Of a stretch of DNA of 49,925 nt, positions 1-49,925 are shown one piece after another. The DNA comes from an uncultured Eubacteriales bacterium (GTDB taxonomy: Bacteria; Bacillota; Clostridia; Christensenellales; Aristaeellaceae): assembly GCA_900315315.1 (NCBI GenBank), contig OMYT01000038.1, forward strand, positions 1 through 49,925. The letters run 5' to 3'. The stretch's first letter is position 1, and every line of letters starts with the position of its first letter. The position numbers were made by a program, and so were the translations under genes. The notes under the pieces were generated by a model that worked only from the letters and a program-made list of their open reading frames with translations, was not told the DNA's origin and did not search any database.

Positions 1-1
1 G

Positions 2-91
2 CGTAAGCTGCCAAAGGCTGAATTCCCGCTGTATGGTGGAAAGGAAGTCCGGGGACTAAACCCCCGGAAGCACGCGACTTTAGTCGTGTGA
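2..91 (+). CDS. tnpB: C-terminal end of a TnpB (IS200/IS605) nuclease, 5' partial
   Basis: An open frame enters from the left edge and ends at TGA 89-91, giving about 29 residues that include PLYGGKEVRGLNPRKHATLV. Basic tails of this kind, running into the element's structured right end, are typical of TnpB, the RNA-guided nuclease of IS200/IS605 transposons. The stop lies inside the second of two hairpins (49-97), as expected where the tnpB 3' end also encodes the right-end RNA. Only the extreme C-terminus is visible, so neither RuvC residues nor activity can be judged. The rest of the element lies outside the window. Confidence 0.6.
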   Translation, partial: RKLPKAEFPLYGGKEVRGLNPRKHATLVV

Positions 92-97
92 GGCTTC
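49..97 (+). mobile_element. Right end of IS200/IS605-type element; candidate omega/reRNA 3' hairpins
   Basis: Two abutting hairpins are visible. The first pairs CCGGGG (49-54) with CCCCGG (62-67). The second pairs GAAGC-ACGCGAC (67-78) with GTCGTGT (83-89) and GCTTC (93-97), with a TTTA loop and a small GAG bulge. Subterminal imperfect palindromes overlapping the tnpB stop are the hallmark of IS200/IS605 right ends, and in that family the same DNA encodes the guide RNA scaffold. Sequence after about 98 is host coding DNA on the other strand and would be the guide region. The exact element boundary is inferred. Confidence 0.6.
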
Positions 98-501
98 ACC
101 CTGTTGAAGAACATATCAATGGAATAATGTTCCGCCTGCGTTTCCCAGGCGAAGGCGCTGAGCATCTGCTCAAAATCCAGATTCTTCAGGCCTTCCATAT
201 AACAGGCCAGCGCTTCCTCCGGAGTATCGAAACCGGGGCCTTCCAGTTTTCCGGAAGAAAGATCATTCTGCAATATCTTTGTCCCGCATTTCCCGCAGAA
301 CACAACGCCCGAATCCGGAGGATACTGTTCCCCGCAGGCGGGGCAAACAAGCATCTCAGGTTTCGGCGTCCCGCATTTGACGCAGAAATTTTCACCGTTT
401 TCCGCGCCGCACTGCGGACAGACCCATGCATCACCGGCAAAAGCGTATGAACAACCCGTTACAAGCATGATACACAGAAATACAGCAATAAGTTTTTTCA
501 T
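98..501 (-). pseudogene. Zinc-ribbon lipoprotein, 3' end cut off by the TnpB element
   Basis: Start ATG at 501 is preceded by GAGGAG at proper spacing. The product begins MKKLIAVFLCIMLVTGCS, a lipoprotein signal with lipobox LVTGC, so the mature protein is probably anchored on the outer membrane face. Two or three CxxC zinc-ribbon knuckles follow (CPQCG, CVKCG, CPACG, CGKCG), then a short region reading DTPEEALACYMEGLKNLDFE, similar to domains that follow zinc ribbons in clostridial lipoproteins. Around base 98 the frame runs into the TnpB right-end hairpins, so the native C-terminus is lost or displaced. It follows the gene at 533-1135 with a 31-base gap on the same strand and is probably co-transcribed. 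Function unknown. Confidence 0.7.
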
Positions 502-532
502 CCAATACATCTCCTCATTTTTTTCGTCTCTT

Positions 533-1135
533 TTACCAGTCCTCTTCATATACGGCAGGATGCGTTTCATTCCGGGTCACTTGCTTCTCCCCGGTTTTCC
601 AGTCACGGACTTCTTCATAGACGCTTTCATAATAATGCCTGTGAAGGTCTTCGTAGCGGGCAATGTTGGAAACGGTCTCTGTCTGGCGTTCCAAATCTGC
701 TTCCGCCGAGGCGTGCACACGGTAATCGTCCCCGCTGTCCCGCTGTTCCATGATCTTCACCTTCCGGATTTCCGAAACAGGCAGCTTCTCAACTTCTTCC
801 TGCGTGCCGGGGGTAAACCGGACGCCCTGGGCCTTCAGGATCGCCGTTTTGCTGATATCATCCGCTTCCTCAAACAGGGTGTCCAGCTCTTCCCGCTGGG
901 AGAGGCGGTTGTCATACAGATCGTCCAGGAGGCACAGCAAATCCCTGCCGGTCCCGAGAGACCGGATGCCGCTGAGCGTGAAAGTGGTCTCGTTGGGCGA
1001 GATCCCGTCACAGTTGACGTTGGCTTCATAGCCGTCAAAATACCCGCCGTACTGCTTCCCGTCCTTCGTCTCGATGACAATGGTCAGATAGCAGCTGGAA
1101 CTGGAATTGGTAACAAAGTCGGTTCTGATCTTCAT
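533..1135 (-). CDS. Hypothetical protein with N-terminal 'KIRTDFVTNSSSS' motif
   Basis: A 200-residue protein starting MKIRTDFVTNSSSSCYLTIV. The start is fixed by AGGGAG 10-15 bases upstream and by the family: many unrelated-looking Firmicutes proteins open with this exact K-I-[RK]-x-D-F-V-[ST]-N-S-S-S signature, whose role is not known to me. The remainder is charged and acidic, without membrane segments or recognisable catalytic motifs, so it is probably cytosolic. A good promoter lies upstream (1296-1324). The zinc-ribbon lipoprotein gene follows on the same strand. I cannot assign a function. Confidence 0.75.
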   Translation of the reverse strand: MKIRTDFVTNSSSSCYLTIVIETKDGKQYGGYFDGYEANVNCDGISPNETTFTLSGIRSLGTGRDLLCLLDDLYDNRLSQREELDTLFEEADDISKTAILKAQGVRFTPGTQEEVEKLPVSEIRKVKIMEQRDSGDDYRVHASAEADLERQTETVSNIARYEDLHRHYYESVYEEVRDWKTGEKQVTRNETHPAVYEEDW

Positions 1136-1295
1136 GTTCTTTTCTCCCTCTACGGTACAGGATCCGCCTCATGCACCAAAGATAACAAATGCTCGTCAGA
1201 TCATATAGCCTGATCCTCAATACAGTCGACCAAATCATCCGGCAGGGATTTTGCCCTCATCACTTTCACCGGCAGCAGCGGTAAACCTCAGGTAA

Positions 1296-1324
1296 ATCAT
1301 AACACGTTGGGCAGTCATGAACAA
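1296..1324 (-). promoter_or_regulatory. SigA-type promoter for the TNSSSS gene
   Basis: On the minus strand TTGTTC (1319-1324), a 17-base spacer and TATGAT (1296-1301). It lies about 160 bases upstream of the start at 1135. The interval between it and the gene shows no clear riboswitch or gene. Confidence 0.5.
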
Positions 1325-1393
1325 GGATTATACCAATCCCCGAAGGCCTTCTGCATCAGTCCCGGGAAATCGCCGGATTCATCTGCTTTTCGG

Positions 1394-2276
1394 TTATGTT
1401 TTCTTCCGGTTCATTGCCGCGGCTTCTTTGAAGATCCGCAGTTCATCGTTGAACGCCTTCTCGGCTTCGCGGGCTTCCCCGATGGTCATGCTGCTCATGG
1501 CTTTGGCCGGTTCCGGGTTCTTTTTTTTCAATGAGCAGTCTTTCCGCGTTGCCGAAGGAAACCGCGTCGGCATATGCTTCGTCCGTGTTTGCATAGAGCC
1601 AGTCAATGCCCTCCTTCATTTTCGGGGGCCGTTTGGACAGGCGGTGCATGTCGCTCCCGATGAAGGAGATCAGCTTCTCCTTTGCCATCCATTGAGCCAG
1701 TTCTTTTGTTTTGAGGCTCATGTTCAGTTCCAGGTCGTAGGCGTTTACCTGCAGGAGAATGCCGCTGTCGCGGAGTTTCTTCGCCAGGTCCCAATCGTTC
1801 TGCAGGGCGGTATAGCGTTCGGGGTGCGCAAGGATCGGTCTGAAGCCCTGGCTTTTGAGCTCCCTGAGGTTCGTGAAGATCCTGTCCGCGTCTTCATAGT
1901 GATCCCCGTGCAAATCCCTGTATTCCAGGAACTCCGTCAGGATATAGTCCGTGTCGTTCATGCGGAAAGCCAGCCGCTGCCGGATCCGTCTGGAAAGGGT
2001 ATAGGCGCAGTACCATTCCGTTCCGAGATACAGGTTCACTTCCGGGACTTCCTCTGCCGCGCACTCCTTCAGCAGCTCGAACTTCTGCATCACCAGGGAG
2101 GCTTCCGGGGTATAGATGTTTTCCGCGCCGTAATGCGGCGTGGCGAAAACGGCACAGGCGCCTTCGTCCCGGTCCAGTTTCAGCAGTTCAATCGCTTCAT
2201 CCAGGCTCTGCGCCCCGTCGTCCGCGCCGAAGATGATATGGCTGTGGATATCGATAAAACGTTTGGGTTCAGGCAT
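1394..2276 (-). CDS. CpsB/YwqE-like PHP-family phosphatase, frameshifted near the C-terminus
   Basis: The product begins MPEPKRFIDIHSHIIFGADD. The HxH pair, an ATPHY segment, AHPERY and GSDMHRL are metal-binding motifs of the PHP superfamily in the order seen in CpsB/CapC/YwqE tyrosine-protein phosphatases, which dephosphorylate bacterial tyrosine kinases controlling capsule or exopolysaccharide. The first frame ends at 1443, but codon quality collapses after an A8 run (minus strand, 1521-1528). Removing one A restores a well-formed tail ending EAAAMNRKKT at 1394, giving about 293 residues. The indel may be real, a slippage site or an assembly error. No capsule genes are adjacent. Family call is firm; the C-terminus is uncertain. 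Confidence 0.8.
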
Positions 2277-2370
2277 TCTTCATCGTTCCCTTCTGTCGGG
2301 TTCTCACCCCGTACCTGCAGTATGAATTGAGTCGCCCTTTGTGTCAACCCGGTATTCCCTTCCCTTTCCC

Positions 2371-2399
2371 TTGTTTTTTGCTTTCAAATATAGTATGAT
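2371..2399 (+). promoter_or_regulatory. Promoter for the DUF1858 gene
   Basis: TTGTTT (2371-2376), a 17-base spacer, TATGAT (2394-2399). It lies 40 bases upstream of ATG 2439, which has a strong GGAGGT ribosome binding site. It probably drives 2439-7522 or at least the first two genes. Confidence 0.5.
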
Positions 2400-2438
2400 G
2401 AAGTGTAATACTTATCGGATTAACGGAGGTTTTTTGAA

Positions 2439-2651
2439 ATGGCTGAACAATATGTAAACGGTAAAACACTGATCGGTGAGATCGTAACCAACTATCCGGA
2501 AGCGACTGAGATCCTGCTTTCCATCGGCATGCACTGCCTGGGCTGCCCCGCTTCCCGCAGTGAATCCCTTGAGGAAGCCTGCATGGTTCACGGCATTCCC
2601 GCCGAGCAGGTCATCGACGCCATCAACAACAAGATCGCCGAGAATAAATGA
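2439..2651 (+). CDS. DUF1858 / hybrid-cluster-associated redox disulfide domain protein
   Basis: A complete 70-residue protein consisting of one small helical DUF1858 domain. The pair in HCLGCPAS (CxxC) is the predicted redox disulfide characteristic of the 'hybrid cluster protein-associated redox disulfide' family. The cluster-binding partner is not in this window, so the electron partner is unknown. A strong ribosome site and close spacing (22 bases) to the downstream secreted protein suggest co-transcription. Cytosolic, with no signal peptide. Confidence 0.85.
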   Translation: MAEQYVNGKTLIGEIVTNYPEATEILLSIGMHCLGCPASRSESLEEACMVHGIPAEQVIDAINNKIAENK

Positions 2652-2673
2652 TCGGTTTTCTCCGGAGGCTTTC

Positions 2674-3645
2674 ATGAAAAAGAATCGTTCCCTGCTGTGG
2701 CTGATCACACTGGTTCTGCTGCTGCTCATCATTCCGTTCGTTGTGCCCTCCGCGCTGCCCTATGCCGGTGCGGAAAGTGTCGACCTGCCTGTTTACTCGC
2801 CGGTTGACCTGGCCAACCCGAATCCGGAGCCGCTGCTGCCCCTGCCCAGTCCCAAGGAGAATTTCCCCACGCCTTACGCGCCGAAGGAAGACGGTTTCGT
2901 ATATGACGAGGCAACCGGCGCTCCCATTGAGTACCGGGACAGCACCATTTATGTAAAGATCGAGAGCAGGGTCATTGATGAAACCAAGGTATATTTCACC
3001 TGGATCCAGATCGCGCATCCCAGTCAGCTGCGGACGCTCGTTACCGGCGAAACCAGCCCGGTCAAGAAAGCAATCAACGTCAAGGCAATCGTCGCCATCA
3101 ACGGAGACTGGTATTCCGGCCGCCGGGAAGGCGTCATTTACCGGAACGGCGTGCTGATCCGCCCGGAAAAGCCTTTCGGGAATTATGATACGCTGATCAT
3201 TGATGAGGAAGGCGATTTCCACATTCTCCAGAGGCCGTCGGACGATGCTTTCGCAGCTTACAGCGGCATCATGCACAGCTTCATGTTCGGTCCCGCGCTG
3301 GTGGTTGACGGGCAGAAAGTCGAGATCACGGATAACAAATACGGTTCCGGCCCCGGGATGGGCCTGCTGATCAACGCCCAGCGCCAGTGCATCTGCCAGA
3401 TGGACAAGCTCAGCTACCTGATTATCACCACCGAAGGCCCGGACAGCAAGTCGGACAAGGTCCACGGCTTCTCCGCCCCTCAGCTGGCCCAGGTGGCTTA
3501 CGACGTGGGCGCCAAACAGGCCTACAACCTGGACGGCGGCAACTCCGCCTGCCTTGTCATGAACGGTGTGAAGATGAACCGCTTCGGCAAGGGCGGCATC
3601 CGTGAGATCACCGACATGATCTATTTCATTACTGCCGAACCGTAA
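2674..3645 (+). CDS. Secreted/anchored phosphodiester glycosidase family protein (NAGPA domain)
   Basis: The start at 2674 follows TCCGGAGG. An N-terminal segment, MKKNRSLLWLITLVLLLLII, acts as an uncleaved anchor or signal peptide, so the catalytic part is extracytoplasmic. From about residue 95 the protein matches the NAGPA fold (phosphodiester glycosidase, PF09992): 'AINGDWYSG', a middle 'SFMFGPALVVDG' and the C-terminal 'NLDGGNSACLVMNG', equivalent to the family's LDGGGSS signature. Bacterial members are thought to act on phosphodiester-linked sugars of cell-wall polymers; the substrate here is unknown. The 323-residue length is normal. Structured repeats follow directly after its stop codon. 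Confidence 0.85.
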   Translation: MKKNRSLLWLITLVLLLLIIPFVVPSALPYAGAESVDLPVYSPVDLANPNPEPLLPLPSPKENFPTPYAPKEDGFVYDEATGAPIEYRDSTIYVKIESRVIDETKVYFTWIQIAHPSQLRTLVTGETSPVKKAINVKAIVAINGDWYSGRREGVIYRNGVLIRPEKPFGNYDTLIIDEEGDFHILQRPSDDAFAAYSGIMHSFMFGPALVVDGQKVEITDNKYGSGPGMGLLINAQRQCICQMDKLSYLIITTEGPDSKSDKVHGFSAPQLAQVAYDVGAKQAYNLDGGNSACLVMNGVKMNRFGKGGIREITDMIYFITAEP

Positions 3646-3646
3646 A

Positions 3647-3686
3647 CCGAAGGAGGTTTGGAAGGCAATCGGAAAGCCCTCCAAAT
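3647..3686 (+). repeat. Structured intergenic repeat, copy 1 (simple form)
   Basis: Two bases after the stop codon at 3645. Form: CCGAAGGAGG-TTTGGAAGGC-AATCGG-AAAGCCCTCCAAA. The stem TTTGGA-GGC/GCC-TCCAAA differs from the GGGGGG/CCCCCC stem of other copies, yet pairs except for one A-C mismatch. Confidence 0.8.
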
Positions 3687-3700
3687 GAAAAGTATCCTGT

Positions 3701-3768
3701 CCGAAGGAGGTTTGGGGGGCAAAGGCGCCAGTGGCGCCTTTGTTGGAAGGGTAGGAAAGCCCCCCAAT
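3701..3768 (+). repeat. Structured intergenic repeat, copy 2 (with GGCGCC hairpin insert)
   Basis: Outer stem TTGGGGGGC/GCCCCCCAA, nine pairs. It encloses an inner hairpin CAAAGGCGCC-AGT-GGCGCCTTTG and a linker TTGGAAGGGTA. It ends ten bases before the Lgt-like gene start. Confidence 0.85.
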
Positions 3769-3777
3769 AGCTAACTG

Positions 3778-4884
3778 ATGCAACCGATTCTGACCCTGGG
3801 GCCCCTTTATGTGACCCCATACAGTCTGACCGTCCTGGCCGGCGTTCTCGCCGGCCTTCTTCTGGTCTGGCGGAAAAAGGCCGTCCGGCCGCTGCTGCCC
3901 GCGGTCATCCTCGGCGCGCTGCTGCTGGGGCATATCTGCTGGACCCTCTTCTGCCCGCCGGACCTGGAGGCGGCGGAAGGCATCTTCTTCATGATGCTGC
4001 GTCCCTGGCAGGGCGGCTACACGCTGTACGGCGCGCTGCTCGGCGGGGCCCTCGGCGCCCTGATCGCCGGAAAGGTTGCCGGCGTCAGATGGCTGGACGC
4101 ACTGGACGCGCTGGCTCCCGGCGCCTGCGCCGTCATCTTCTTCGCCCGGATCGGTGAAGTATTTACCGGGGAAGGCATCGGCCGCTGGGCGGAAATGGAC
4201 TGGACCCATTTCTTCCCCCTCTCCATCTGCACCTATCACGATGAATTCTTTGAAGAATGGCGTTACCTGGTCTGGTCCTGGGAAGCGCTGGTTGCGCTGA
4301 TTCTGCTCATCGTACTCCTGAGGCGGGAGCGCAAAGCGCCCCCCCGCGGGCACCAGACCGCCGTGTTCCTCACCGTTCTGGGAACAACGCAGATCCTCCT
4401 GGAACAAATGCGCCGGGACAACTATCTGCGGCTCATCATCTTCGTCAGGGTCAACCAGCTGGCAGCCGTTATTACGCTGCTGATCGTCCTGATTGCGCTC
4501 CTCATCCGGAACAAGCCCGGCAAAGCCGCCGTGATCCTGAGCCTGGCCGTCTTTGTGCTGGCGGCGCTGGCGGATATGGCTTCGGAGTTTGTTTTCGATA
4601 AGTATGAATACGCACCTTTCCTGTTCATCAGCATGCCGCTTGCCGCAGCTGCCTTCGCTGTCCTGATGCTGGTCAGGAAAAAGAAACAGGGCATCCTGCC
4701 GGCCGCCCTGATCTGCGCTGCCGCAATCGCTCTCCTGATCGGCTACGCGGCAAAAGACTGGAATAATATCGAGATCACCCCCGAGCTGGATATGATCCGC
4801 TTCGCAATTCTTTACGCCACCATGGCCGTAGATATGCTCTGCATCGGCCTGACCATCCGCCTGCACCTGAAAGAAGCAGAGTAG
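3778..4884 (+). CDS. Lgt-like polytopic membrane protein lacking key Lgt residues
   Basis: A 368-residue protein with about ten hydrophobic helices. The first 220 residues align with prolipoprotein diacylglyceryl transferase: 'GGYTLYGALLGG' (80-90), 'ARIGEVFTGEGIGR' (123-136) and 'ILLEQMRRDN' (206-215). R124, E132 and the E209/R212 region are kept, but the catalytic His of the HGG motif is Tyr (Y84) and the Asn of GNF is Glu (E127). A 150-residue extension adds four to five helices not found in canonical Lgt (260-300 residues). It is probably not a classical Lgt and may act on another lipid or headgroup (inference). The next gene starts ten bases after the stop. Confidence 0.7.
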   Translation: MQPILTLGPLYVTPYSLTVLAGVLAGLLLVWRKKAVRPLLPAVILGALLLGHICWTLFCPPDLEAAEGIFFMMLRPWQGGYTLYGALLGGALGALIAGKVAGVRWLDALDALAPGACAVIFFARIGEVFTGEGIGRWAEMDWTHFFPLSICTYHDEFFEEWRYLVWSWEALVALILLIVLLRRERKAPPRGHQTAVFLTVLGTTQILLEQMRRDNYLRLIIFVRVNQLAAVITLLIVLIALLIRNKPGKAAVILSLAVFVLAALADMASEFVFDKYEYAPFLFISMPLAAAAFAVLMLVRKKKQGILPAALICAAAIALLIGYAAKDWNNIEITPELDMIRFAILYATMAVDMLCIGLTIRLHLKEAE

Positions 4885-4894
4885 GAGAATATTT

Positions 4895-7522
4895 ATGAGA
4901 AGCGTCAACAAGGGACTTGTATTTACGAACGACAGGTGTATCGGCTGCAACAAGTGCATCCGCGCCTGCAGCTGCATCGGCGCCTGCGTATCGACAGAGC
5001 CCGACGAAAACGGGAATTCAAGGATCATGGTTGACGGGAATCTCTGCGTGGCGTGCGGCGCCTGCTTTGATATCTGCGAACATAACGCCCGGGATTTCAG
5101 CGACGATACGGAATGGTTCCTTGAGGACCTGAAGGCGGGCGAAAAAATATCCCTTCTGGTCGCTCCCTCCTTCCCCGCGAATTATCCGGATACTTACGCG
5201 AAAATCTTCGGCAAACTGAAAGAGCTCGGCGTGAACCGGATCATCAGCGTATCCTTCGGCGCGGACATCACCACCTGGGGATATATCCATTACATCCAAA
5301 AGCACGGTTTTACGGGCGGTATTTCCCAGCCCTGCCCGGCGGTTGTCGGTTATATCGAACGGTATCTGCCGGATCTGCTCCCGAAGCTCTTCCCGGTCCA
5401 GAGCCCCCTGATGTGCGCGGCCATATACGCCCGCAAGGAACTCGGCATTACGGATAAACTCGCGTTCATCAGCCCCTGCATCGCCAAAAAGCTGGAGATC
5501 GACGACCCGAACAACCACGGGGCCGTCAGTTATAACGTGACCTTCACTCACCTGGTTGACTATGCGGAAAAGCACGGTCTTTACGGGGAACCCTGCGAAG
5601 ATGAGATCGAGTACGGCCTGGGCTCGATTTATCCGATACCGGGCGGATTAAGGGAAAACGTCCTGTGGCTCCTCGGCCGGGACGCGTTCATCCGTCAGAT
5701 TGAGGGCGAAAAAAGGCTCTTCCATTATCTGGAAAAGAACAGGGATCTCCTGCGGGACGGAAAAACCCCGTTCCTCTTTGTCGACGCGCTGAACTGTGAA
5801 AAGGGCTGTATCTGCGGTACGGGGACGGATCTGTCCCTCTCTTCCACCGATTATGCCCTGTATCATCTTCACGACATCCAGGAAGCCGTCAAAAAGAACG
5901 CTGCCGGCAGCCCCTGGTCGAAATACGCGACGCCGGAAGAGCGGCTTGCCTGCCTCAACAAACAGTTTGAACACCTGAACCCCGAAGATTACCTGCGGTC
6001 CTATACGGACAGGTCTGCGCAGTGTTCCCTGAGGATCCCCGACCCCGAGGAGCTGGAAATCATCTTCCTGGAAATGAACAAAACCGATGAATCCTCCCGG
6101 CACATCAACTGCTCCTGCTGCGGGTATGACACCTGCACGGAAATGGCAACGGCGATCCATAACGGCTTCAACCACAAGGAAAACTGCATCCACTATCTGA
6201 AGGACATGTATGTGCAGAAAGCCGCTGAAACCGATATCATGACCGGGCTTCCGAACGCCGCCGGGTTCAGGACGTTTGTGAACCGAATACGGGCCGCCGG
6301 AACGCTGACGGCATACAACGCGTTCTATATCAATCTGAAGAGTTTCGGACTCATCAACAAGCATTACGGAAAGCAGGAAGCGGACAATATCATCGTCCGC
6401 TTTGCGGAACTGCTTCTGTCCTATACGGATGATCATGAGTGCGCGGGGCGCCTGTCCGGGGATGCATTCATCCTCATGGTCCGCAAAGAAAAGACGGAGG
6501 ATGTGCTGAAACTGACGTCAGGGGTAAATATCCGCGCCTGCATGAACGGCCAGGAGGAAATGGCAACCCTGCAGGCCGTCGCCGGCTGTCTGGACATTGA
6601 CGATGATGAAATGGACAGCGAGGGCATCATCGGGAGATGCTCAACGGCGCTGAACGTTGCCCGGTACGAGAAGCACGTGCCGTATTTATTCTCAACGCCT
6701 GAAATGCACAGCAAGGCCATCCGTCAGAAACAGATCCTTTCCGTTTTCGCGGAAGCCCTTGAAAACGGAGAATTCAGGCCCTATTATCAGCCGAAGGTCA
6801 ACACAAAAACCAAAACCCTCGCCGGCGCGGAAGCGCTGGTGCGCTGGATCCGGGACGGAGCCGTCATTGCGCCCGGCGAATTTATCCCCGTGCTCGAAAC
6901 CGGCGACAGTATCTGCGTCCTGGATTTCCATATCTTCGAGCAGGTCTGCAGGGATATCCGCACATGGATCGATGCGGGCGTCGAACCTGTGCGCATCTCC
7001 ACCAATTTCTCCCGCAGGAACCTGGCGGATCCCCGGTTTTCCGAAAAAATCAGGAACATTCTGGCAGCCTATGACATTCCGAAGCGCTATATCGAAGTGG
7101 AAGTCACCGAAACCATCAGCGAAGAGGAAAACGACAGGCTCAGCCGGTTTATCCATGAAATGCGTGAATCGGAGATCGCCATGGCGATTGATGACTTCGG
7201 AACAGGCTATTCTTCCCTGAATCTGCTGAGGGATTTCCAGGCCGATGTCCTGAAACTCGACAAATCCTTCATTGACAGGCACACCGACACGAAACGCGAC
7301 AGCGTCGTGGTATCAAATGTGGCGAAAATGGCCAATGAACTGGATATGAGCGTGATCACCGAAGGCGTTGAGAAATGGGAACAGGTCGAGTTCCTGAAAA
7401 GCGTCAATATCAATATGGTGCAGGGTTTTCTGTTTGATAAACCGCTTCCGAAGGAAGATTTTGAAAAGCGGTTAAGGCAAAAGATTTATGACGAACCGTC
7501 AGCCGGAAAACATCCTGAATAA
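4895..7522 (+). CDS. [FeFe]-hydrogenase-like sensor fused to degenerate GGDEF and intact EAL domains
   Basis: An 875-residue multidomain protein. Residues 15-25 and 51-61 hold two [4Fe-4S] motifs (CxxCxxCxxxC). Residues 85-350 are an H-cluster domain with the four cluster ligands present: C147 in QPCPA (L1), C195 in SPCIAKK (L2), C301 and C305 in NCEKGC (L3). The proton-transfer Cys before C147 is Pro, as in sensory (group C) hydrogenases. Residues 406-431 form a further Fe-S motif (CSCCGYDTC...KENC). Residues 445-600 are GGDEF-like but read SGDAF, so no cyclase is expected. Residues 615-865 are EAL with E646, N704, E736/E739, D766-D767, K787, E823 and Q843 all present, so c-di-GMP phosphodiesterase is predicted. 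Soluble. A terminator follows. Confidence 0.9.
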   Translation: MRSVNKGLVFTNDRCIGCNKCIRACSCIGACVSTEPDENGNSRIMVDGNLCVACGACFDICEHNARDFSDDTEWFLEDLKAGEKISLLVAPSFPANYPDTYAKIFGKLKELGVNRIISVSFGADITTWGYIHYIQKHGFTGGISQPCPAVVGYIERYLPDLLPKLFPVQSPLMCAAIYARKELGITDKLAFISPCIAKKLEIDDPNNHGAVSYNVTFTHLVDYAEKHGLYGEPCEDEIEYGLGSIYPIPGGLRENVLWLLGRDAFIRQIEGEKRLFHYLEKNRDLLRDGKTPFLFVDALNCEKGCICGTGTDLSLSSTDYALYHLHDIQEAVKKNAAGSPWSKYATPEERLACLNKQFEHLNPEDYLRSYTDRSAQCSLRIPDPEELEIIFLEMNKTDESSRHINCSCCGYDTCTEMATAIHNGFNHKENCIHYLKDMYVQKAAETDIMTGLPNAAGFRTFVNRIRAAGTLTAYNAFYINLKSFGLINKHYGKQEADNIIVRFAELLLSYTDDHECAGRLSGDAFILMVRKEKTEDVLKLTSGVNIRACMNGQEEMATLQAVAGCLDIDDDEMDSEGIIGRCSTALNVARYEKHVPYLFSTPEMHSKAIRQKQILSVFAEALENGEFRPYYQPKVNTKTKTLAGAEALVRWIRDGAVIAPGEFIPVLETGDSICVLDFHIFEQVCRDIRTWIDAGVEPVRISTNFSRRNLADPRFSEKIRNILAAYDIPKRYIEVEVTETISEEENDRLSRFIHEMRESEIAMAIDDFGTGYSSLNLLRDFQADVLKLDKSFIDRHTDTKRDSVVVSNVAKMANELDMSVITEGVEKWEQVEFLKSVNINMVQGFLFDKPLPKEDFEKRLRQKIYDEPSAGKHPE

Positions 7523-7554
7523 TTGAGATTTTTTTCGAAATACAAAGATTGTAT

Positions 7555-7593
7555 GAGCTTTCTGCTGAAAACAGGCAGAAAGCTCTTCTTTTT
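7555..7593 (+). terminator. Rho-independent terminator after the hydrogenase-EAL gene
   Basis: An 11-bp stem, GAGCTTTCTGC (7555-7565) with GCAGAAAGCTC (7575-7585), followed by TTCTTTTT. It lies 33 bases after the stop at 7522. Confidence 0.9.
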
Positions 7594-7606
7594 GACCTTT
7601 TATTAC

Positions 7607-7623
7607 TTTGACTTTCTTTGACT
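7607..7623 (-). promoter_or_regulatory. CtsR operator upstream of hsp20
   Basis: The minus strand reads AGTCAAA-GAA-AGTCAAA, an exact match to the CtsR direct heptad consensus RGTCAAA-nAn-RGTCAAA. A third heptad, GGTCAAA, lies at 7591-7597. The operator overlaps the -35 of the downstream promoter. Confidence 0.8.
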
Positions 7624-7635
7624 TTCATGTATACT
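7608..7635 (+). promoter_or_regulatory. Promoter for hsp20
   Basis: TTGACT (7608-7613), a 16-base spacer and TATACT (7630-7635), with TATAAT overlapping at 7635-7640. The -35 sits inside the CtsR heptads, so CtsR binding would exclude RNA polymerase. Confidence 0.65.
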
Positions 7636-7733
7636 ATAATCAGCGTTCGGGAGAACGGGGTGGCTGATGACCACAGCACGAGATTTCCCGGCCGGCACAA
7701 GCCGGAACCGGATAAAAGAATGGAGGGTTTTGT

Positions 7734-8189
7734 ATGAGTTCTTTCCTGCCTGCTGTTTTCGGTGAAAATATGATGGACCTGTTTGACGATTTCGACCGTG
7801 ATTTCTTCCGCGGTTTCGACCGTCCGGAGCGGGTGCTCTACGGCAAGAATGCCGCCCGGATGATGAAGACCGACGTGAAGGAAACGGACGAAGGCTATGA
7901 GCTGGCGGTCGACCTGCCCGGCTTCAAGAAGGAAGAAATCCATATCGAGCTGCAGAACGGCTACCTGACCATCTCCACGGAAAAGAACCTGGAGAACAAG
8001 GAAGAGAAGGAAGGCAAACTGCTTCGCCAGGAGCGGTATACCGGCACCATGCAGCGCAGCTTCTACGTGGGTCAGAACCTCACGGAGGAAGACATCACGG
8101 CGAAGTACGAGGATGGCGTCCTGAAGGTTGATCTGCCCAAGAAGGAAGCCCGCAAGGTTCCCGAAAAGAAACAGATCCTGATCGGATAA
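7734..8189 (+). CDS. Hsp20/alpha-crystallin small heat-shock protein
   Basis: A 151-residue cytosolic holdase chaperone that binds unfolding proteins during heat or other stress. The alpha-crystallin domain spans about residues 42-145: 'KTDVKETDEGYELAVDLPGF', 'KEEIHIELQNGYLTIS' and the C-terminal 'YEDGVLKVDLPKK' (the G-V-L signature). The tail 'KQILIG' ends with the I-x-I/V-type motif used in oligomer assembly. The N-terminal arm is Phe/Asp-rich, as is usual. Start 7734 follows GGAGGG; a downstream ATG pair (about residues 13-14) is less likely. It is a single-gene unit under a CtsR-type operator and ends at a strong terminator. Confidence 0.95.
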   Translation: MSSFLPAVFGENMMDLFDDFDRDFFRGFDRPERVLYGKNAARMMKTDVKETDEGYELAVDLPGFKKEEIHIELQNGYLTISTEKNLENKEEKEGKLLRQERYTGTMQRSFYVGQNLTEEDITAKYEDGVLKVDLPKKEARKVPEKKQILIG

Positions 8190-8204
8190 TCACCCGAAAA
8201 GCAC

Positions 8205-8243
8205 AGCGCGGATTCCATGAACGGAATCCGCGCTCATTTTGTA
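8205..8243 (+). terminator. Terminator after hsp20
   Basis: A 12-bp stem AGCGCGGATTCC (8205-8216) / GGAATCCGCGCT (8223-8234), followed by CATTTTGT and later CTTTTTC. It may also act for the convergent trxB on the other strand. Confidence 0.8.
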
Positions 8244-8262
8244 TCTCTTTTTCCTCAACATC

Positions 8263-8410
8263 CCGAAGGGGTTTGGGGGGTTCGACGCGCCCGGAAAACT
8301 GTCCAGTGGACAGTTTTCAGCTGAACGATGTCGCGTGCGGTGCGCGAGCCGGCACACCGGCCGCGGTGCGCGTGCGATTCCTAACGGCAGCCCAGGGAGG
8401 AAAGCCCCCA
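8263..8410 (+). repeat. Structured intergenic repeat, copy 3 (long composite form)
   Basis: It starts CCGAAGGGGTTTGGGGGG and ends GGAAAGCCCCC, with about 115 bases inserted. The insert holds a perfect 11-bp hairpin GAAAACTGTCC-AGT-GGACAGTTTTC (8294-8318) and a GC-rich part, GATGTCGCG.GCGGTGCGCGAGC... CACCGGCCGCGGTGCGCGTG, shared with copy 8. It lies between the convergent hsp20 and trxB genes, three bases from the trxB stop. Confidence 0.85.
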
Positions 8411-8412
8411 CA

Positions 8413-9333
8413 TCATTCCCCACATGCATCAATATACCTGCATGCCGCCAGCGCCGCCGCGGCGCCGTCCGCCACGGCCGTCGTCAGCTGCCGGACCTTT
8501 TTGCTCCGGCAGTCCCCGGCTGCATAAACCCCGGCGGTCCTGGTAATACAGTTTTCATCGCTGTCAAAATATCCCCAGGTATTCAGGTCCGCCAGTTCGG
8601 CGAACGCTTCATTCTCCGGAATCAGCCCGATGGCCACAAACAGGCCGTCGCACTCCACCTTCCGGGCCTCGCCGCCCGCCTGCGGTTCCACCGTCACGCT
8701 GCGGAGATTCCCGTCCTCGGTGTTCAGCGCCGTAATTTTCACGCCGGTATATTTTTCCACATTGGGCCGGGCAAAAAGGATCTCCTGCAGTTTCTTTTCC
8801 CCCGTGAATTCAGGCAGGTCCTGCAGCATGATGACCTTTTCGCATTTCCCGGCCAGCAGGATCGCCTCCTGCAGGGCGGAATTGCCGCCCCCGGCAACGC
8901 ATACGGTTTTCCCGGTGTAGAAATCCCCGTCGCACACGGCGCAGAAGCTGATCCCCTCGCCCACCAGTTCGTTCTCCCCCGGCAGGCCGAGCATCCGGTG
9001 CTTCACGCCTGTGGCAATCACCACAGCCTTGGCGTCCCTCGCCTGGCCGTCATCCGTATAAACCCGCTTGAAGTTTCCGTGATCCTCGATTTTCGTCACC
9101 TCAGCCAGATCCACTTCGGCCCCCTGGTTCATGATCTGGTCCAGAAGCGCTTCCGCGTATTCGTTCCCGCTCATCTGGGCGGTCCCGGGCCAGTTCTCCA
9201 CCTTGGGGCTGTAGGTAATCTGGCCGCCGAACCCGTGTTTTTCGAGCACGAGCGCCGTCTTGCCGTTCCGCTGGGCATACAGGGCGGCCGTCATCCCTGC
9301 AGGACCTCCGCCGACCACAATAATATCTGTCAT
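8413..9333 (-). CDS. trxB: Thioredoxin-reductase-like FAD oxidoreductase, atypical pyridine-nucleotide site
   Basis: A 306-residue protein of the low-molecular-weight thioredoxin reductase family, which passes electrons via FAD and a CxxC disulfide to thioredoxin. Visible: GGGPAG (8-13), the active-site CAVCDGDF (C131, C134), a second dinucleotide fold GGGNSA (148-153) and the C-terminal FAD motif GVYAAGDC. The HRRxxxR element that binds the NADPH 2'-phosphate in classical TrxB is replaced by LQDLPEFTGEKKL, so the donor may be NADH or ferredoxin instead. It lies 54 bases downstream of nrdD, whose product carries its own Trx domain, so the two are likely partners. The spacer holds a terminator-like hairpin and a GGAGGG ribosome site. 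Confidence 0.85.
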   Translation of the reverse strand: MTDIIVVGGGPAGMTAALYAQRNGKTALVLEKHGFGGQITYSPKVENWPGTAQMSGNEYAEALLDQIMNQGAEVDLAEVTKIEDHGNFKRVYTDDGQARDAKAVVIATGVKHRMLGLPGENELVGEGISFCAVCDGDFYTGKTVCVAGGGNSALQEAILLAGKCEKVIMLQDLPEFTGEKKLQEILFARPNVEKYTGVKITALNTEDGNLRSVTVEPQAGGEARKVECDGLFVAIGLIPENEAFAELADLNTWGYFDSDENCITRTAGVYAAGDCRSKKVRQLTTAVADGAAAALAACRYIDACGE

Positions 9334-9344
9334 CTTTCCCTCCG

Positions 9345-9370
9345 AAAAAAGGGGACGCAGCCGCGTCCCC
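9345..9370 (-). terminator. Intrinsic terminator/attenuator between nrdD and trxB
   Basis: On the minus strand GGGGACGC-GGCT-GCGTCCCC (9370-9351) is followed by TTTTTT (9350-9345). No promoter fits between it and the trxB start, so trxB probably depends on read-through. Confidence 0.75.
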
Positions 9371-9387
9371 GGTTTATTTTCTCCTGA

Positions 9388-11802
9388 TTACCCGACCTGG
9401 CGGGCTGTCAGCATACCCTTGATCTCGGAAACACCCTTGTACTTGGTATATTCACCGGGCGCCGGTCCCAGCACCACCAGCGTGGGCGCCTGCTTGACGC
9501 CGTACTGATTGGTCAGTTCCACATTCTCCGTGGCCAGCACTTTCTTGAACAGGAAGCCGGCTTTCTCCAGCATGCTGATCGCCAGCTTGCAGTTGGGGCA
9601 GGTCGCGCTGACAAACAGAATCGCGCGGGCGCTGGAAGCGGATTTGGTTTCCTTTTCCGGCTGCGGCGCAGGTTCTTCCTGCGCAGGGGTCTCCTGCGGC
9701 GTGACCATCACGGGCCCGGAATGGGTCAGCCGGCTATGGCCGATGTCGTAAACCTTGCGGTCACGGAACTCCTGCGCCTTGCCGTCGTTCCAGTTCTGCA
9801 CGGGGCGGTAATATCCGGTAATCCGGCTGTACACCTCGGTCTTCGCACCGCAGTGCGGGCAGGTGTACTGCTCGCCAGTCAGATACCCGTGGTCCTTGCA
9901 CACCGAGTAGGTCGGACTCATGGTGTAATAAGGCAGCTTGTAGTTCTCCGCGATCTTGCGGACCAGGTTCGCCGCGGCCTTCCAGTCCGGCAGTTTCTCG
10001 CCCAGGAAGGCATGGAAGACCGTTCCGGAGGTATAGAGGGTCTGCAGCTCATCCTGCACGTCCAGCGCGGAGAAAATGTCCTCGCTGTAGCCGACGGGCA
10101 GATGGCTGGAGTTGGTGTAGTAGGGTGTGCCGTTCATGTTGGCGGTCACGATGTCCGGATACTGCTCCTTGTCGTGCTTGGCAAAGCGATAGGTCGTCGA
10201 TTCAGCCGGCGTCGCCTCCAGGTTGTACAGATCGCCGTACTGTTCCTGGTAATCGCTCAGCCGCTCCCGCATATGGTTCAGCACGTCCTGTGCAAACTTC
10301 TGGGCTTCCGGATGGGTCAGGTCCTTCTTCAGCCAGTTGGCGTTCAGGGCCGCTTCGTTCATACCCACCAGCCCGATGGTACTGAAGTGGTTGTCGAAAG
10401 TGCCCAGATACCGCTTGGTATAGGGATACAGTCCGCCTTCCAGCAGCTTGGTAATGACGGTGCGCTTGGTCTTCAGGCTGCGGGCGGAAATGTCCATCAG
10501 GCGGTCCAGCTGACGGTAGAAGTCCTTCTCGTCGGAAGCCTCATAGGCCAGCCGCGGCATGTTGATCGTCACAACGCCCACCGAACCGGTGGATTCACCG
10601 CTGCCGAAGAAACCGCCGCTCTTTTTGCGCAGTTCCCGCAGGTCCAGGCGCAGGCGGCAGCACATGCTGCGCACGTCGCTGGGCTCCATGTCGGAATTGA
10701 TATAGTTGCTGAAATACGGCGTTCCGTACTTGGCGGTCATCTCAAACAGCAGCCGGTTGTTCTCACTCTCGGACCAGTCAAAGTCCCGCGTAATGGAATA
10801 GGTCGGAATCGGATACTGGAAGCCGCGGCCGTTGGCGTCGCCTTCGATCATGATCTCGATGAAGGCCTTGTTGACCATGTCCATTTCCTTCTGGCAGTCG
10901 CCGTAGGTGAAGTCCACTTCCCTGCCCCCGACGATGGCCGGCAGGTTTTCCAGATCCTTCGGGCAGGTCCAGTCCAGCGTGATGTTGGAGAAGGGCGCCT
11001 GCGTGCCCCAGCGGCTGGGCGTGTTCACGCCGTAGATGAAGCTCTGGATGCACTGCTTGACTTCCTTCTGGGTCAGGTTGTCGATTTTGACAAAGGGCGC
11101 CAGATAGGTATCAAAGCTGGAGAATGCCTGGGCGCCGGCCCATTCGTTCTGCATGATCCCGAGGAAATTGACCATCTGGTTGCACAGGGTGGACAGATGT
11201 CCCGCGGGGGAGCTGGTGATTTTTCCGGGCACGCCGCCGAGGCCTTCCTTGATCAGCTGCTTCAGGCTCCAGCCCGCGCAGTATCCGGTCAGCATGCTCA
11301 GGTCATGGATATGGATCGCCGCGCTGCGGTGCGCTTCGGCGATCTCGTTGTCATAAATCTCGCTCAGCCAGTAGTTGGCCGTGATGGCGCCGGAGTTGGA
11401 CAGAATCAGGCCGCCCACGGAATAGGTAACGGTGGAGTTTTCCTTCACCCGCCAGTCGTTGATGCGCAGATAGTTATCCACCAGGTCCTTATAGTTCAGC
11501 AGTGCGGAATTGACATTGCGGACTTTCTCCCGCTGTTTGCGGTAGAGAATGTAAGCCTTGGCCACATCGGAATAGCCGGCCTCGGACAGCACTTTTTCAA
11601 CGCAGTCCTGAATGGTTTCAACCGTGATCTTCCCGTCCCGGATCAGGGGCTCATATTCCGCGGTTACCCGCAGGGCCAGCATGTCGATCACGCTGGGATG
11701 ATACTGTTTGTCCAGTGCTTCGAAGGCCTTGGTGATGGCCATGGAGATCTTGCTGATCTCAAATTCCGTTACTTTACCGTCTCTTTTGACAACCTGATAC
11801 AT
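9388..11802 (-). CDS. nrdD: Anaerobic (class III) ribonucleoside-triphosphate reductase fused to a thioredoxin-like domain
   Basis: A glycyl-radical enzyme that makes dNTPs from NTPs without oxygen. Start at 11802 (MYQVVKRDGKVTEFEISK), after GGGAG and at the usual ATP-cone beginning; an in-frame ATG at 11835 lacks a ribosome site. Order: ATP-cone (1-90); catalytic barrel with 'HDLSMLTGYCAGWS' and 'SMCCRLRLDL' carrying conserved Cys residues; zinc-knuckle Cys residues C635, C648, C651; glycyl-radical loop SRITGYYRPVQNW with G663; a Pro/Glu-rich linker (690-722); and an extra Trx/Grx-like domain (725-804) with CPNC (C735, C738) and a cis-Pro APT. The 804-residue length exceeds typical NrdD by that domain. 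NrdR boxes lie upstream. The activase gene nrdG is not in the window. Confidence 0.95.
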   Translation of the reverse strand: MYQVVKRDGKVTEFEISKISMAITKAFEALDKQYHPSVIDMLALRVTAEYEPLIRDGKITVETIQDCVEKVLSEAGYSDVAKAYILYRKQREKVRNVNSALLNYKDLVDNYLRINDWRVKENSTVTYSVGGLILSNSGAITANYWLSEIYDNEIAEAHRSAAIHIHDLSMLTGYCAGWSLKQLIKEGLGGVPGKITSSPAGHLSTLCNQMVNFLGIMQNEWAGAQAFSSFDTYLAPFVKIDNLTQKEVKQCIQSFIYGVNTPSRWGTQAPFSNITLDWTCPKDLENLPAIVGGREVDFTYGDCQKEMDMVNKAFIEIMIEGDANGRGFQYPIPTYSITRDFDWSESENNRLLFEMTAKYGTPYFSNYINSDMEPSDVRSMCCRLRLDLRELRKKSGGFFGSGESTGSVGVVTINMPRLAYEASDEKDFYRQLDRLMDISARSLKTKRTVITKLLEGGLYPYTKRYLGTFDNHFSTIGLVGMNEAALNANWLKKDLTHPEAQKFAQDVLNHMRERLSDYQEQYGDLYNLEATPAESTTYRFAKHDKEQYPDIVTANMNGTPYYTNSSHLPVGYSEDIFSALDVQDELQTLYTSGTVFHAFLGEKLPDWKAAANLVRKIAENYKLPYYTMSPTYSVCKDHGYLTGEQYTCPHCGAKTEVYSRITGYYRPVQNWNDGKAQEFRDRKVYDIGHSRLTHSGPVMVTPQETPAQEEPAPQPEKETKSASSARAILFVSATCPNCKLAISMLEKAGFLFKKVLATENVELTNQYGVKQAPTLVVLGPAPGEYTKYKGVSEIKGMLTARQVG

Positions 11803-11874
11803 GTAATTCCGCGCTCCCGTTTGTAGTTTTTTCATCCGGAAAGGCGCAGACGGCCCCTTCCGGCGTGCCTTGAT

Positions 11875-11904
11875 AATATAGCACGGCCCCCGGACAAAAG
11901 TCAA
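11875..11904 (-). promoter_or_regulatory. Promoter for nrdD
   Basis: On the minus strand TTGACT (11904-11899), an 18-base spacer and TATATT (11880-11875), 73 bases upstream of the chosen start. The -35 lies inside the proximal NrdR box. Confidence 0.65.
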
Positions 11905-11946
11905 TATGTTGTAATGGAAAAACGAAAAAGAAACTATATCTTGTGT
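11899..11946 (-). promoter_or_regulatory. Pair of NrdR boxes upstream of nrdD
   Basis: Distal box 11931-11946 (minus strand ACACAAGATATAGTTT) matches 14 of 16 positions of the NrdR consensus acaCwAtATaTwGtgt. Proximal box 11899-11914 matches 11 of 16, including most of the core CAATATGTTGT. Their starts are 32 bases apart, about three helical turns, the usual arrangement for NrdR tetramers. Repression of nrdD when dATP/ATP is high is expected. Confidence 0.75.
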
Positions 11947-12024
11947 TTACACCTTATTCGGGATCGTTCTCCGCGTCATCCGGAGCTGCCCGTGTCATCG
12001 CAAAGTCCCCCTTTTCTTCTGCTC

Positions 12025-12046
12025 TTCAACAGTGTATACTGTTGAA
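12025..12046 (+). promoter_or_regulatory. Palindromic operator over the -10 of the AEC permease gene
   Basis: TTCAACAGT-GTAT-ACTGTTGAA: nine-base perfect arms around a 4-base centre. TATACT (12035-12040) inside it is the likely -10, with a weak -35 (TTTTCT, 12012-12017). A dimeric repressor binding here would block the promoter. The regulator family cannot be named from the site. Confidence 0.65.
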
Positions 12047-12062
12047 CCGGGAGGGATACCGG

Positions 12063-12992
12063 ATGACCAGCTTTTCAGTCACGTTCAGCAATGTGCTGCT
12101 CGCACTGCTGTTTATGCTGCCCGGTTTCCTGATCTGTAAATGCAAAAAAGTCAATCCGGATCACATGGGAACCACCAGCGTGATTCTGCTCTATATCTGC
12201 AGCCCCTGCATGTTCATCAACGCGCTGCTCGCACCCGAACCTTCCCCGGATCTGCCCGGGAAGATGGCCCTGTTTATCCTGATCTCCTTCATCGGGGAGA
12301 TCGCCATGATGCTCATTCTCCGGCTGATCTGCCGCAGACGCCAGCAGGATTTCAGCCTCAGGATGCTGTCCGTCGCCTCGGTCATGGGAAACGTGGGCTT
12401 CTTCGGCCTGCCGGTCGTCCGCGCCCTTTTCCCGGATGCCCCGGAAGCCGGGGTCTATTCCTGTATGTTCAATATTTCGCTGAACATCGTCGCCTGGACG
12501 GTCTGCGTCTTCACCCTCACGGGGGAAAAGAAGCACATGTCCCTGCGCGCTGCCCTGCTCAATCCTTCCGTGATTTCGGCAGCCGTCGGCTTCATCCTCT
12601 GGCTGCTGAAAGCGAAGACCTGGCTGCCGGTCATGCTGCAGGACGGGATCCGAACCGTCGGGAACATGTCCACCCCGCTGTGCATGATCATCCTGGGGAT
12701 CCGCCTGGCCACGCTTGATTTCAGAAAACTGTTCACCTCGCCGATCGTCTGGCTCATCTCTGCCTGCAAACTGATCGCCTTTCCGCTTTTCTGCTTCCTG
12801 CTGGTGCTGCCGCTGCCCCTGGATCCGGTCTTTAAGGGCTGCATGCTCATGCTGGCCGCCACCCCCTGCGCCAGTATCACCCTGAATCTCGCCGAAATCC
12901 ACAACCGAGGCCAGGGCCTTGCCGCCAACTGCGCCCTCCTCTCCACCCTCCTCAGCATCGTCACAATCCCCCTCCTCAGCTTTCTTATTTAA
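12063..12992 (+). CDS. AEC (auxin efflux carrier) family transporter
   Basis: A 309-residue integral membrane protein with about ten hydrophobic helices in two repeats of five. It has the AEC-type 'GNVGFFGLPVV' in the fourth helix and a C-terminal 'AATPCASITLNLAE' crossover region. Bacterial AEC members export or exchange small carboxylates or amino acids (for example malate); the substrate here is unknown. The start at 12063 follows GGGAGG; the open frame continues upstream but no ribosome site supports that. Single-gene unit with a short leader and a palindromic operator over its promoter, so it is probably induced by its substrate. Confidence 0.85.
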   Translation: MTSFSVTFSNVLLALLFMLPGFLICKCKKVNPDHMGTTSVILLYICSPCMFINALLAPEPSPDLPGKMALFILISFIGEIAMMLILRLICRRRQQDFSLRMLSVASVMGNVGFFGLPVVRALFPDAPEAGVYSCMFNISLNIVAWTVCVFTLTGEKKHMSLRAALLNPSVISAAVGFILWLLKAKTWLPVMLQDGIRTVGNMSTPLCMIILGIRLATLDFRKLFTSPIVWLISACKLIAFPLFCFLLVLPLPLDPVFKGCMLMLAATPCASITLNLAEIHNRGQGLAANCALLSTLLSIVTIPLLSFLI

Positions 12993-12997
12993 ATATG

Positions 12998-13028
12998 AAA
13001 AACGACCGGAAGTTTTCCTTCTGGTCGT
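12998..13028 (-). terminator. Hairpin between AEC and araC genes (minus-strand terminator)
   Basis: An 11-bp stem ACGACCGGAAG/CTTCTGGTCGT with a G-T pair. On the minus strand it is followed by TTTTT. It also lies six bases after the AEC stop, so the hairpin may protect that mRNA end. Confidence 0.6.
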
Positions 13029-13045
13029 CCAATCGAAAACTATGA

Positions 13046-13129
13046 GGGTGTGGGGCGCAGCCCCACCACTAACTAATCCCCGTCCCCACGCAACACTACC
13101 TGCAAACCGAATCTGTAACAGCGTGGGGA
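13046..13129. repeat. GC-rich inverted repeats in a gene-free spacer
   Basis: GTGGGGC-GCA-GCCCCAC (13050-13066), then a longer-range pair TCCCCACGC (13083-13091) / GCGTGGGGA (13121-13129). No coding frame is convincing. It is adjacent to repeat copy 4 and may be part of a composite repeat. Confidence 0.5.
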
Positions 13130-13164
13130 AGGGGGCAGGGGGAAAGGGTTATGCATTTCTTCTC

Positions 13165-13206
13165 CCGAAGGGTTGTTCATAAACGGGCGATCGAAAAGCC
13201 CGCTTA
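13165..13206 (+). repeat. Structured intergenic repeat, copy 4 (divergent)
   Basis: CCGAAGGGTTGTTCATAAACGGGC-GATCG-AAAAGCCCGCTTAT. The stem CGGGC/GCCCG carries a swapped pair relative to other copies (C-G for G-C), keeping pairing. It ends three bases before the araC stop. Confidence 0.7.
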
Positions 13207-13209
13207 TCT

Positions 13210-14133
13210 TCAGTACATCCCATATATCGCCCTGAACTGCGTCGGCGTACATCCTTTCTTTTCCCGGAACACCCGGTTAAAGGTAGCAACGCTGCCGAAT
13301 CCGCTTTCCGCCGCCACATCCTTCATGCTTTTGTCGGTCCGGATCAGCAGATCCGTCGCCACCTGCAGCCGCTTCTCGCACAGATAATCCTTGAATGAAT
13401 AGCCCGTCTGCTTCTTGAACGAGCGGGAGAAGTAATACCTGCTGAAGCCGGCGAATTCCGCCACATCATCCAGGGACAAATCCTGCTTGTAATGGTTGTT
13501 GATATAAGTCATGGAGGCGGTGATTACTTCGGATTCCACAATCCGGCCTCCGTCAGGGATACGGTTCCGGACGCCGTTCAGATACCGCTGTCCGAGAATC
13601 GCGTACACCCGGAGCAGATAGCTGTAGCAGACGGTGTTCCACATCAGTTCCCGCTTTTCGTAAACGTCCTTCAGCTTCAGGAGCAGTTCCCGGATCCTGA
13701 CGTGCGCCTCAGACCCGTCCCGCAGATGGAACGGCCTGTGAAAATAGGGCGTCAGGGTCTTGATGTCCCGCATGCTCAGGATGCCTTCCGGCTCAAACAG
13801 GAACAGATACCTGCTGCTCTCCTCTCCCATGGAGAGCGCGTGCTGCATGTCCGGCGGGATGATCAGCACCTCTCCTTTCCGGACCTGGTAGACAATATCA
13901 TCCACCGTATAGGTGACAGATCCTTCCAGCGTCAGCAGAATCTCCACCGCGGAGTGATCATGCAGTTCATACTGCCACGGTACATCCGAATACCAGACCC
14001 GGACAGAGGAATCATCCGGATAGGTAACATATTCCCGCTTATCCTGGAGTACCCGGAATCCGTCTTCGTAGCGGGCAGCCCGCGCGGTATTTTCTCTCAG
14101 CCTTGCTTCTGCCACCGGACTGCCCCCTTTCAT
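13210..14133 (-). CDS. AraC-family transcriptional regulator (cupin + HTH)
   Basis: A 307-residue cytosolic DNA-binding protein. Residues 45-130 form an AraC-type cupin ('HDHSAVEILLTLEGSVTYTV', 'KGEVLIIPPDMQHAL') that probably senses a sugar. The C-terminal 100 residues hold two helix-turn-helix motifs: 'LSLDDVAEFAGFSRYYFSR' and 'MKDVAAESGFGSVATFNR', then the conserved 'FREKKGCTPTQFR'. It follows the two ABC permease genes by 15 bases in the same operon, so it most likely controls this sugar uptake system or linked glycosidases. Confidence 0.93.
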   Translation of the reverse strand: MKGGSPVAEARLRENTARAARYEDGFRVLQDKREYVTYPDDSSVRVWYSDVPWQYELHDHSAVEILLTLEGSVTYTVDDIVYQVRKGEVLIIPPDMQHALSMGEESSRYLFLFEPEGILSMRDIKTLTPYFHRPFHLRDGSEAHVRIRELLLKLKDVYEKRELMWNTVCYSYLLRVYAILGQRYLNGVRNRIPDGGRIVESEVITASMTYINNHYKQDLSLDDVAEFAGFSRYYFSRSFKKQTGYSFKDYLCEKRLQVATDLLIRTDKSMKDVAAESGFGSVATFNRVFREKKGCTPTQFRAIYGMY

Positions 14134-14148
14134 GTTTCTTTGCCTTCC

Positions 14149-15075
14149 TTATCCCTTCACCGCGCCCAGCGCCATACCGGTCACGAAGTACTTCTGCAGG
14201 AACGGATATACGATCAGGATCGGCACTGTGGAAATGACCGTGATCGCGCACCGGATCGTGACGGGCGTCGTCATCGTGGTCGACTTCAGCGCATCTACAG
14301 AGGTCTGCGCCGCATTCGCGCTGTTCTGCGTCGTGGCCAGTTTCATCTTCAGGATATACTGCAGGGTATACAGGTCTGCCTCCTGTCCGCAGTACAGATA
14401 GGTATCAAACCAGCTGTTCCACGCGCCGACCGCCACGAACAGGGCCACCGTCGCCAGTACCGGTGTACACAGCGGGAAGATAATCTGCCAGTAGGCCCGC
14501 ATGTCTCCCGCGCCGTCGATCTTCGCGGATTCCACCAGCGCGTCCGGCAGGCCCGCAATATATGTCCGGATCACGATCATGTTGAAGCAGCTGAACATCG
14601 TCGGGATGATGTAGACCAGGAAAGTATTCTTCAGTCCCAGCGTCCGGGAGATCAGCAGGTAGTTCGGAATCATGCCGGCGTTGACGTACATCGTCAGCAC
14701 CAGCACCGTCGTGATCACCTTGCGCAGCACATATTCCTTCCGGCTCAGGGCATAGGCCAGCATGCCGGTCCAAAACAGGTTCAGCAGCGTGGTCAGGATC
14801 GTCTTGGCCGCGGAAATAAAAGCCGCCTGATAGACGTTGCTGTCCGAGAGAATTGAGGTATAGCTCTTCGTGCTGAAAACCCGGGGCCACAGGCCGATCC
14901 CGCCGCGCAGCGCGTCCGTCCCGTCGTTGAACGAGTAGGCCACGGTGTTGATGACCGGGTACAGGGTAATGAACATCAGCAGGATGAGGATGATTGTATT
15001 GACGATCGGGAAAACTCTGTCCCGTTTAATTCGATTGTTGTTTTTTCTGACCGTTGCGGTTGTCATCTTCTCCAC
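14149..15075 (-). CDS. lplC: Carbohydrate ABC transporter permease (LplC/MalG-like)
   Basis: A 308-residue CUT1-type permease with six hydrophobic segments. It carries the EAA loop that contacts the ATPase: 'PDALVESAKIDGAGDMRAY' (E-x2-A-x-I-D-G-A). The C-terminal 'VYPFLQKYFVTGMALGAVKG' is typical of LplC/YtcP proteins, which take up complex oligosaccharides. It starts four bases after the lplB stop. No dedicated ATPase gene is in this cluster; such systems commonly borrow a shared MsmX/MalK-type ATPase encoded elsewhere. Confidence 0.93.
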   Translation of the reverse strand: MEKMTTATVRKNNNRIKRDRVFPIVNTIILILLMFITLYPVINTVAYSFNDGTDALRGGIGLWPRVFSTKSYTSILSDSNVYQAAFISAAKTILTTLLNLFWTGMLAYALSRKEYVLRKVITTVLVLTMYVNAGMIPNYLLISRTLGLKNTFLVYIIPTMFSCFNMIVIRTYIAGLPDALVESAKIDGAGDMRAYWQIIFPLCTPVLATVALFVAVGAWNSWFDTYLYCGQEADLYTLQYILKMKLATTQNSANAAQTSVDALKSTTMTTPVTIRCAITVISTVPILIVYPFLQKYFVTGMALGAVKG

Positions 15076-15079
15076 CTCC

Positions 15080-16042
15080 TCAGATCAGCGTGTCTTCGTC
15101 CAGCCTCTTGGCGGTGAAATTCGCCGCCAGCAGCAGGATAATCGCCACGATGCTCTTGAACATGCCGGCTGCTGTTGCCACGCCGTACTGCTGCTTGGAG
15201 ATACCGTACTTCAGCACGAAGACGTCGATGGTCTGTGAATAGTCGATCACCTGTGCGTTTCCGAGCAGGTATTGAATCTCGAAACCGGCTTCCATCAGGT
15301 GGCCGATATTCATGATCAGCAATATGACAAAGGTGGATTTGATTCCCGGGAGAGTGACGTGCAGGATCCGCTGGAAGCGTCCCGCGCCGTCGATGGATGC
15401 CGCCTCATACAGGCAGGGGTCGATCGCCGTCATGGCGGAAATGTAGATGATGGTGCCCCAGCCGACTTCTTTCCATACGTTGATCACGCCGACCAGCCAC
15501 CAGAAATATTTTCCTTCCCCGAGGAAGAATACGGGTTCTTTCACAATGCCCAGCGCCATCAGCAGTTCATTGATGGAGCCGGTGCTGGAAAACAGGTTCT
15601 GCGCCATACCGACCACGATAACCATGGACAGGAAGTGGGGCAGATAGGTCACAGTCTGTACCGTACGCTTGAATTTCCGGTTGCGCACCTCGTTGAGGAG
15701 CACTGCCAGCAGCACGGCTGCCACCGTGCCGAAGACCAGGTTGATCACGCTCATGGCCAGCGTATTCCGGATGGACAGCAGGAAATCCTCCCGGCCGAAC
15801 AGCCACTCGAAGTTCTTCAGCCCGACCCATTTGCTGCCCGCGACGCCCAGCTTCGGTTTGTAGTCCTGAAACGCCGTGACCCAGAAATACATCGGGTAAT
15901 AATTGAAGAAAAGAACATACAGGAACATCGGCACGGACATGATCAACAGCTGCCACTGGGAGCCCAGGGTAGCGAAGAAGCCCCGGTTCCGGCCCGGTTT
16001 CAGTTCCTTCCGGCTGCTTTGCGCGATACTGGTCATGGTCAT
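15080..16042 (-). CDS. lplB: Carbohydrate ABC transporter permease (LplB-like)
   Basis: A 320-residue inner-membrane permease, partner of LplC. Family features: the N-terminal 'LLIMSVPMFLYVLFFNYYPM', six helices, and the EAA loop 'CLYEAASIDGAGRFQRI' with the following 'HVTLPGIKSTFVI'. Length and spacing are typical of LplB/YtcQ-system permeases for oligosaccharides. A strong attenuator hairpin precedes it, which should lower its transcription relative to the upstream binding protein. Either of the two closely spaced N-terminal ATGs (MTMTSI) could be used. Confidence 0.93.
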   Translation of the reverse strand: MTMTSIAQSSRKELKPGRNRGFFATLGSQWQLLIMSVPMFLYVLFFNYYPMYFWVTAFQDYKPKLGVAGSKWVGLKNFEWLFGREDFLLSIRNTLAMSVINLVFGTVAAVLLAVLLNEVRNRKFKRTVQTVTYLPHFLSMVIVVGMAQNLFSSTGSINELLMALGIVKEPVFFLGEGKYFWWLVGVINVWKEVGWGTIIYISAMTAIDPCLYEAASIDGAGRFQRILHVTLPGIKSTFVILLIMNIGHLMEAGFEIQYLLGNAQVIDYSQTIDVFVLKYGISKQQYGVATAAGMFKSIVAIILLLAANFTAKRLDEDTLI

Positions 16043-16055
16043 AAACCCCTTTCCG

Positions 16056-16091
16056 AAAAAACCATGGGGAGAGACCTGCCTCTCCCCATGG
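16056..16091 (-). terminator. Attenuator between binding protein and permease genes
   Basis: On the minus strand a perfect 12-bp stem, CCATGGGGAGAG (16091-16080) with CTCTCCCCATGG (16073-16062), is followed by TTTTTT (16061-16056). It lies 16 bases after the binding-protein stop. Such hairpins give high binding protein and low permease output. Confidence 0.88.
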
Positions 16092-16106
16092 CCAGAGAAT
16101 TAACGA

Positions 16107-17831
16107 TTATTTGTTGTCCAGAACCTTTTGAGCTTCGATGACGACATGCTCCTGCATATAGTCTTCGAACGCCTTGGCGGAAGGTCCGATTTCCTCAACG
16201 AAGGCATCCCACTTGGCATCGAACTCAGCGGGATCGCACATGATCAGTTCGGGCAGCCGCTTGTCCTGAATGGCGCAGAAATCGGTGTGCTCAACGTCAA
16301 CGGGCGTGTAGTCGATCTGCCAGGCTTCTCCGAAGGGAGCCAGTTCGATCGGAGGATTGACGAAGTCTGCCCACTTGCTGTAGCCGTAATGGCCCAGGAA
16401 TTCCTTGTCATAGTCGTTCATCAGGCCGAGAACGATTTCATCCTGGTTGCCGGGCTCCCAGCAGTTGCCGGCTTTGACGGTCTTGTCGCCGACCTGGATG
16501 TCGTTCATGATCCAGCCCTGCTTCTTGGGGCTGCTCTGGGTAAACGCTTCAGCCTTGTTTGCCAGCTTCCAGTTGGCATCCTGGGTGTTGTAGTACTGCT
16601 CTTCGCTCATGGTCAGGCGGCCTTCATCGGTGATGGTGTAGTCTTCGCCTTCAACACCCCAGTTGAAGAGGAGCTGCCACTCGTCGCTCATCATTTCTTC
16701 CCACATCGCAACGATGCGCTCGGGGCACTTGCAGTTCACGGAGATACCGAAGCCGCGGCGGACGTTCGGCAGGGAGCCGTTCAGGTAGTGCTCTTCGATC
16801 GTCCAGTTTTCGGTGGGCATCTGAACGCCTTCAACGTCCTTCTCGCTGTAAATGACGGGCAGGGCCAGGTAGGTGTTCTCGAACATCTTGGCATCGAGCA
16901 GGGCGGAAGTGGCAGTGCCGAAGTCCCACGCCTGGTCGAACATACCCAGCACGGTACCGCTGGAGATCGCAGCGATGTACTGGTCATAGTTCATGACGAA
17001 GGTGTCCTTGCTGATCAGTCCCTTATGGAACTCTTCGTTCAGCTTCTTGTAGTAGGCCTTGGCATAGGGCTTGTCGATGAATGTTTCGGTATGGAGGCCT
17101 TCATCATTTACGTCGATCAGCACTTCGCCGTCGTTCGGGCGGCCCATCAGGTGCTGCACGGGGTTGATCAGGCAGAAGTGACGCCAGTCTTCGCACAGGA
17201 TGGCGAAGCCGACATAGGGCTGATCCTTGTCATTCTTCGGATGCTTGGCCAGGAAGCCTTCGATCAGGTCGAAGTACTGGTCCAGGGTGACGCTCTTGAC
17301 GTCCGGATATCCGGCATCCGCCAGAACCTGCTTCTGGATGAAGAATCCGGGGCCGCCGACGCTCAGGGCGATCTGCGGGCCATCCGGCAGACCGTAGTTG
17401 GGGATGATGTACAGCACGTCATTGCCGTCAGCATCCTTCTCGATCAGGCGGGCCTTCTGGGGCTCGATATGCGCCCACAGACGGGGGGTCTTCTCGGGGG
17501 AGACATAGTCCAGCAGGTTGATCAGCGCGCCGGCTTCAATGATCTTGTCAGCGCTGTTGCCGCCGTCGAACAGATCCGGATAGTCTTCCGCGGCAATCAT
17601 CATGCCCAGCTTCTCATCCAGGTCTCCGGCGAGGAACTCAAACTTGAAGGTCACGCCGAATTTGTCTTCGATCATCTTGTAGATTTTGTTGTCGTCCGTG
17701 GGCTGATCACCGGGATCGCCGCGGAACGCGGTCAGGGTAATGGGCTCCAGCGCTTCGCCTTCAGCCATCACGGCGGGAACGAGCGCGAGAACCATCGCCA
17801 GCACCAACAGGGCAGCCAGGATTTTTCTCAT
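16107..17831 (-). CDS. Extracellular solute-binding protein (family 1, LplA/YtcQ-like)
   Basis: A 574-residue exported binding protein for the downstream LplB/LplC permeases. The start at 17831 follows GGAGGAGAAAAGACT; an in-frame ATG at 17879 would put the signal peptide 16 residues inside. The signal is MRKILAALLVLAMVLALVPA followed by VMAEG, a signal-peptidase I type cut with no lipobox Cys, which is unusual for a Gram-positive ABC binding protein and leaves its membrane tethering unexplained. The mature part has the 'FEFLAGDLDEKLGMMIAAED' and 'YPDLFDGGNSADK' region typical of oligosaccharide-binding LplA-like proteins. It is first in the operon, with a LacI/cre-like operator upstream. Confidence 0.88.
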   Translation of the reverse strand: MRKILAALLVLAMVLALVPAVMAEGEALEPITLTAFRGDPGDQPTDDNKIYKMIEDKFGVTFKFEFLAGDLDEKLGMMIAAEDYPDLFDGGNSADKIIEAGALINLLDYVSPEKTPRLWAHIEPQKARLIEKDADGNDVLYIIPNYGLPDGPQIALSVGGPGFFIQKQVLADAGYPDVKSVTLDQYFDLIEGFLAKHPKNDKDQPYVGFAILCEDWRHFCLINPVQHLMGRPNDGEVLIDVNDEGLHTETFIDKPYAKAYYKKLNEEFHKGLISKDTFVMNYDQYIAAISSGTVLGMFDQAWDFGTATSALLDAKMFENTYLALPVIYSEKDVEGVQMPTENWTIEEHYLNGSLPNVRRGFGISVNCKCPERIVAMWEEMMSDEWQLLFNWGVEGEDYTITDEGRLTMSEEQYYNTQDANWKLANKAEAFTQSSPKKQGWIMNDIQVGDKTVKAGNCWEPGNQDEIVLGLMNDYDKEFLGHYGYSKWADFVNPPIELAPFGEAWQIDYTPVDVEHTDFCAIQDKRLPELIMCDPAEFDAKWDAFVEEIGPSAKAFEDYMQEHVVIEAQKVLDNK

Positions 17832-17953
17832 AGTCTTTTCTCCTCCATCTTCAATTTCGTTTTTGGCATTGGATGCCATCTGCCATTATTTTGTCAAAAT
17901 GTACGTACTTTCGCAATGGCACATTTGGTTAAATGTAGTCACTTTTTGTCCGT

Positions 17954-17959
17954 ATTATA
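17954..17959 (-). promoter_or_regulatory. Likely -10 for the sugar ABC operon
   Basis: TATAAT on the minus strand, with no good -35 at 17 bases. A weak -35 fits a promoter governed by a regulator bound at 17983-17994. The leader to the start is about 115 bases and shows no clear riboswitch. Confidence 0.4.
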
Positions 17960-17982
17960 TGCATTTTTTGTCATGTACCTGT

Positions 17983-17994
17983 GCAAACGTTTGC
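17983..17994. promoter_or_regulatory. LacI-family / cre-like operator
   Basis: Perfect 12-base palindrome GCAAACGTTTGC with central CG, within TGTGCAAACGTTTGCTGA. It matches the cre consensus TGWAANCGNTNWCW apart from one position. It is centred about 30 bases upstream of the -10 of the sugar ABC operon, suggesting CcpA or a dedicated LacI-type regulator. Confidence 0.65.
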
Positions 17995-18093
17995 TGACTC
18001 TGATCAGGTTTTGCTCCTCACTTTTTCCGTTACTTCGCGTTTTATCAGTGTTTTTGCCATGTAAATGTTAAAAATCATCAGATTTTGCGCAAC

Positions 18094-18126
18094 AAAAAAT
18101 GAGGCATTTCCTTAAAACACCTCATT
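18094..18126 (-). terminator. Terminator for the dap operon
   Basis: On the minus strand AATGAGG (18126-18120), a 15-base loop region, CCTCATT (18104-18098), then TTTTT. It lies about 200 bases downstream of the ddh stop, beyond two repeat copies. Confidence 0.6.
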
Positions 18127-18194
18127 GTATCCGTCCGCATTCCTTGTCCGGAGAATTCACGCTCAAGCATTTTCTTGGCTCAAACACATTCCGG

Positions 18195-18255
18195 CCGAAG
18201 GTCCAGGGCAAAGGCGCCAGTGGCGCCTTTGTTGGGAGGGCAGGAAAACCCTCTT
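18195..18255 (+). repeat. Structured intergenic repeat, copy 5 (GGCGCC insert)
   Basis: CCGAAGG-TCCAGGG, the inner hairpin CAAAGGCGCC-AGT-GGCGCCTTTG, TTGGGAGGGCAGG, then AAAACCCTC. The outer stem is AGGG/CCCT instead of GGGGGG/CCCCCC. Confidence 0.8.
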
Positions 18256-18291
18256 GTTCATTATCCTGACTTTCTCTTATCCCCATACGGG

Positions 18292-18330
18292 CCGAAGGGG
18301 TTTAAGGGGGCGATCGGAAAGCCCCCTTAT
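18292..18330 (+). repeat. Structured intergenic repeat, copy 6 (simple form)
   Basis: CCGAAGGGG-TTTAAGGGGGC-GATCGG-AAAGCCCCCTTAT. The stem TAAGGGGGC/GCCCCCTTA is nine pairs. The ddh stop codon (TAA, 18329-18327) is part of this stem. Confidence 0.85.
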
Positions 18331-19301
18331 AACAACTTCTTTCTCATCACATCCGGATCCATAAACGCCAGATCCGCCGGCGGCACATCAAACAGCGTCT
18401 TGCACCCGAAGATCTCCCGCCCGTTCATCCGGACCACCGCCCTCGCGCAGGCCACCAGCACGGAAGCCGTAAATTCAGGATTGGAATCCAGCTTCAGTGA
18501 GAACTCCATCACATGCCTGTGGTTGCCGTCCCCGGTGGAGCCGCAGCGGATCACCTGGCCGCCGTGCGGCAGTTCCATATGATCCCGCTTCATCTCTTCT
18601 TCGGTAATGAAGGTCACCGTCGTATCGTAGTCGGCAAAGTAGTTCGGCATTTCCTTGATCTGCTTCTCGATCAGCGCCTTGTCTGCACCGTCCTCCGCCA
18701 CCACATAGCACTCGCGGGTATGCTTCTGCCGTGTGGTCAGGTCGGGATTCTCCCCGTTTCTGACCTTCTCCAGTGCTTCCTGCACGGGCACGGTATACTG
18801 CCGCGCGTCCTTAACGCCCGGGATCCGGCGGATTGCGTCGCTGTGCCCCTGGCTGACGCCGCGCCCCCAGAAGGTATAGTCTTTCCCGTCCGGCAGCACG
18901 ATGTTCATGTACAGCCGGGCCAGGGAGAACAGCCCTGGATCCCATCCGGCGCTGATGATCGCCGTATGCGCATGCGTAAACGCCGCCTTGTCCACATTGG
19001 CGAAATGCTCGGGAATCCGCGCGTGGGTATCAAAGGAATCCACCACATTAAAATTCCTGACCAGCATAGGGGTCATCTCCGGCAGGTCGGAAGCACTTCC
19101 GCCGCAGATGATCATCGCGTCAATCTCGTCGGCATACTCTTCCGCCTCCTCCGCCGCGTAAACCGGCGTGCCGGTCAGTGTTTTCACCGTCTTCGGGTCC
19201 CGGCGGGTAAACACGCCGAACAGTTCCATATCCGGATTCTGCCGGATCGCCTGCTCCACACCCTTTCCCAGATTCCCGTAACCGTAAATCCCGATCTTCA
19301 T
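18327..19301 (-). CDS. ddh: meso-Diaminopimelate D-dehydrogenase
   Basis: NADPH-dependent reductive amination of L-tetrahydrodipicolinate straight to meso-diaminopimelate, the lysine and peptidoglycan precursor, bypassing the acylated intermediates. 324 residues. The start at 19301 (MKIGIYGYGNLGKGVE) follows GGAGG; the nucleotide-binding motif GYGNLGKG comes at once. Further family motifs are 'SFDTHARIPEHF', 'AGWDPGLFSL', 'FWGRGVSQGHSDAIRRI' and 'HGGQVIRCGSTGDGNHRH'. It is last in the cyclo-ligase-dapA-dapB-ddh operon. The stop codon overlaps a structured repeat. Confidence 0.96.
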   Translation of the reverse strand: MKIGIYGYGNLGKGVEQAIRQNPDMELFGVFTRRDPKTVKTLTGTPVYAAEEAEEYADEIDAMIICGGSASDLPEMTPMLVRNFNVVDSFDTHARIPEHFANVDKAAFTHAHTAIISAGWDPGLFSLARLYMNIVLPDGKDYTFWGRGVSQGHSDAIRRIPGVKDARQYTVPVQEALEKVRNGENPDLTTRQKHTRECYVVAEDGADKALIEKQIKEMPNYFADYDTTVTFITEEEMKRDHMELPHGGQVIRCGSTGDGNHRHVMEFSLKLDSNPEFTASVLVACARAVVRMNGREIFGCKTLFDVPPADLAFMDPDVMRKKLL

Positions 19302-19318
19302 CACGCGTTTCCTCCTCC

Positions 19319-19348
19319 GTGTCATCCCGAGCGTAGTCGAGGGATCTC
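19319..19348 (+). repeat. GTCATCCCGAGCG...GAGGGATC repeat between dapB and ddh
   Basis: GTGTCATCCCGAGCGTAGTC-GAGGGATCTC, imperfectly palindromic (ATCCC...GGGAT). The same unit recurs at 37701, 37767 and 42298. Here it supplies bases of the dapB stop codon. Confidence 0.8.
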
Positions 19349-20084
19349 AATCCTTCATCAAATCTTTCATGTCATACATTCCCGCCGGCTTTCCGACGAT
19401 AAATGCCGCCGCCTTCAGGCTTCCCTCCGCGAAAACGCCGCGGCTGAATGCCTCGTGCTTCAGGGTAATCCGCTCATTCTGCGTCCCGATCATCACCTCG
19501 TGGACGCCCACGATGTTCCCCATCCGGATCGCGTGCATGCCGACCTCATCCTTTGTCCGCTTCCCCAGCCCGCTGCGGCCGCAGTTGGCCTCCGCCGCCG
19601 GCCGCACTTCCTTCACGGCGTTGAAAAGCGCCAGGGCCGTTCCGCTGGGAGCGTCCAGCTTCCGGTCGTGATGCTGCTCCACGATTTCGATCTCGCCGTC
19701 CGGATACAGGGCCGCCGCCCGCCTGACCAGGTCGGTCAGCACAGCGATGCCCAGGGAGTAATTGGCCGCCAGGAAAACCGGGATCTTCTGCGCCGCTTCC
19801 TGAATGCGGGCCTTTTCCTCTTCCGTCTGCCCCGTCGTAGCCAGCACCACCGGAAGCGCCTTTTTTTCTGCGAAATCCAGCAGCGCGCCGGTCATGCTGT
19901 GATGGCTGAAGTCGATGATTACGTCCGCGTCCGTCTTGCAGTCCGCAAAGGAAGAAACGCAGATCCCGTCCGCCGGGATCATCGGATCCACGCCCGCAAC
20001 GATCTCGCTGTATTCGTCCCGCTCGGCGCAGGCGCGCACTTCCCGTCCCATGTGTCCGCCGTATCCGCACAGAATAATTTTCAT
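19347..20084 (-). CDS. dapB: 4-Hydroxy-tetrahydrodipicolinate reductase
   Basis: Second enzyme of the diaminopimelate branch; it reduces the DapA product with NAD(P)H to tetrahydrodipicolinate. 245 residues with GYGGHMGREV (dinucleotide site, residues 5-14), 'VIIDFSHHSM', 'ATTGQTEEE', the catalytic-site 'EIVEQHHDRKLDAPSGTAL' (His pair and Lys; DAPSGTA signature) and C-terminal 'HEVMIGTQNERITLKHEAFSR'. It overlaps dapA by four bases (ATGA-type coupling), so translation is probably linked. Confidence 0.97.
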   Translation of the reverse strand: MKIILCGYGGHMGREVRACAERDEYSEIVAGVDPMIPADGICVSSFADCKTDADVIIDFSHHSMTGALLDFAEKKALPVVLATTGQTEEEKARIQEAAQKIPVFLAANYSLGIAVLTDLVRRAAALYPDGEIEIVEQHHDRKLDAPSGTALALFNAVKEVRPAAEANCGRSGLGKRTKDEVGMHAIRMGNIVGVHEVMIGTQNERITLKHEAFSRGVFAEGSLKAAAFIVGKPAGMYDMKDLMKD

Positions 20085-20974
20085 TCCTGAACCTCCAGTC
20101 CGGCTTCGCGCATCAGCTCAAGCAGCTTCTGCCGGTTGCCTTCTTCCATCTCCACCAGCGGCAGCCGCAGCAGGTTCCGGCCGTAGCCGATCGCCGCGCA
20201 GGCCGCTTTTGCCGGAATGGGATTCGTCTCGATCATCAGCTGGTTCATCAGGGAGAGCAGTTTCAGCTGCAGCGCCGCGGCGCCCTGCACATCCCCGCTG
20301 AAGAAGCGGCTGCAGATTTCCGCCGTTTCCTTCGGCAGGATGTTGGCAATCACGGAGATGATCCCTTTGCCGCCCAGGCTCAATGTCGGAACGATCTGAT
20401 CGTCACACCCGGAATAGATATCCAGCTCATCACCGCACAGCAGTCTTTCCTTCGCCACCTGGCTGATGTTCCCGCAGGCTTCCTTCACCGCAGCGATCCT
20501 TTCATGCTTTGCCAGCACTGCCAGCGTTTCCGGCAGCATGTTCAGCCCTGTCCGGGAAGGAACGTTGTACAGGATACAGGGAACGCTGCTCGCGTCGGCG
20601 ATCGCCGAAAAACTGGCGATCAGGCCGCGCTGGGTTGTCTTGTTATAGTAGGGCGTCACCAGCAGCACCGCGTCCGCCCCGGCTTTGCAGGCCGTCTGTG
20701 TCCGCTCGACGGCATGGGCCGTATTGTTGGACCCGGTCCCGGCAATCACCGGCACCCTGCCCGCCACGCGCTTCACGCAGAAAGCGATCACATCCTCGTG
20801 CTCCCTGTCGCTCAGGGTACTTCCTTCCCCTGTGGTCCCGGCGGCAACGATGCCGTTGATCCCGCCGGCCAGCTGATCGTCAATCAGGCGGCCGAACGCG
20901 TCCCAATCCACGCCTTCTTCGGTAAAAGGCGTGATGATCGCCGTCGCGGCGCCTGTAAATACCGTGTTCTTCAT
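20081..20974 (-). CDS. dapA: 4-Hydroxy-tetrahydrodipicolinate synthase
   Basis: Condenses pyruvate with aspartate semialdehyde, the first committed step to diaminopimelate and lysine. 297 residues, a (beta/alpha)8 barrel. Motifs: 'AAGTTGEGSTLSDREHE' (TTGE pocket), 'GADAVLLVTPYYNKTTQRGL', catalytic Tyr in 'CILYNVPSRTGLNM' and Schiff-base Lys in 'IAAVKEACGNISQ'. The start follows GGGAGGTGCTCCGGA. It is preceded 54 bases upstream by the cyclo-ligase gene and overlaps dapB. Confidence 0.97.
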   Translation of the reverse strand: MKNTVFTGAATAIITPFTEEGVDWDAFGRLIDDQLAGGINGIVAAGTTGEGSTLSDREHEDVIAFCVKRVAGRVPVIAGTGSNNTAHAVERTQTACKAGADAVLLVTPYYNKTTQRGLIASFSAIADASSVPCILYNVPSRTGLNMLPETLAVLAKHERIAAVKEACGNISQVAKERLLCGDELDIYSGCDDQIVPTLSLGGKGIISVIANILPKETAEICSRFFSGDVQGAAALQLKLLSLMNQLMIETNPIPAKAACAAIGYGRNLLRLPLVEMEEGNRQKLLELMREAGLEVQE

Positions 20975-21027
20975 TCCGGAGCACCTCCCGAAATATTCAT
21001 CCGAAAAGCAATGTACCTCATGAAAAC

Positions 21028-21600
21028 CTATTCGTCAATCCCATAATCCGTAATCACCAGATCCACCGGCACATCCGTTTCCTCCGCCGGCAGATCTGCC
21101 CGCAGCAGCCGCTGAAAGCAGAGGCAGACCGTCATTCCTCCGTGCTTCGCCAGGAACCGGTCGAAATATCCGGCGCCGTGACCCAGCCGGATCCCGTTCG
21201 GCGTTGCGGCCATACAGGGGACCAGGATCACCTCCGGTTCCGGAATCTCCGTTCCTTCCGGCAGCGGTTCCGGTTCCGAAATGCCGAGTCTCCCGATCTT
21301 CATCCCGCTCAGGTCCGTCACCGGAACGGCGACCATATTCTCCCGGTCCACGCAGCAGGGCAGCAGCAGGGTCTTGCCTTCCTCCAGTGCCGCTTCAATC
21401 ATTTCCTTCGTATCCGGCTCCTCCGGCATACTGACATAGGCCATCACGGTCTTCGCCTTCTGCCAGGCCGGCAGGGCCAGCACCTGCCGGGCAATGGATC
21501 GGCTGGCTTCCGCCCGGTAAGCCGGATCCAGATTCATCGAAACCTGCCGCGTTTCCATCCGGATCCGCTGTTTCTCTCCTCCCGCTCCGCCGTACCGCAT
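21028..21600 (-). CDS. 5-Formyltetrahydrofolate cyclo-ligase
   Basis: ATP-dependent conversion of 5-formyl-THF to 5,10-methenyl-THF, a folate salvage step in the cytosol. About 190 residues. Family features: the N-terminal 'EKQRIRMETRQ' (the K..R...R helix), 'AYVSMPEEPDTKEMIEAAL', 'LLLPCCVDRENMVAVPV', and the ATP/folate loop 'ATPNGIRLGHGAGYFDRFL' (family G-x-R-L-G-x-G-x-G-Y-Y-D). The start at 21600 is preferred because GGGAGAGG precedes it; an ATG at 21621 is also in frame. It heads the dap operon. Confidence 0.9.
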   Translation of the reverse strand: MRYGGAGGEKQRIRMETRQVSMNLDPAYRAEASRSIARQVLALPAWQKAKTVMAYVSMPEEPDTKEMIEAALEEGKTLLLPCCVDRENMVAVPVTDLSGMKIGRLGISEPEPLPEGTEIPEPEVILVPCMAATPNGIRLGHGAGYFDRFLAKHGGMTVCLCFQRLLRADLPAEETDVPVDLVITDYGIDE

Positions 21601-21699
21601 TCTGCTCACATCCTCTCCCATTATGATATATTACCATACCCAACCCTGTTCTGCTGTTTTACGCTTGTTTTTCATCCACACCCTGTGTTACTATGGAGG

Positions 21700-21764
21700 T
21701 CGAATGGGTTTGGGGGCAAAGGCGCCAGTGGCGCCTTTGTTGGAAGGGCAGGAAAGCCCCCAAT
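21700..21764 (+). repeat. Structured intergenic repeat, copy 7 (GGCGCC insert)
   Basis: TCGAATGGG-TTTGGGGGC, the inner hairpin CAAAGGCGCC-AGT-GGCGCCTTTG, TTGGAAGGGCAGG, AAAGCCCCCAA. The outer stem is TTGGGGGC/GCCCCCAA. It lies in the divergent spacer between the cyclo-ligase and pfkB, so it is not downstream of any gene and cannot be a simple terminator there. Confidence 0.85.
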
Positions 21765-21795
21765 ATTATAAGAAAGTAGTGAAAGAAGCGTTCAC

Positions 21796-22716
21796 ATGAG
21801 CATAGCGGTGATCGGAGCCATTTTCGTGGACATCAAGGGCTACCCCCATGCCGCCTATATCCCCGGCGGCCGCAACGCCGGCAAAGTGCGCTATGTCCAC
21901 GGCGGCGTCAGCCGGAACGTTGCCGAGGACCTCGGCAATCTGGGCCTGGCCCCGCAGTTCATCTCCCTCACGGATTATTCCGGGTCCGGGGAAGATGTCC
22001 TTTCCCGCCTCCGGGAGCACGGGGTTGATACCAGCCTCGTCCGGAGAGAACCGGACGGGATGGGCGCCTGGCTGGCTGTCTTTGACAACAACAACGATGT
22101 CTGCGCCTCCATCTCCCACCGGCCGGATCTCATGCCCATCCTCACCATCCTGCAGGAAGAAGGCAACCGCATCTTCAGCGGGGCGGACAGCGTCCTGATC
22201 GAACTGGATCTGGAACAGCCTTTGGTTGAAGAAATCTATCGGCTGAAAGAAAAATACGGCACCCGTGTCTACGCTGCCGTATCCAATATCAATATTGCCC
22301 TGGAGCGCCGGGAATATCTGCAGCAGACCGATTGTTTCGTCTGCAACCGGCAGGAAGCCGGCATCCTTTTCTCCAGGGACTTCGAAAGCGAAGATCCTGA
22401 GCATCTTGCTGACATTCTCGCCGAATGCGTGAAGGATGGCAATATTCCGGCCATGGTGGTCACCCTCGGCGCGGACGGCGCCGTCTGGGCGGACCGGCAG
22501 GGTTCCTGCGGTGTCTGTCCTCCGCAGCAGGTTCCCGTCGCGGATACCACCGGTGCCGGTGACGCCTTCTTCTCCGGCGTCGCCGCCGGCCTGACCTACG
22601 GCAAACCGCTCCCCGAGGCCTGTGCCATCGGCACCCGCCTCGCCTCCTCCGTCATCTGCTCCCTGGAAAACACCTGCCCGCGTTTCCTTCCCTCTGAATT
22701 CGGCCTGAAAATTTAA
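21796..22716 (+). CDS. PfkB-family carbohydrate/nucleoside kinase
   Basis: A 306-residue ATP-dependent kinase of the ribokinase fold. N-terminal 'AVIGAIFVDIKGYP', then 'GGVSRNVAEDLGNLG' (substrate-lid region; the GG..RN.A..L pattern), and C-terminal 'DTTGAGDAFFSGVAAGL' (residues about 251-267) with the catalytic Asp of the DTxGAGD motif and the anion hole. The 'GGV.RNVAE.L..LG' segment resembles pseudouridine kinases, but sugars such as ribose or fructose cannot be excluded. Alone in its unit, followed by a strong terminator. Confidence 0.9.
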   Translation: MSIAVIGAIFVDIKGYPHAAYIPGGRNAGKVRYVHGGVSRNVAEDLGNLGLAPQFISLTDYSGSGEDVLSRLREHGVDTSLVRREPDGMGAWLAVFDNNNDVCASISHRPDLMPILTILQEEGNRIFSGADSVLIELDLEQPLVEEIYRLKEKYGTRVYAAVSNINIALERREYLQQTDCFVCNRQEAGILFSRDFESEDPEHLADILAECVKDGNIPAMVVTLGADGAVWADRQGSCGVCPPQQVPVADTTGAGDAFFSGVAAGLTYGKPLPEACAIGTRLASSVICSLENTCPRFLPSEFGLKI

Positions 22717-22731
22717 TCCCTTCAAACATTA

Positions 22732-22772
22732 CCGGCGGACGGGAATCCCGTTCGCCGGCTTTTCATTATTTT
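22732..22772 (+). terminator. Terminator after pfkB-type kinase
   Basis: Stem CCGGCGGACGGGA / TCCCGTTCGCCGG (one G-T pair) followed by CTTTTCATTATTTTT, starting 16 bases after the stop. Confidence 0.88.
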
Positions 22773-22782
22773 TCTATTGTAT

Positions 22783-22918
22783 CCGAAGGGGCTGGGCGAT
22801 GTCGCGCGCGGTGCGCGAGCTGCACATATTGGGCCGCCGCCAGTGGCGGATGAAGGCCCATTGTGTGTTGAGTCACCGGCCGCGGTGCGCGTGCGATTCC
22901 TTGCGGAAAGCCTCCTTA
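22783..22918 (+). repeat. Structured intergenic repeat, copy 8 (long composite form)
   Basis: It starts CCGAAGGGGCTGGGC and ends GCGGAAAGCCTCC. Inside it shares GATGTCGCG.GCGGTGCGCGAGC and CACCGGCCGCGGTGCGCGTG with copy 3. Between these lies a different long hairpin (22823-22867): CACA...TGGGCC and GGCCCA...TGTG arms, with inner CCGCC-AGT-GGCGG. Confidence 0.8.
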
Positions 22919-22964
22919 TTTCACTTCTCAATTGCCCCTTCTCTCCCAATCGACCCGAAGGGGT

Positions 22965-22992
22965 TTAAGGGGGCGATCGGAAAGCCCCCTTA
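22965..22992 (+). repeat. Structured intergenic repeat, copy 9 (simple form)
   Basis: CCGAAGGGG-TTTAAGGGGGC-GATCGG-AAAGCCCCCTTA, nearly identical to copy 6. It ends three bases before the atpC stop codon (22997-22995). Confidence 0.85.
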
Positions 22993-22994
22993 TT

Positions 22995-24658
<1,664 letters not shown>

Positions 24659-24716
24659 TCAAGTCTCCTTCCTGACAAATAGAGGAATCCGACATTCTCC
24701 ACTCTTCACTCTGAAA

Positions 24717-25523
24717 TCAGAGCCCCGATCCGGCGACAATTTCCGTGATCTCCTGCGTGATGGAGTTCTGACGCGCCCGGTTGTACTGCAGCTGCAGGTT
24801 GTCGATCATCTCCTGCGCGTTCTTGCCGGCGGAATCCATCGCCATCCGGCGCGCCGCCACTTCGCAGGCGAAGCTTTCGCGCACGCAGGCTGCCAGCAGG
24901 CCGCTCACATAGGTCGGAACCGCGGCATTCAGCACGCTCTGTTCATCCGGTTCAAACAGCGGGGCAGCTTCCGCGTTCTCCTTCTTTTCCTGCTTCTCCA
25001 GCGGCAGCACCCACAGAAGCGTCGCCTCCTGGCTCATCATCGAGCGGTACCGGGTATACAGGATGCCCAGCCTGCCGAAATTGCCGTCCAGGAAATCCCG
25101 GCACAGCTCGTCCGCCAGTTTCTTCGCGTCGGTGGCCGGAAACTTTTCGGAGGAAACGAAGGGCTTGCCCCAGTGCTCGCACGCGCGCTTGCCGATCGGG
25201 ATGACCTCCGCGTCCGGTTCCGTTGCCGCCAGGCGGAAGATATTCGCATTATACCCGCCTGCCAGGCCCCGGTCGCCGGCAATCACGATCAGCCGGGTTC
25301 CCTCTCCGGCGGGCTGCATATACGGCGTCCGCTCGCACTCCGGCGAGGAGCGGAGCACGGAAACCACATCGTCCATCGCCGCAGCATATTCCCTGCTCTG
25401 GTTCATGACCCGGGTCGCCTTGCGGATCTTCGAAGCCGCCACCAGGCCCATCGCCTTGGTCAGGTGCAGGGTGGAATCCACGCTCCGGATGCGGGTCCGC
25501 AGTGATTTGATATCAGCGCCCAT
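24717..25523 (-). CDS. atpG: F-ATP synthase gamma subunit
   Basis: The rotating coiled-coil shaft of F1. 268 residues: N-terminal helix 'DIKSLRTRIRSVDSTLHLTK AMGLVAASKIRKA' (written with a break), the central Rossmann-like part 'LIVIAGDRGLAGGYNANIFR' and C-terminal helix 'NAQEMIDNLQLQYNRARQNS' with the conserved 'ITQEITEIVAG'. Slightly shorter than the usual 285-295. It lies three bases after the atpA stop. Confidence 0.97.
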   Translation of the reverse strand: MGADIKSLRTRIRSVDSTLHLTKAMGLVAASKIRKATRVMNQSREYAAAMDDVVSVLRSSPECERTPYMQPAGEGTRLIVIAGDRGLAGGYNANIFRLAATEPDAEVIPIGKRACEHWGKPFVSSEKFPATDAKKLADELCRDFLDGNFGRLGILYTRYRSMMSQEATLLWVLPLEKQEKKENAEAAPLFEPDEQSVLNAAVPTYVSGLLAACVRESFACEVAARRMAMDSAGKNAQEMIDNLQLQYNRARQNSITQEITEIVAGSGL

Positions 25524-25526
25524 CCG

Positions 25527-27020
25527 TTACCCCCTGAATTCTGTCAGAGCTTTCTTCATTTCTTCAATATCGCTGTCTTCCCAACTGCCCGCCTCGATCC
25601 GGTCCAGCAGCTGGCCGTGCCGGTCGTGCAGGTAGTCAAACAGCTTTTTTTCGTACGCGGCGACGTCCTTCACTTCCACGTCGTTCAGGTACCCATTGAT
25701 CACCGCATACACAATGGCCACCTGGCAGCCCACTTCCACCGGTGCGGAACGTCCCTGCTTCAGCACTTCCACGATGCGCTCGCCCAGGGCCAGCCGGGCC
25801 TTGGTGTCCGCATCCAGGTCGCTGCCGAACTGGGAGAAAGCCGCCAGCTCGCGGTACTGGGCATACAGCAGTTTCAGCTCGCCGGCCACCTTCTTCATGG
25901 CCTTGATCTGGGCGGAACCGCCCACGCGGCTGACCGAGATACCGGGGTTGATGGCGGGCCGGATACCGCTGTGGAACAGTTCGGTCTCCAGGAAGATCTG
26001 GCCGTCCGTGATGGAAATCACGTTCGTCGGGATATAGGCCGAAACGTCGCCCGCCTGGGTCTCGATGATCGGCAGGGCCGTGATCGATCCTCCGCCGTAC
26101 TCCGGCGCGATACACACCGCGCGCTCGAGCAGCCGGGAATGCAGATAGAACACGTCGCCCGGATAGGCTTCACGTCCCGGAGGCCGGCGGATCAGCAGGC
26201 TCAGGGCGCGGTAGGCCACCGCGTGTTTGGAAAGGTCGTCGTAGATGATCAGCACATCCTTGCCCTTCTCGCGGAAATATTCCGCCATCGCGCATCCGGA
26301 ATAGGGAGAAATGTACTGCAGCGGCGCGCTCTCCGAGGCGCTCGCGCACACGATGATCGTATAGGGCATGGCCCCGGCCTTTTCCAGTTCCTGCGCGATC
26401 TGCACCACGCTGCTCTTCTTCTGGCCGATGGCGACGTAGATACAGATCTCGTTCTTGCCCTTCTGGTTGATGATCGTATCCACGGCGATCGTGGTTTTGC
26501 CGGTCTGCCGGTCACCGATGATCAGCTCGCGCTGACCGCGGCCGATCGGGATCATGCTGTCGATGGCCTTGATGCCGGTCTGCAGCGGAACACTGACGCC
26601 TTTCCGCTGGATGATGCCGGCGGCGATCGCTTCGATCGGACGGGTTCCGTCGGTTTCCACCGGGCCCTTGCCGTCAATCGGCTCGCCCAGCGCGTTCACC
26701 ACGCGGCCCAGCAGGCCCTCGCCCACGGGCACGGAAAGCGCTTCGCCCGAGCGGTAGACCAGGCTGCCTTCCTGAATGGAGTCCTTGTCCGACAGGATAG
26801 CGACGGAAACCGTCTCCTCCTCCAGGTTCTGTGCCACGCCGAAGCTGCCGTCCTCAAACCGGAGCAGCTCGTTGGCCATGCAGGAGCGGAGACCGTACAC
26901 CGTGGCGATGCCGTCGCCGACGGTGATGACCGTCCCGTTCTCCTTCATTTCGATCTTGGATTCGTACTGTTTGATCTGTTCCTTGATAATGCTGCTGATC
27001 TCTCCTGCCTTGGAGCTCAT
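25527..27020 (-). CDS. atpA: F-ATP synthase alpha subunit
   Basis: Non-catalytic nucleotide-binding subunit of F1. 497 residues with Walker A '[18 protein letters not shown]', '[20 protein letters not shown]', '[20 protein letters not shown]', the arginine-finger region '[20 protein letters not shown]' and the C-terminal helical domain. The N-terminal '[20 protein letters not shown]' is the segment that binds delta. It overlaps atpH by four bases. Confidence 0.98.
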
Positions 27021-27529
27021 GAGTTCATCACTTCCTTGATCTCTTCAAGCTTGTTCCGTATACTGCCGTCGATGAGTCCGCCGATCAGGTCCGGATCCTC
27101 CTGGCATTGGATGATAATCCTCCGGGCTAATTTCTTTTCCAGCTTCTGGCGAAGCGCGACTGTCTGCGCCTCTGTCAGCGGCACGGCGGAAGTCACCATG
27201 GCGACGGACTCGCCGCGGTATTCCCTGGCCAGTTCCTCGTAGTCCCTGACCATCCCGTTCAGTGCCGACACATGCCCGCGGGAAACCATCATCTTCAGAA
27301 TTCCCAGCAGGATATCCGGGATTTTTCCGCGGAAAACCTGGTCCAGCGCGTCCAGGCGCTCCTTCTTGCCGATGGCAGGGCTCGCCAGCAGTGCCCTGTA
27401 CTGGGGCATCTGCAGCAGCGCGCTTTCCACCGTCACCACGCCGTCAGAGGTCTCCCGGATCAGGTTCTCCTGAACCGCCAGCTCAAACAGCGCCTCGGCA
27501 TATTCCCTGCTTGTTGTATTCATTGTCAA
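27017..27529 (-). CDS. atpH: F-ATP synthase delta subunit
   Basis: Peripheral-stalk subunit linking alpha to b. 170 residues. '[20 protein letters not shown]' opens the N-terminal helical bundle. The family C-terminal signature is clear: '[20 protein letters not shown]', '[20 protein letters not shown]' and '[18 protein letters not shown]' (I-G-G-..-I-x-D-x-S). The overlaps with atpF (4 bases) and atpA (4 bases) indicate translational coupling. Confidence 0.95.
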
Positions 27530-28023
27530 TCTCCAAGATCACTCAGGAACGAATCAATGAGCTTCTTATGATCGTCCTCATTGATCTCCCTCTGCAGAAG
27601 TTTCCCGGTCAGCTGCGTCGAAACTTCCGCAATCTCGTGCTTCATGTCGTCTTCCGCTTTCCTGCGTTCAAGCACAGCATCGGCTTCCGCCTGCCGGCGG
27701 ATATCCGTTGCCTTCTCCCGGGCTTCCGAGATGATCTCATTGCTCCGGTATTCCGCTGTCCGGGTCGCATCCGCGATGATCTGGTCCGATGTCTGCTTCG
27801 CGGCAGCCATGGCAGCCTCATAGTTCTGCCGGCTCTCTTCCGCCTGGTCCCGGGCCGCCTGGGCCTGGGCATAGTCGTTGTCGATCGCGGCGCGCCGGGC
27901 GTCCACAATCTTTTTCACCGGCTTGAAGAGGAACCGCTTCACAATCAGCGTCAGAATCAGCAGATTGGCCAGAGAGGCCAGGATCGCCCAGATGTTGACG
28001 GAAATCACATCTAAGTTCTGCAT
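27526..28023 (-). CDS. atpF: F-ATP synthase b subunit
   Basis: Peripheral-stalk subunit: one N-terminal membrane helix ('ISVNIWAILASLANLLILTL', residues 7-26) followed by a long, highly charged coiled coil ('ARRAAIDNDYAQAQAARDQA' onwards) that reaches up F1 and dimerises. The segment 'NLLILTLIVKRFLFKPVKKI' is the family's membrane/tether signature. 165 residues, normal length. The 86-base gap to atpE contains a small GGGCGC-AT-GCGCCC-type hairpin but no T-run. Confidence 0.95.
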   Translation of the reverse strand: MQNLDVISVNIWAILASLANLLILTLIVKRFLFKPVKKIVDARRAAIDNDYAQAQAARDQAEESRQNYEAAMAAAKQTSDQIIADATRTAEYRSNEIISEAREKATDIRRQAEADAVLERRKAEDDMKHEIAEVSTQLTGKLLQREINEDDHKKLIDSFLSDLGD

Positions 28024-28109
28024 GTTTTCCCTCTCAATTCTCCCTGTCGTTTCGACCGAGGGCGCATCGCGCCCGTGTGGAGAAATCCTTTACTTATTGA
28101 CTGACTCTC

Positions 28110-28442
<333 letters not shown>

Positions 28443-28456
28443 TCATTGATCAATCT

Positions 28457-29377
28457 TTAGTTCTCCAGCGCCGGCTTGTTCCGTTTCGCCCGTCTCTTGT
28501 TCCAGTCGTCCCACGGCACCGCGCCTGCGATGTTCAGCATCGTCAGCATCGCGAAGATGAACGCCTGCATCACGCCGCTGAACACGTCAAAGTATACGCT
28601 CAGCACCGCCGGAAGACCGACCCGCAGCAGCGGCATATCCGAGAACACTCCGGGCAGCCAGCCCAGCAGCTGCTTGCTCAGTCCCGTCAGCGCGCTCCCG
28701 ATCAGGGCCGCGATCACCGCGCCGCTCAGGATGTTGCCGTAATGACGGAAAGCCATGCTGACCGGTGTGGCAACTTCCCCGATCAGGTTCATCGGTGCGA
28801 ACACGGGAATGGGCTTGAACAGTCCGACGAAGTAGTTCCACAGTCCGCCCCTGAACTTGAAGTGCATGATCAGGAAGAACACCAGAATCGCCCAGCCGAA
28901 CGTAACGTTCACGTCGCCCGTCGGGCTGAACAGCCCCACCAGGCAGATCAGGGAAGAAAAAGCGCTCAGGCCCATGATGGCCGCGATGAAGGGCCCCCAC
29001 TGGGCGAAGAAGCCGCCCATGTTGTCCTTCACCAGTTTCTCGCTCTTCTCCACGATCCATTCTGCCGCCAGCTGGCGTTTGCACACCGCCTTTGCCGTCA
29101 GCCCGTGCGTCAGGTACAGGCACAGGCCGAAGATGGAGATCATCACGGCCCAGGTGTTTACCTGGCTCTCGGAGATGTAGAGCGTGGTCGTGCCGATCTC
29201 CGGCTCGTTTGACCAGAACACCAGCGCGCCCGCGATGCTGACGCCCTCGCTTGCCGGCGTAAACAGCACCTTCAGCACGATGCATGCCAGGATCGGCAGA
29301 ATCATCATCGCAATCAGGGCATAGTCGACCATCCTGAACCGGGTGCTCCTGACTTCCGGCACCCTTTCATCAGTCAA
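28457..29377 (-). CDS. atpB: F-ATP synthase a subunit
   Basis: Membrane stator that forms the ion half-channels. 306 residues. The conserved helix 'SMAFRHYGNILSGAVIAALI' carries the essential Arg (R211) and an Asn/Gly pattern (F-R-x-x-G-N). The last long helices 'VYFDVFSGVMQAFIFAMLTM' hold the conserved Gln/Phe/Tyr region. The first 60 residues are less conserved, with 'GALVFWSNEPEIGTTTLYIS' lying outside the membrane. It overlaps atpI by eight bases. Confidence 0.95.
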   Translation of the reverse strand: MTDERVPEVRSTRFRMVDYALIAMMILPILACIVLKVLFTPASEGVSIAGALVFWSNEPEIGTTTLYISESQVNTWAVMISIFGLCLYLTHGLTAKAVCKRQLAAEWIVEKSEKLVKDNMGGFFAQWGPFIAAIMGLSAFSSLICLVGLFSPTGDVNVTFGWAILVFFLIMHFKFRGGLWNYFVGLFKPIPVFAPMNLIGEVATPVSMAFRHYGNILSGAVIAALIGSALTGLSKQLLGWLPGVFSDMPLLRVGLPAVLSVYFDVFSGVMQAFIFAMLTMLNIAGAVPWDDWNKRRAKRNKPALEN

Positions 29378-29801
29378 TCAGATCACTTCCTTCCGTCCCC
29401 GGAGCCTTCACCCCGCGCTTCCGGTCGATCAGCGGCCGGAATGCGATCGCGATCCGGGGAAACAGCAGCGGAATCAGAGTTGCATATACGTTTGTCTTGA
29501 AAACGGCGATCAGGATCACGCACAGGCCCAGGCAGGCCAGCAGCCGGGGCGCCGCCGTGACTTTGACCCGCTTGGCTGCGTCTTCCGGCTTCCCGCTGTC
29601 CAGCCCCCGCTCAACTGCGCGGGTTGCGATCAGTGCCATCAGGAAAAAGTTCCCGATCGCGATCGCCGCGCCGCCCAGGTTTCCGAACAGCACAGACAGG
29701 TTCCAGTACCCGGTGATCACGAAAACCGCTTCCATCACAAGGCTGAGCAGCACGACCCATACGGCAATGTACCCCGTTTCCTTCTTGACTGCAGGATCCA
29801 T
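29370..29801 (-). CDS. atpI: ATP synthase protein I-like membrane protein
   Basis: A 143-residue protein with four hydrophobic helices and a short basic loop, at the position of atpI (uncI) before atpB. AtpI proteins assist c-ring assembly or Mg2+/Na+ handling; sequence conservation is low, so the name rests on size, topology and location. N-terminal 'ETGYIAVWVVLLSLVMEAVF' and 'FGNLGGAAIAIGNFFLMALI' are typical helices 1 and 2. It begins the operon, about 45 bases after a good promoter. Confidence 0.85.
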   Translation of the reverse strand: MDPAVKKETGYIAVWVVLLSLVMEAVFVITGYWNLSVLFGNLGGAAIAIGNFFLMALIATRAVERGLDSGKPEDAAKRVKVTAAPRLLACLGLCVILIAVFKTNVYATLIPLLFPRIAIAFRPLIDRKRGVKAPGTEGSDLID

Positions 29802-29844
29802 GCCGGGATCGGCCCCCTCTCATGTGAATAAACAACCTCAAATG

Positions 29845-29873
29845 ATTGTATCAAAACTGTGCCCGTTTTGCAA
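29845..29873 (-). promoter_or_regulatory. Promoter of the atp operon
   Basis: On the minus strand TTGCAA (29873-29868), a 17-base spacer, TACAAT (29850-29845). It sits between dppF and atpI, so the atp genes need not depend on the upstream peptide-transport operon. Confidence 0.7.
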
Positions 29874-29886
29874 TGAAAAAATTCCC

Positions 29887-30843
29887 TTATGCAATCATAT
29901 GGCAGGCGGCCTCTGTGCCGGCTGCCGTTTCTTTGAGAGCCGGTTCCTCGGCGGCGCAGCGTTCCGTGGCATGGGGGCACCGGGTGCGGAAGCGGCAGCC
30001 GGAGGGCGGGTCGATCGGGCTGGGCGGCTCGCCCTGCAGCAGGGCCGTCGTTTCCGTGCGTTTCCGGGGATCCGGCTGAGGTACGGCTTCCAGCAGAAAT
30101 TTCGTATACGGATGCCGGGGTGCGCTGAACACTTTCTCTGTCGGCCCGGTTTCGCAGATCTTTCCCAGGAACATCACGGCGATCCGGTCGGAGATATGGC
30201 GCACAACGGAGATGTTGTGGCTGATAAAGAGATAGCTCAGTCCCCGGGCCTGCTGCAGCTCGCGCAGCAGGTTCAGGATCTGGTTCTGCACGGACACATC
30301 CAGGGCGGACGTCGGCTCGTCGCAGACGATCAGCGAAGGATCGGCGGCAATGGCGCGCGCAATCCCGATGCGCTGCCGCTGCCCGCCGGAAAACTGATGC
30401 GGATACCGGTACAGAAACTCCTCCGGCAGCCCGACGTCCCGCATCAGCTCAAGAACCCTTTGGGTCGTCTCTTCCTTTCCGGCGCAGACGTGCCAGGTCT
30501 CCAGCGGCTCGGCAATAATATCCCGGACGTTCATTCGAGGGTTCAGTGAGGCATAGGGATCCTGGAAAATCATCTGTAATTCCCTGCGGATGGGATGAAA
30601 CTCCGTTTCCTTCATCTCCGAAAAAGCCTTCCCGCGGAAAAGCACGTCCCCCGAAGTCGGCGGGATCATCCGGATCAGCATCCTGCCGAGTGTGGATTTG
30701 CCGCAGCCGCTCTCCCCGACAATGCCCAGCGTTTCCCCTTCGCCGATCTGCAGGGAAACATCGGAAACCGCATGGACGACTTTTTGATGCCCGGCCGGAA
30801 AATCCCTGCTCAGGTTCCGGGCTTCCAGTAGAATCCCGCTCAT
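29887..30843 (-). CDS. dppF: Oligopeptide/dipeptide ABC transporter ATPase (DppF/OppF)
   Basis: A 318-residue cytosolic ATPase of the peptide importer. Walker [11 protein letters not shown]-loop 'MIFQDPYASLNPRMNV', signature SGGQRQRIGIARA, Walker B LIVCDEPTSALDVS, switch His 'FISHNISVV'. The C-terminal oligopeptide-transporter domain has 'APRHPYTKFLLEAVPQPDP' and a Cys cluster (CRFRTRCPHATERC) that in this family can bind an Fe-S cluster. It overlaps dppD by four bases and is last in the operon. Confidence 0.96.
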   Translation of the reverse strand: MSGILLEARNLSRDFPAGHQKVVHAVSDVSLQIGEGETLGIVGESGCGKSTLGRMLIRMIPPTSGDVLFRGKAFSEMKETEFHPIRRELQMIFQDPYASLNPRMNVRDIIAEPLETWHVCAGKEETTQRVLELMRDVGLPEEFLYRYPHQFSGGQRQRIGIARAIAADPSLIVCDEPTSALDVSVQNQILNLLRELQQARGLSYLFISHNISVVRHISDRIAVMFLGKICETGPTEKVFSAPRHPYTKFLLEAVPQPDPRKRTETTALLQGEPPSPIDPPSGCRFRTRCPHATERCAAEEPALKETAAGTEAACHMIA

Positions 30844-31817
30844 GTGCCCTCCTTTCCGCCGGCCAGATGGCAGCGAACCTCATGCCCCGGCCTGATGCTG
30901 TGCATTTCCGGAAAACGGTCAGCGCAGTCTTTCCCGCATTGATCGCAGCGCAGGGAGAAAGCACAGCCTGCCGGCAGATGAAGCAGGTTCGGCACGACGC
31001 CGCGGATCGTCTCCAATACCGTCTCATTGCGGTTGAGTGCGGCAACTGCGTTCATCAGGCCCCTGGTGTAGGGATGCACCGGGGCTTCGAACAGCGTGAC
31101 GGGGTCCGCGTGCTCCACAATGCTGCCGGCATACATCACGTAAATATCGTCGCAGGTCTGCGCGATGACGCCCAGGTTGTGGCTGATCAGCAGAATGCCG
31201 GTGCCGTCTTCGCACAGTTTCCGCATCAGGCGCAGGATCTGCGCTTCCACTGTCACGTCCAGCGCGGTGGTAGGTTCGTCCGCGATCAGCAGCTTCGGTT
31301 TGCACACCATGGCCATCGCGATCAGCACGCGCTGCCGCAGGCCGCCCGAAAGCTGATGCGGATAGGATTTCAGCCGCTTGTCCGGGTCCGGAATCCCGAC
31401 GGATTCAAATGCTTCAATTGTCCGCCTTTCGGCTTCGTCGCCGGAAACGTCGTTATGGAGAAGAATAGCTTCCTTCACCTGTCTGCCCACGGTCATGACC
31501 GGGTTCAGGCTTGTCATGGGATCCTGGCAGACCATCGAAACTTCCGAACCGCGGACTGCGCAGTACTCCCGCTGCGAAAGCTTTGCGATGTCCCGGCCGT
31601 TCAGGAGGATTTCCCCGGCAACCAGCCGGCCGGGATGCGGGATCAGGCCCATGACGCTTCGCGCCAGCATGGACTTGCCGCATCCGCTTTCCCCGACAAT
31701 GCCGGTGATCTTTCCCGCGCCGACCGTAAGGGAAACATCACGAACGGCCTTCAGTTCCCCCTTCTCCGTAAAGAAGCTGGTGCAAAGATTGCGAATCTCA
31801 AGCGTATTCATCCCCAA
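30840..31817 (-). CDS. dppD: Oligopeptide/dipeptide ABC transporter ATPase (DppD/OppD)
   Basis: Second ATPase of the importer, 325 residues. Walker [10 protein letters not shown], '[20 protein letters not shown]' Q-loop, signature [13 protein letters not shown], Walker [15 protein letters not shown], '[11 protein letters not shown]'. The C-terminal domain has '[14 protein letters not shown]' and '[20 protein letters not shown]'. In the first P-loop the final residue is Met rather than Thr/Ser after K (GKSM, with S retained), as in other DppD proteins. The start is 63 bases downstream of the dppC stop, with repeat copy 10 between. Confidence 0.96.
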
Positions 31818-31840
31818 TATCCTTTAAAAAAACATACTCC

Positions 31841-31881
31841 CCGAAGGGGGTTTGGGGGGGCGATCGGAAAGCCCCCCAATT
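31841..31881 (+). repeat. Structured intergenic repeat, copy 10, inside the dpp operon
   Basis: CCGAAGGGGG-TTTGGGGGGGC-GATCGG-AAAGCCCCCCAATT. It fills the dppC-dppD spacer; its right edge overlaps the dppC stop codon (TAA, 31882-31880). Since dppD and dppF lie beyond it, it cannot be a full terminator. Confidence 0.85.
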
Positions 31882-32788
31882 ATTTCTGCAAATGCGGATC
31901 CATCACATCGCGCAGCCCGTCCCCCAGGAAATTGAACGCCAGAACGGTCAGCATGATGGCAACGCACGGGGCAAAACTCAGCCATGGCGCGGTGTACAGA
32001 TACTGCCGCCCCTGGTTGACCATCAGTCCCCAGGAAGCCGCCGGCGGCTGAACGCCCAGACCGAGGAAACTGAGGCCGCTTTCCGTGAGTATGGAAGACG
32101 GCACATTCAGCGTGAAGAGCACGATCAGTGTCGGAATACAGTTTGGCAGAATGTGCCGCAGCAGAATTTTGCTCCGCGATACACCGGTTACGCGGGCCGC
32201 CTCCACATATTCCAGTTCCTTCAGCCGGAGCGTCTCTGCCCGCACAACGCGCGCGACGCTGGCCCAGTTGACGATGGAAAGCGTCAGGAAAATATTGATG
32301 AGCCCGTCACCGAGCATGTACATCAGGACCATGGCCAGCAGGATCGACGGGAACGCCAGCATCACATCCGCGATCCGCATGATCACCGTGTCCGTCTTTC
32401 CGCCGGCAAACCCCGCGAGGATCCCGAGCGCCGCGCCGATCGCCATGCTCAGCAGCGTCGGAACAATCCCGATCAGCAGGCTGACCCGGGCGCCGTAAAG
32501 CAGGCGCGTAAACACGTCCCGGCCGCCTTCGTCCGTGCCGAGCAGGTGCGCGGCGGACGGCGGCGCCAGCCGGTTCGCCAGATCCATTTCGTCATAGGTG
32601 TAGGGAGTCAGCAGCGGCGCGAACACCGCGGCCAGAACAAACAGGATGATGACGCCGAAGGAGATGACGGCAAGCTTGTTTTCCCTCACCATGCGCCGCA
32701 TCATGGTCCCGAAGGTCTGCGCCTCGCCGATCTGGCTTTCCAGCCCGGCCGTCCGGACAATTTGATCAATTTTCTTTTTCCGGTTCAT
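31880..32788 (-). CDS. dppC: Dipeptide/oligopeptide ABC permease (DppC)
   Basis: A 302-residue membrane permease. The start at 32788 (MNRKKKIDQIVRTAG) follows GGAGGCGG and overlaps the last base of the dppB TGA. Family features: N-terminal OppC extension, 'LLGTDEGGRDVFTRLLYGAR', the EAA loop 'EYVEAARVTGVSRSKILLRH' and 'LTESGLSFLGLGVQPPAASWG', ending 'FNFLGDGLRDVMDPHLQK'. An open frame extends far upstream within dppB but its translation is out-of-frame noise. The stop is embedded in repeat copy 10. Confidence 0.96.
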   Translation of the reverse strand: MNRKKKIDQIVRTAGLESQIGEAQTFGTMMRRMVRENKLAVISFGVIILFVLAAVFAPLLTPYTYDEMDLANRLAPPSAAHLLGTDEGGRDVFTRLLYGARVSLLIGIVPTLLSMAIGAALGILAGFAGGKTDTVIMRIADVMLAFPSILLAMVLMYMLGDGLINIFLTLSIVNWASVARVVRAETLRLKELEYVEAARVTGVSRSKILLRHILPNCIPTLIVLFTLNVPSSILTESGLSFLGLGVQPPAASWGLMVNQGRQYLYTAPWLSFAPCVAIMLTVLAFNFLGDGLRDVMDPHLQK

Positions 32789-33714
32789 CACTCCGCCTCC
32801 TTCCGGATCCGCGGATCCAGCACGGAATAGAGGCAGTCGGCAAGCAGATTGCCGAAGATGACCACCATCGTCGCGAAAAGGGTGGTTCCCTGCAGCAGCG
32901 GAATATCCCGCCCGGAGATTGCCTGAACCGCCAGGCGGCCGATTCCGTTGATGGAGAAGACCGTCTCGGTGATCACGGCGCCGGAAAGAAGTCCCGAAAA
33001 CTGCATGGCCATCATCGTCAGCACCGGGAGCATCGTATTTCGCAGGGCGTGCCGCCAGATCACTCCCATCTGACCCAGGCCCTTGGCCCTGGCCGTGTCG
33101 ATATAATCCTCCTGGAGCACGTCCAGCAGCGTGGAGCGCACCAGCCGGGCAATGCTGCCGGCGGAGTTCCACCCCAGCGCAATGGCGGGGAGAATATAGC
33201 CCTTCCAGCTGTCGGTTCCCGAGATGGGAAGCCAGTGCAGCACATATCCGAACAGATACTGCAGCAGCATCGCCACCATGAACACCGGCACGGAAACACC
33301 GAGAAGAGAAAAGCCCATGAAAAGGCGGTCCGGAATCCCGTCCTTCCGAAGCGCGGCGAAAACCCCGCAGAAAATTCCCAGGCACCAGGCAAACAGCACC
33401 GCCGCGACGGTAAGCTTCAGCGTGTTCCCGAAGGCAGCCGCCATCAGCTGGGACACCGGCTTGCCCAGGGAGTAGCTGGTCCCGAATTCCCCGCGGAACG
33501 CGTCGCCGATATAGCGGAAAAACTGGACCAGGATCGGCTGATCCAGGCCGAGCTCCGCCGTCATCCGGTCAACGGTCGCCTGGTTGGCATGCTCGCCCAT
33601 CAGGGTTTCAACAGGGTTGCCGGGAACAATACGCAGCATAATAAACAGGATCAGCGCCACGCCGAGCATGACGCCGATAGCCTGCAAAATCCGCTTCAGT
33701 AATGTACGGGCCAT
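32788..33714 (-). CDS. dppB: Dipeptide/oligopeptide ABC permease (DppB)
   Basis: A 308-residue permease: 'MARTLLKRILQAIGVMLGVA' first helix, 'LRIVPGNPVETLMGEHA' (the P-G-[DN]-P periplasmic segment), 'LGLDQPILVQFFRYIGDAFR', the EAA loop 'VLQEDYIDTARAKGLGQMGV', and 'LLSGAVITETVFSINGIGRL'. Typical DppB/OppB length. It starts five bases after the binding-protein stop and shares one base with the dppC start. Confidence 0.96.
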   Translation of the reverse strand: MARTLLKRILQAIGVMLGVALILFIMLRIVPGNPVETLMGEHANQATVDRMTAELGLDQPILVQFFRYIGDAFRGEFGTSYSLGKPVSQLMAAAFGNTLKLTVAAVLFAWCLGIFCGVFAALRKDGIPDRLFMGFSLLGVSVPVFMVAMLLQYLFGYVLHWLPISGTDSWKGYILPAIALGWNSAGSIARLVRSTLLDVLQEDYIDTARAKGLGQMGVIWRHALRNTMLPVLTMMAMQFSGLLSGAVITETVFSINGIGRLAVQAISGRDIPLLQGTTLFATMVVIFGNLLADCLYSVLDPRIRKEAE

Positions 33715-33718
33715 ATAA

Positions 33719-35308
33719 TTATTTCATCACCACATCCGTCGCAAAGAAATCCGTAAACCCTGCCCACTGGGGCGTAAAGCTCTGCACCCGGTCCCCGATG
33801 CAGTACAGATGCAGCGTCGAATACATCGGAACCCACGCGGCATCCTCGACGATGATCTTCTCGTCCAGCGCCTGATACTCTTTCTCCCGCTCAGCGTCGT
33901 CCACGATGGCGGAAGCAGCGGCAACCCGGGCCATCACTTCGGTGTTCGGATAGTTCTCGCTGCGGAGGGCGCTGTTCTGCGCGTTGCCGAAGAAGGTGAA
34001 CATGATGTTGGCCGGATCGTTGTAGTCCATACCCCACCGGGCGATGAAGCAATCCATTTCGCCGGAGTTCCGCAGCGCCAGATACGAGGCTTTGTCGTAG
34101 GCCTTGATATTGGCGTTGATCCCGATCTTTTTCAGCTCCTGGCTGATGAACTGGTAAACCAGCTGGGTATTGCTGTCCGTGGTGGAGTCCATGGAGAATT
34201 CAAAGGTAATGTCGCCGTCTTTGTATCCGGCTTCCTGCAGGAGCTTCCGGGCCTGGTCCGGGTCATACGGGAAACTCGTCTGCTCATTGTTGTGGCCCCA
34301 GACGCCGGAAGGAATGAGGCAGTATTCCCGCTTCGCGTTTCCGTTGAAGATGTTTTTGATGATGGAGTCGATATCGATGGCCATCCCGACAGCCTTCCGC
34401 ACATTGACGTCCTTCAGGTACTGGTTGTTCTCGTTCATGATGATAAAGGTCAACCCCACATCCGGCGTGCTGACGATCTTGTCCGCGTACTGCGTCTTGT
34501 AGGTGTTTTCCACAATCATGGTATCCATGCTCTTCAGGTCAATCAGGTCCAGCTCGCCGTTCTGGTACATCAGGTTCTGCGTGTTGGCGTCCGGGATCAC
34601 CTTCACCACGAGCTTCTTCACGCTCGGCTCCTCACCCTGGTATTTGGGATTGTATACCAGCGTGTAGTGGTCGTTCGCGACCCATTCGGTCACGATATAG
34701 GGACCTGTGCCGATGGTATCCGCAGGGTCCACGCCGAAGTTCTTCACCTGTTCCATGGTCTCTGCGTCGACGATCGACATGGCCGGCGCGCTCAGCTCCG
34801 CCACGAATCCGGCGTTCGCATTGTTCAGCGTCACGGAGAAATGCGTGTCGTCCGTCACCGTGAAGCCTTCCAGGGAATCCGCCTCGCCTTTCATCACGGC
34901 TTCACCGCCGACGACTTCCAGCGGAATGTCCGTGTTCTGGTCCGCGATTTTCAGCAGCCGTTCAAAGCTGTATTTCACGTCGGAGGCGGTCAGCGCGCTG
35001 CCATTGGAGAAGACCACCCCGTCCTTCAGCGTGAAGTTGTATGTCTTCCCGTCTTCGCTCACGCTGTAGTCGGTGCACAGGCTGTTCTCGATCTTGCTTG
35101 CCCCGTTCTCCGGCCGGCTTTCAAACAGGCGCTCAAACACATTCATCGGTATGAGATAGTTGTCCGTCGTGTGCGCCACGTCCATCGTCGAGATTTCGTA
35201 GAGGACCGCAGTGACCATCGTCCCCGCTTCCTCCTCTGCGAAGGCTGCCGGCACAAAAAACGCCAGCAAAAGGGTCAGTGCTGTCAGGATTGCTGTCAAC
35301 TTTTTCAT
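33719..35308 (-). CDS. dppA: Peptide-binding ABC protein (SBP_bac_5 family)
   Basis: Exported binding protein for the dpp system. The start at 35308 follows AGGAGG; a further in-frame ATG at 35353 is not supported. Signal MKKLTAILTALTLLLAFFVP followed by AAFAEEE, a signal-peptidase I site with no lipobox Cys, as in the other binding protein of this window. The mature protein reads as family 5: 'LKDGVVFSNGSALTASDVKY', 'GTGPYIVTEWVANDHYTLVY', 'VRKAVGMAIDIDSIIKNIFN', 'YDPDQARKLLQEAGYKDGD'. 529 residues. First gene of the dppABCDF operon. Confidence 0.94.
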   Translation of the reverse strand: MKKLTAILTALTLLLAFFVPAAFAEEEAGTMVTAVLYEISTMDVAHTTDNYLIPMNVFERLFESRPENGASKIENSLCTDYSVSEDGKTYNFTLKDGVVFSNGSALTASDVKYSFERLLKIADQNTDIPLEVVGGEAVMKGEADSLEGFTVTDDTHFSVTLNNANAGFVAELSAPAMSIVDAETMEQVKNFGVDPADTIGTGPYIVTEWVANDHYTLVYNPKYQGEEPSVKKLVVKVIPDANTQNLMYQNGELDLIDLKSMDTMIVENTYKTQYADKIVSTPDVGLTFIIMNENNQYLKDVNVRKAVGMAIDIDSIIKNIFNGNAKREYCLIPSGVWGHNNEQTSFPYDPDQARKLLQEAGYKDGDITFEFSMDSTTDSNTQLVYQFISQELKKIGINANIKAYDKASYLALRNSGEMDCFIARWGMDYNDPANIMFTFFGNAQNSALRSENYPNTEVMARVAAASAIVDDAEREKEYQALDEKIIVEDAAWVPMYSTLHLYCIGDRVQSFTPQWAGFTDFFATDVVMK

Positions 35309-35382
35309 GGAAAAATCCTCCTGAATCATAAAAATCATTTCCTGTTTAGTCAAATCCTGGATAACTCAGAATAAACAGATTT

Positions 35383-35411
35383 ATTTTACAGAAAAAACAG
35401 ACATTTGTAAA
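35383..35411 (-). promoter_or_regulatory. Promoter of the dpp operon
   Basis: On the minus strand TTTACA (35411-35406), a 17-base spacer, TAAAAT (35388-35383); 75 bases upstream of the dppA start. Confidence 0.7.
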
Positions 35412-35428
35412 TGAGGGATCAGGAATCG

Positions 35429-35457
35429 TTGACGCGGACGGCATTCCAATGTAAAAT
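35429..35457 (+). promoter_or_regulatory. Promoter of the zinc-ribbon membrane protein gene
   Basis: TTGACG (35429-35434), a 17-base spacer, TAAAAT (35452-35457), 58 bases before ATG 35515; ribosome site AAAGGAG. Confidence 0.7.
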
Positions 35458-35514
35458 TGGGTAAGCGATACCATCTTCCGGACTGATTGAGCCGGATAAA
35501 GGAGATCTTACAAT

Positions 35515-36645
35515 ATGTCAAAGCTTGTCATGGGATACTGGGACTGCCCCTTCTGCGGCTCCAAAGGGATCCGCGGGGACGTGGTCAACTGCCCTTCCTG
35601 CGGCCGGGCCCGCGGAGACGTCCAGTTTTATATGAAGGACTACGACGAGGGCGAAACCCGGGAAGAGAACGATCGCGCGGATGTCGAGTATCTCAGTGAA
35701 GAGCAGGCGAAATACGTCAGCAAAAATCCGGACTGGTACTGTTCCTTCTGTAATTCCCTGAACAGTGACAACGCGCAGTTCTGCGGCAACTGCGGCGCCA
35801 GCCGGGCGGATTCCGAGAGCAATTATTTCCAGATGCTGGAAAAGAAAAAGGCCCGCGAGGCCGCGGAAGCCGCGGCGCAGGCCGGGAACAAAGCCCAGCA
35901 GAAGCCCTCCCGCAAGCCGCTGTTCATCATCCTGGCGCTCCTGCTGGTCATCGTCGGCGTCTTCGTGTTCATGAACGGGAACAAGACCGCCGGCGACCTG
36001 AAGGTCACCGCCCTGAACTGGGTCCGGAACATCAATATCGAAGAGAACCGGATGTTCAGCGAGTCCGGCTGGGAGCTGCCTTCCGGTGCGGAGAAAACCG
36101 ACGCCCGAAACGAGATTCATCATTACGACCAGGTGCTTGACCATTATGAGAATGTCGATGTCCGGCGTTCCCGCCAGGTGGTTGATCACTATGAGACCTA
36201 TTACACTTACTCCGACAACGGCAACGGCACCTTCACCGAGGTCCCCCACGAGCGTCCGGTCTACACCACGGAGTATTATACCGAAACCGTGCGCCAGCCG
36301 GTCTACCGCTCCGTCCCGCGCTATGCAACAAAGTATTACTACAACATCTGGCGCTGGACGCCCTCCCGGGATGTGACCGCCCGGGGAGATGACCATAACA
36401 CCGCCTGGCCGGAGGTGACCCTCGCGGAGAACGAGCGCGAAGGCCAGCGCTCCGAAGCCTACCGTTTCACCGTCGAGCATACGCAGAAAAACAAGCCTGC
36501 CGAAACCTACCGCCTGGCCGAAAGCGACTGGATGAACCTCAACGTCGGCGACCAGCTCTATATCACCGCCAAACGCACCGGCTCAAATCCCTATATCTCC
36601 GATGAAAAGGGAAACAAAATAGCAGACCTTGTCCAGGAAAAATAA
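35515..36645 (+). CDS. Membrane protein with two RanBP2-like zinc fingers
   Basis: A 376-residue protein of unknown function. Two zinc fingers of the W-x-C-x2-C...C-x2-C type: 'YWDCPFCGSKG...CPSCGRARGD' (C11, C14, C26, C29) and 'DWYCSFCNSLNSDNAQFCGN' (about 73-92, W/N spacing as in RanBP2 fingers). A basic/Ala-rich helix follows, then a single membrane helix 'PLFIILALLLVIVGVFVFMN' (about 135-154). The C-terminal 220 residues are rich in Tyr and Thr ('YTTEYYTETVRQPVYRSVPR'), probably extracytoplasmic. Cytosolic fingers with an external domain suggest a sensor or scaffold (inference). Own promoter; monocistronic. Confidence 0.85.
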   Translation: MSKLVMGYWDCPFCGSKGIRGDVVNCPSCGRARGDVQFYMKDYDEGETREENDRADVEYLSEEQAKYVSKNPDWYCSFCNSLNSDNAQFCGNCGASRADSESNYFQMLEKKKAREAAEAAAQAGNKAQQKPSRKPLFIILALLLVIVGVFVFMNGNKTAGDLKVTALNWVRNINIEENRMFSESGWELPSGAEKTDARNEIHHYDQVLDHYENVDVRRSRQVVDHYETYYTYSDNGNGTFTEVPHERPVYTTEYYTETVRQPVYRSVPRYATKYYYNIWRWTPSRDVTARGDDHNTAWPEVTLAENEREGQRSEAYRFTVEHTQKNKPAETYRLAESDWMNLNVGDQLYITAKRTGSNPYISDEKGNKIADLVQEK

Positions 36646-36661
36646 AAATGGTTATGACAAA

Positions 36662-36705
36662 CCCCGAAGCAATCTGAACCGCTCCGGGGCTTTGCATCTC
36701 TTCTT
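36662..36705 (+). terminator. Weak terminator after the zinc-ribbon gene
   Basis: CCCCGAAGC (36662-36670) / GCTCCGGGG (36681-36689), one mismatch, followed by CTTTGCATCTCTTCTTT. Confidence 0.5.
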
Positions 36706-36746
36706 TGCTTCTGCAGACTCCGTATTCTGCTTTCCTTAAGTCGAAT

Positions 36747-36784
36747 CCGAAGGGGGTTTGGGGGGCGATCGGGAAGCCCCCCAT
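36747..36784 (+). repeat. Structured intergenic repeat, copy 11 (simple form)
   Basis: CCGAAGGGGG-TTTGGGGGGC-GATCGG-GAAGCCCCCCAT; stem TGGGGGGC/GCCCCCCA. It ends four bases from the lepB stop codon, between convergent genes. Confidence 0.85.
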
Positions 36785-36787
36785 CCT

Positions 36788-37894
36788 TTACTTCACTTCC
36801 AACCCATTCGGCACGCCTCTCCATTTGCCGAAGGGATACACCACCTGCCGCACATGTCCGATGATCATGCTGCGGTCGATTGCCCCCTGGCTGCGGCTGT
36901 CGTTGGAGTTGTTCCGATGGTCGCCCATCACGAAATAATAGTCTTCATCAACGGTAAATTGCTTGTCGGATATCTCCGTCAGCAGCTTTGCCAGCGCCTC
37001 GGCATGCTCCTGGTCGTCCTGGTTGTATGTTTTCCCGTCGTACACGAAGGTCTTTCCGCCGTCCTTGATGGTCAGGCCCTTCCCGGCTTCATCCTTGCAC
37101 TTCATCACCGTGTTGCTCAGGGCCAGTTTTTCCCCGTTCAGCAGGAAAGAATACCGGTTGTCCTCAAAATGCACGGTAAACCCGTCGCCCTTTTTCGGCA
37201 CGGTGTACTCGTCCATCGTGTTCAGCGATCCCGTGCGGTATTCGTCGTTCACATAGGGTTCCTCATACGCTGTACCGTTCACATACAGCTGTCCGTTCTC
37301 CAGCTTCACCTTGTCGCCGGGCAGGCCGATCACGCGCTTCACAAAGTTGGTGTCGCCCCGGCCGGGGTACCGGCAGATCACCACGTCAAACTGCTTCGGG
37401 TTGCCGAAAAGATTGATGCGCGGCGCGTTTTCCTTTGCCTCGTTGCTCTGCCAGGGAAAGCTGAACCATACCGAGTTGTAGTCGAACTTTGAAACCAGCA
37501 TGATTTCCTTGTCGTCCAGCGTATCGTCCATGGAGTGGCCGTCCACGCGCACGGGCTCGAAGATCACGGCACGGACCACCATCGCGACCGCGAACGCGAT
37601 CAGGATTGTCCATACCCAGCTCAGGATCTCCATGCCCAAGGATTTCTTCACCTTTTCTTTTTTCTTCTTTTTGCCGTTTGCGGCCTGTTCTTCCGCCTCC
37701 TGTGTCATCCCGAGCGGAGTCGAGGGATCTCCGTTCCCCGTTTTCTCAGCCTGTCCTTCCGCCTCCTGTGTCATCCCGAGCGGAGTCGAGGGATCTCCGT
37801 TCCCCGCTTCCGCCGCCTGCTGCACCCTCTGAACGGCCTCCGCCGCCCGCTGTGCAGCCTCGGCCGCTTCCGTCGTTCTGTCCTGTTCGCTCAT
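36788..37894 (-). CDS. lepB: Signal peptidase I with a repeat-derived N-terminal extension
   Basis: A membrane serine/lysine protease that cleaves exported proteins. 368 residues. Box B 'VRVDGHSMDDTL' has the nucleophile S121, box D 'FVKRVIGLPGD' the general base K186, box E 'MGDHRNNSNDSR'. One membrane helix, about 90-111. The first 85 residues are an Ala/Glu-rich cytosolic tail that includes a 22-residue tandem duplication (31-52 and 53-74, each with GNGDPSTPLGMTQEAE) encoded by an intergenic repeat, then a Lys-rich stretch. A large insert (about 215-315) also separates boxes D and E. It follows the TPR gene by one base. Its role fits two exported binding proteins nearby, but it is probably a housekeeping gene. 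Confidence 0.93.
   Translation of the reverse strand: MSEQDRTTEAAEAAQRAAEAVQRVQQAAEAGNGDPSTPLGMTQEAEGQAEKTGNGDPSTPLGMTQEAEEQAANGKKKKKEKVKKSLGMEILSWVWTILIAFAVAMVVRAVIFEPVRVDGHSMDDTLDDKEIMLVSKFDYNSVWFSFPWQSNEAKENAPRINLFGNPKQFDVVICRYPGRGDTNFVKRVIGLPGDKVKLENGQLYVNGTAYEEPYVNDEYRTGSLNTMDEYTVPKKGDGFTVHFEDNRYSFLLNGEKLALSNTVMKCKDEAGKGLTIKDGGKTFVYDGKTYNQDDQEHAEALAKLLTEISDKQFTVDEDYYFVMGDHRNNSNDSRSQGAIDRSMIIGHVRQVVYPFGKWRGVPNGLEVK
37691..37806 (+). repeat. 66-bp tandem duplication carrying the GTCATCCCGAGCG repeat, inside lepB
   Basis: Two identical 50-base blocks (37691-37740 and 37757-37806), period 66, each containing GTGTCATCCCGAGCGGAGTC-GAGGGATCTCC. 66 is a multiple of three, so lepB stays in frame and reads DPSTPLGMT twice. 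Confidence 0.9.
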
Positions 37895-37895
37895 A

Positions 37896-38819
37896 TCAGT
37901 TGACTCCCTTCAGTCGTAATATCTCTTTTTCCACTGTTTCCTTGCTGCAGTAGTTCAGCGGGGAGAATCGGCCGACAACCGCCTTCTCCAGCTTCTTCAG
38001 CGCAGCCTCGTTGTCCCCTGCCTCCTCATCGTACAGGCTCAGGAAATACAGGGTATCGATCTGGCTGTCCTTGTTGGCCAGCGCTTTTTCGAACCATTCC
38101 TTTGCGCCGGCCCGATCCTCCCGCACCCGGTACAGGAACTGGCCCATGTTGTCCAGGCAGATCGGATCCTCATCGTCGTATTCCAGGCTGGCCCTGATAA
38201 AGGCCTCCGCCTTCTCCACGCCTGCGTCCCAGGCCTCCCGGGGAGAAAGCTCTTTTTCGTCAGCAGCAGCCTCCGGCTTTGTCTCTTCGTCCGGCTGCTG
38301 CGCGGGTTCCGCCTCTCCCGGGGCGGACTCTGCCGCGGTCTCTTCTGCTGCTTCCGCAGTCTCTTCTGCAGTTTCTTCCGTCACCGCAGTCTCTCCGGTC
38401 TCCGCCGCGTCTTCCTCCGGCGGAAATTCCGGCTTCTTCGCCGCGTCGTACTTTTCCACATACAGGTATCCCAGTGTCTGATAAATCAGCCCGGTCTCTC
38501 CCTTGCGGTGCTGCTGCTCCAGGGTGTTGATGCCCTTGTCGATGTCGCCGAGGCGGTAGCAGCACGCGGCATAGTCCACCAGCAGCGTCACCCGCTGCTC
38601 CGGCGTCATGCCCGGCGCCTTCTGATGTTTTACCAGGAAATCCTTCGCCTTCTGATACTCTCCCTTGCGGATGATCAGCAGCGCATAGGAAAGCACGTAC
38701 CGCGGATCGTTCAGTCCCTCCGCGAACACTTCCTCATAAATTTTGATGGCCTCCTCCGTCTGTCCGCTCTTCTGCAGACGGTATGCCTTATTGGCTTTCA
38801 GTCCCGTCATGAATCCCAT
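37896..38819 (-). CDS. TPR-repeat protein with acidic low-complexity insert
   Basis: A 307-residue cytosolic protein with helical tetratricopeptide-type repeats at both ends ('KAYRLQKSGQTEEAIKIYEE', 'CYRLGDIDKGINTLEQQHRK', 'AGAKEWFEKALANKDSQIDT'), separated by an Ala/Glu/Thr-rich acidic stretch (about 130-190). It probably scaffolds protein contacts. The start at 38819 lies inside the end of mrfB (32-base overlap) after AAGGAG. It lies between mrfB and lepB in one unit. The partner is unknown. Confidence 0.85.
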   Translation of the reverse strand: MGFMTGLKANKAYRLQKSGQTEEAIKIYEEVFAEGLNDPRYVLSYALLIIRKGEYQKAKDFLVKHQKAPGMTPEQRVTLLVDYAACCYRLGDIDKGINTLEQQHRKGETGLIYQTLGYLYVEKYDAAKKPEFPPEEDAAETGETAVTEETAEETAEAAEETAAESAPGEAEPAQQPDEETKPEAAADEKELSPREAWDAGVEKAEAFIRASLEYDDEDPICLDNMGQFLYRVREDRAGAKEWFEKALANKDSQIDTLYFLSLYDEEAGDNEAALKKLEKAVVGRFSPLNYCSKETVEKEILRLKGVN

Positions 38820-39966
38820 TGATCTTTTGCTCCTTCAGCTTGCGCAGTAATCGTTGACGGCGGTATTGTAACTCATTTTTGGCTTCTTGTACAGTTCCGC
38901 TTTCCCGCAGCTGCGGCTCGCTGAGCAGAGCCAGTGCCTGCTCGGTCATCTTCAGCGCGGCGGAAGGATCCCTGCGGATATGCTCTTCGTACTTTGCCAT
39001 CTCCACATACGGGGTGATCCCGCCCCTGCGCTCCCGGATCATCTCCTGCCAGATCTGCGCCGCCGCTTCCCGCTCTCCGCTGCGGCGGTAGCTTGCGGCC
39101 AGCGCCGCCCCGGCCGAGTCGCCCATGCGTCCCTTCCGGGCCAGCCGGTAGCAGTGCCGGGCGTTTTCCGTCCGGTTGATCCGCTCCAGCGCCCGCCCCA
39201 TGGAATATACGTCCTCGCTGAACCGGATCTTTTCCGGGTGCAGATACAGGTCCGCCATGTGGTTCAGCAGCACGCACAGGCTGGCGATATCCTGCGCGTT
39301 GTGCTTCAGGATGTCGTCCAGCAGGCTCATCTGTTTCGTTTTCAGATAGGTAAAGTACCGCTGGGGCACCTCGCTGCCGGGCAGGTCGTCCTCCCTGGGC
39401 CTGCCCAGCACGACCTCCTCCAGCCGGCCCAGGTTGCACCTTCCCAGCCGCAGCTTCCACAGCCTTCTGCACATGTGCAGCAGGTCCAGGTGCGGCATCT
39501 CCAGGCATTTCCGGTCCATCCGGTTCATCAGGAAGCGGCTCTCCAGCAGCGGCACGTCAAACGTCGTCCCGTTGAACGTGCACAGCGCGTCGAACTTTCC
39601 CAGGCCGTTCGCCACGTGCCGCAGCAGATACGGTTCTTCCGGATAGTCCCGCATCAGGAACTGGTGCACCTCAAAGCCCTTGTCCGTCAGGAATCCCATC
39701 CCCACCAGAAAAGCCACGGTGCCGCTTCCGCCCAGGCCCGTGGTCTCGGTGTCCAGATACAGGATCCGCCGGGGATCGAAGTTCTCCGGCATCTCTTTTT
39801 CGCTCATCAGCGCAAGGGTGTCCCTTGTCAGGTCCCACGCCCCGGGAAATTCTTCCGCCGGCCGGTATACGGCAAAATGCCGGCAGTCCCTTTCCGCCGG
39901 TTCCGCCGGCGCCGGGCGTTTCGCGCCGCCCCCGTCCACCGCCCGCAGCTTGTCCCGCAGGTTCAT
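38788..39966 (-). CDS. mrfB: DEDD-type exonuclease with TPR tail (MrfB/YprB)
   Basis: 3'-5' exonuclease-like protein of the RNase H_2 fold. In Bacillus subtilis MrfB works with the helicase MrfA in repair of mitomycin C damage. The start at 39966 (MNLRDKLRAVDGGGAKRP) overlaps mrfA by four bases. Catalytic motifs: 'ILYLDTETTGLGGSGTVAFL' (D-x-E), 'ALCTFNGTTFDVPLLESRFL' (N-G-x-x-F-D) and 'HNAQDIASLCVLLNHM' (H-N-x-x-D). After about residue 250 come TPR-like helices ('MGRALERINRTENARHCYRL', 'AASYRRSGEREAAAQIWQEM'). 392 residues. Confidence 0.9.
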   Translation of the reverse strand: MNLRDKLRAVDGGGAKRPAPAEPAERDCRHFAVYRPAEEFPGAWDLTRDTLALMSEKEMPENFDPRRILYLDTETTGLGGSGTVAFLVGMGFLTDKGFEVHQFLMRDYPEEPYLLRHVANGLGKFDALCTFNGTTFDVPLLESRFLMNRMDRKCLEMPHLDLLHMCRRLWKLRLGRCNLGRLEEVVLGRPREDDLPGSEVPQRYFTYLKTKQMSLLDDILKHNAQDIASLCVLLNHMADLYLHPEKIRFSEDVYSMGRALERINRTENARHCYRLARKGRMGDSAGAALAASYRRSGEREAAAQIWQEMIRERRGGITPYVEMAKYEEHIRRDPSAALKMTEQALALLSEPQLRESGTVQEAKNELQYRRQRLLRKLKEQKINGIHDGTESQ

Positions 39967-42233
39967 CTGGTCAGCTCCTTCAGCAGCCAGATCGCCGTCC
40001 GCTTCCCGTCCTCGCCGATCTCCCCGACCGGCCCGACGCACGAGGGGCATCCGTAGGTGCACGGGCAGTCCTCCGCCACCTGCAGCGCCTTTTCCAGCAG
40101 CAGTTCCTTCATGCCGAAGGCCTTGTGGCTCAGGCCGATCCCGCCGGGGCAGTTGTCGTACAGCAGGATCGTCGGCTGGTCCGTGATGGGGCTCTTCACC
40201 TGATATACCACCGCGATATCCTGCGGCGCGCACATCAGGTACAGCGGGCACACGATCCGCAGCAGGTTCGCGATACCCATCATCCCGTTCTTCAGCCGGT
40301 CGCTGGGCACCCGCTCCGCCAGCTTCTCCGGCAGCGTCCACCACATGCTCGTCGTGTGCATGTCCGTTTCCGGCAGCTGCACGTGGCCGAAGCCCAGCGT
40401 CTCATGGGTGTCAAAGCGGATTTTCTTGAACATGGTCACCAGCGCGGTCACCTTGATTTCCCCCAGGCCCGCAATGCCGCCCTGTTTCGTTTCTTCTTCC
40501 TTTTCGATGTCCAGCAGGCTCAGGTTGATGTTCAGGTCCGCGTCCGTGTAGTATCCCACGTCCACGCTCCGGATAAACGCCTTGCACGCGTCAAAGTCCA
40601 GCTTTTCCACCTGGAACTGCCTGCCCTCATGCATGTAGATGGCGTTTTCATGCAGCAGCATCGGCGCGGTAAACCGGTCCATCTCGCCGATCACCCGGTG
40701 ATGGGCGGGATCCGTGATGTCGATGATCAGGAAGTTCTCCGCCGCCGCGGAGCGCAGGGAAATCTCGCTGGCCGGGAAGTCCTCCGCGCTCCAGTGGTAC
40801 CGCCCGTCCACGTGGTGCAGGATCCCCTGCTCGTCCAGGTAGTCCAGCAGTTCCTCCGTCGACCCCGTGTTTCCGAAATGGTCCCCGTCGGAGAAGGGCA
40901 GCTCAAACGCGGCGCACTTGAAATGGCTCAGCAGGATATACAGGTTGTCCGGGTTCAGCAGGGCGTTCTCCGGGCTCTGCGTCAGCAGGTAGTCCGGATG
41001 GTTCACGATGTACTGGTCGATCGCCGCCGAGCTGGCGATGAAGAAAATGATGCTCGTCCCCTGCCGCCTTCCGGCCCGGCCGGCCTGCTGCCACGCGCTG
41101 GCGATCGTCCCCGGATAGCCGCACATCACGCACGCGTCCAGCGCGCCGATGTCGATCCCAAGCTCCAGCGCGTTCGTGCTCACCACCGCGTCCACCTGCC
41201 CGCTGCGCAATCCGCGCTCGATCTCCCGCCGTTCGCCCGGCAGATAGCCGCCGCGGTATCCCCGCACCCTGCCGGCATTCCCCAGCGGATCCCGCACCAT
41301 GTCCTTCAGGTACCGGGTCAGCACCTCCACCGTCAGGCGGGACCGCGCGAACGTGATCGACTGGATCCCGTTCTTCAGCAGCATCCCGCTGATCGCCCGG
41401 GTGATCGGGATCGCGCCCTTGCGGATCCCCAGCTGCCGGTTCACCACCGGCGGATTGTAGAACACGAAGTGCCGCTCGCCCATCGGCGCGCCGTTTTCGT
41501 CCACCAGCGTCACCGGCCGGCCGATCAGCGTCTCCGCCAGCTCCTTCGGGTTGGCGATCGTCGCGCTGCACAGGATGAACTGCGGCCTGCTCCCGTAGAA
41601 TTCGCACAGGCGCATCAGCCGCCGCAGCACGTTGGCCAGGTTGCTCCCGAATACGCCCCGGTAGGTATGGATCTCGTCGATCACGATGTACTGCAGGTTC
41701 TCGAACAGCTTCACCCATTTGGTGTGATGCGGCAGGATGCCGGAGTGCAGCATGTCCGGGTTGGTCACCACGATGTGCCCCGCCTGCCGGATCGCGCGCC
41801 GGGCCGCCGCGGGCGTGTCCCCGTCATACGTATAGGTTTTGATGTCAACGCCCATGCCCTCGATCATGTCGTACAGCTCGCTCACCTGGTCGGCGCTCAG
41901 CGCCTTCGTCGGAAACAGGTACAGCGCCCGGGCGTCCTGATCCTTCAGGATCGCGGAAAGCACGGGAAGGTTGTAGCACATCGTCTTCCCGGAGGCGGTC
42001 GGCGTCACCACCGTGACGTCCTCTCCCCGGGCGGTCGCCTCCAGGCTCTGCGCCTGATGGGTGTAAAGGCTGTAGATCCCCCGCTGGTTCAGCACCGGGA
42101 TCAGCCGGGCGTCCATGCTTTCCGGAAAGGGACTGGTCTTTGCCGGGCGGGCGGGAATCACTTCCCAGCGGGTCACGTCCTTCATGAACTGGCTGTCCCG
42201 TCGAAGCTGCTCCGCAAGCTGTGTCACGTTCAT
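39963..42233 (-). CDS. mrfA: DEAD/DEAH helicase with DUF1998 zinc domain (MrfA/YprA)
   Basis: ATP-dependent 3'-5' DNA helicase. 756 residues. Motif I 'VVTPTASGKTMCYNLP', motif Ia 'YLFPTKALSADQ', motif II 'IVIDEIHTYRGVFGSN', motif III 'ILCSATIANP', motif V 'VDAVVSTNALELGIDIGALD', motif VI 'SAWQQAGRAGRRQG'. The C-terminal DUF1998 region ends with the four-Cys cluster 'CPCTYGCPSCVGP', as in MrfA where it binds Zn. Together with mrfB it forms the MrfAB excision-repair pair known from B. subtilis. Upstream are degenerate copies of the GTCATCC repeat. Confidence 0.95.
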   Translation of the reverse strand: MNVTQLAEQLRRDSQFMKDVTRWEVIPARPAKTSPFPESMDARLIPVLNQRGIYSLYTHQAQSLEATARGEDVTVVTPTASGKTMCYNLPVLSAILKDQDARALYLFPTKALSADQVSELYDMIEGMGVDIKTYTYDGDTPAAARRAIRQAGHIVVTNPDMLHSGILPHHTKWVKLFENLQYIVIDEIHTYRGVFGSNLANVLRRLMRLCEFYGSRPQFILCSATIANPKELAETLIGRPVTLVDENGAPMGERHFVFYNPPVVNRQLGIRKGAIPITRAISGMLLKNGIQSITFARSRLTVEVLTRYLKDMVRDPLGNAGRVRGYRGGYLPGERREIERGLRSGQVDAVVSTNALELGIDIGALDACVMCGYPGTIASAWQQAGRAGRRQGTSIIFFIASSAAIDQYIVNHPDYLLTQSPENALLNPDNLYILLSHFKCAAFELPFSDGDHFGNTGSTEELLDYLDEQGILHHVDGRYHWSAEDFPASEISLRSAAAENFLIIDITDPAHHRVIGEMDRFTAPMLLHENAIYMHEGRQFQVEKLDFDACKAFIRSVDVGYYTDADLNINLSLLDIEKEEETKQGGIAGLGEIKVTALVTMFKKIRFDTHETLGFGHVQLPETDMHTTSMWWTLPEKLAERVPSDRLKNGMMGIANLLRIVCPLYLMCAPQDIAVVYQVKSPITDQPTILLYDNCPGGIGLSHKAFGMKELLLEKALQVAEDCPCTYGCPSCVGPVGEIGEDGKRTAIWLLKELTR

Positions 42234-42250
42234 GCTCCCGTCTCCTTTCC

Positions 42251-42328
42251 CTGTGTGGTCATCCCGACCGTCCCCCGTGTCACCCCGAACACCTCTCGTG
42301 TCATCCTGAACGTAGTCAAAGGATCACC
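42251..42328 (+). repeat. Cluster of GTCATCC-type repeats upstream of mrfA
   Basis: Three successive degenerate units: GTGGTCATCCCGACCG, GTGTCACCCCGAACA and GTGTCATCCTGAACGTAGTC-AAAGGATC. The last is the best match to copies at 19319 and 37701. Same orientation as all other copies. Confidence 0.7.
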
Positions 42329-42387
42329 TGTAAATTATTATAGAATCTTCAATCCCCCATTGCAAGGCGAACAAAATGATTTTTCAT

Positions 42388-42416
42388 TTTGCTTTCCCCC
42401 GCCTTTATGATATAAT
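42388..42416 (+). promoter_or_regulatory. Promoter for panE
   Basis: TTTGCT (42388-42393), a 17-base spacer, TATAAT (42411-42416); 73 bases before ATG 42489. Confidence 0.55.
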
Positions 42417-42488
42417 CTCCCCCGTTGCACGCCCCGGTGTCATCTCCCCGCCGCGCAGCTTACCATCAGCTTTTGAGAGGACAAGCAA

Positions 42489-43490
42489 ATGAGAACAGCA
42501 ATCTACGGCGCCGGCTCCCTGGGAACCGTCCTGGGCGCCTATCTGACCAAAGCAAACGTCGATGTCGATCTGATCAGCCGGAACCGGGCCCATGTGGAAG
42601 CCCTGTCGTCCAAGGGCGCCCATATCACCGGAACCGTCGATCTGACGGTCCCCGTCCGCGCCATGCTCCCGGAGCAGATGACCGGCCGATACGATATTAT
42701 TTTCCTCATGACCAAGCAGCTGAACAACCCGGAGGTTGTCACCTTCCTGAAGGACTTCCTCGCCCCTGACGGCCTGATCGTCACCCTCCAGAACGGCATT
42801 CCCGAGGACGGGATTGCCGAAATCATCGGCGCGGACCGGACCATCGGCTGCACCGTGGAATGGGGCGCCACCATGACCGGCCCCGGCGAAAGCTGCCTGA
42901 CTTCCGCGCCGGACAGCCTCTCCTTCCATATGGGCGGCATGCCCGGCGTCCCGGAAAGCAGCCTGGAAAAGGTCAAATCCGTCCTGGAAAAAATGTGCCC
43001 CGTGGAGATCGAGCCCAACCTGCTCGGCGCCCGCTGGTCAAAGCTCCTGATCAACGCCACCTTCTCCGGCCTGGGCACCGTCATGGGCGGCACCTTCGGC
43101 GATGTAACCGGGGATTCGCAGGCCCGGGAGCTCGCCGTCCGCTGCATGAAGGAAGTCATTGATGTCGGCCGCGCCGCCGGCGTCACCTTTGCGCCCGTCC
43201 AGGGCAAGGACATCGTCAGCCTCTTCTACTGGTCCAACCCCGTCAAAAAGGCGGCTGCAAAACTGATCCTGCCCGTCGCCATGAAGAAACATGCGGCCAT
43301 CGAGCCCTCCATGCTGCAGGATGTGAAGAAAGGCAAGCCCTGCGAAATCGATGCGATCAACGGCGTCGTCTGCTCCTGGGGAAAGAAGAAGAGCATCCCC
43401 ACCCCCGTCAATGACCGGATCGTCTCCCTGATCCATGAAATCGAGTCCGGGAAAAGAAAACCCTCCCGGGAAAACCTCAAAGCTTTCTGA
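42489..43490 (+). CDS. panE: Ketopantoate reductase (PanE/ApbA family)
   Basis: NADPH-dependent reduction of 2-dehydropantoate to pantoate on the way to coenzyme A, in the cytosol. 333 residues. N-terminal GAGSLGTVLGAYL (dinucleotide fold), 'IIFLMTKQLNNPEVVTFLKD' (catalytic Lys in T-K-[AQ]), 'TLQNGIPEDGIAEIIGADRT' (Q-N-G), 'LLGARWSKLLINATFSGLGT' (R-W-x-K-L-x-x-N) and the C-terminal 'PSMLQDVKKGKPCEIDAING' (S-M-x-x-D-x-x-x-G-x-x-x-E-I-D). Slightly longer than E. coli PanE. Other 2-oxoacid reductases of the family are possible substrates. Own promoter and terminator. Confidence 0.93.
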   Translation: MRTAIYGAGSLGTVLGAYLTKANVDVDLISRNRAHVEALSSKGAHITGTVDLTVPVRAMLPEQMTGRYDIIFLMTKQLNNPEVVTFLKDFLAPDGLIVTLQNGIPEDGIAEIIGADRTIGCTVEWGATMTGPGESCLTSAPDSLSFHMGGMPGVPESSLEKVKSVLEKMCPVEIEPNLLGARWSKLLINATFSGLGTVMGGTFGDVTGDSQARELAVRCMKEVIDVGRAAGVTFAPVQGKDIVSLFYWSNPVKKAAAKLILPVAMKKHAAIEPSMLQDVKKGKPCEIDAINGVVCSWGKKKSIPTPVNDRIVSLIHEIESGKRKPSRENLKAF

Positions 43491-43498
43491 TCACCGCC

Positions 43499-43530
43499 GC
43501 CTTCCCTTCCCCGGGAAGGCATTTTTCTCT
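43499..43530 (+). terminator. Terminator after panE
   Basis: GCCTTCCC (43499-43506) / GGGAAGGC (43513-43520) followed by ATTTTTCTCTTTT. Confidence 0.88.
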
Positions 43531-43549
43531 TTTCACCTTCCTGATCTTT

Positions 43550-43558
43550 TGGTATAAT
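43550..43558 (+). promoter_or_regulatory. Extended -10 promoter for the Cache-GGDEF-EAL gene
   Basis: TGG-TATAAT (43550-43558), a TGn-extended -10; the -35 is weak (TTTTCA). 65 bases upstream of ATG 43623. Confidence 0.5.
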
Positions 43559-43622
43559 GTTATAAAGACAACTTACCGTTACCCGCCGGCCGTATGGATC
43601 AGATCATTGAGGAAGTGAAGAC

Positions 43623-45725
43623 ATGGCACGTAAAAAACTGAGTTTTACCTCCCGGTATGTGCTTGCCTTCGGTCTTCTTATGCTCCTCGCAAACACCGTC
43701 CTCGGGGTCGTCATCCTTTATCAGTCCACTTCCACCGTCCGCTCCCTGATCAGCAAGAATATGCTGGACGTCGTCCGTTCCGCCGCCGACCTCCTGGACG
43801 GGGACACCCTCGCCGCCCTGACCGAGGAGGACGTGGACGGCAAAACCTACCGGGATATTGAGGACAAGCTGATCGTCTTCCAAAGCCATGAAGACATTCA
43901 GTTTATCTACACCGTCAGGCAGGTTGACGAGGGCAAATTCGTCTTCATCGTGGATCCCGATCCGGATGATCCGGCCGCCTTCGGCGAGGAGATTGTCGTG
44001 ACGGAGGCCCTGATTCAGGCCGGCAAAGGCTATCCGGCGGTGGACAGCATGACGGCGGCGGACCGCTGGGGAAATTTCTACAGCGCCTACTGTCCCGTCC
44101 TGGATTCGTCTGGAAATGTCGCCGGTATCGTCGGCATCGACTTTGACGCCGCCTGGTATAACGCCACCGTCTGGAAGCATACCGTTTCCATCGCGATTAT
44201 CACCGCCGTCTCCGTGGTCATCGGCGCTCTCCTTGTATTCCTGATTACGCGCAGCGCCAAAAAAAGCTTCCGCCTCCTGGATGAGGAGCTGACCAGGCTT
44301 TCCTCCGGCATGGACCAGCTGATCATCGCCGCGGGCGGCCATGCCGCCGATCCCGCTGCCGGCCGGACGGAATCGACGGATGATGAAATTGAAAAGCTGG
44401 CCGCCAGGGTCCGCCTCCTGCAGCAGGATATGACCCTCTATGAGCGGCTTCAGAAGGACCAGTATTATAACGATTCGCTCACAGGCCTTCCCAATATGTT
44501 TTTCCTTCAGCAGTTTGCCAATGAGCGGGTGAACAAGCTCCGCTCGTCGCAGGCTCACCCGGCCATGTTCTACTTTGATGTCCGCTCCATGGTCTCTTAC
44601 AACACGGAATACGGCTATTCCAAAGGAGACGATCTGCTCCGCCTGACGGGCCGGACGCTCCGGGACGCGTTCCCGGATGCCCTGGTGGGCCGCGGGAGGG
44701 GAGATCATTTCGTTGTGATCGCCCCCTGGGATGATCAGATTGATCAGAAAGTCCGGCAGATCAATGAAACGATTAAGAAGGAAGCCTACGGCCGTTCCGC
44801 CGGCATCCAGTGCGCCGTCGTCAGCATGGATGACCTGACGATTGCGGAAGCCGCGCAGTACGCCAGAAGCACGCTCAAGATGATCGGGGACAATCTGAAC
44901 GTGGTCTGCCGTCACTTTTCGCCCGAGGACGACAGCGAGAACCAGATGAACCAGTATATCATCCAGCATTTGAATGAGGCGCTGCAAAACGGCTGGATTC
45001 AGGTTTACTATCAGCCGATTCTGGAAACCGTCTCGAAAAAGGTGACCCATCTGGAAGCCCTGGCCCGCTGGGCGGATCCGGTCCGCGGCATGATCTCTCC
45101 CGGCCGGTTTATTCCGGTGCTCTCCCGGTATCATCTGCTGCACCTTCTGGATCTCTGTATGGTGGAGCAGATCTGCCGTGATTTCCGTCGCCGGGAAGAA
45201 TGCGGTCTGTCATCCCTGTCCGTTTCCGTCAATTTCTCCGCCCGGGATTTTGATTATGCCGATATCGCCGGGGAGCTTTCCCGCATGACGGAACAGTACG
45301 CCGTTCCCGTGGACAGGCTCATCGTCGAGATTACGGAGCAGGATCTCGCCCGGGCGACGGATTCCTTTGTCTCTCAGCTGCGCCGGATCCACGAAAACGG
45401 TTACCGCCTCTGGCTGGACGATTTCGGTTCCGGCTATTCCTCCCTCAATGTCTTCGGACAGTATCATATCGACCGGATCAAGTTCGACATGGAACTCGTC
45501 CGTCACCTGGATGACAATGGCGGCGCCAACCGCATCATCATGGAATCCATCACGGACATGTGCCGCCGGATGGGCATCCATACCCTCGCCGAGGGCATTG
45601 AAACGGAGGAACAGTATCGCTTCCTGCGCGATATCGGCTGTGAAATGGTCCAGGGCTTCCTCTTCTTCCGCCCCGAACCCCTGGAAAACCTCCTCCGGAA
45701 GCTTTCGCCCGAAACAGGCATGTAA
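43623..45725 (+). CDS. Membrane Cache-GGDEF(degenerate)-EAL c-di-GMP phosphodiesterase
   Basis: A 700-residue sensor. Membrane helices at about 12-33 and 187-208 flank a Cache-type extracytoplasmic ligand domain (35-185, with 'GNFYSAYCPVLDSSGNVAGI' and 'GIDFD'). A linker/coiled coil follows (215-280). The GGDEF domain (283-430) reads GRGDHF at the signature, so cyclase activity is not expected. The EAL domain (448-695) keeps the metal and catalytic residues: EAL 478-480, N537, E569, D599-D600 in DDFGSGYSSL, K620, E658 in AEGIE, QGF 677-679. It is predicted to hydrolyse c-di-GMP in response to an external small molecule. The GH3 gene follows 43 bases later and may be co-expressed. Confidence 0.93.
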   Translation: MARKKLSFTSRYVLAFGLLMLLANTVLGVVILYQSTSTVRSLISKNMLDVVRSAADLLDGDTLAALTEEDVDGKTYRDIEDKLIVFQSHEDIQFIYTVRQVDEGKFVFIVDPDPDDPAAFGEEIVVTEALIQAGKGYPAVDSMTAADRWGNFYSAYCPVLDSSGNVAGIVGIDFDAAWYNATVWKHTVSIAIITAVSVVIGALLVFLITRSAKKSFRLLDEELTRLSSGMDQLIIAAGGHAADPAAGRTESTDDEIEKLAARVRLLQQDMTLYERLQKDQYYNDSLTGLPNMFFLQQFANERVNKLRSSQAHPAMFYFDVRSMVSYNTEYGYSKGDDLLRLTGRTLRDAFPDALVGRGRGDHFVVIAPWDDQIDQKVRQINETIKKEAYGRSAGIQCAVVSMDDLTIAEAAQYARSTLKMIGDNLNVVCRHFSPEDDSENQMNQYIIQHLNEALQNGWIQVYYQPILETVSKKVTHLEALARWADPVRGMISPGRFIPVLSRYHLLHLLDLCMVEQICRDFRRREECGLSSLSVSVNFSARDFDYADIAGELSRMTEQYAVPVDRLIVEITEQDLARATDSFVSQLRRIHENGYRLWLDDFGSGYSSLNVFGQYHIDRIKFDMELVRHLDDNGGANRIIMESITDMCRRMGIHTLAEGIETEEQYRFLRDIGCEMVQGFLFFRPEPLENLLRKLSPETGM

Positions 45726-45768
45726 TCAGTCCCGGCCCCGGATCAATGAGAACAGGGAGGAATAAACC

Positions 45769-47970
45769 ATGACGGAAAAAAAGCTGGCAGCCCTTCTGGC
45801 GGAAATGTCGCTGGAAGAGAAAGTGATGCAGCTGGTCCAGCTGCCCGGCAGCGCCTATGACGATACGGCCAACATCACGGGAAATGAACTGGAGCCGGTG
45901 GACCCGCGGGTAAAACAGCTGGCAGGAAGCACCCTGGGAATCCTGAGCGGGAAAACGGCAAAAAGGATACAGCAGGAATACATGGCGGCGCATCCGCACC
46001 ACATACCGCTGCTTCTGATGGCGGATGTGATTCACGGATACAGGACGGTCTTTCCCTGTCCGCTGGGTCTCGGCGCGACCTTTGACCCGGAAATCGTGGA
46101 GCAGGCGGCGTCCGCGCAGGCCGAAGAGGCCGCCGCGGACGGTATTCAGGTTACTTTCTCCCCCATGGCTGATCTGGTGCGGGATGCCCGCTGGGGCCGG
46201 GTCATGGAGTCGACGGGCGAAGATAAGGTGCTGAACGGCCGCATGGCAGCAGCGATGGTTCGGGGCTATCAGGGCGGAGGGGCCCTGAAGGATGAACACA
46301 CCGTCGCGTCCTGCGTCAAGCACTATGCCGCTTACGGCGCCGCGGACGGCGGCCGGGATTATAATAACACGGAGCTGTCTGAGCACACGCTCCGCGAGGA
46401 TTATCTGCCCGCTTATGCTGAGGGGATTCGGGCCGGTGCCCGGATGATCATGTCCTCCTTTAACTCCTGGAATGGGATTCCTGTCACAGGCAGTGCCTTT
46501 CTGTTGAAACAGATCCTGCGTTCAGAGCTGGGTTTTGACGGCGTGGTCATATCCGACTGGGATGCTGTGGGCCAGCTGATCCCGCACGGGTTTGCGGAGG
46601 ATCGGAAGGACGCTGCGCGCAAGGCGTTTCAGGCCGGGGTGGATATCGATATGTGCACCGGCGCCTACGCGGACCATTTGACGGAACTGGTACGGGATGG
46701 GGAAATCGCGGAAAAGGAAATTGACGGGGCCGTGATGCGGGTGCTGCGGCTGAAAAACGATTTGGGGCTGTTTGAAAATCCCCTGCGGGGCTTCACCGAC
46801 TGCACCCGGAATACGACCCTGGAGGAGCGGAGGGCCCTGGCCCGGAAAGCCGTTGCGGAATCTCTGGTCCTGCTGAAAAACGAAGAAAATCTCCTGCCGC
46901 TCCGGGGAAAAAGGATTGCCTTCATCGGCCCCTATGCCGACAGTCGGGAGCTGATCAGCACCTGGGCCATGGCGGGGGAGAAGGAACCTGTGGTCAGCTT
47001 GATGGAGGGAGCCGCAGCCGCCTTTGCGCACACAAAAACGGAAATCCGCATTTCCCCGGGGTGCACCCTGCTGGATAATGACACGGTTGTCTCCTTCTAT
47101 CAATATCACAGTGATACCTGGGAGGAAGAAAATGAACGGATGCTGGCCGAGGCCCTGAAGACGGCATCCTGGGCTGATACGGTGGTGCTCTGCCTCGGCG
47201 AGCATCCGATGCAGTCCGGCGAGAGCACCAGCAGGGCGGATCTTCACCTGCCGAAGGTGCAGGAGCAGCTGCTTGAAGCAGTCGCGGCCGTCTGCCCTCA
47301 GGTGGCAACATTGGTTTTCTGCGGCCGGCCGCTGGCTCTTTCATCGGTTGCCGGCCGGTCGAAGGCGCTGATGATCTGCTGGCTGCCCGGCACGGAGGGA
47401 GGAAATGGTATCCTCGACGTGCTGACCGGGAAAATGCCGCCCATGGGCCGCCTTCCCATGAGCTTCCCCTGGACTGTGGGGCAGGAGCCGCTGCATTATG
47501 ACTGCTATGCGACCGGCCGGCCGAAACCAGCGGAAGGCCTCGGAAGTTTTACAACCCGGTATCTGGATTACCCGAATGAGGCGCTGTATCCTTTCGGCTT
47601 CGGCCTTTCCTATGGGGATACGGTGATTTCCGATCCTGTGGTCAGTGCTGTGGATCTGTCCGAGAAAGGGGAACTCACTGTGACCGCGATCCTGGAGAAC
47701 CGCGGAGATGCGTGCGCGGCGCACACGGTGCAGCTTTATCTTCGGGATGTGTCAGCCAGCCGGGTCCGCCCGGTTCGGGAGCTGAAGGATTTCAGGAGGC
47801 TGACCCTCCAGCCCGGAGAAAAGCGGGATGTTCGCTTCGCGGTCACTGAATCCATGCTGCGCTTCTGGCGGGCGGACGGTACCTTCGGCAGCGAGCCGGG
47901 AAAATTCCAGGTCTGGATCAGCCTGTCCAGCCGTCAGGGCAACCCGGCCGAATTCGTTTTGAAAGGCTGA
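45769..47970 (+). CDS. Intracellular glycoside hydrolase family 3 (beta-glucosidase/xylosidase type)
   Basis: A 733-residue enzyme that removes beta-linked sugars from oligosaccharides. It has no signal peptide, so it works on imported sugars, fitting the oligosaccharide ABC system nearby. GH3 N-terminal barrel (about 10-340) with 'SPMADLVRDARWGRVMESTG', 'SCVKHYAAYGAADGGRDYNN' and the nucleophile D263 in 'GFDGVVISDWDAVGQ'. The second alpha/beta domain (365-590) has 'QSGESTSRADLHLP', with E485 a likely acid/base. The C-terminal fibronectin-type domain (610-730) has 'VRELKDFRRLTLQPGE'. The start at 45769 follows GGGAGGAAT. The exact sugar specificity is not readable. Confidence 0.95.
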   Translation: MTEKKLAALLAEMSLEEKVMQLVQLPGSAYDDTANITGNELEPVDPRVKQLAGSTLGILSGKTAKRIQQEYMAAHPHHIPLLLMADVIHGYRTVFPCPLGLGATFDPEIVEQAASAQAEEAAADGIQVTFSPMADLVRDARWGRVMESTGEDKVLNGRMAAAMVRGYQGGGALKDEHTVASCVKHYAAYGAADGGRDYNNTELSEHTLREDYLPAYAEGIRAGARMIMSSFNSWNGIPVTGSAFLLKQILRSELGFDGVVISDWDAVGQLIPHGFAEDRKDAARKAFQAGVDIDMCTGAYADHLTELVRDGEIAEKEIDGAVMRVLRLKNDLGLFENPLRGFTDCTRNTTLEERRALARKAVAESLVLLKNEENLLPLRGKRIAFIGPYADSRELISTWAMAGEKEPVVSLMEGAAAAFAHTKTEIRISPGCTLLDNDTVVSFYQYHSDTWEEENERMLAEALKTASWADTVVLCLGEHPMQSGESTSRADLHLPKVQEQLLEAVAAVCPQVATLVFCGRPLALSSVAGRSKALMICWLPGTEGGNGILDVLTGKMPPMGRLPMSFPWTVGQEPLHYDCYATGRPKPAEGLGSFTTRYLDYPNEALYPFGFGLSYGDTVISDPVVSAVDLSEKGELTVTAILENRGDACAAHTVQLYLRDVSASRVRPVRELKDFRRLTLQPGEKRDVRFAVTESMLRFWRADGTFGSEPGKFQVWISLSSRQGNPAEFVLKG

Positions 47971-47979
47971 GCCGGAACC

Positions 47980-48759
47980 TTACCTCGGCAGCACCTTGTA
48001 CCACTTCATCAAAATCATCACATCGCTGTAACTCAGCCCTTCCTCGATCAGTCGCAGGAAGGGCTTTATCCTTTCATCCTCAATGCATCCGCGCAGTTCC
48101 TCCAGAACCTCGTTGATCCGTTCCACCTTAAACGGCTCAATCTTTTCATTCGGATACCTGTGATGATTCGTACCGTATTTGAGATCCCGGAGAACCATCT
48201 GCATAACCAGTGTTTCATTGCAGTTCATATTCGCCAGGTGGCAGCTGATCAGGTAATCCTTCCGGTACAGCTTGCCAAGCGCCTGGATCTGAATAAACCA
48301 GAAGCGATTTATATTATCTGCCGGCCAGTTGTCATTCTGTTCGCCGGCATCCGGCTGCTCGCCAAGATCCAGTTTCAAATGATTCTCGAATTCGAATTCA
48401 AAGCCAAAATCATAGCGCATGCCGTCCCTGAAGATAATCCGGTACATGTTATTTCCCGGAATAAAACACCAGCCCAGGGCAGTGGCACTGTTGACTCCGA
48501 ACCTGTCAATCCGTTTCATGTACTAATCTGCCGTGACGGAGCCGTCTGAAGGAAGGCAGACCTTCACAAACAAATCAATGTCACTGTAACAGTCATGAAA
48601 ACCGGCCTCGAATGCGCGTTTTCCGGCCTCCCCTATGTTTTCGCGGTTGATGACTATATTTCTTACACCGGCGCTGATGATTTCCGGGTGTTCAAAGACT
48701 GTTTCCAGATATTTTATAAAAGCCGCTTCCATGGATTCCCTGGATAAACGGATCATCAT
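47980..48759 (-). pseudogene. Nucleotidyltransferase interrupted by an in-frame amber (TAG) codon
   Basis: Frame 48759-47980 reads a nucleotidyltransferase N-terminus ('FEAGFHDCYSDIDLFVKVCL'; D-x-D of the NTase motif), then TAG at 48525-48523, then directly in the same frame YMKRIDRFGVNSATALGWCF and on to 'CHLANMNCNETLVMQMVLRD' and 'LIEEGLSYSDVMILMKWYKV'. The second half resembles the helical C-terminal domain of aminoglycoside-6-adenylyltransferase-like proteins. One base change would restore about 259 residues. The codons show no other damage, so the break is recent, or TAG is read through. It begins four bases inside the upstream truncated gene (ATGA overlap). Reaction unknown. Confidence 0.7.
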
Positions 48760-49478
48760 TCATCCTCCATTCCGGCATGTATGCCTTCCGCGGCGTTCCG
48801 TTGGTCCTGAATGACTTCCCAATATCCGGCTCTGGCTGTTCCGATCCTTCTGATCATGCCTTCACCGGAAAGCTTGTCCAGAGCTCTCTGGACTGTACGA
48901 ACTGTTTTTCCCATAATCCCTGCCATTTCTTCCCTTGAACGCATCGGATTCTCTTTTAACAGATTCAGAACAATCTGATGAGAGGGCATCTTTCTTTCAG
49001 TGACATTTTTAGTGACATTTTCAGCGACACTGTCTCTGAAAAAGATAAAAGAGAAGCCGCCATAGCTCATATGGAAATCCGTTCTGATTCCGGACTGCCT
49101 GCAGACTGCATATACTTTTTTGAACCCGCTCCCGAACATTTCAACATCTTTGCTTTTGTATAAAGTGTTCAGAATGACCTTGTTTCTTGGCATGGATTTT
49201 ATCCTGTCTTCTGCAAACATCACCGGTGTCAGATCCTGCGGGAACTCTCCGGGATTATAAATCTCAACCTGCGTGGGCGTAATATCAATCTCATTCTCAG
49301 ATAATCCGCGATAGTCCGCATGTGCAAAAGAATTGACGATGATTTCTCTCAGCGCTTCCATCGGAATCTCAGGAATCTCTATTCTTGCTGTTCCGTTGCC
49401 GTTCTGAACTCTCCAGTTGATATGTTCCTTCACATAGGAATATCCTTTTCCGATCAGGTTAAAGATATTATGGCAATT
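48756..49478 (-). pseudogene. ATP-binding / HTH regulator (AlbA_2-type family), N-terminal half missing
   Basis: The readable part starts around 49478 with 'NIFNLIGKGYSYVKEHINWR' and continues 'IPEIPMEALREIIVNSFAHADYRG', the histidine-kinase-like ATPase segment of RecG-C-terminal/AlbA_2 proteins (N-S-F-x-H-x-D-Y), with 'PGEFPQDLTPVMFAEDRIKS' and 'FGSGFKKVYAVC'. A linker 'AENVTKNVTERK' and a C-terminal winged helix ('SREEMAGIMGKTVRTVQRAL') follow. Intact members carry about 200 more residues (the AlbA_2 domain) before this. In-frame translation stops at a TGA near 49500, and homology ends at about 49478. A GTG at 49433 could start a short product. Its stop overlaps the nucleotidyltransferase start. 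Confidence 0.7.
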
Positions 49479-49925
49479 AACTGGAAATCTACAAAGTTGT
49501 CATGCAATACTTAACCGGAAACCCGGTCAAAGAGGCGCTGCTGCCATCGATTTGATGAAAAGAACTTCGTACAGCAGCTGTACGAAACTGTACGAAATTG
49601 CTGTACGAAGGTGTACGAAAGCCTGTACGAAGCCTTTTTTGAGTCTCATCGAAGTGGTGTTTGAATTGCTGGTCTCTTTGAAAATAAAGGCTTCCGGGAT
49701 TGCGCAGGTGTACGAAGCCGTCTGTAGTTTCTACCACATGGGGAGAGCACATCGTTCACATCAACCAATGACCGTTAGTCCGTATAACTTCCGATTTTCC
49801 TTACAAACAAGTGTCCCGACCAACTGGAATTGTTAGCACTCTGTCTTATTGCACCGGAGGCATAAAGCATAAAATGCAATCGCCAGAAACTGTGATACCA
49901 CAGACACAGTGACAAGATACACAGG
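49479..49925. other. AT-richer mosaic region without a confident gene
   Basis: To the right of 49478 the plus strand reads a short peptide LEIYKVVMQYLTGNPVKEAL ending at TGA near 49554; it looks like another gene fragment. Open frames over 49489-49836 on both strands have no recognisable domain. Base composition is lower in G+C than the rest of the window. No RNA gene seen. Confidence 0.4.
49566..49716 (+). repeat. TGTACGAA octamer cluster with a perfect 10-bp inverted repeat
   Basis: TGTACGAA occurs at 49579, 49589, 49602, 49612, 49624 and 49709, and as its complement TTCGTACA at 49566. Spacings 10, 13, 10, 12. The first two arms form TTCGTACAGC-A-GCTGTACGAA (49566-49586). Confidence 0.75.

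Follow-up and report, generated by a model that had tools for sequence, protein, structure and literature searches.

The genome of a gut Clostridia bacterium holds well over a hundred short dispersed repeats of one kind, and the orientation of nearly all copies checked follows GC skew and not the surrounding genes. We consider it reasonably likely that they are non-autonomous DNA repeats acting as a folded single strand, a triplex-locked pseudoknot that would be both mobile and skew-oriented. The window analysed here is a stretch of 49,925 nucleotides (contig OMYT01000038.1, assembly GCA_900315315.1) from an uncultured Eubacteriales bacterium. A preliminary description had listed eleven copies in it, all on the + strand; each was recovered where it had been placed, except for one head given at 22965, where a + strand copy is present and begins at 22955. 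According to simple gene calls, ten of the eleven copies are intergenic and the one at 18292 overlaps the next gene by that gene's stop codon. The same calls put the copy at 31841 between co-directional neighbours and the one at 21700 in a spacer whose flanking genes diverge. The motif GGAAAGCCCCC alone occurs six times, always on the + strand, against 0.01 expected from shuffles. The complete CCGA...TCGG pair (S1) is kept in the window sequence at 3647, 18292, 22955, 31841 and 36747; the copies at 3701, 8263, 18195, 21700 and 22783 contain extra hairpin modules and no TCGG before AAAG. The stem that closes the element is referred to as S2.

3647..3685, + strand: minimal element; S1 CCGA/TCGG intact, S2 stem with one mismatch
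3701..3767, + strand: element with a CCAGTGG hairpin module inside the loop
8263..8409, + strand: long element with further hairpins nested within the loop
13165..13207, + strand: decayed minimal element; CGGGC/GCCCG stem, loop GATCGAAAA, TCGA in place of TCGG
18195..18253, + strand: element with a CCAGTGG hairpin module; outer stem degenerate
18292..18329, + strand: minimal element; its final TTA is the stop codon of an opposite-strand DAP dehydrogenase gene
21700..21763, + strand: element with a CCAGTGG module, in a divergent spacer upstream of a pfkB-family gene; site empty in 7 of 7 aligned relatives
22783..22915, + strand: long element with nested hairpins; absent in G066
22955..22992, + strand: minimal element; absent in G066
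31841..31879, + strand: minimal element, flanked by two co-directional genes of the minus strand; absent in G066
36747..36783, + strand: minimal element in a convergent spacer

A MAFFT alignment of nine window copies misaligned the long and short forms and was left out of the analysis. As a separate observation on the idea that a stop codon templates the 3' end of the stem, of ten copies ending in TTA, six have their end exactly at a stop codon and four do not.

Across the source genome, the core GATCGGAAAGCC with at most one mismatch was found 289 times, compared with 8 for the reversed control, so the expectation of many copies was confirmed. Copy number per genome ranged from 0 to 529 among 44 genomes counted, and from 0 to 43 among nine same-genus genomes counted besides the source genome; 32 copies were present in G004, a second species, and 43 in G066. 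The pattern CGGAAAGCCC proved too short for use in relatives, where 28 of 30 loci lacked the head and the remaining two belonged to G004. The window contains no Rfam match at or above the gathering cut-off, in agreement with the earlier view that no named family fits. At a relaxed threshold, it gave only nine weak sub-cut-off matches (E up to 5), including PhotoRC-I on the opposite strand with about 22 bits against a cut-off of 45.

Judged from its sequence, the minimal unit goes beyond a simple hairpin. Minimal copies follow the order S1 5' (CCGA), L1 (AGG...), S2 5' (purine-rich, ...GGGC), GA, S1 3' (TCGG), AAA and S2 3' (GCCC...). The two sides of S1 vary together: CCGA precedes 212 NCGG loops and one NCGC loop, while GCGA precedes 43 NCGC loops and one NCGG loop, leaving two discordant combinations in all. 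Copies with GCGA come from at least five genomes (G094, G079, G080, G070 and G086), and both kinds occur in G080. On alignment A3, the outer S1 pair is C-G in 41 copies, G-C in 21 and other in 3. Compensated variation is limited to this outer pair; two S1 pairs are invariant, and 17 of 65 copies leave the fourth (A-T) unpaired.

The closing stem had been described as changing while staying paired, and this was confirmed. In 65 distinct 37-nt copies from the source and related genomes, S2 was paired in 92.7% of cells (79.9% in shuffles) and reached a covariation score of 0.340 (0.132 in shuffles), values that none of 500 shuffles attained. Two of five measures did not exceed the shuffles, as the same 65 copies showed no excess of pairs with double changes (6 versus 6.0) or of further pair types (16 versus 16.5). 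Most loci were fetched by patterns fixing the inner GGGC/GCCC and the loop, and copies within one genome are related, so the counts are not independent events. The S2 loop measures 9 nt (e.g. GATCGGAAA) or longer in the 61 copies listed, the 9-nt length being fixed by the selection of copies in one covariation set. Simple hairpin folding, a method blind to pseudoknots and triplexes, gave modest z-scores (-0.6 to -2.8).

Between CCGA and the stem lies L1, which mirrors the S2 purine strand in the antiparallel purine-triplex code at 172 of 195 positions, compared with a shuffled mean of 112 and a maximum of 131 in 2000 shuffles, and the match is register-specific. Mirror columns 8/15 read GG 41, AA 9, TA 14 and TT 1, columns 9/14 read GG 40, TA 22, AG 2 and GA 1, and the third pair (columns 10/13) fits in 46 of 65 copies only. 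In a set of 62 arms analysed before, which overlaps with this one, 275 of 351 were compatible, and 5000 permutations reached 258 at most; the one-base mirror offset was picked among three, on overlapping data. At the sequence level, the arrangement corresponds to a class I intrastrand purine-motif triplex, with a 5' third strand followed by purine and pyrimidine strands, the G*G-C, A*A-T and T*A-T combinations, and an antiparallel third strand. Covariation among the copies supports S2, the outer S1 pair and the L1-S2 mirror register. From these patterns we infer that a triplex forms and that it does so in DNA; the predicted pseudoknot and the relation between L1 and the stem, both missed by the preliminary description, favour DNA over RNA.

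Polarity was measured against local GC skew, which marks the direction of replication. In sampled stretches of the source genome, orientation agreed with skew by 103 to 4, and 61 elements of this genome showed a single orientation throughout, with no inverted doublets. The ratio was 23 to 1 in G004, and in G064, which has a closed chromosome, orientation flips in step with skew. The predicted switch of strand bias at ori/ter finds support in these three genomes in terms of GC skew and not of a mapped ori/ter. The claim of one orientation regardless of genes held, with 12 elements between own-strand genes and 33 between opposite-strand genes (60 classified of 61). Orientation is mixed or reversed where GC skew is weak or inverted pairs are present, as in G070 (15:14 and 3:1), G069 (6:7), G071 (5:2), G072 (1:3), G079 (5:5), G080 (6:5), G086 (2:1) and G094 (6:22). 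Among single copies, the counts were 5:17 in JAFWQU, 5:14 in CALVVZ, 7:7 in SVHA and 13:11 in JAFRPG. Copy number, covariation and skew-linked orientation support the general reading, proposed earlier, of a selected RNA or DNA structure.

Several signs point to mobility. The nearest relative has empty sites at all four copies checked, and 15 inverted doublets were identified in sampled stretches of G069, G070, G071 and G080. These pairs face their heads inward, 13 of the 15 lying 109-149 bp apart. Copies are also present in phage contigs; neither a target duplication nor a defined insertion boundary was found at the copies.

In the explanation that we favour, S1 and S2 would form an H-type pseudoknot. 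L1 would serve as the third strand, running antiparallel to the purine strand of S2 with reverse-Hoogsteen contacts (G*G-C, A*A-T, T*A-T) and turning S2 into a purine-motif triplex of class I whose tip is locked by S1. The fold may act in single strands exposed at replication forks, and the element would spread between genes as a mobile unit, as the empty sites, inverted pairs and variable copy number suggest. In strong-skew genomes, nearly all copies that are inserted or retained would have their triplex-forming strand on the C-rich one, taken here as the leading-strand template. The most likely cause appears to be insertion coupled to the fork, combined with the loss of those copies that place their fold on the exposed lagging-strand template. 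More tentatively, and with some doubt, this may be a bacterial mobile element of a new kind, in the form of a triplex-locked DNA pseudoknot of 37 nt that takes hairpins into its loop, is moved (also in phages) by a non-Y1 enzyme, and is inserted or kept in one fork direction only.

A REP/REPIN moved in trans by a RAYT (Y1 tyrosine transposase), with the folding rules reflecting transposase recognition, would share the intergenic, palindromic character, the inward-facing inverted pairs and the lineage-specific sites, and a strand preference would suit single-strand transposition. The search for Y1_Tnp covered the source genome, 45 genomes of the genus and 34 that were reached through loci. RAYT-like Y1 proteins do occur in relatives, with Y1 genes in 28 of 45 genus genomes and 16 of 30 others, including G004 and G066. 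However, 10 of the 11 highest-copy genomes (44 counted) contained no PF01797, and the eleventh, the source genome, only pieces of broken IS200/IS605; several low-copy relatives do carry Y1 genes. The domain was absent from all four genomes of one set and from the drafts of G078, G079, G080, G086, G091 and G094. None of 29 Y1 loci showed a clear element pair; at L187 one loose full-pattern match lies about 1 kb off, and loose core matches at 12 of the 29 loci are known as pattern matches only. The genomes are mostly incomplete MAGs, so the mover gene could be absent from the assemblies. RAYT mobilisation was rejected for want of a clear link between Y1_Tnp genes and elements in the genomes or the 29 loci; we consider it distinctly unlikely, and the spreading enzyme is probably not a Y1/RAYT transposase.

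Intrinsic terminators or attenuators of the ordinary kind would explain G+C-rich hairpins often close to stop codons, but orientation does not depend on the direction of the genes, conservation and covariation extend to the 5' arm and the loop, and no T-run was seen by eye on either side. The earlier dismissal of ordinary terminators is upheld by orientation and by this inspection, and such a reading is hardly credible. KOPS or SRS guide FtsK/SpoIIIE. A similar replication-polar signal kept by selection, with the fold secondary, would account for the strong polarity in the source genome and G004 and its agreement with skew in G064. Yet CCGAAGG outside elements is not polar (about 75 and 75 on the two strands of 434 kb, by subtraction), which led to rejection of a KOPS-like oligomer; polarity also fails in other high-copy genomes, and copy number differs widely among the nine same-genus genomes. 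We give this reading very little credence. An RNA element under selection (a 3'-end protector, sRNA or riboswitch-like pseudoknot) would predict the pseudoknot covariation just as well, and many copies directly follow a stop codon. It is nevertheless unlikely, as orientation ignores transcription in the 12 own-strand and 33 opposite-strand contexts, and the antiparallel G*G, A*A, T*A code is a purine motif, said not to form in RNA (PMC4666352).

E. coli has for decades been known to contain intrastrand triplex repeats (PMC4666352), and the literature, as far as examined, offers no evidence of selection on the triplex itself. In the present repeats, the predicted third strand and the duplex vary together over tens of different copies, which provides a natural-selection argument that a DNA triplex and a DNA pseudoknot exist in cells. 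Given the strong link to GC skew, what such folds do at replication forks can be tested directly. That genomes with hundreds of copies lack a RAYT suggests a novel route of spreading.

The nearest known systems are the E. coli BoxC/PIT repeats and REP/REPINs. REP heads are of the GTAG type; the present element has CCGAAGG as its conserved head, and differs further in its co-varying pseudoknot and third strand and in the lack of a Y1 match in most highest-copy genomes. Pneumococcal BOX is modular. BOX, RUP and the element are all small interspersed repeats, likened here by description only (PMC3049150). With REP/BIME/REPIN, the element shares intergenic palindromic repeats, singlets and inverted doublets, and high within-genome copy number (PMC3116915); its 15 doublets, none among 61 elements of the source genome, agree with this type, whereas no associated RAYT (Y1_Tnp) was found in the four genomes of one set, the six drafts named above or, apart from pieces of a broken IS, the source genome. 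The TM_ECO/BoxC pattern CCCTCNCCCN3-6GGGNGAGGGN3GGGNGAGGG had no match in the window, and the S2 loop of 9 nt or longer exceeds the 1-6 nt of the ITxF search definition (PMC4666352). According to that source, E. coli BoxC (PIT, TM_ECO) resembles the element in its length of about 37 nt, intergenic location, abundance in some species against scarcity or absence in close relatives, and purine-motif triplex within one strand (predicted for the element); its types A and B pair as inverted doublets, and no transposase is reported nearby. No strand bias is reported there for TM_ECO, whereas the element follows GC skew in several genomes. TM_ECO is of class II, with a 3' third strand and loops of 3-6 and 3 nt (PMC4666352), whereas the element would be of class I, with a 5' third strand and a loop of at least 9 nt that may hold nested hairpins; this loop also carries a co-varying pseudoknot pair.

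All eleven copies, which the preliminary description had placed between genes in a single orientation, were located on the + strand of the window. By simple gene calls, ten of the 11 are intergenic and the copy at 18292 reaches into the next gene, overlapping its stop codon. The expectation of many copies genome-wide was borne out by a pattern search of the genome containing the window (4.26 Mb, 197 contigs, 89% complete), in which the core GATCGGAAAGCC with at most one mismatch gave 109 forward and 180 reverse matches, compared with 2 and 6 for its reversed control; a stricter 13-base pattern gave 186 matches versus 1. In line with the statement that no named family fits, no Rfam family reached its cut-off in the window. 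Among the matches listed, the same repeat appears in records titled as MAGs of Clostridia, Clostridiales, Ruminococcus or Lachnospiraceae, with ruminant gut as a frequent source. G046, a genome outside the genus and from another family of the same order, contains four exact pattern matches of GATCGGAAAGCC and none of the control. Of 10 TTA-ending elements, 6 end exactly on the stop codon of an ORF on the other strand (e.g. window 18327-18329), which suggests that the element provides or reuses this codon. The window also contains three occurrences of another, unrelated repeat, TGTCATCCCGAGCGGAGTCGAGGGATCTC (37683-37814, 19300-19365), two of which are in tandem.

Read 5' to 3', minimal copies comprise CCGA, AGG..., a purine-rich stem arm ending in GGGC, GA, TCGG, AAA and GCCC.... 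We propose a single-stranded DNA pseudoknot, formed by the CCGA/TCGG pair (S1) and the outer stem (S2), which would be locked by a class I purine triplex with the AGG... stretch (L1) as third strand. Covariation was assessed in 65 distinct 37-nt copies, namely those with a 15-base arm among 144 unique copies with arms of 11 to 17, selected with neither the pairing of S2 nor the outer pair of S1 as a criterion. S2 pairing was found in 92.7% of cells versus 79.9% after shuffling, and cells changed on both sides numbered 106 versus 36, in agreement with the earlier claim of a closing stem that changes while staying paired. Sliding the partners by one column roughly halved the pairing, and two of five covariation measures did not exceed the shuffles. 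Since most loci were retrieved by patterns fixing the loop and the inner GGGC/GCCC, conservation there partly reflects how the loci were chosen. Many own-genome copies contain further hairpins between S2 and the 3' strand of S1, with a CCAGTGG tip and arms that change yet remain complementary, and these can themselves hold another hairpin. In some cases another co-varying hairpin (TCGCGCC-CGCA-GGCGCGA or one of its variants) lies 3' of the copy.

In S1, the two middle pairs are invariant across the 65 copies and therefore uninformative either way, and the fourth pair is A-T in 48 copies but does not form in the other 17. The outer pair does vary. Among the hairpins fetched, those with NCGG loops (TCGG or CCGG) have a CCGA head 212 times and a GCGA head once, and those with NCGC loops (TCGC or CCGC) have GCGA 43 times and CCGA once; 18 more hairpins with these four loops, whose head was not recognisable, were set aside. 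In the 1.96 Mb of DNA retrieved, counting overlaps, all three hairpins with loop GATCGCAAA have GCGA instead of CCGA. Single copies with other loops keep the outer pair in 5 of 5 cases (TTGC and GCGC with GCGA; TAGG, TCAG and TCCG with CCGA), and one with loop TCGT has CAGA, which breaks it. GCGA copies occur in the compared genomes G094, G079, G080, G070 and G086. Loops with a last base other than G were sought by pattern across 40 genome entries, some of which are the same genome: G094 had 272 matches, G086 73, G079 42 and each of the other 37 between 1 and 14 (controls 0 to 7).

L1 mirrors the purine arm of S2 with a one-base offset, as in the following pairs:

L1 AGGT, S2 arm CCAGGGC
L1 AGGTTT, S2 arm CCAAAGGGC
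L1 AGGAGT, S2 arm CCAGAGGGC
L1 AGGGGT, S2 arm CCAGGGGGC

In the 65 copies, the first predicted L1/S2 partners are GG in 41, AA in 9, TA in 14 and TT in 1, the second are GG in 40, TA in 22, AG in 2 and GA in 1, and the third pair is looser (TA in 46). An antiparallel purine code fits 172 of 195 positions, compared with a mean of 112 and a maximum of 131 in shuffles that ignore the relatedness of the copies. Mutual information is maximal in the predicted register (1.94 bits; next antiparallel 0.81, best parallel 0.97), and comparing L1 with the other strand of S2 yields 1.70 bits, as expected. In an earlier, overlapping set of 62 arms, with three offsets tried, 275 of 351 positions were compatible (permuted maximum 258 in 5000). 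An alternative hairpin fails to explain the mirror, as G:G and A:A fall outside Watson-Crick pairing.

The C-rich strand is generally the leading-strand template and is taken as such here. In the first 434 kb sampled of the own genome, 61 of 61 elements lie on this strand; in 20 further stretches, 42 do and 5 do not. One of these exceptions looks like a chance match, one lies in a 4.5-kb contig, and the others are in weak skew (two in a stretch of -0.002, one in a stretch of 0.017), giving an own-genome total of 103 to 4. Gene direction fails to explain the orientation, as had been claimed: of 60 elements classified among 61, 12 lie between own-strand genes, 33 between opposite-strand genes, 11 between convergent and 4 between divergent ones. 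G004, another compared genome, gave 23 to 1, the 1 resembling a chance match. The closed chromosome of G064 contains ten pattern matches, including five complete elements:

0.65, 1.19 and 1.71 Mb, + strand, complete elements, negative skew
2.35 and 2.37 Mb, - strand, complete elements, positive skew

Among these elements, orientation switches together with GC skew along the chromosome, in line with the expected change of strand bias. Headless copies at 0.49 and 0.78 Mb agree with the skew rule, a third (2.42 Mb, +) has a local skew of -0.015 within an otherwise positive region, and the remaining two matches look like chance. Across 20 sampled stretches, G064 skew stays below zero between 0.35 and 1.71 Mb; outside this interval it is mostly positive, with -0.065 at 2.75 Mb as an exception. 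Among viral-collection stretches with absolute skew of at least 0.09, 28 favour the C-rich strand, 5 do not and 1 is tied (34, 8 and 1 among all 43). In 17 named genomes that lack doublets and have a median skew of at least 0.05, 28 single copies are on this strand and 9 are off it.

Several genomes run against this rule.

Copies on and off the C-rich strand in genomes against the rule (on:off)
G070, 15:14 and 3:1
G069, 6:7
G071, 5:2
G072, 1:3
G079, 5:5
G080, 6:5
G086, 2:1
G094, 6:22
JAFRPG, single copies, 13:11
JAFWQU (G071 genome), single copies, 5:17
CALVVZ (G072), single copies, 5:14
SVHA, single copies, 7:7

Given the weak skew in these genomes, either polarity has been lost, skew does not indicate it reliably, or the rule holds only in certain lineages. 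In G094, JAFWQU and CALVVZ, where skew is weak, single copies are found preferentially on the G-rich strand, the reverse of the own-genome pattern.

Several observations bear on mobility. Judged by the pfkB-family gene, the nearest relative is G066 (87% protein identity); it lacks all three elements around this gene, and the divergent-spacer copy among them is missing from all seven relatives aligned. The copy at 31841 is also missing from G066, though that genome holds 43 copies of its own. Counted with the pattern GAYCGSAAAGCYC, the 44 genomes examined hold between 0 and 529 copies each.

Highest copy numbers among the 44 genomes
Ranks 1-6: G070, 529; G094, 456; G069, 318; G071, 221; own genome, 186; G086, 115
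Ranks 7-11: G072, 113; G091, 71; G078, 56; G079, 55; G080, 45

Two element subtypes pair inverted, heads inward, in G070 and G069; inverted pairs in G069, G070, G071 and G080 are spaced by 109-149 bp in 13 of 15 cases, the others by 220 and 282. At locus L103 (SIG372), + and - copies alternate in a BIME-like tandem array that repeats every ~280 bp. Copies are present in 43 stretches of the viral collection, and in five contigs tested with ten proteins, terminase genes were found in two and an internal virion protein in a third. Phage contigs with terminase genes thus carry the repeat, and loci L377 and L415 are among the viral-collection contigs.

The Y1/RAYT transposases (Y1_Tnp, PF01797) move REP/REPIN repeats. 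Y1_Tnp had no match in 10 of the 11 highest-copy genomes (44 counted; draft genomes), and the own genome has only pieces of broken IS200/IS605: the main match (G000:C49, L166) is a tnpA in pieces followed by a putative tnpB, judged by appearance, and contig C149 has another fragment at its end. Y1 genes are present in the lower-copy genomes G066 (43 copies) and G004 (32 copies). Relatives such as G001, G002, G004, G023 and G035 encode RAYT-like Y1 proteins of ~250-340 aa; no clear case of a repeat pair beside these genes was found, and the proteins may serve other REP families. Among the titles and abstract openings of open-access papers found on triplexes, pseudoknots, REP or replication-polar repeats, none describes the family. 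The nearest published systems in that material are the E. coli triplex repeats BoxC/PIT/TM_ECO and the REPINs (PMC3116915).
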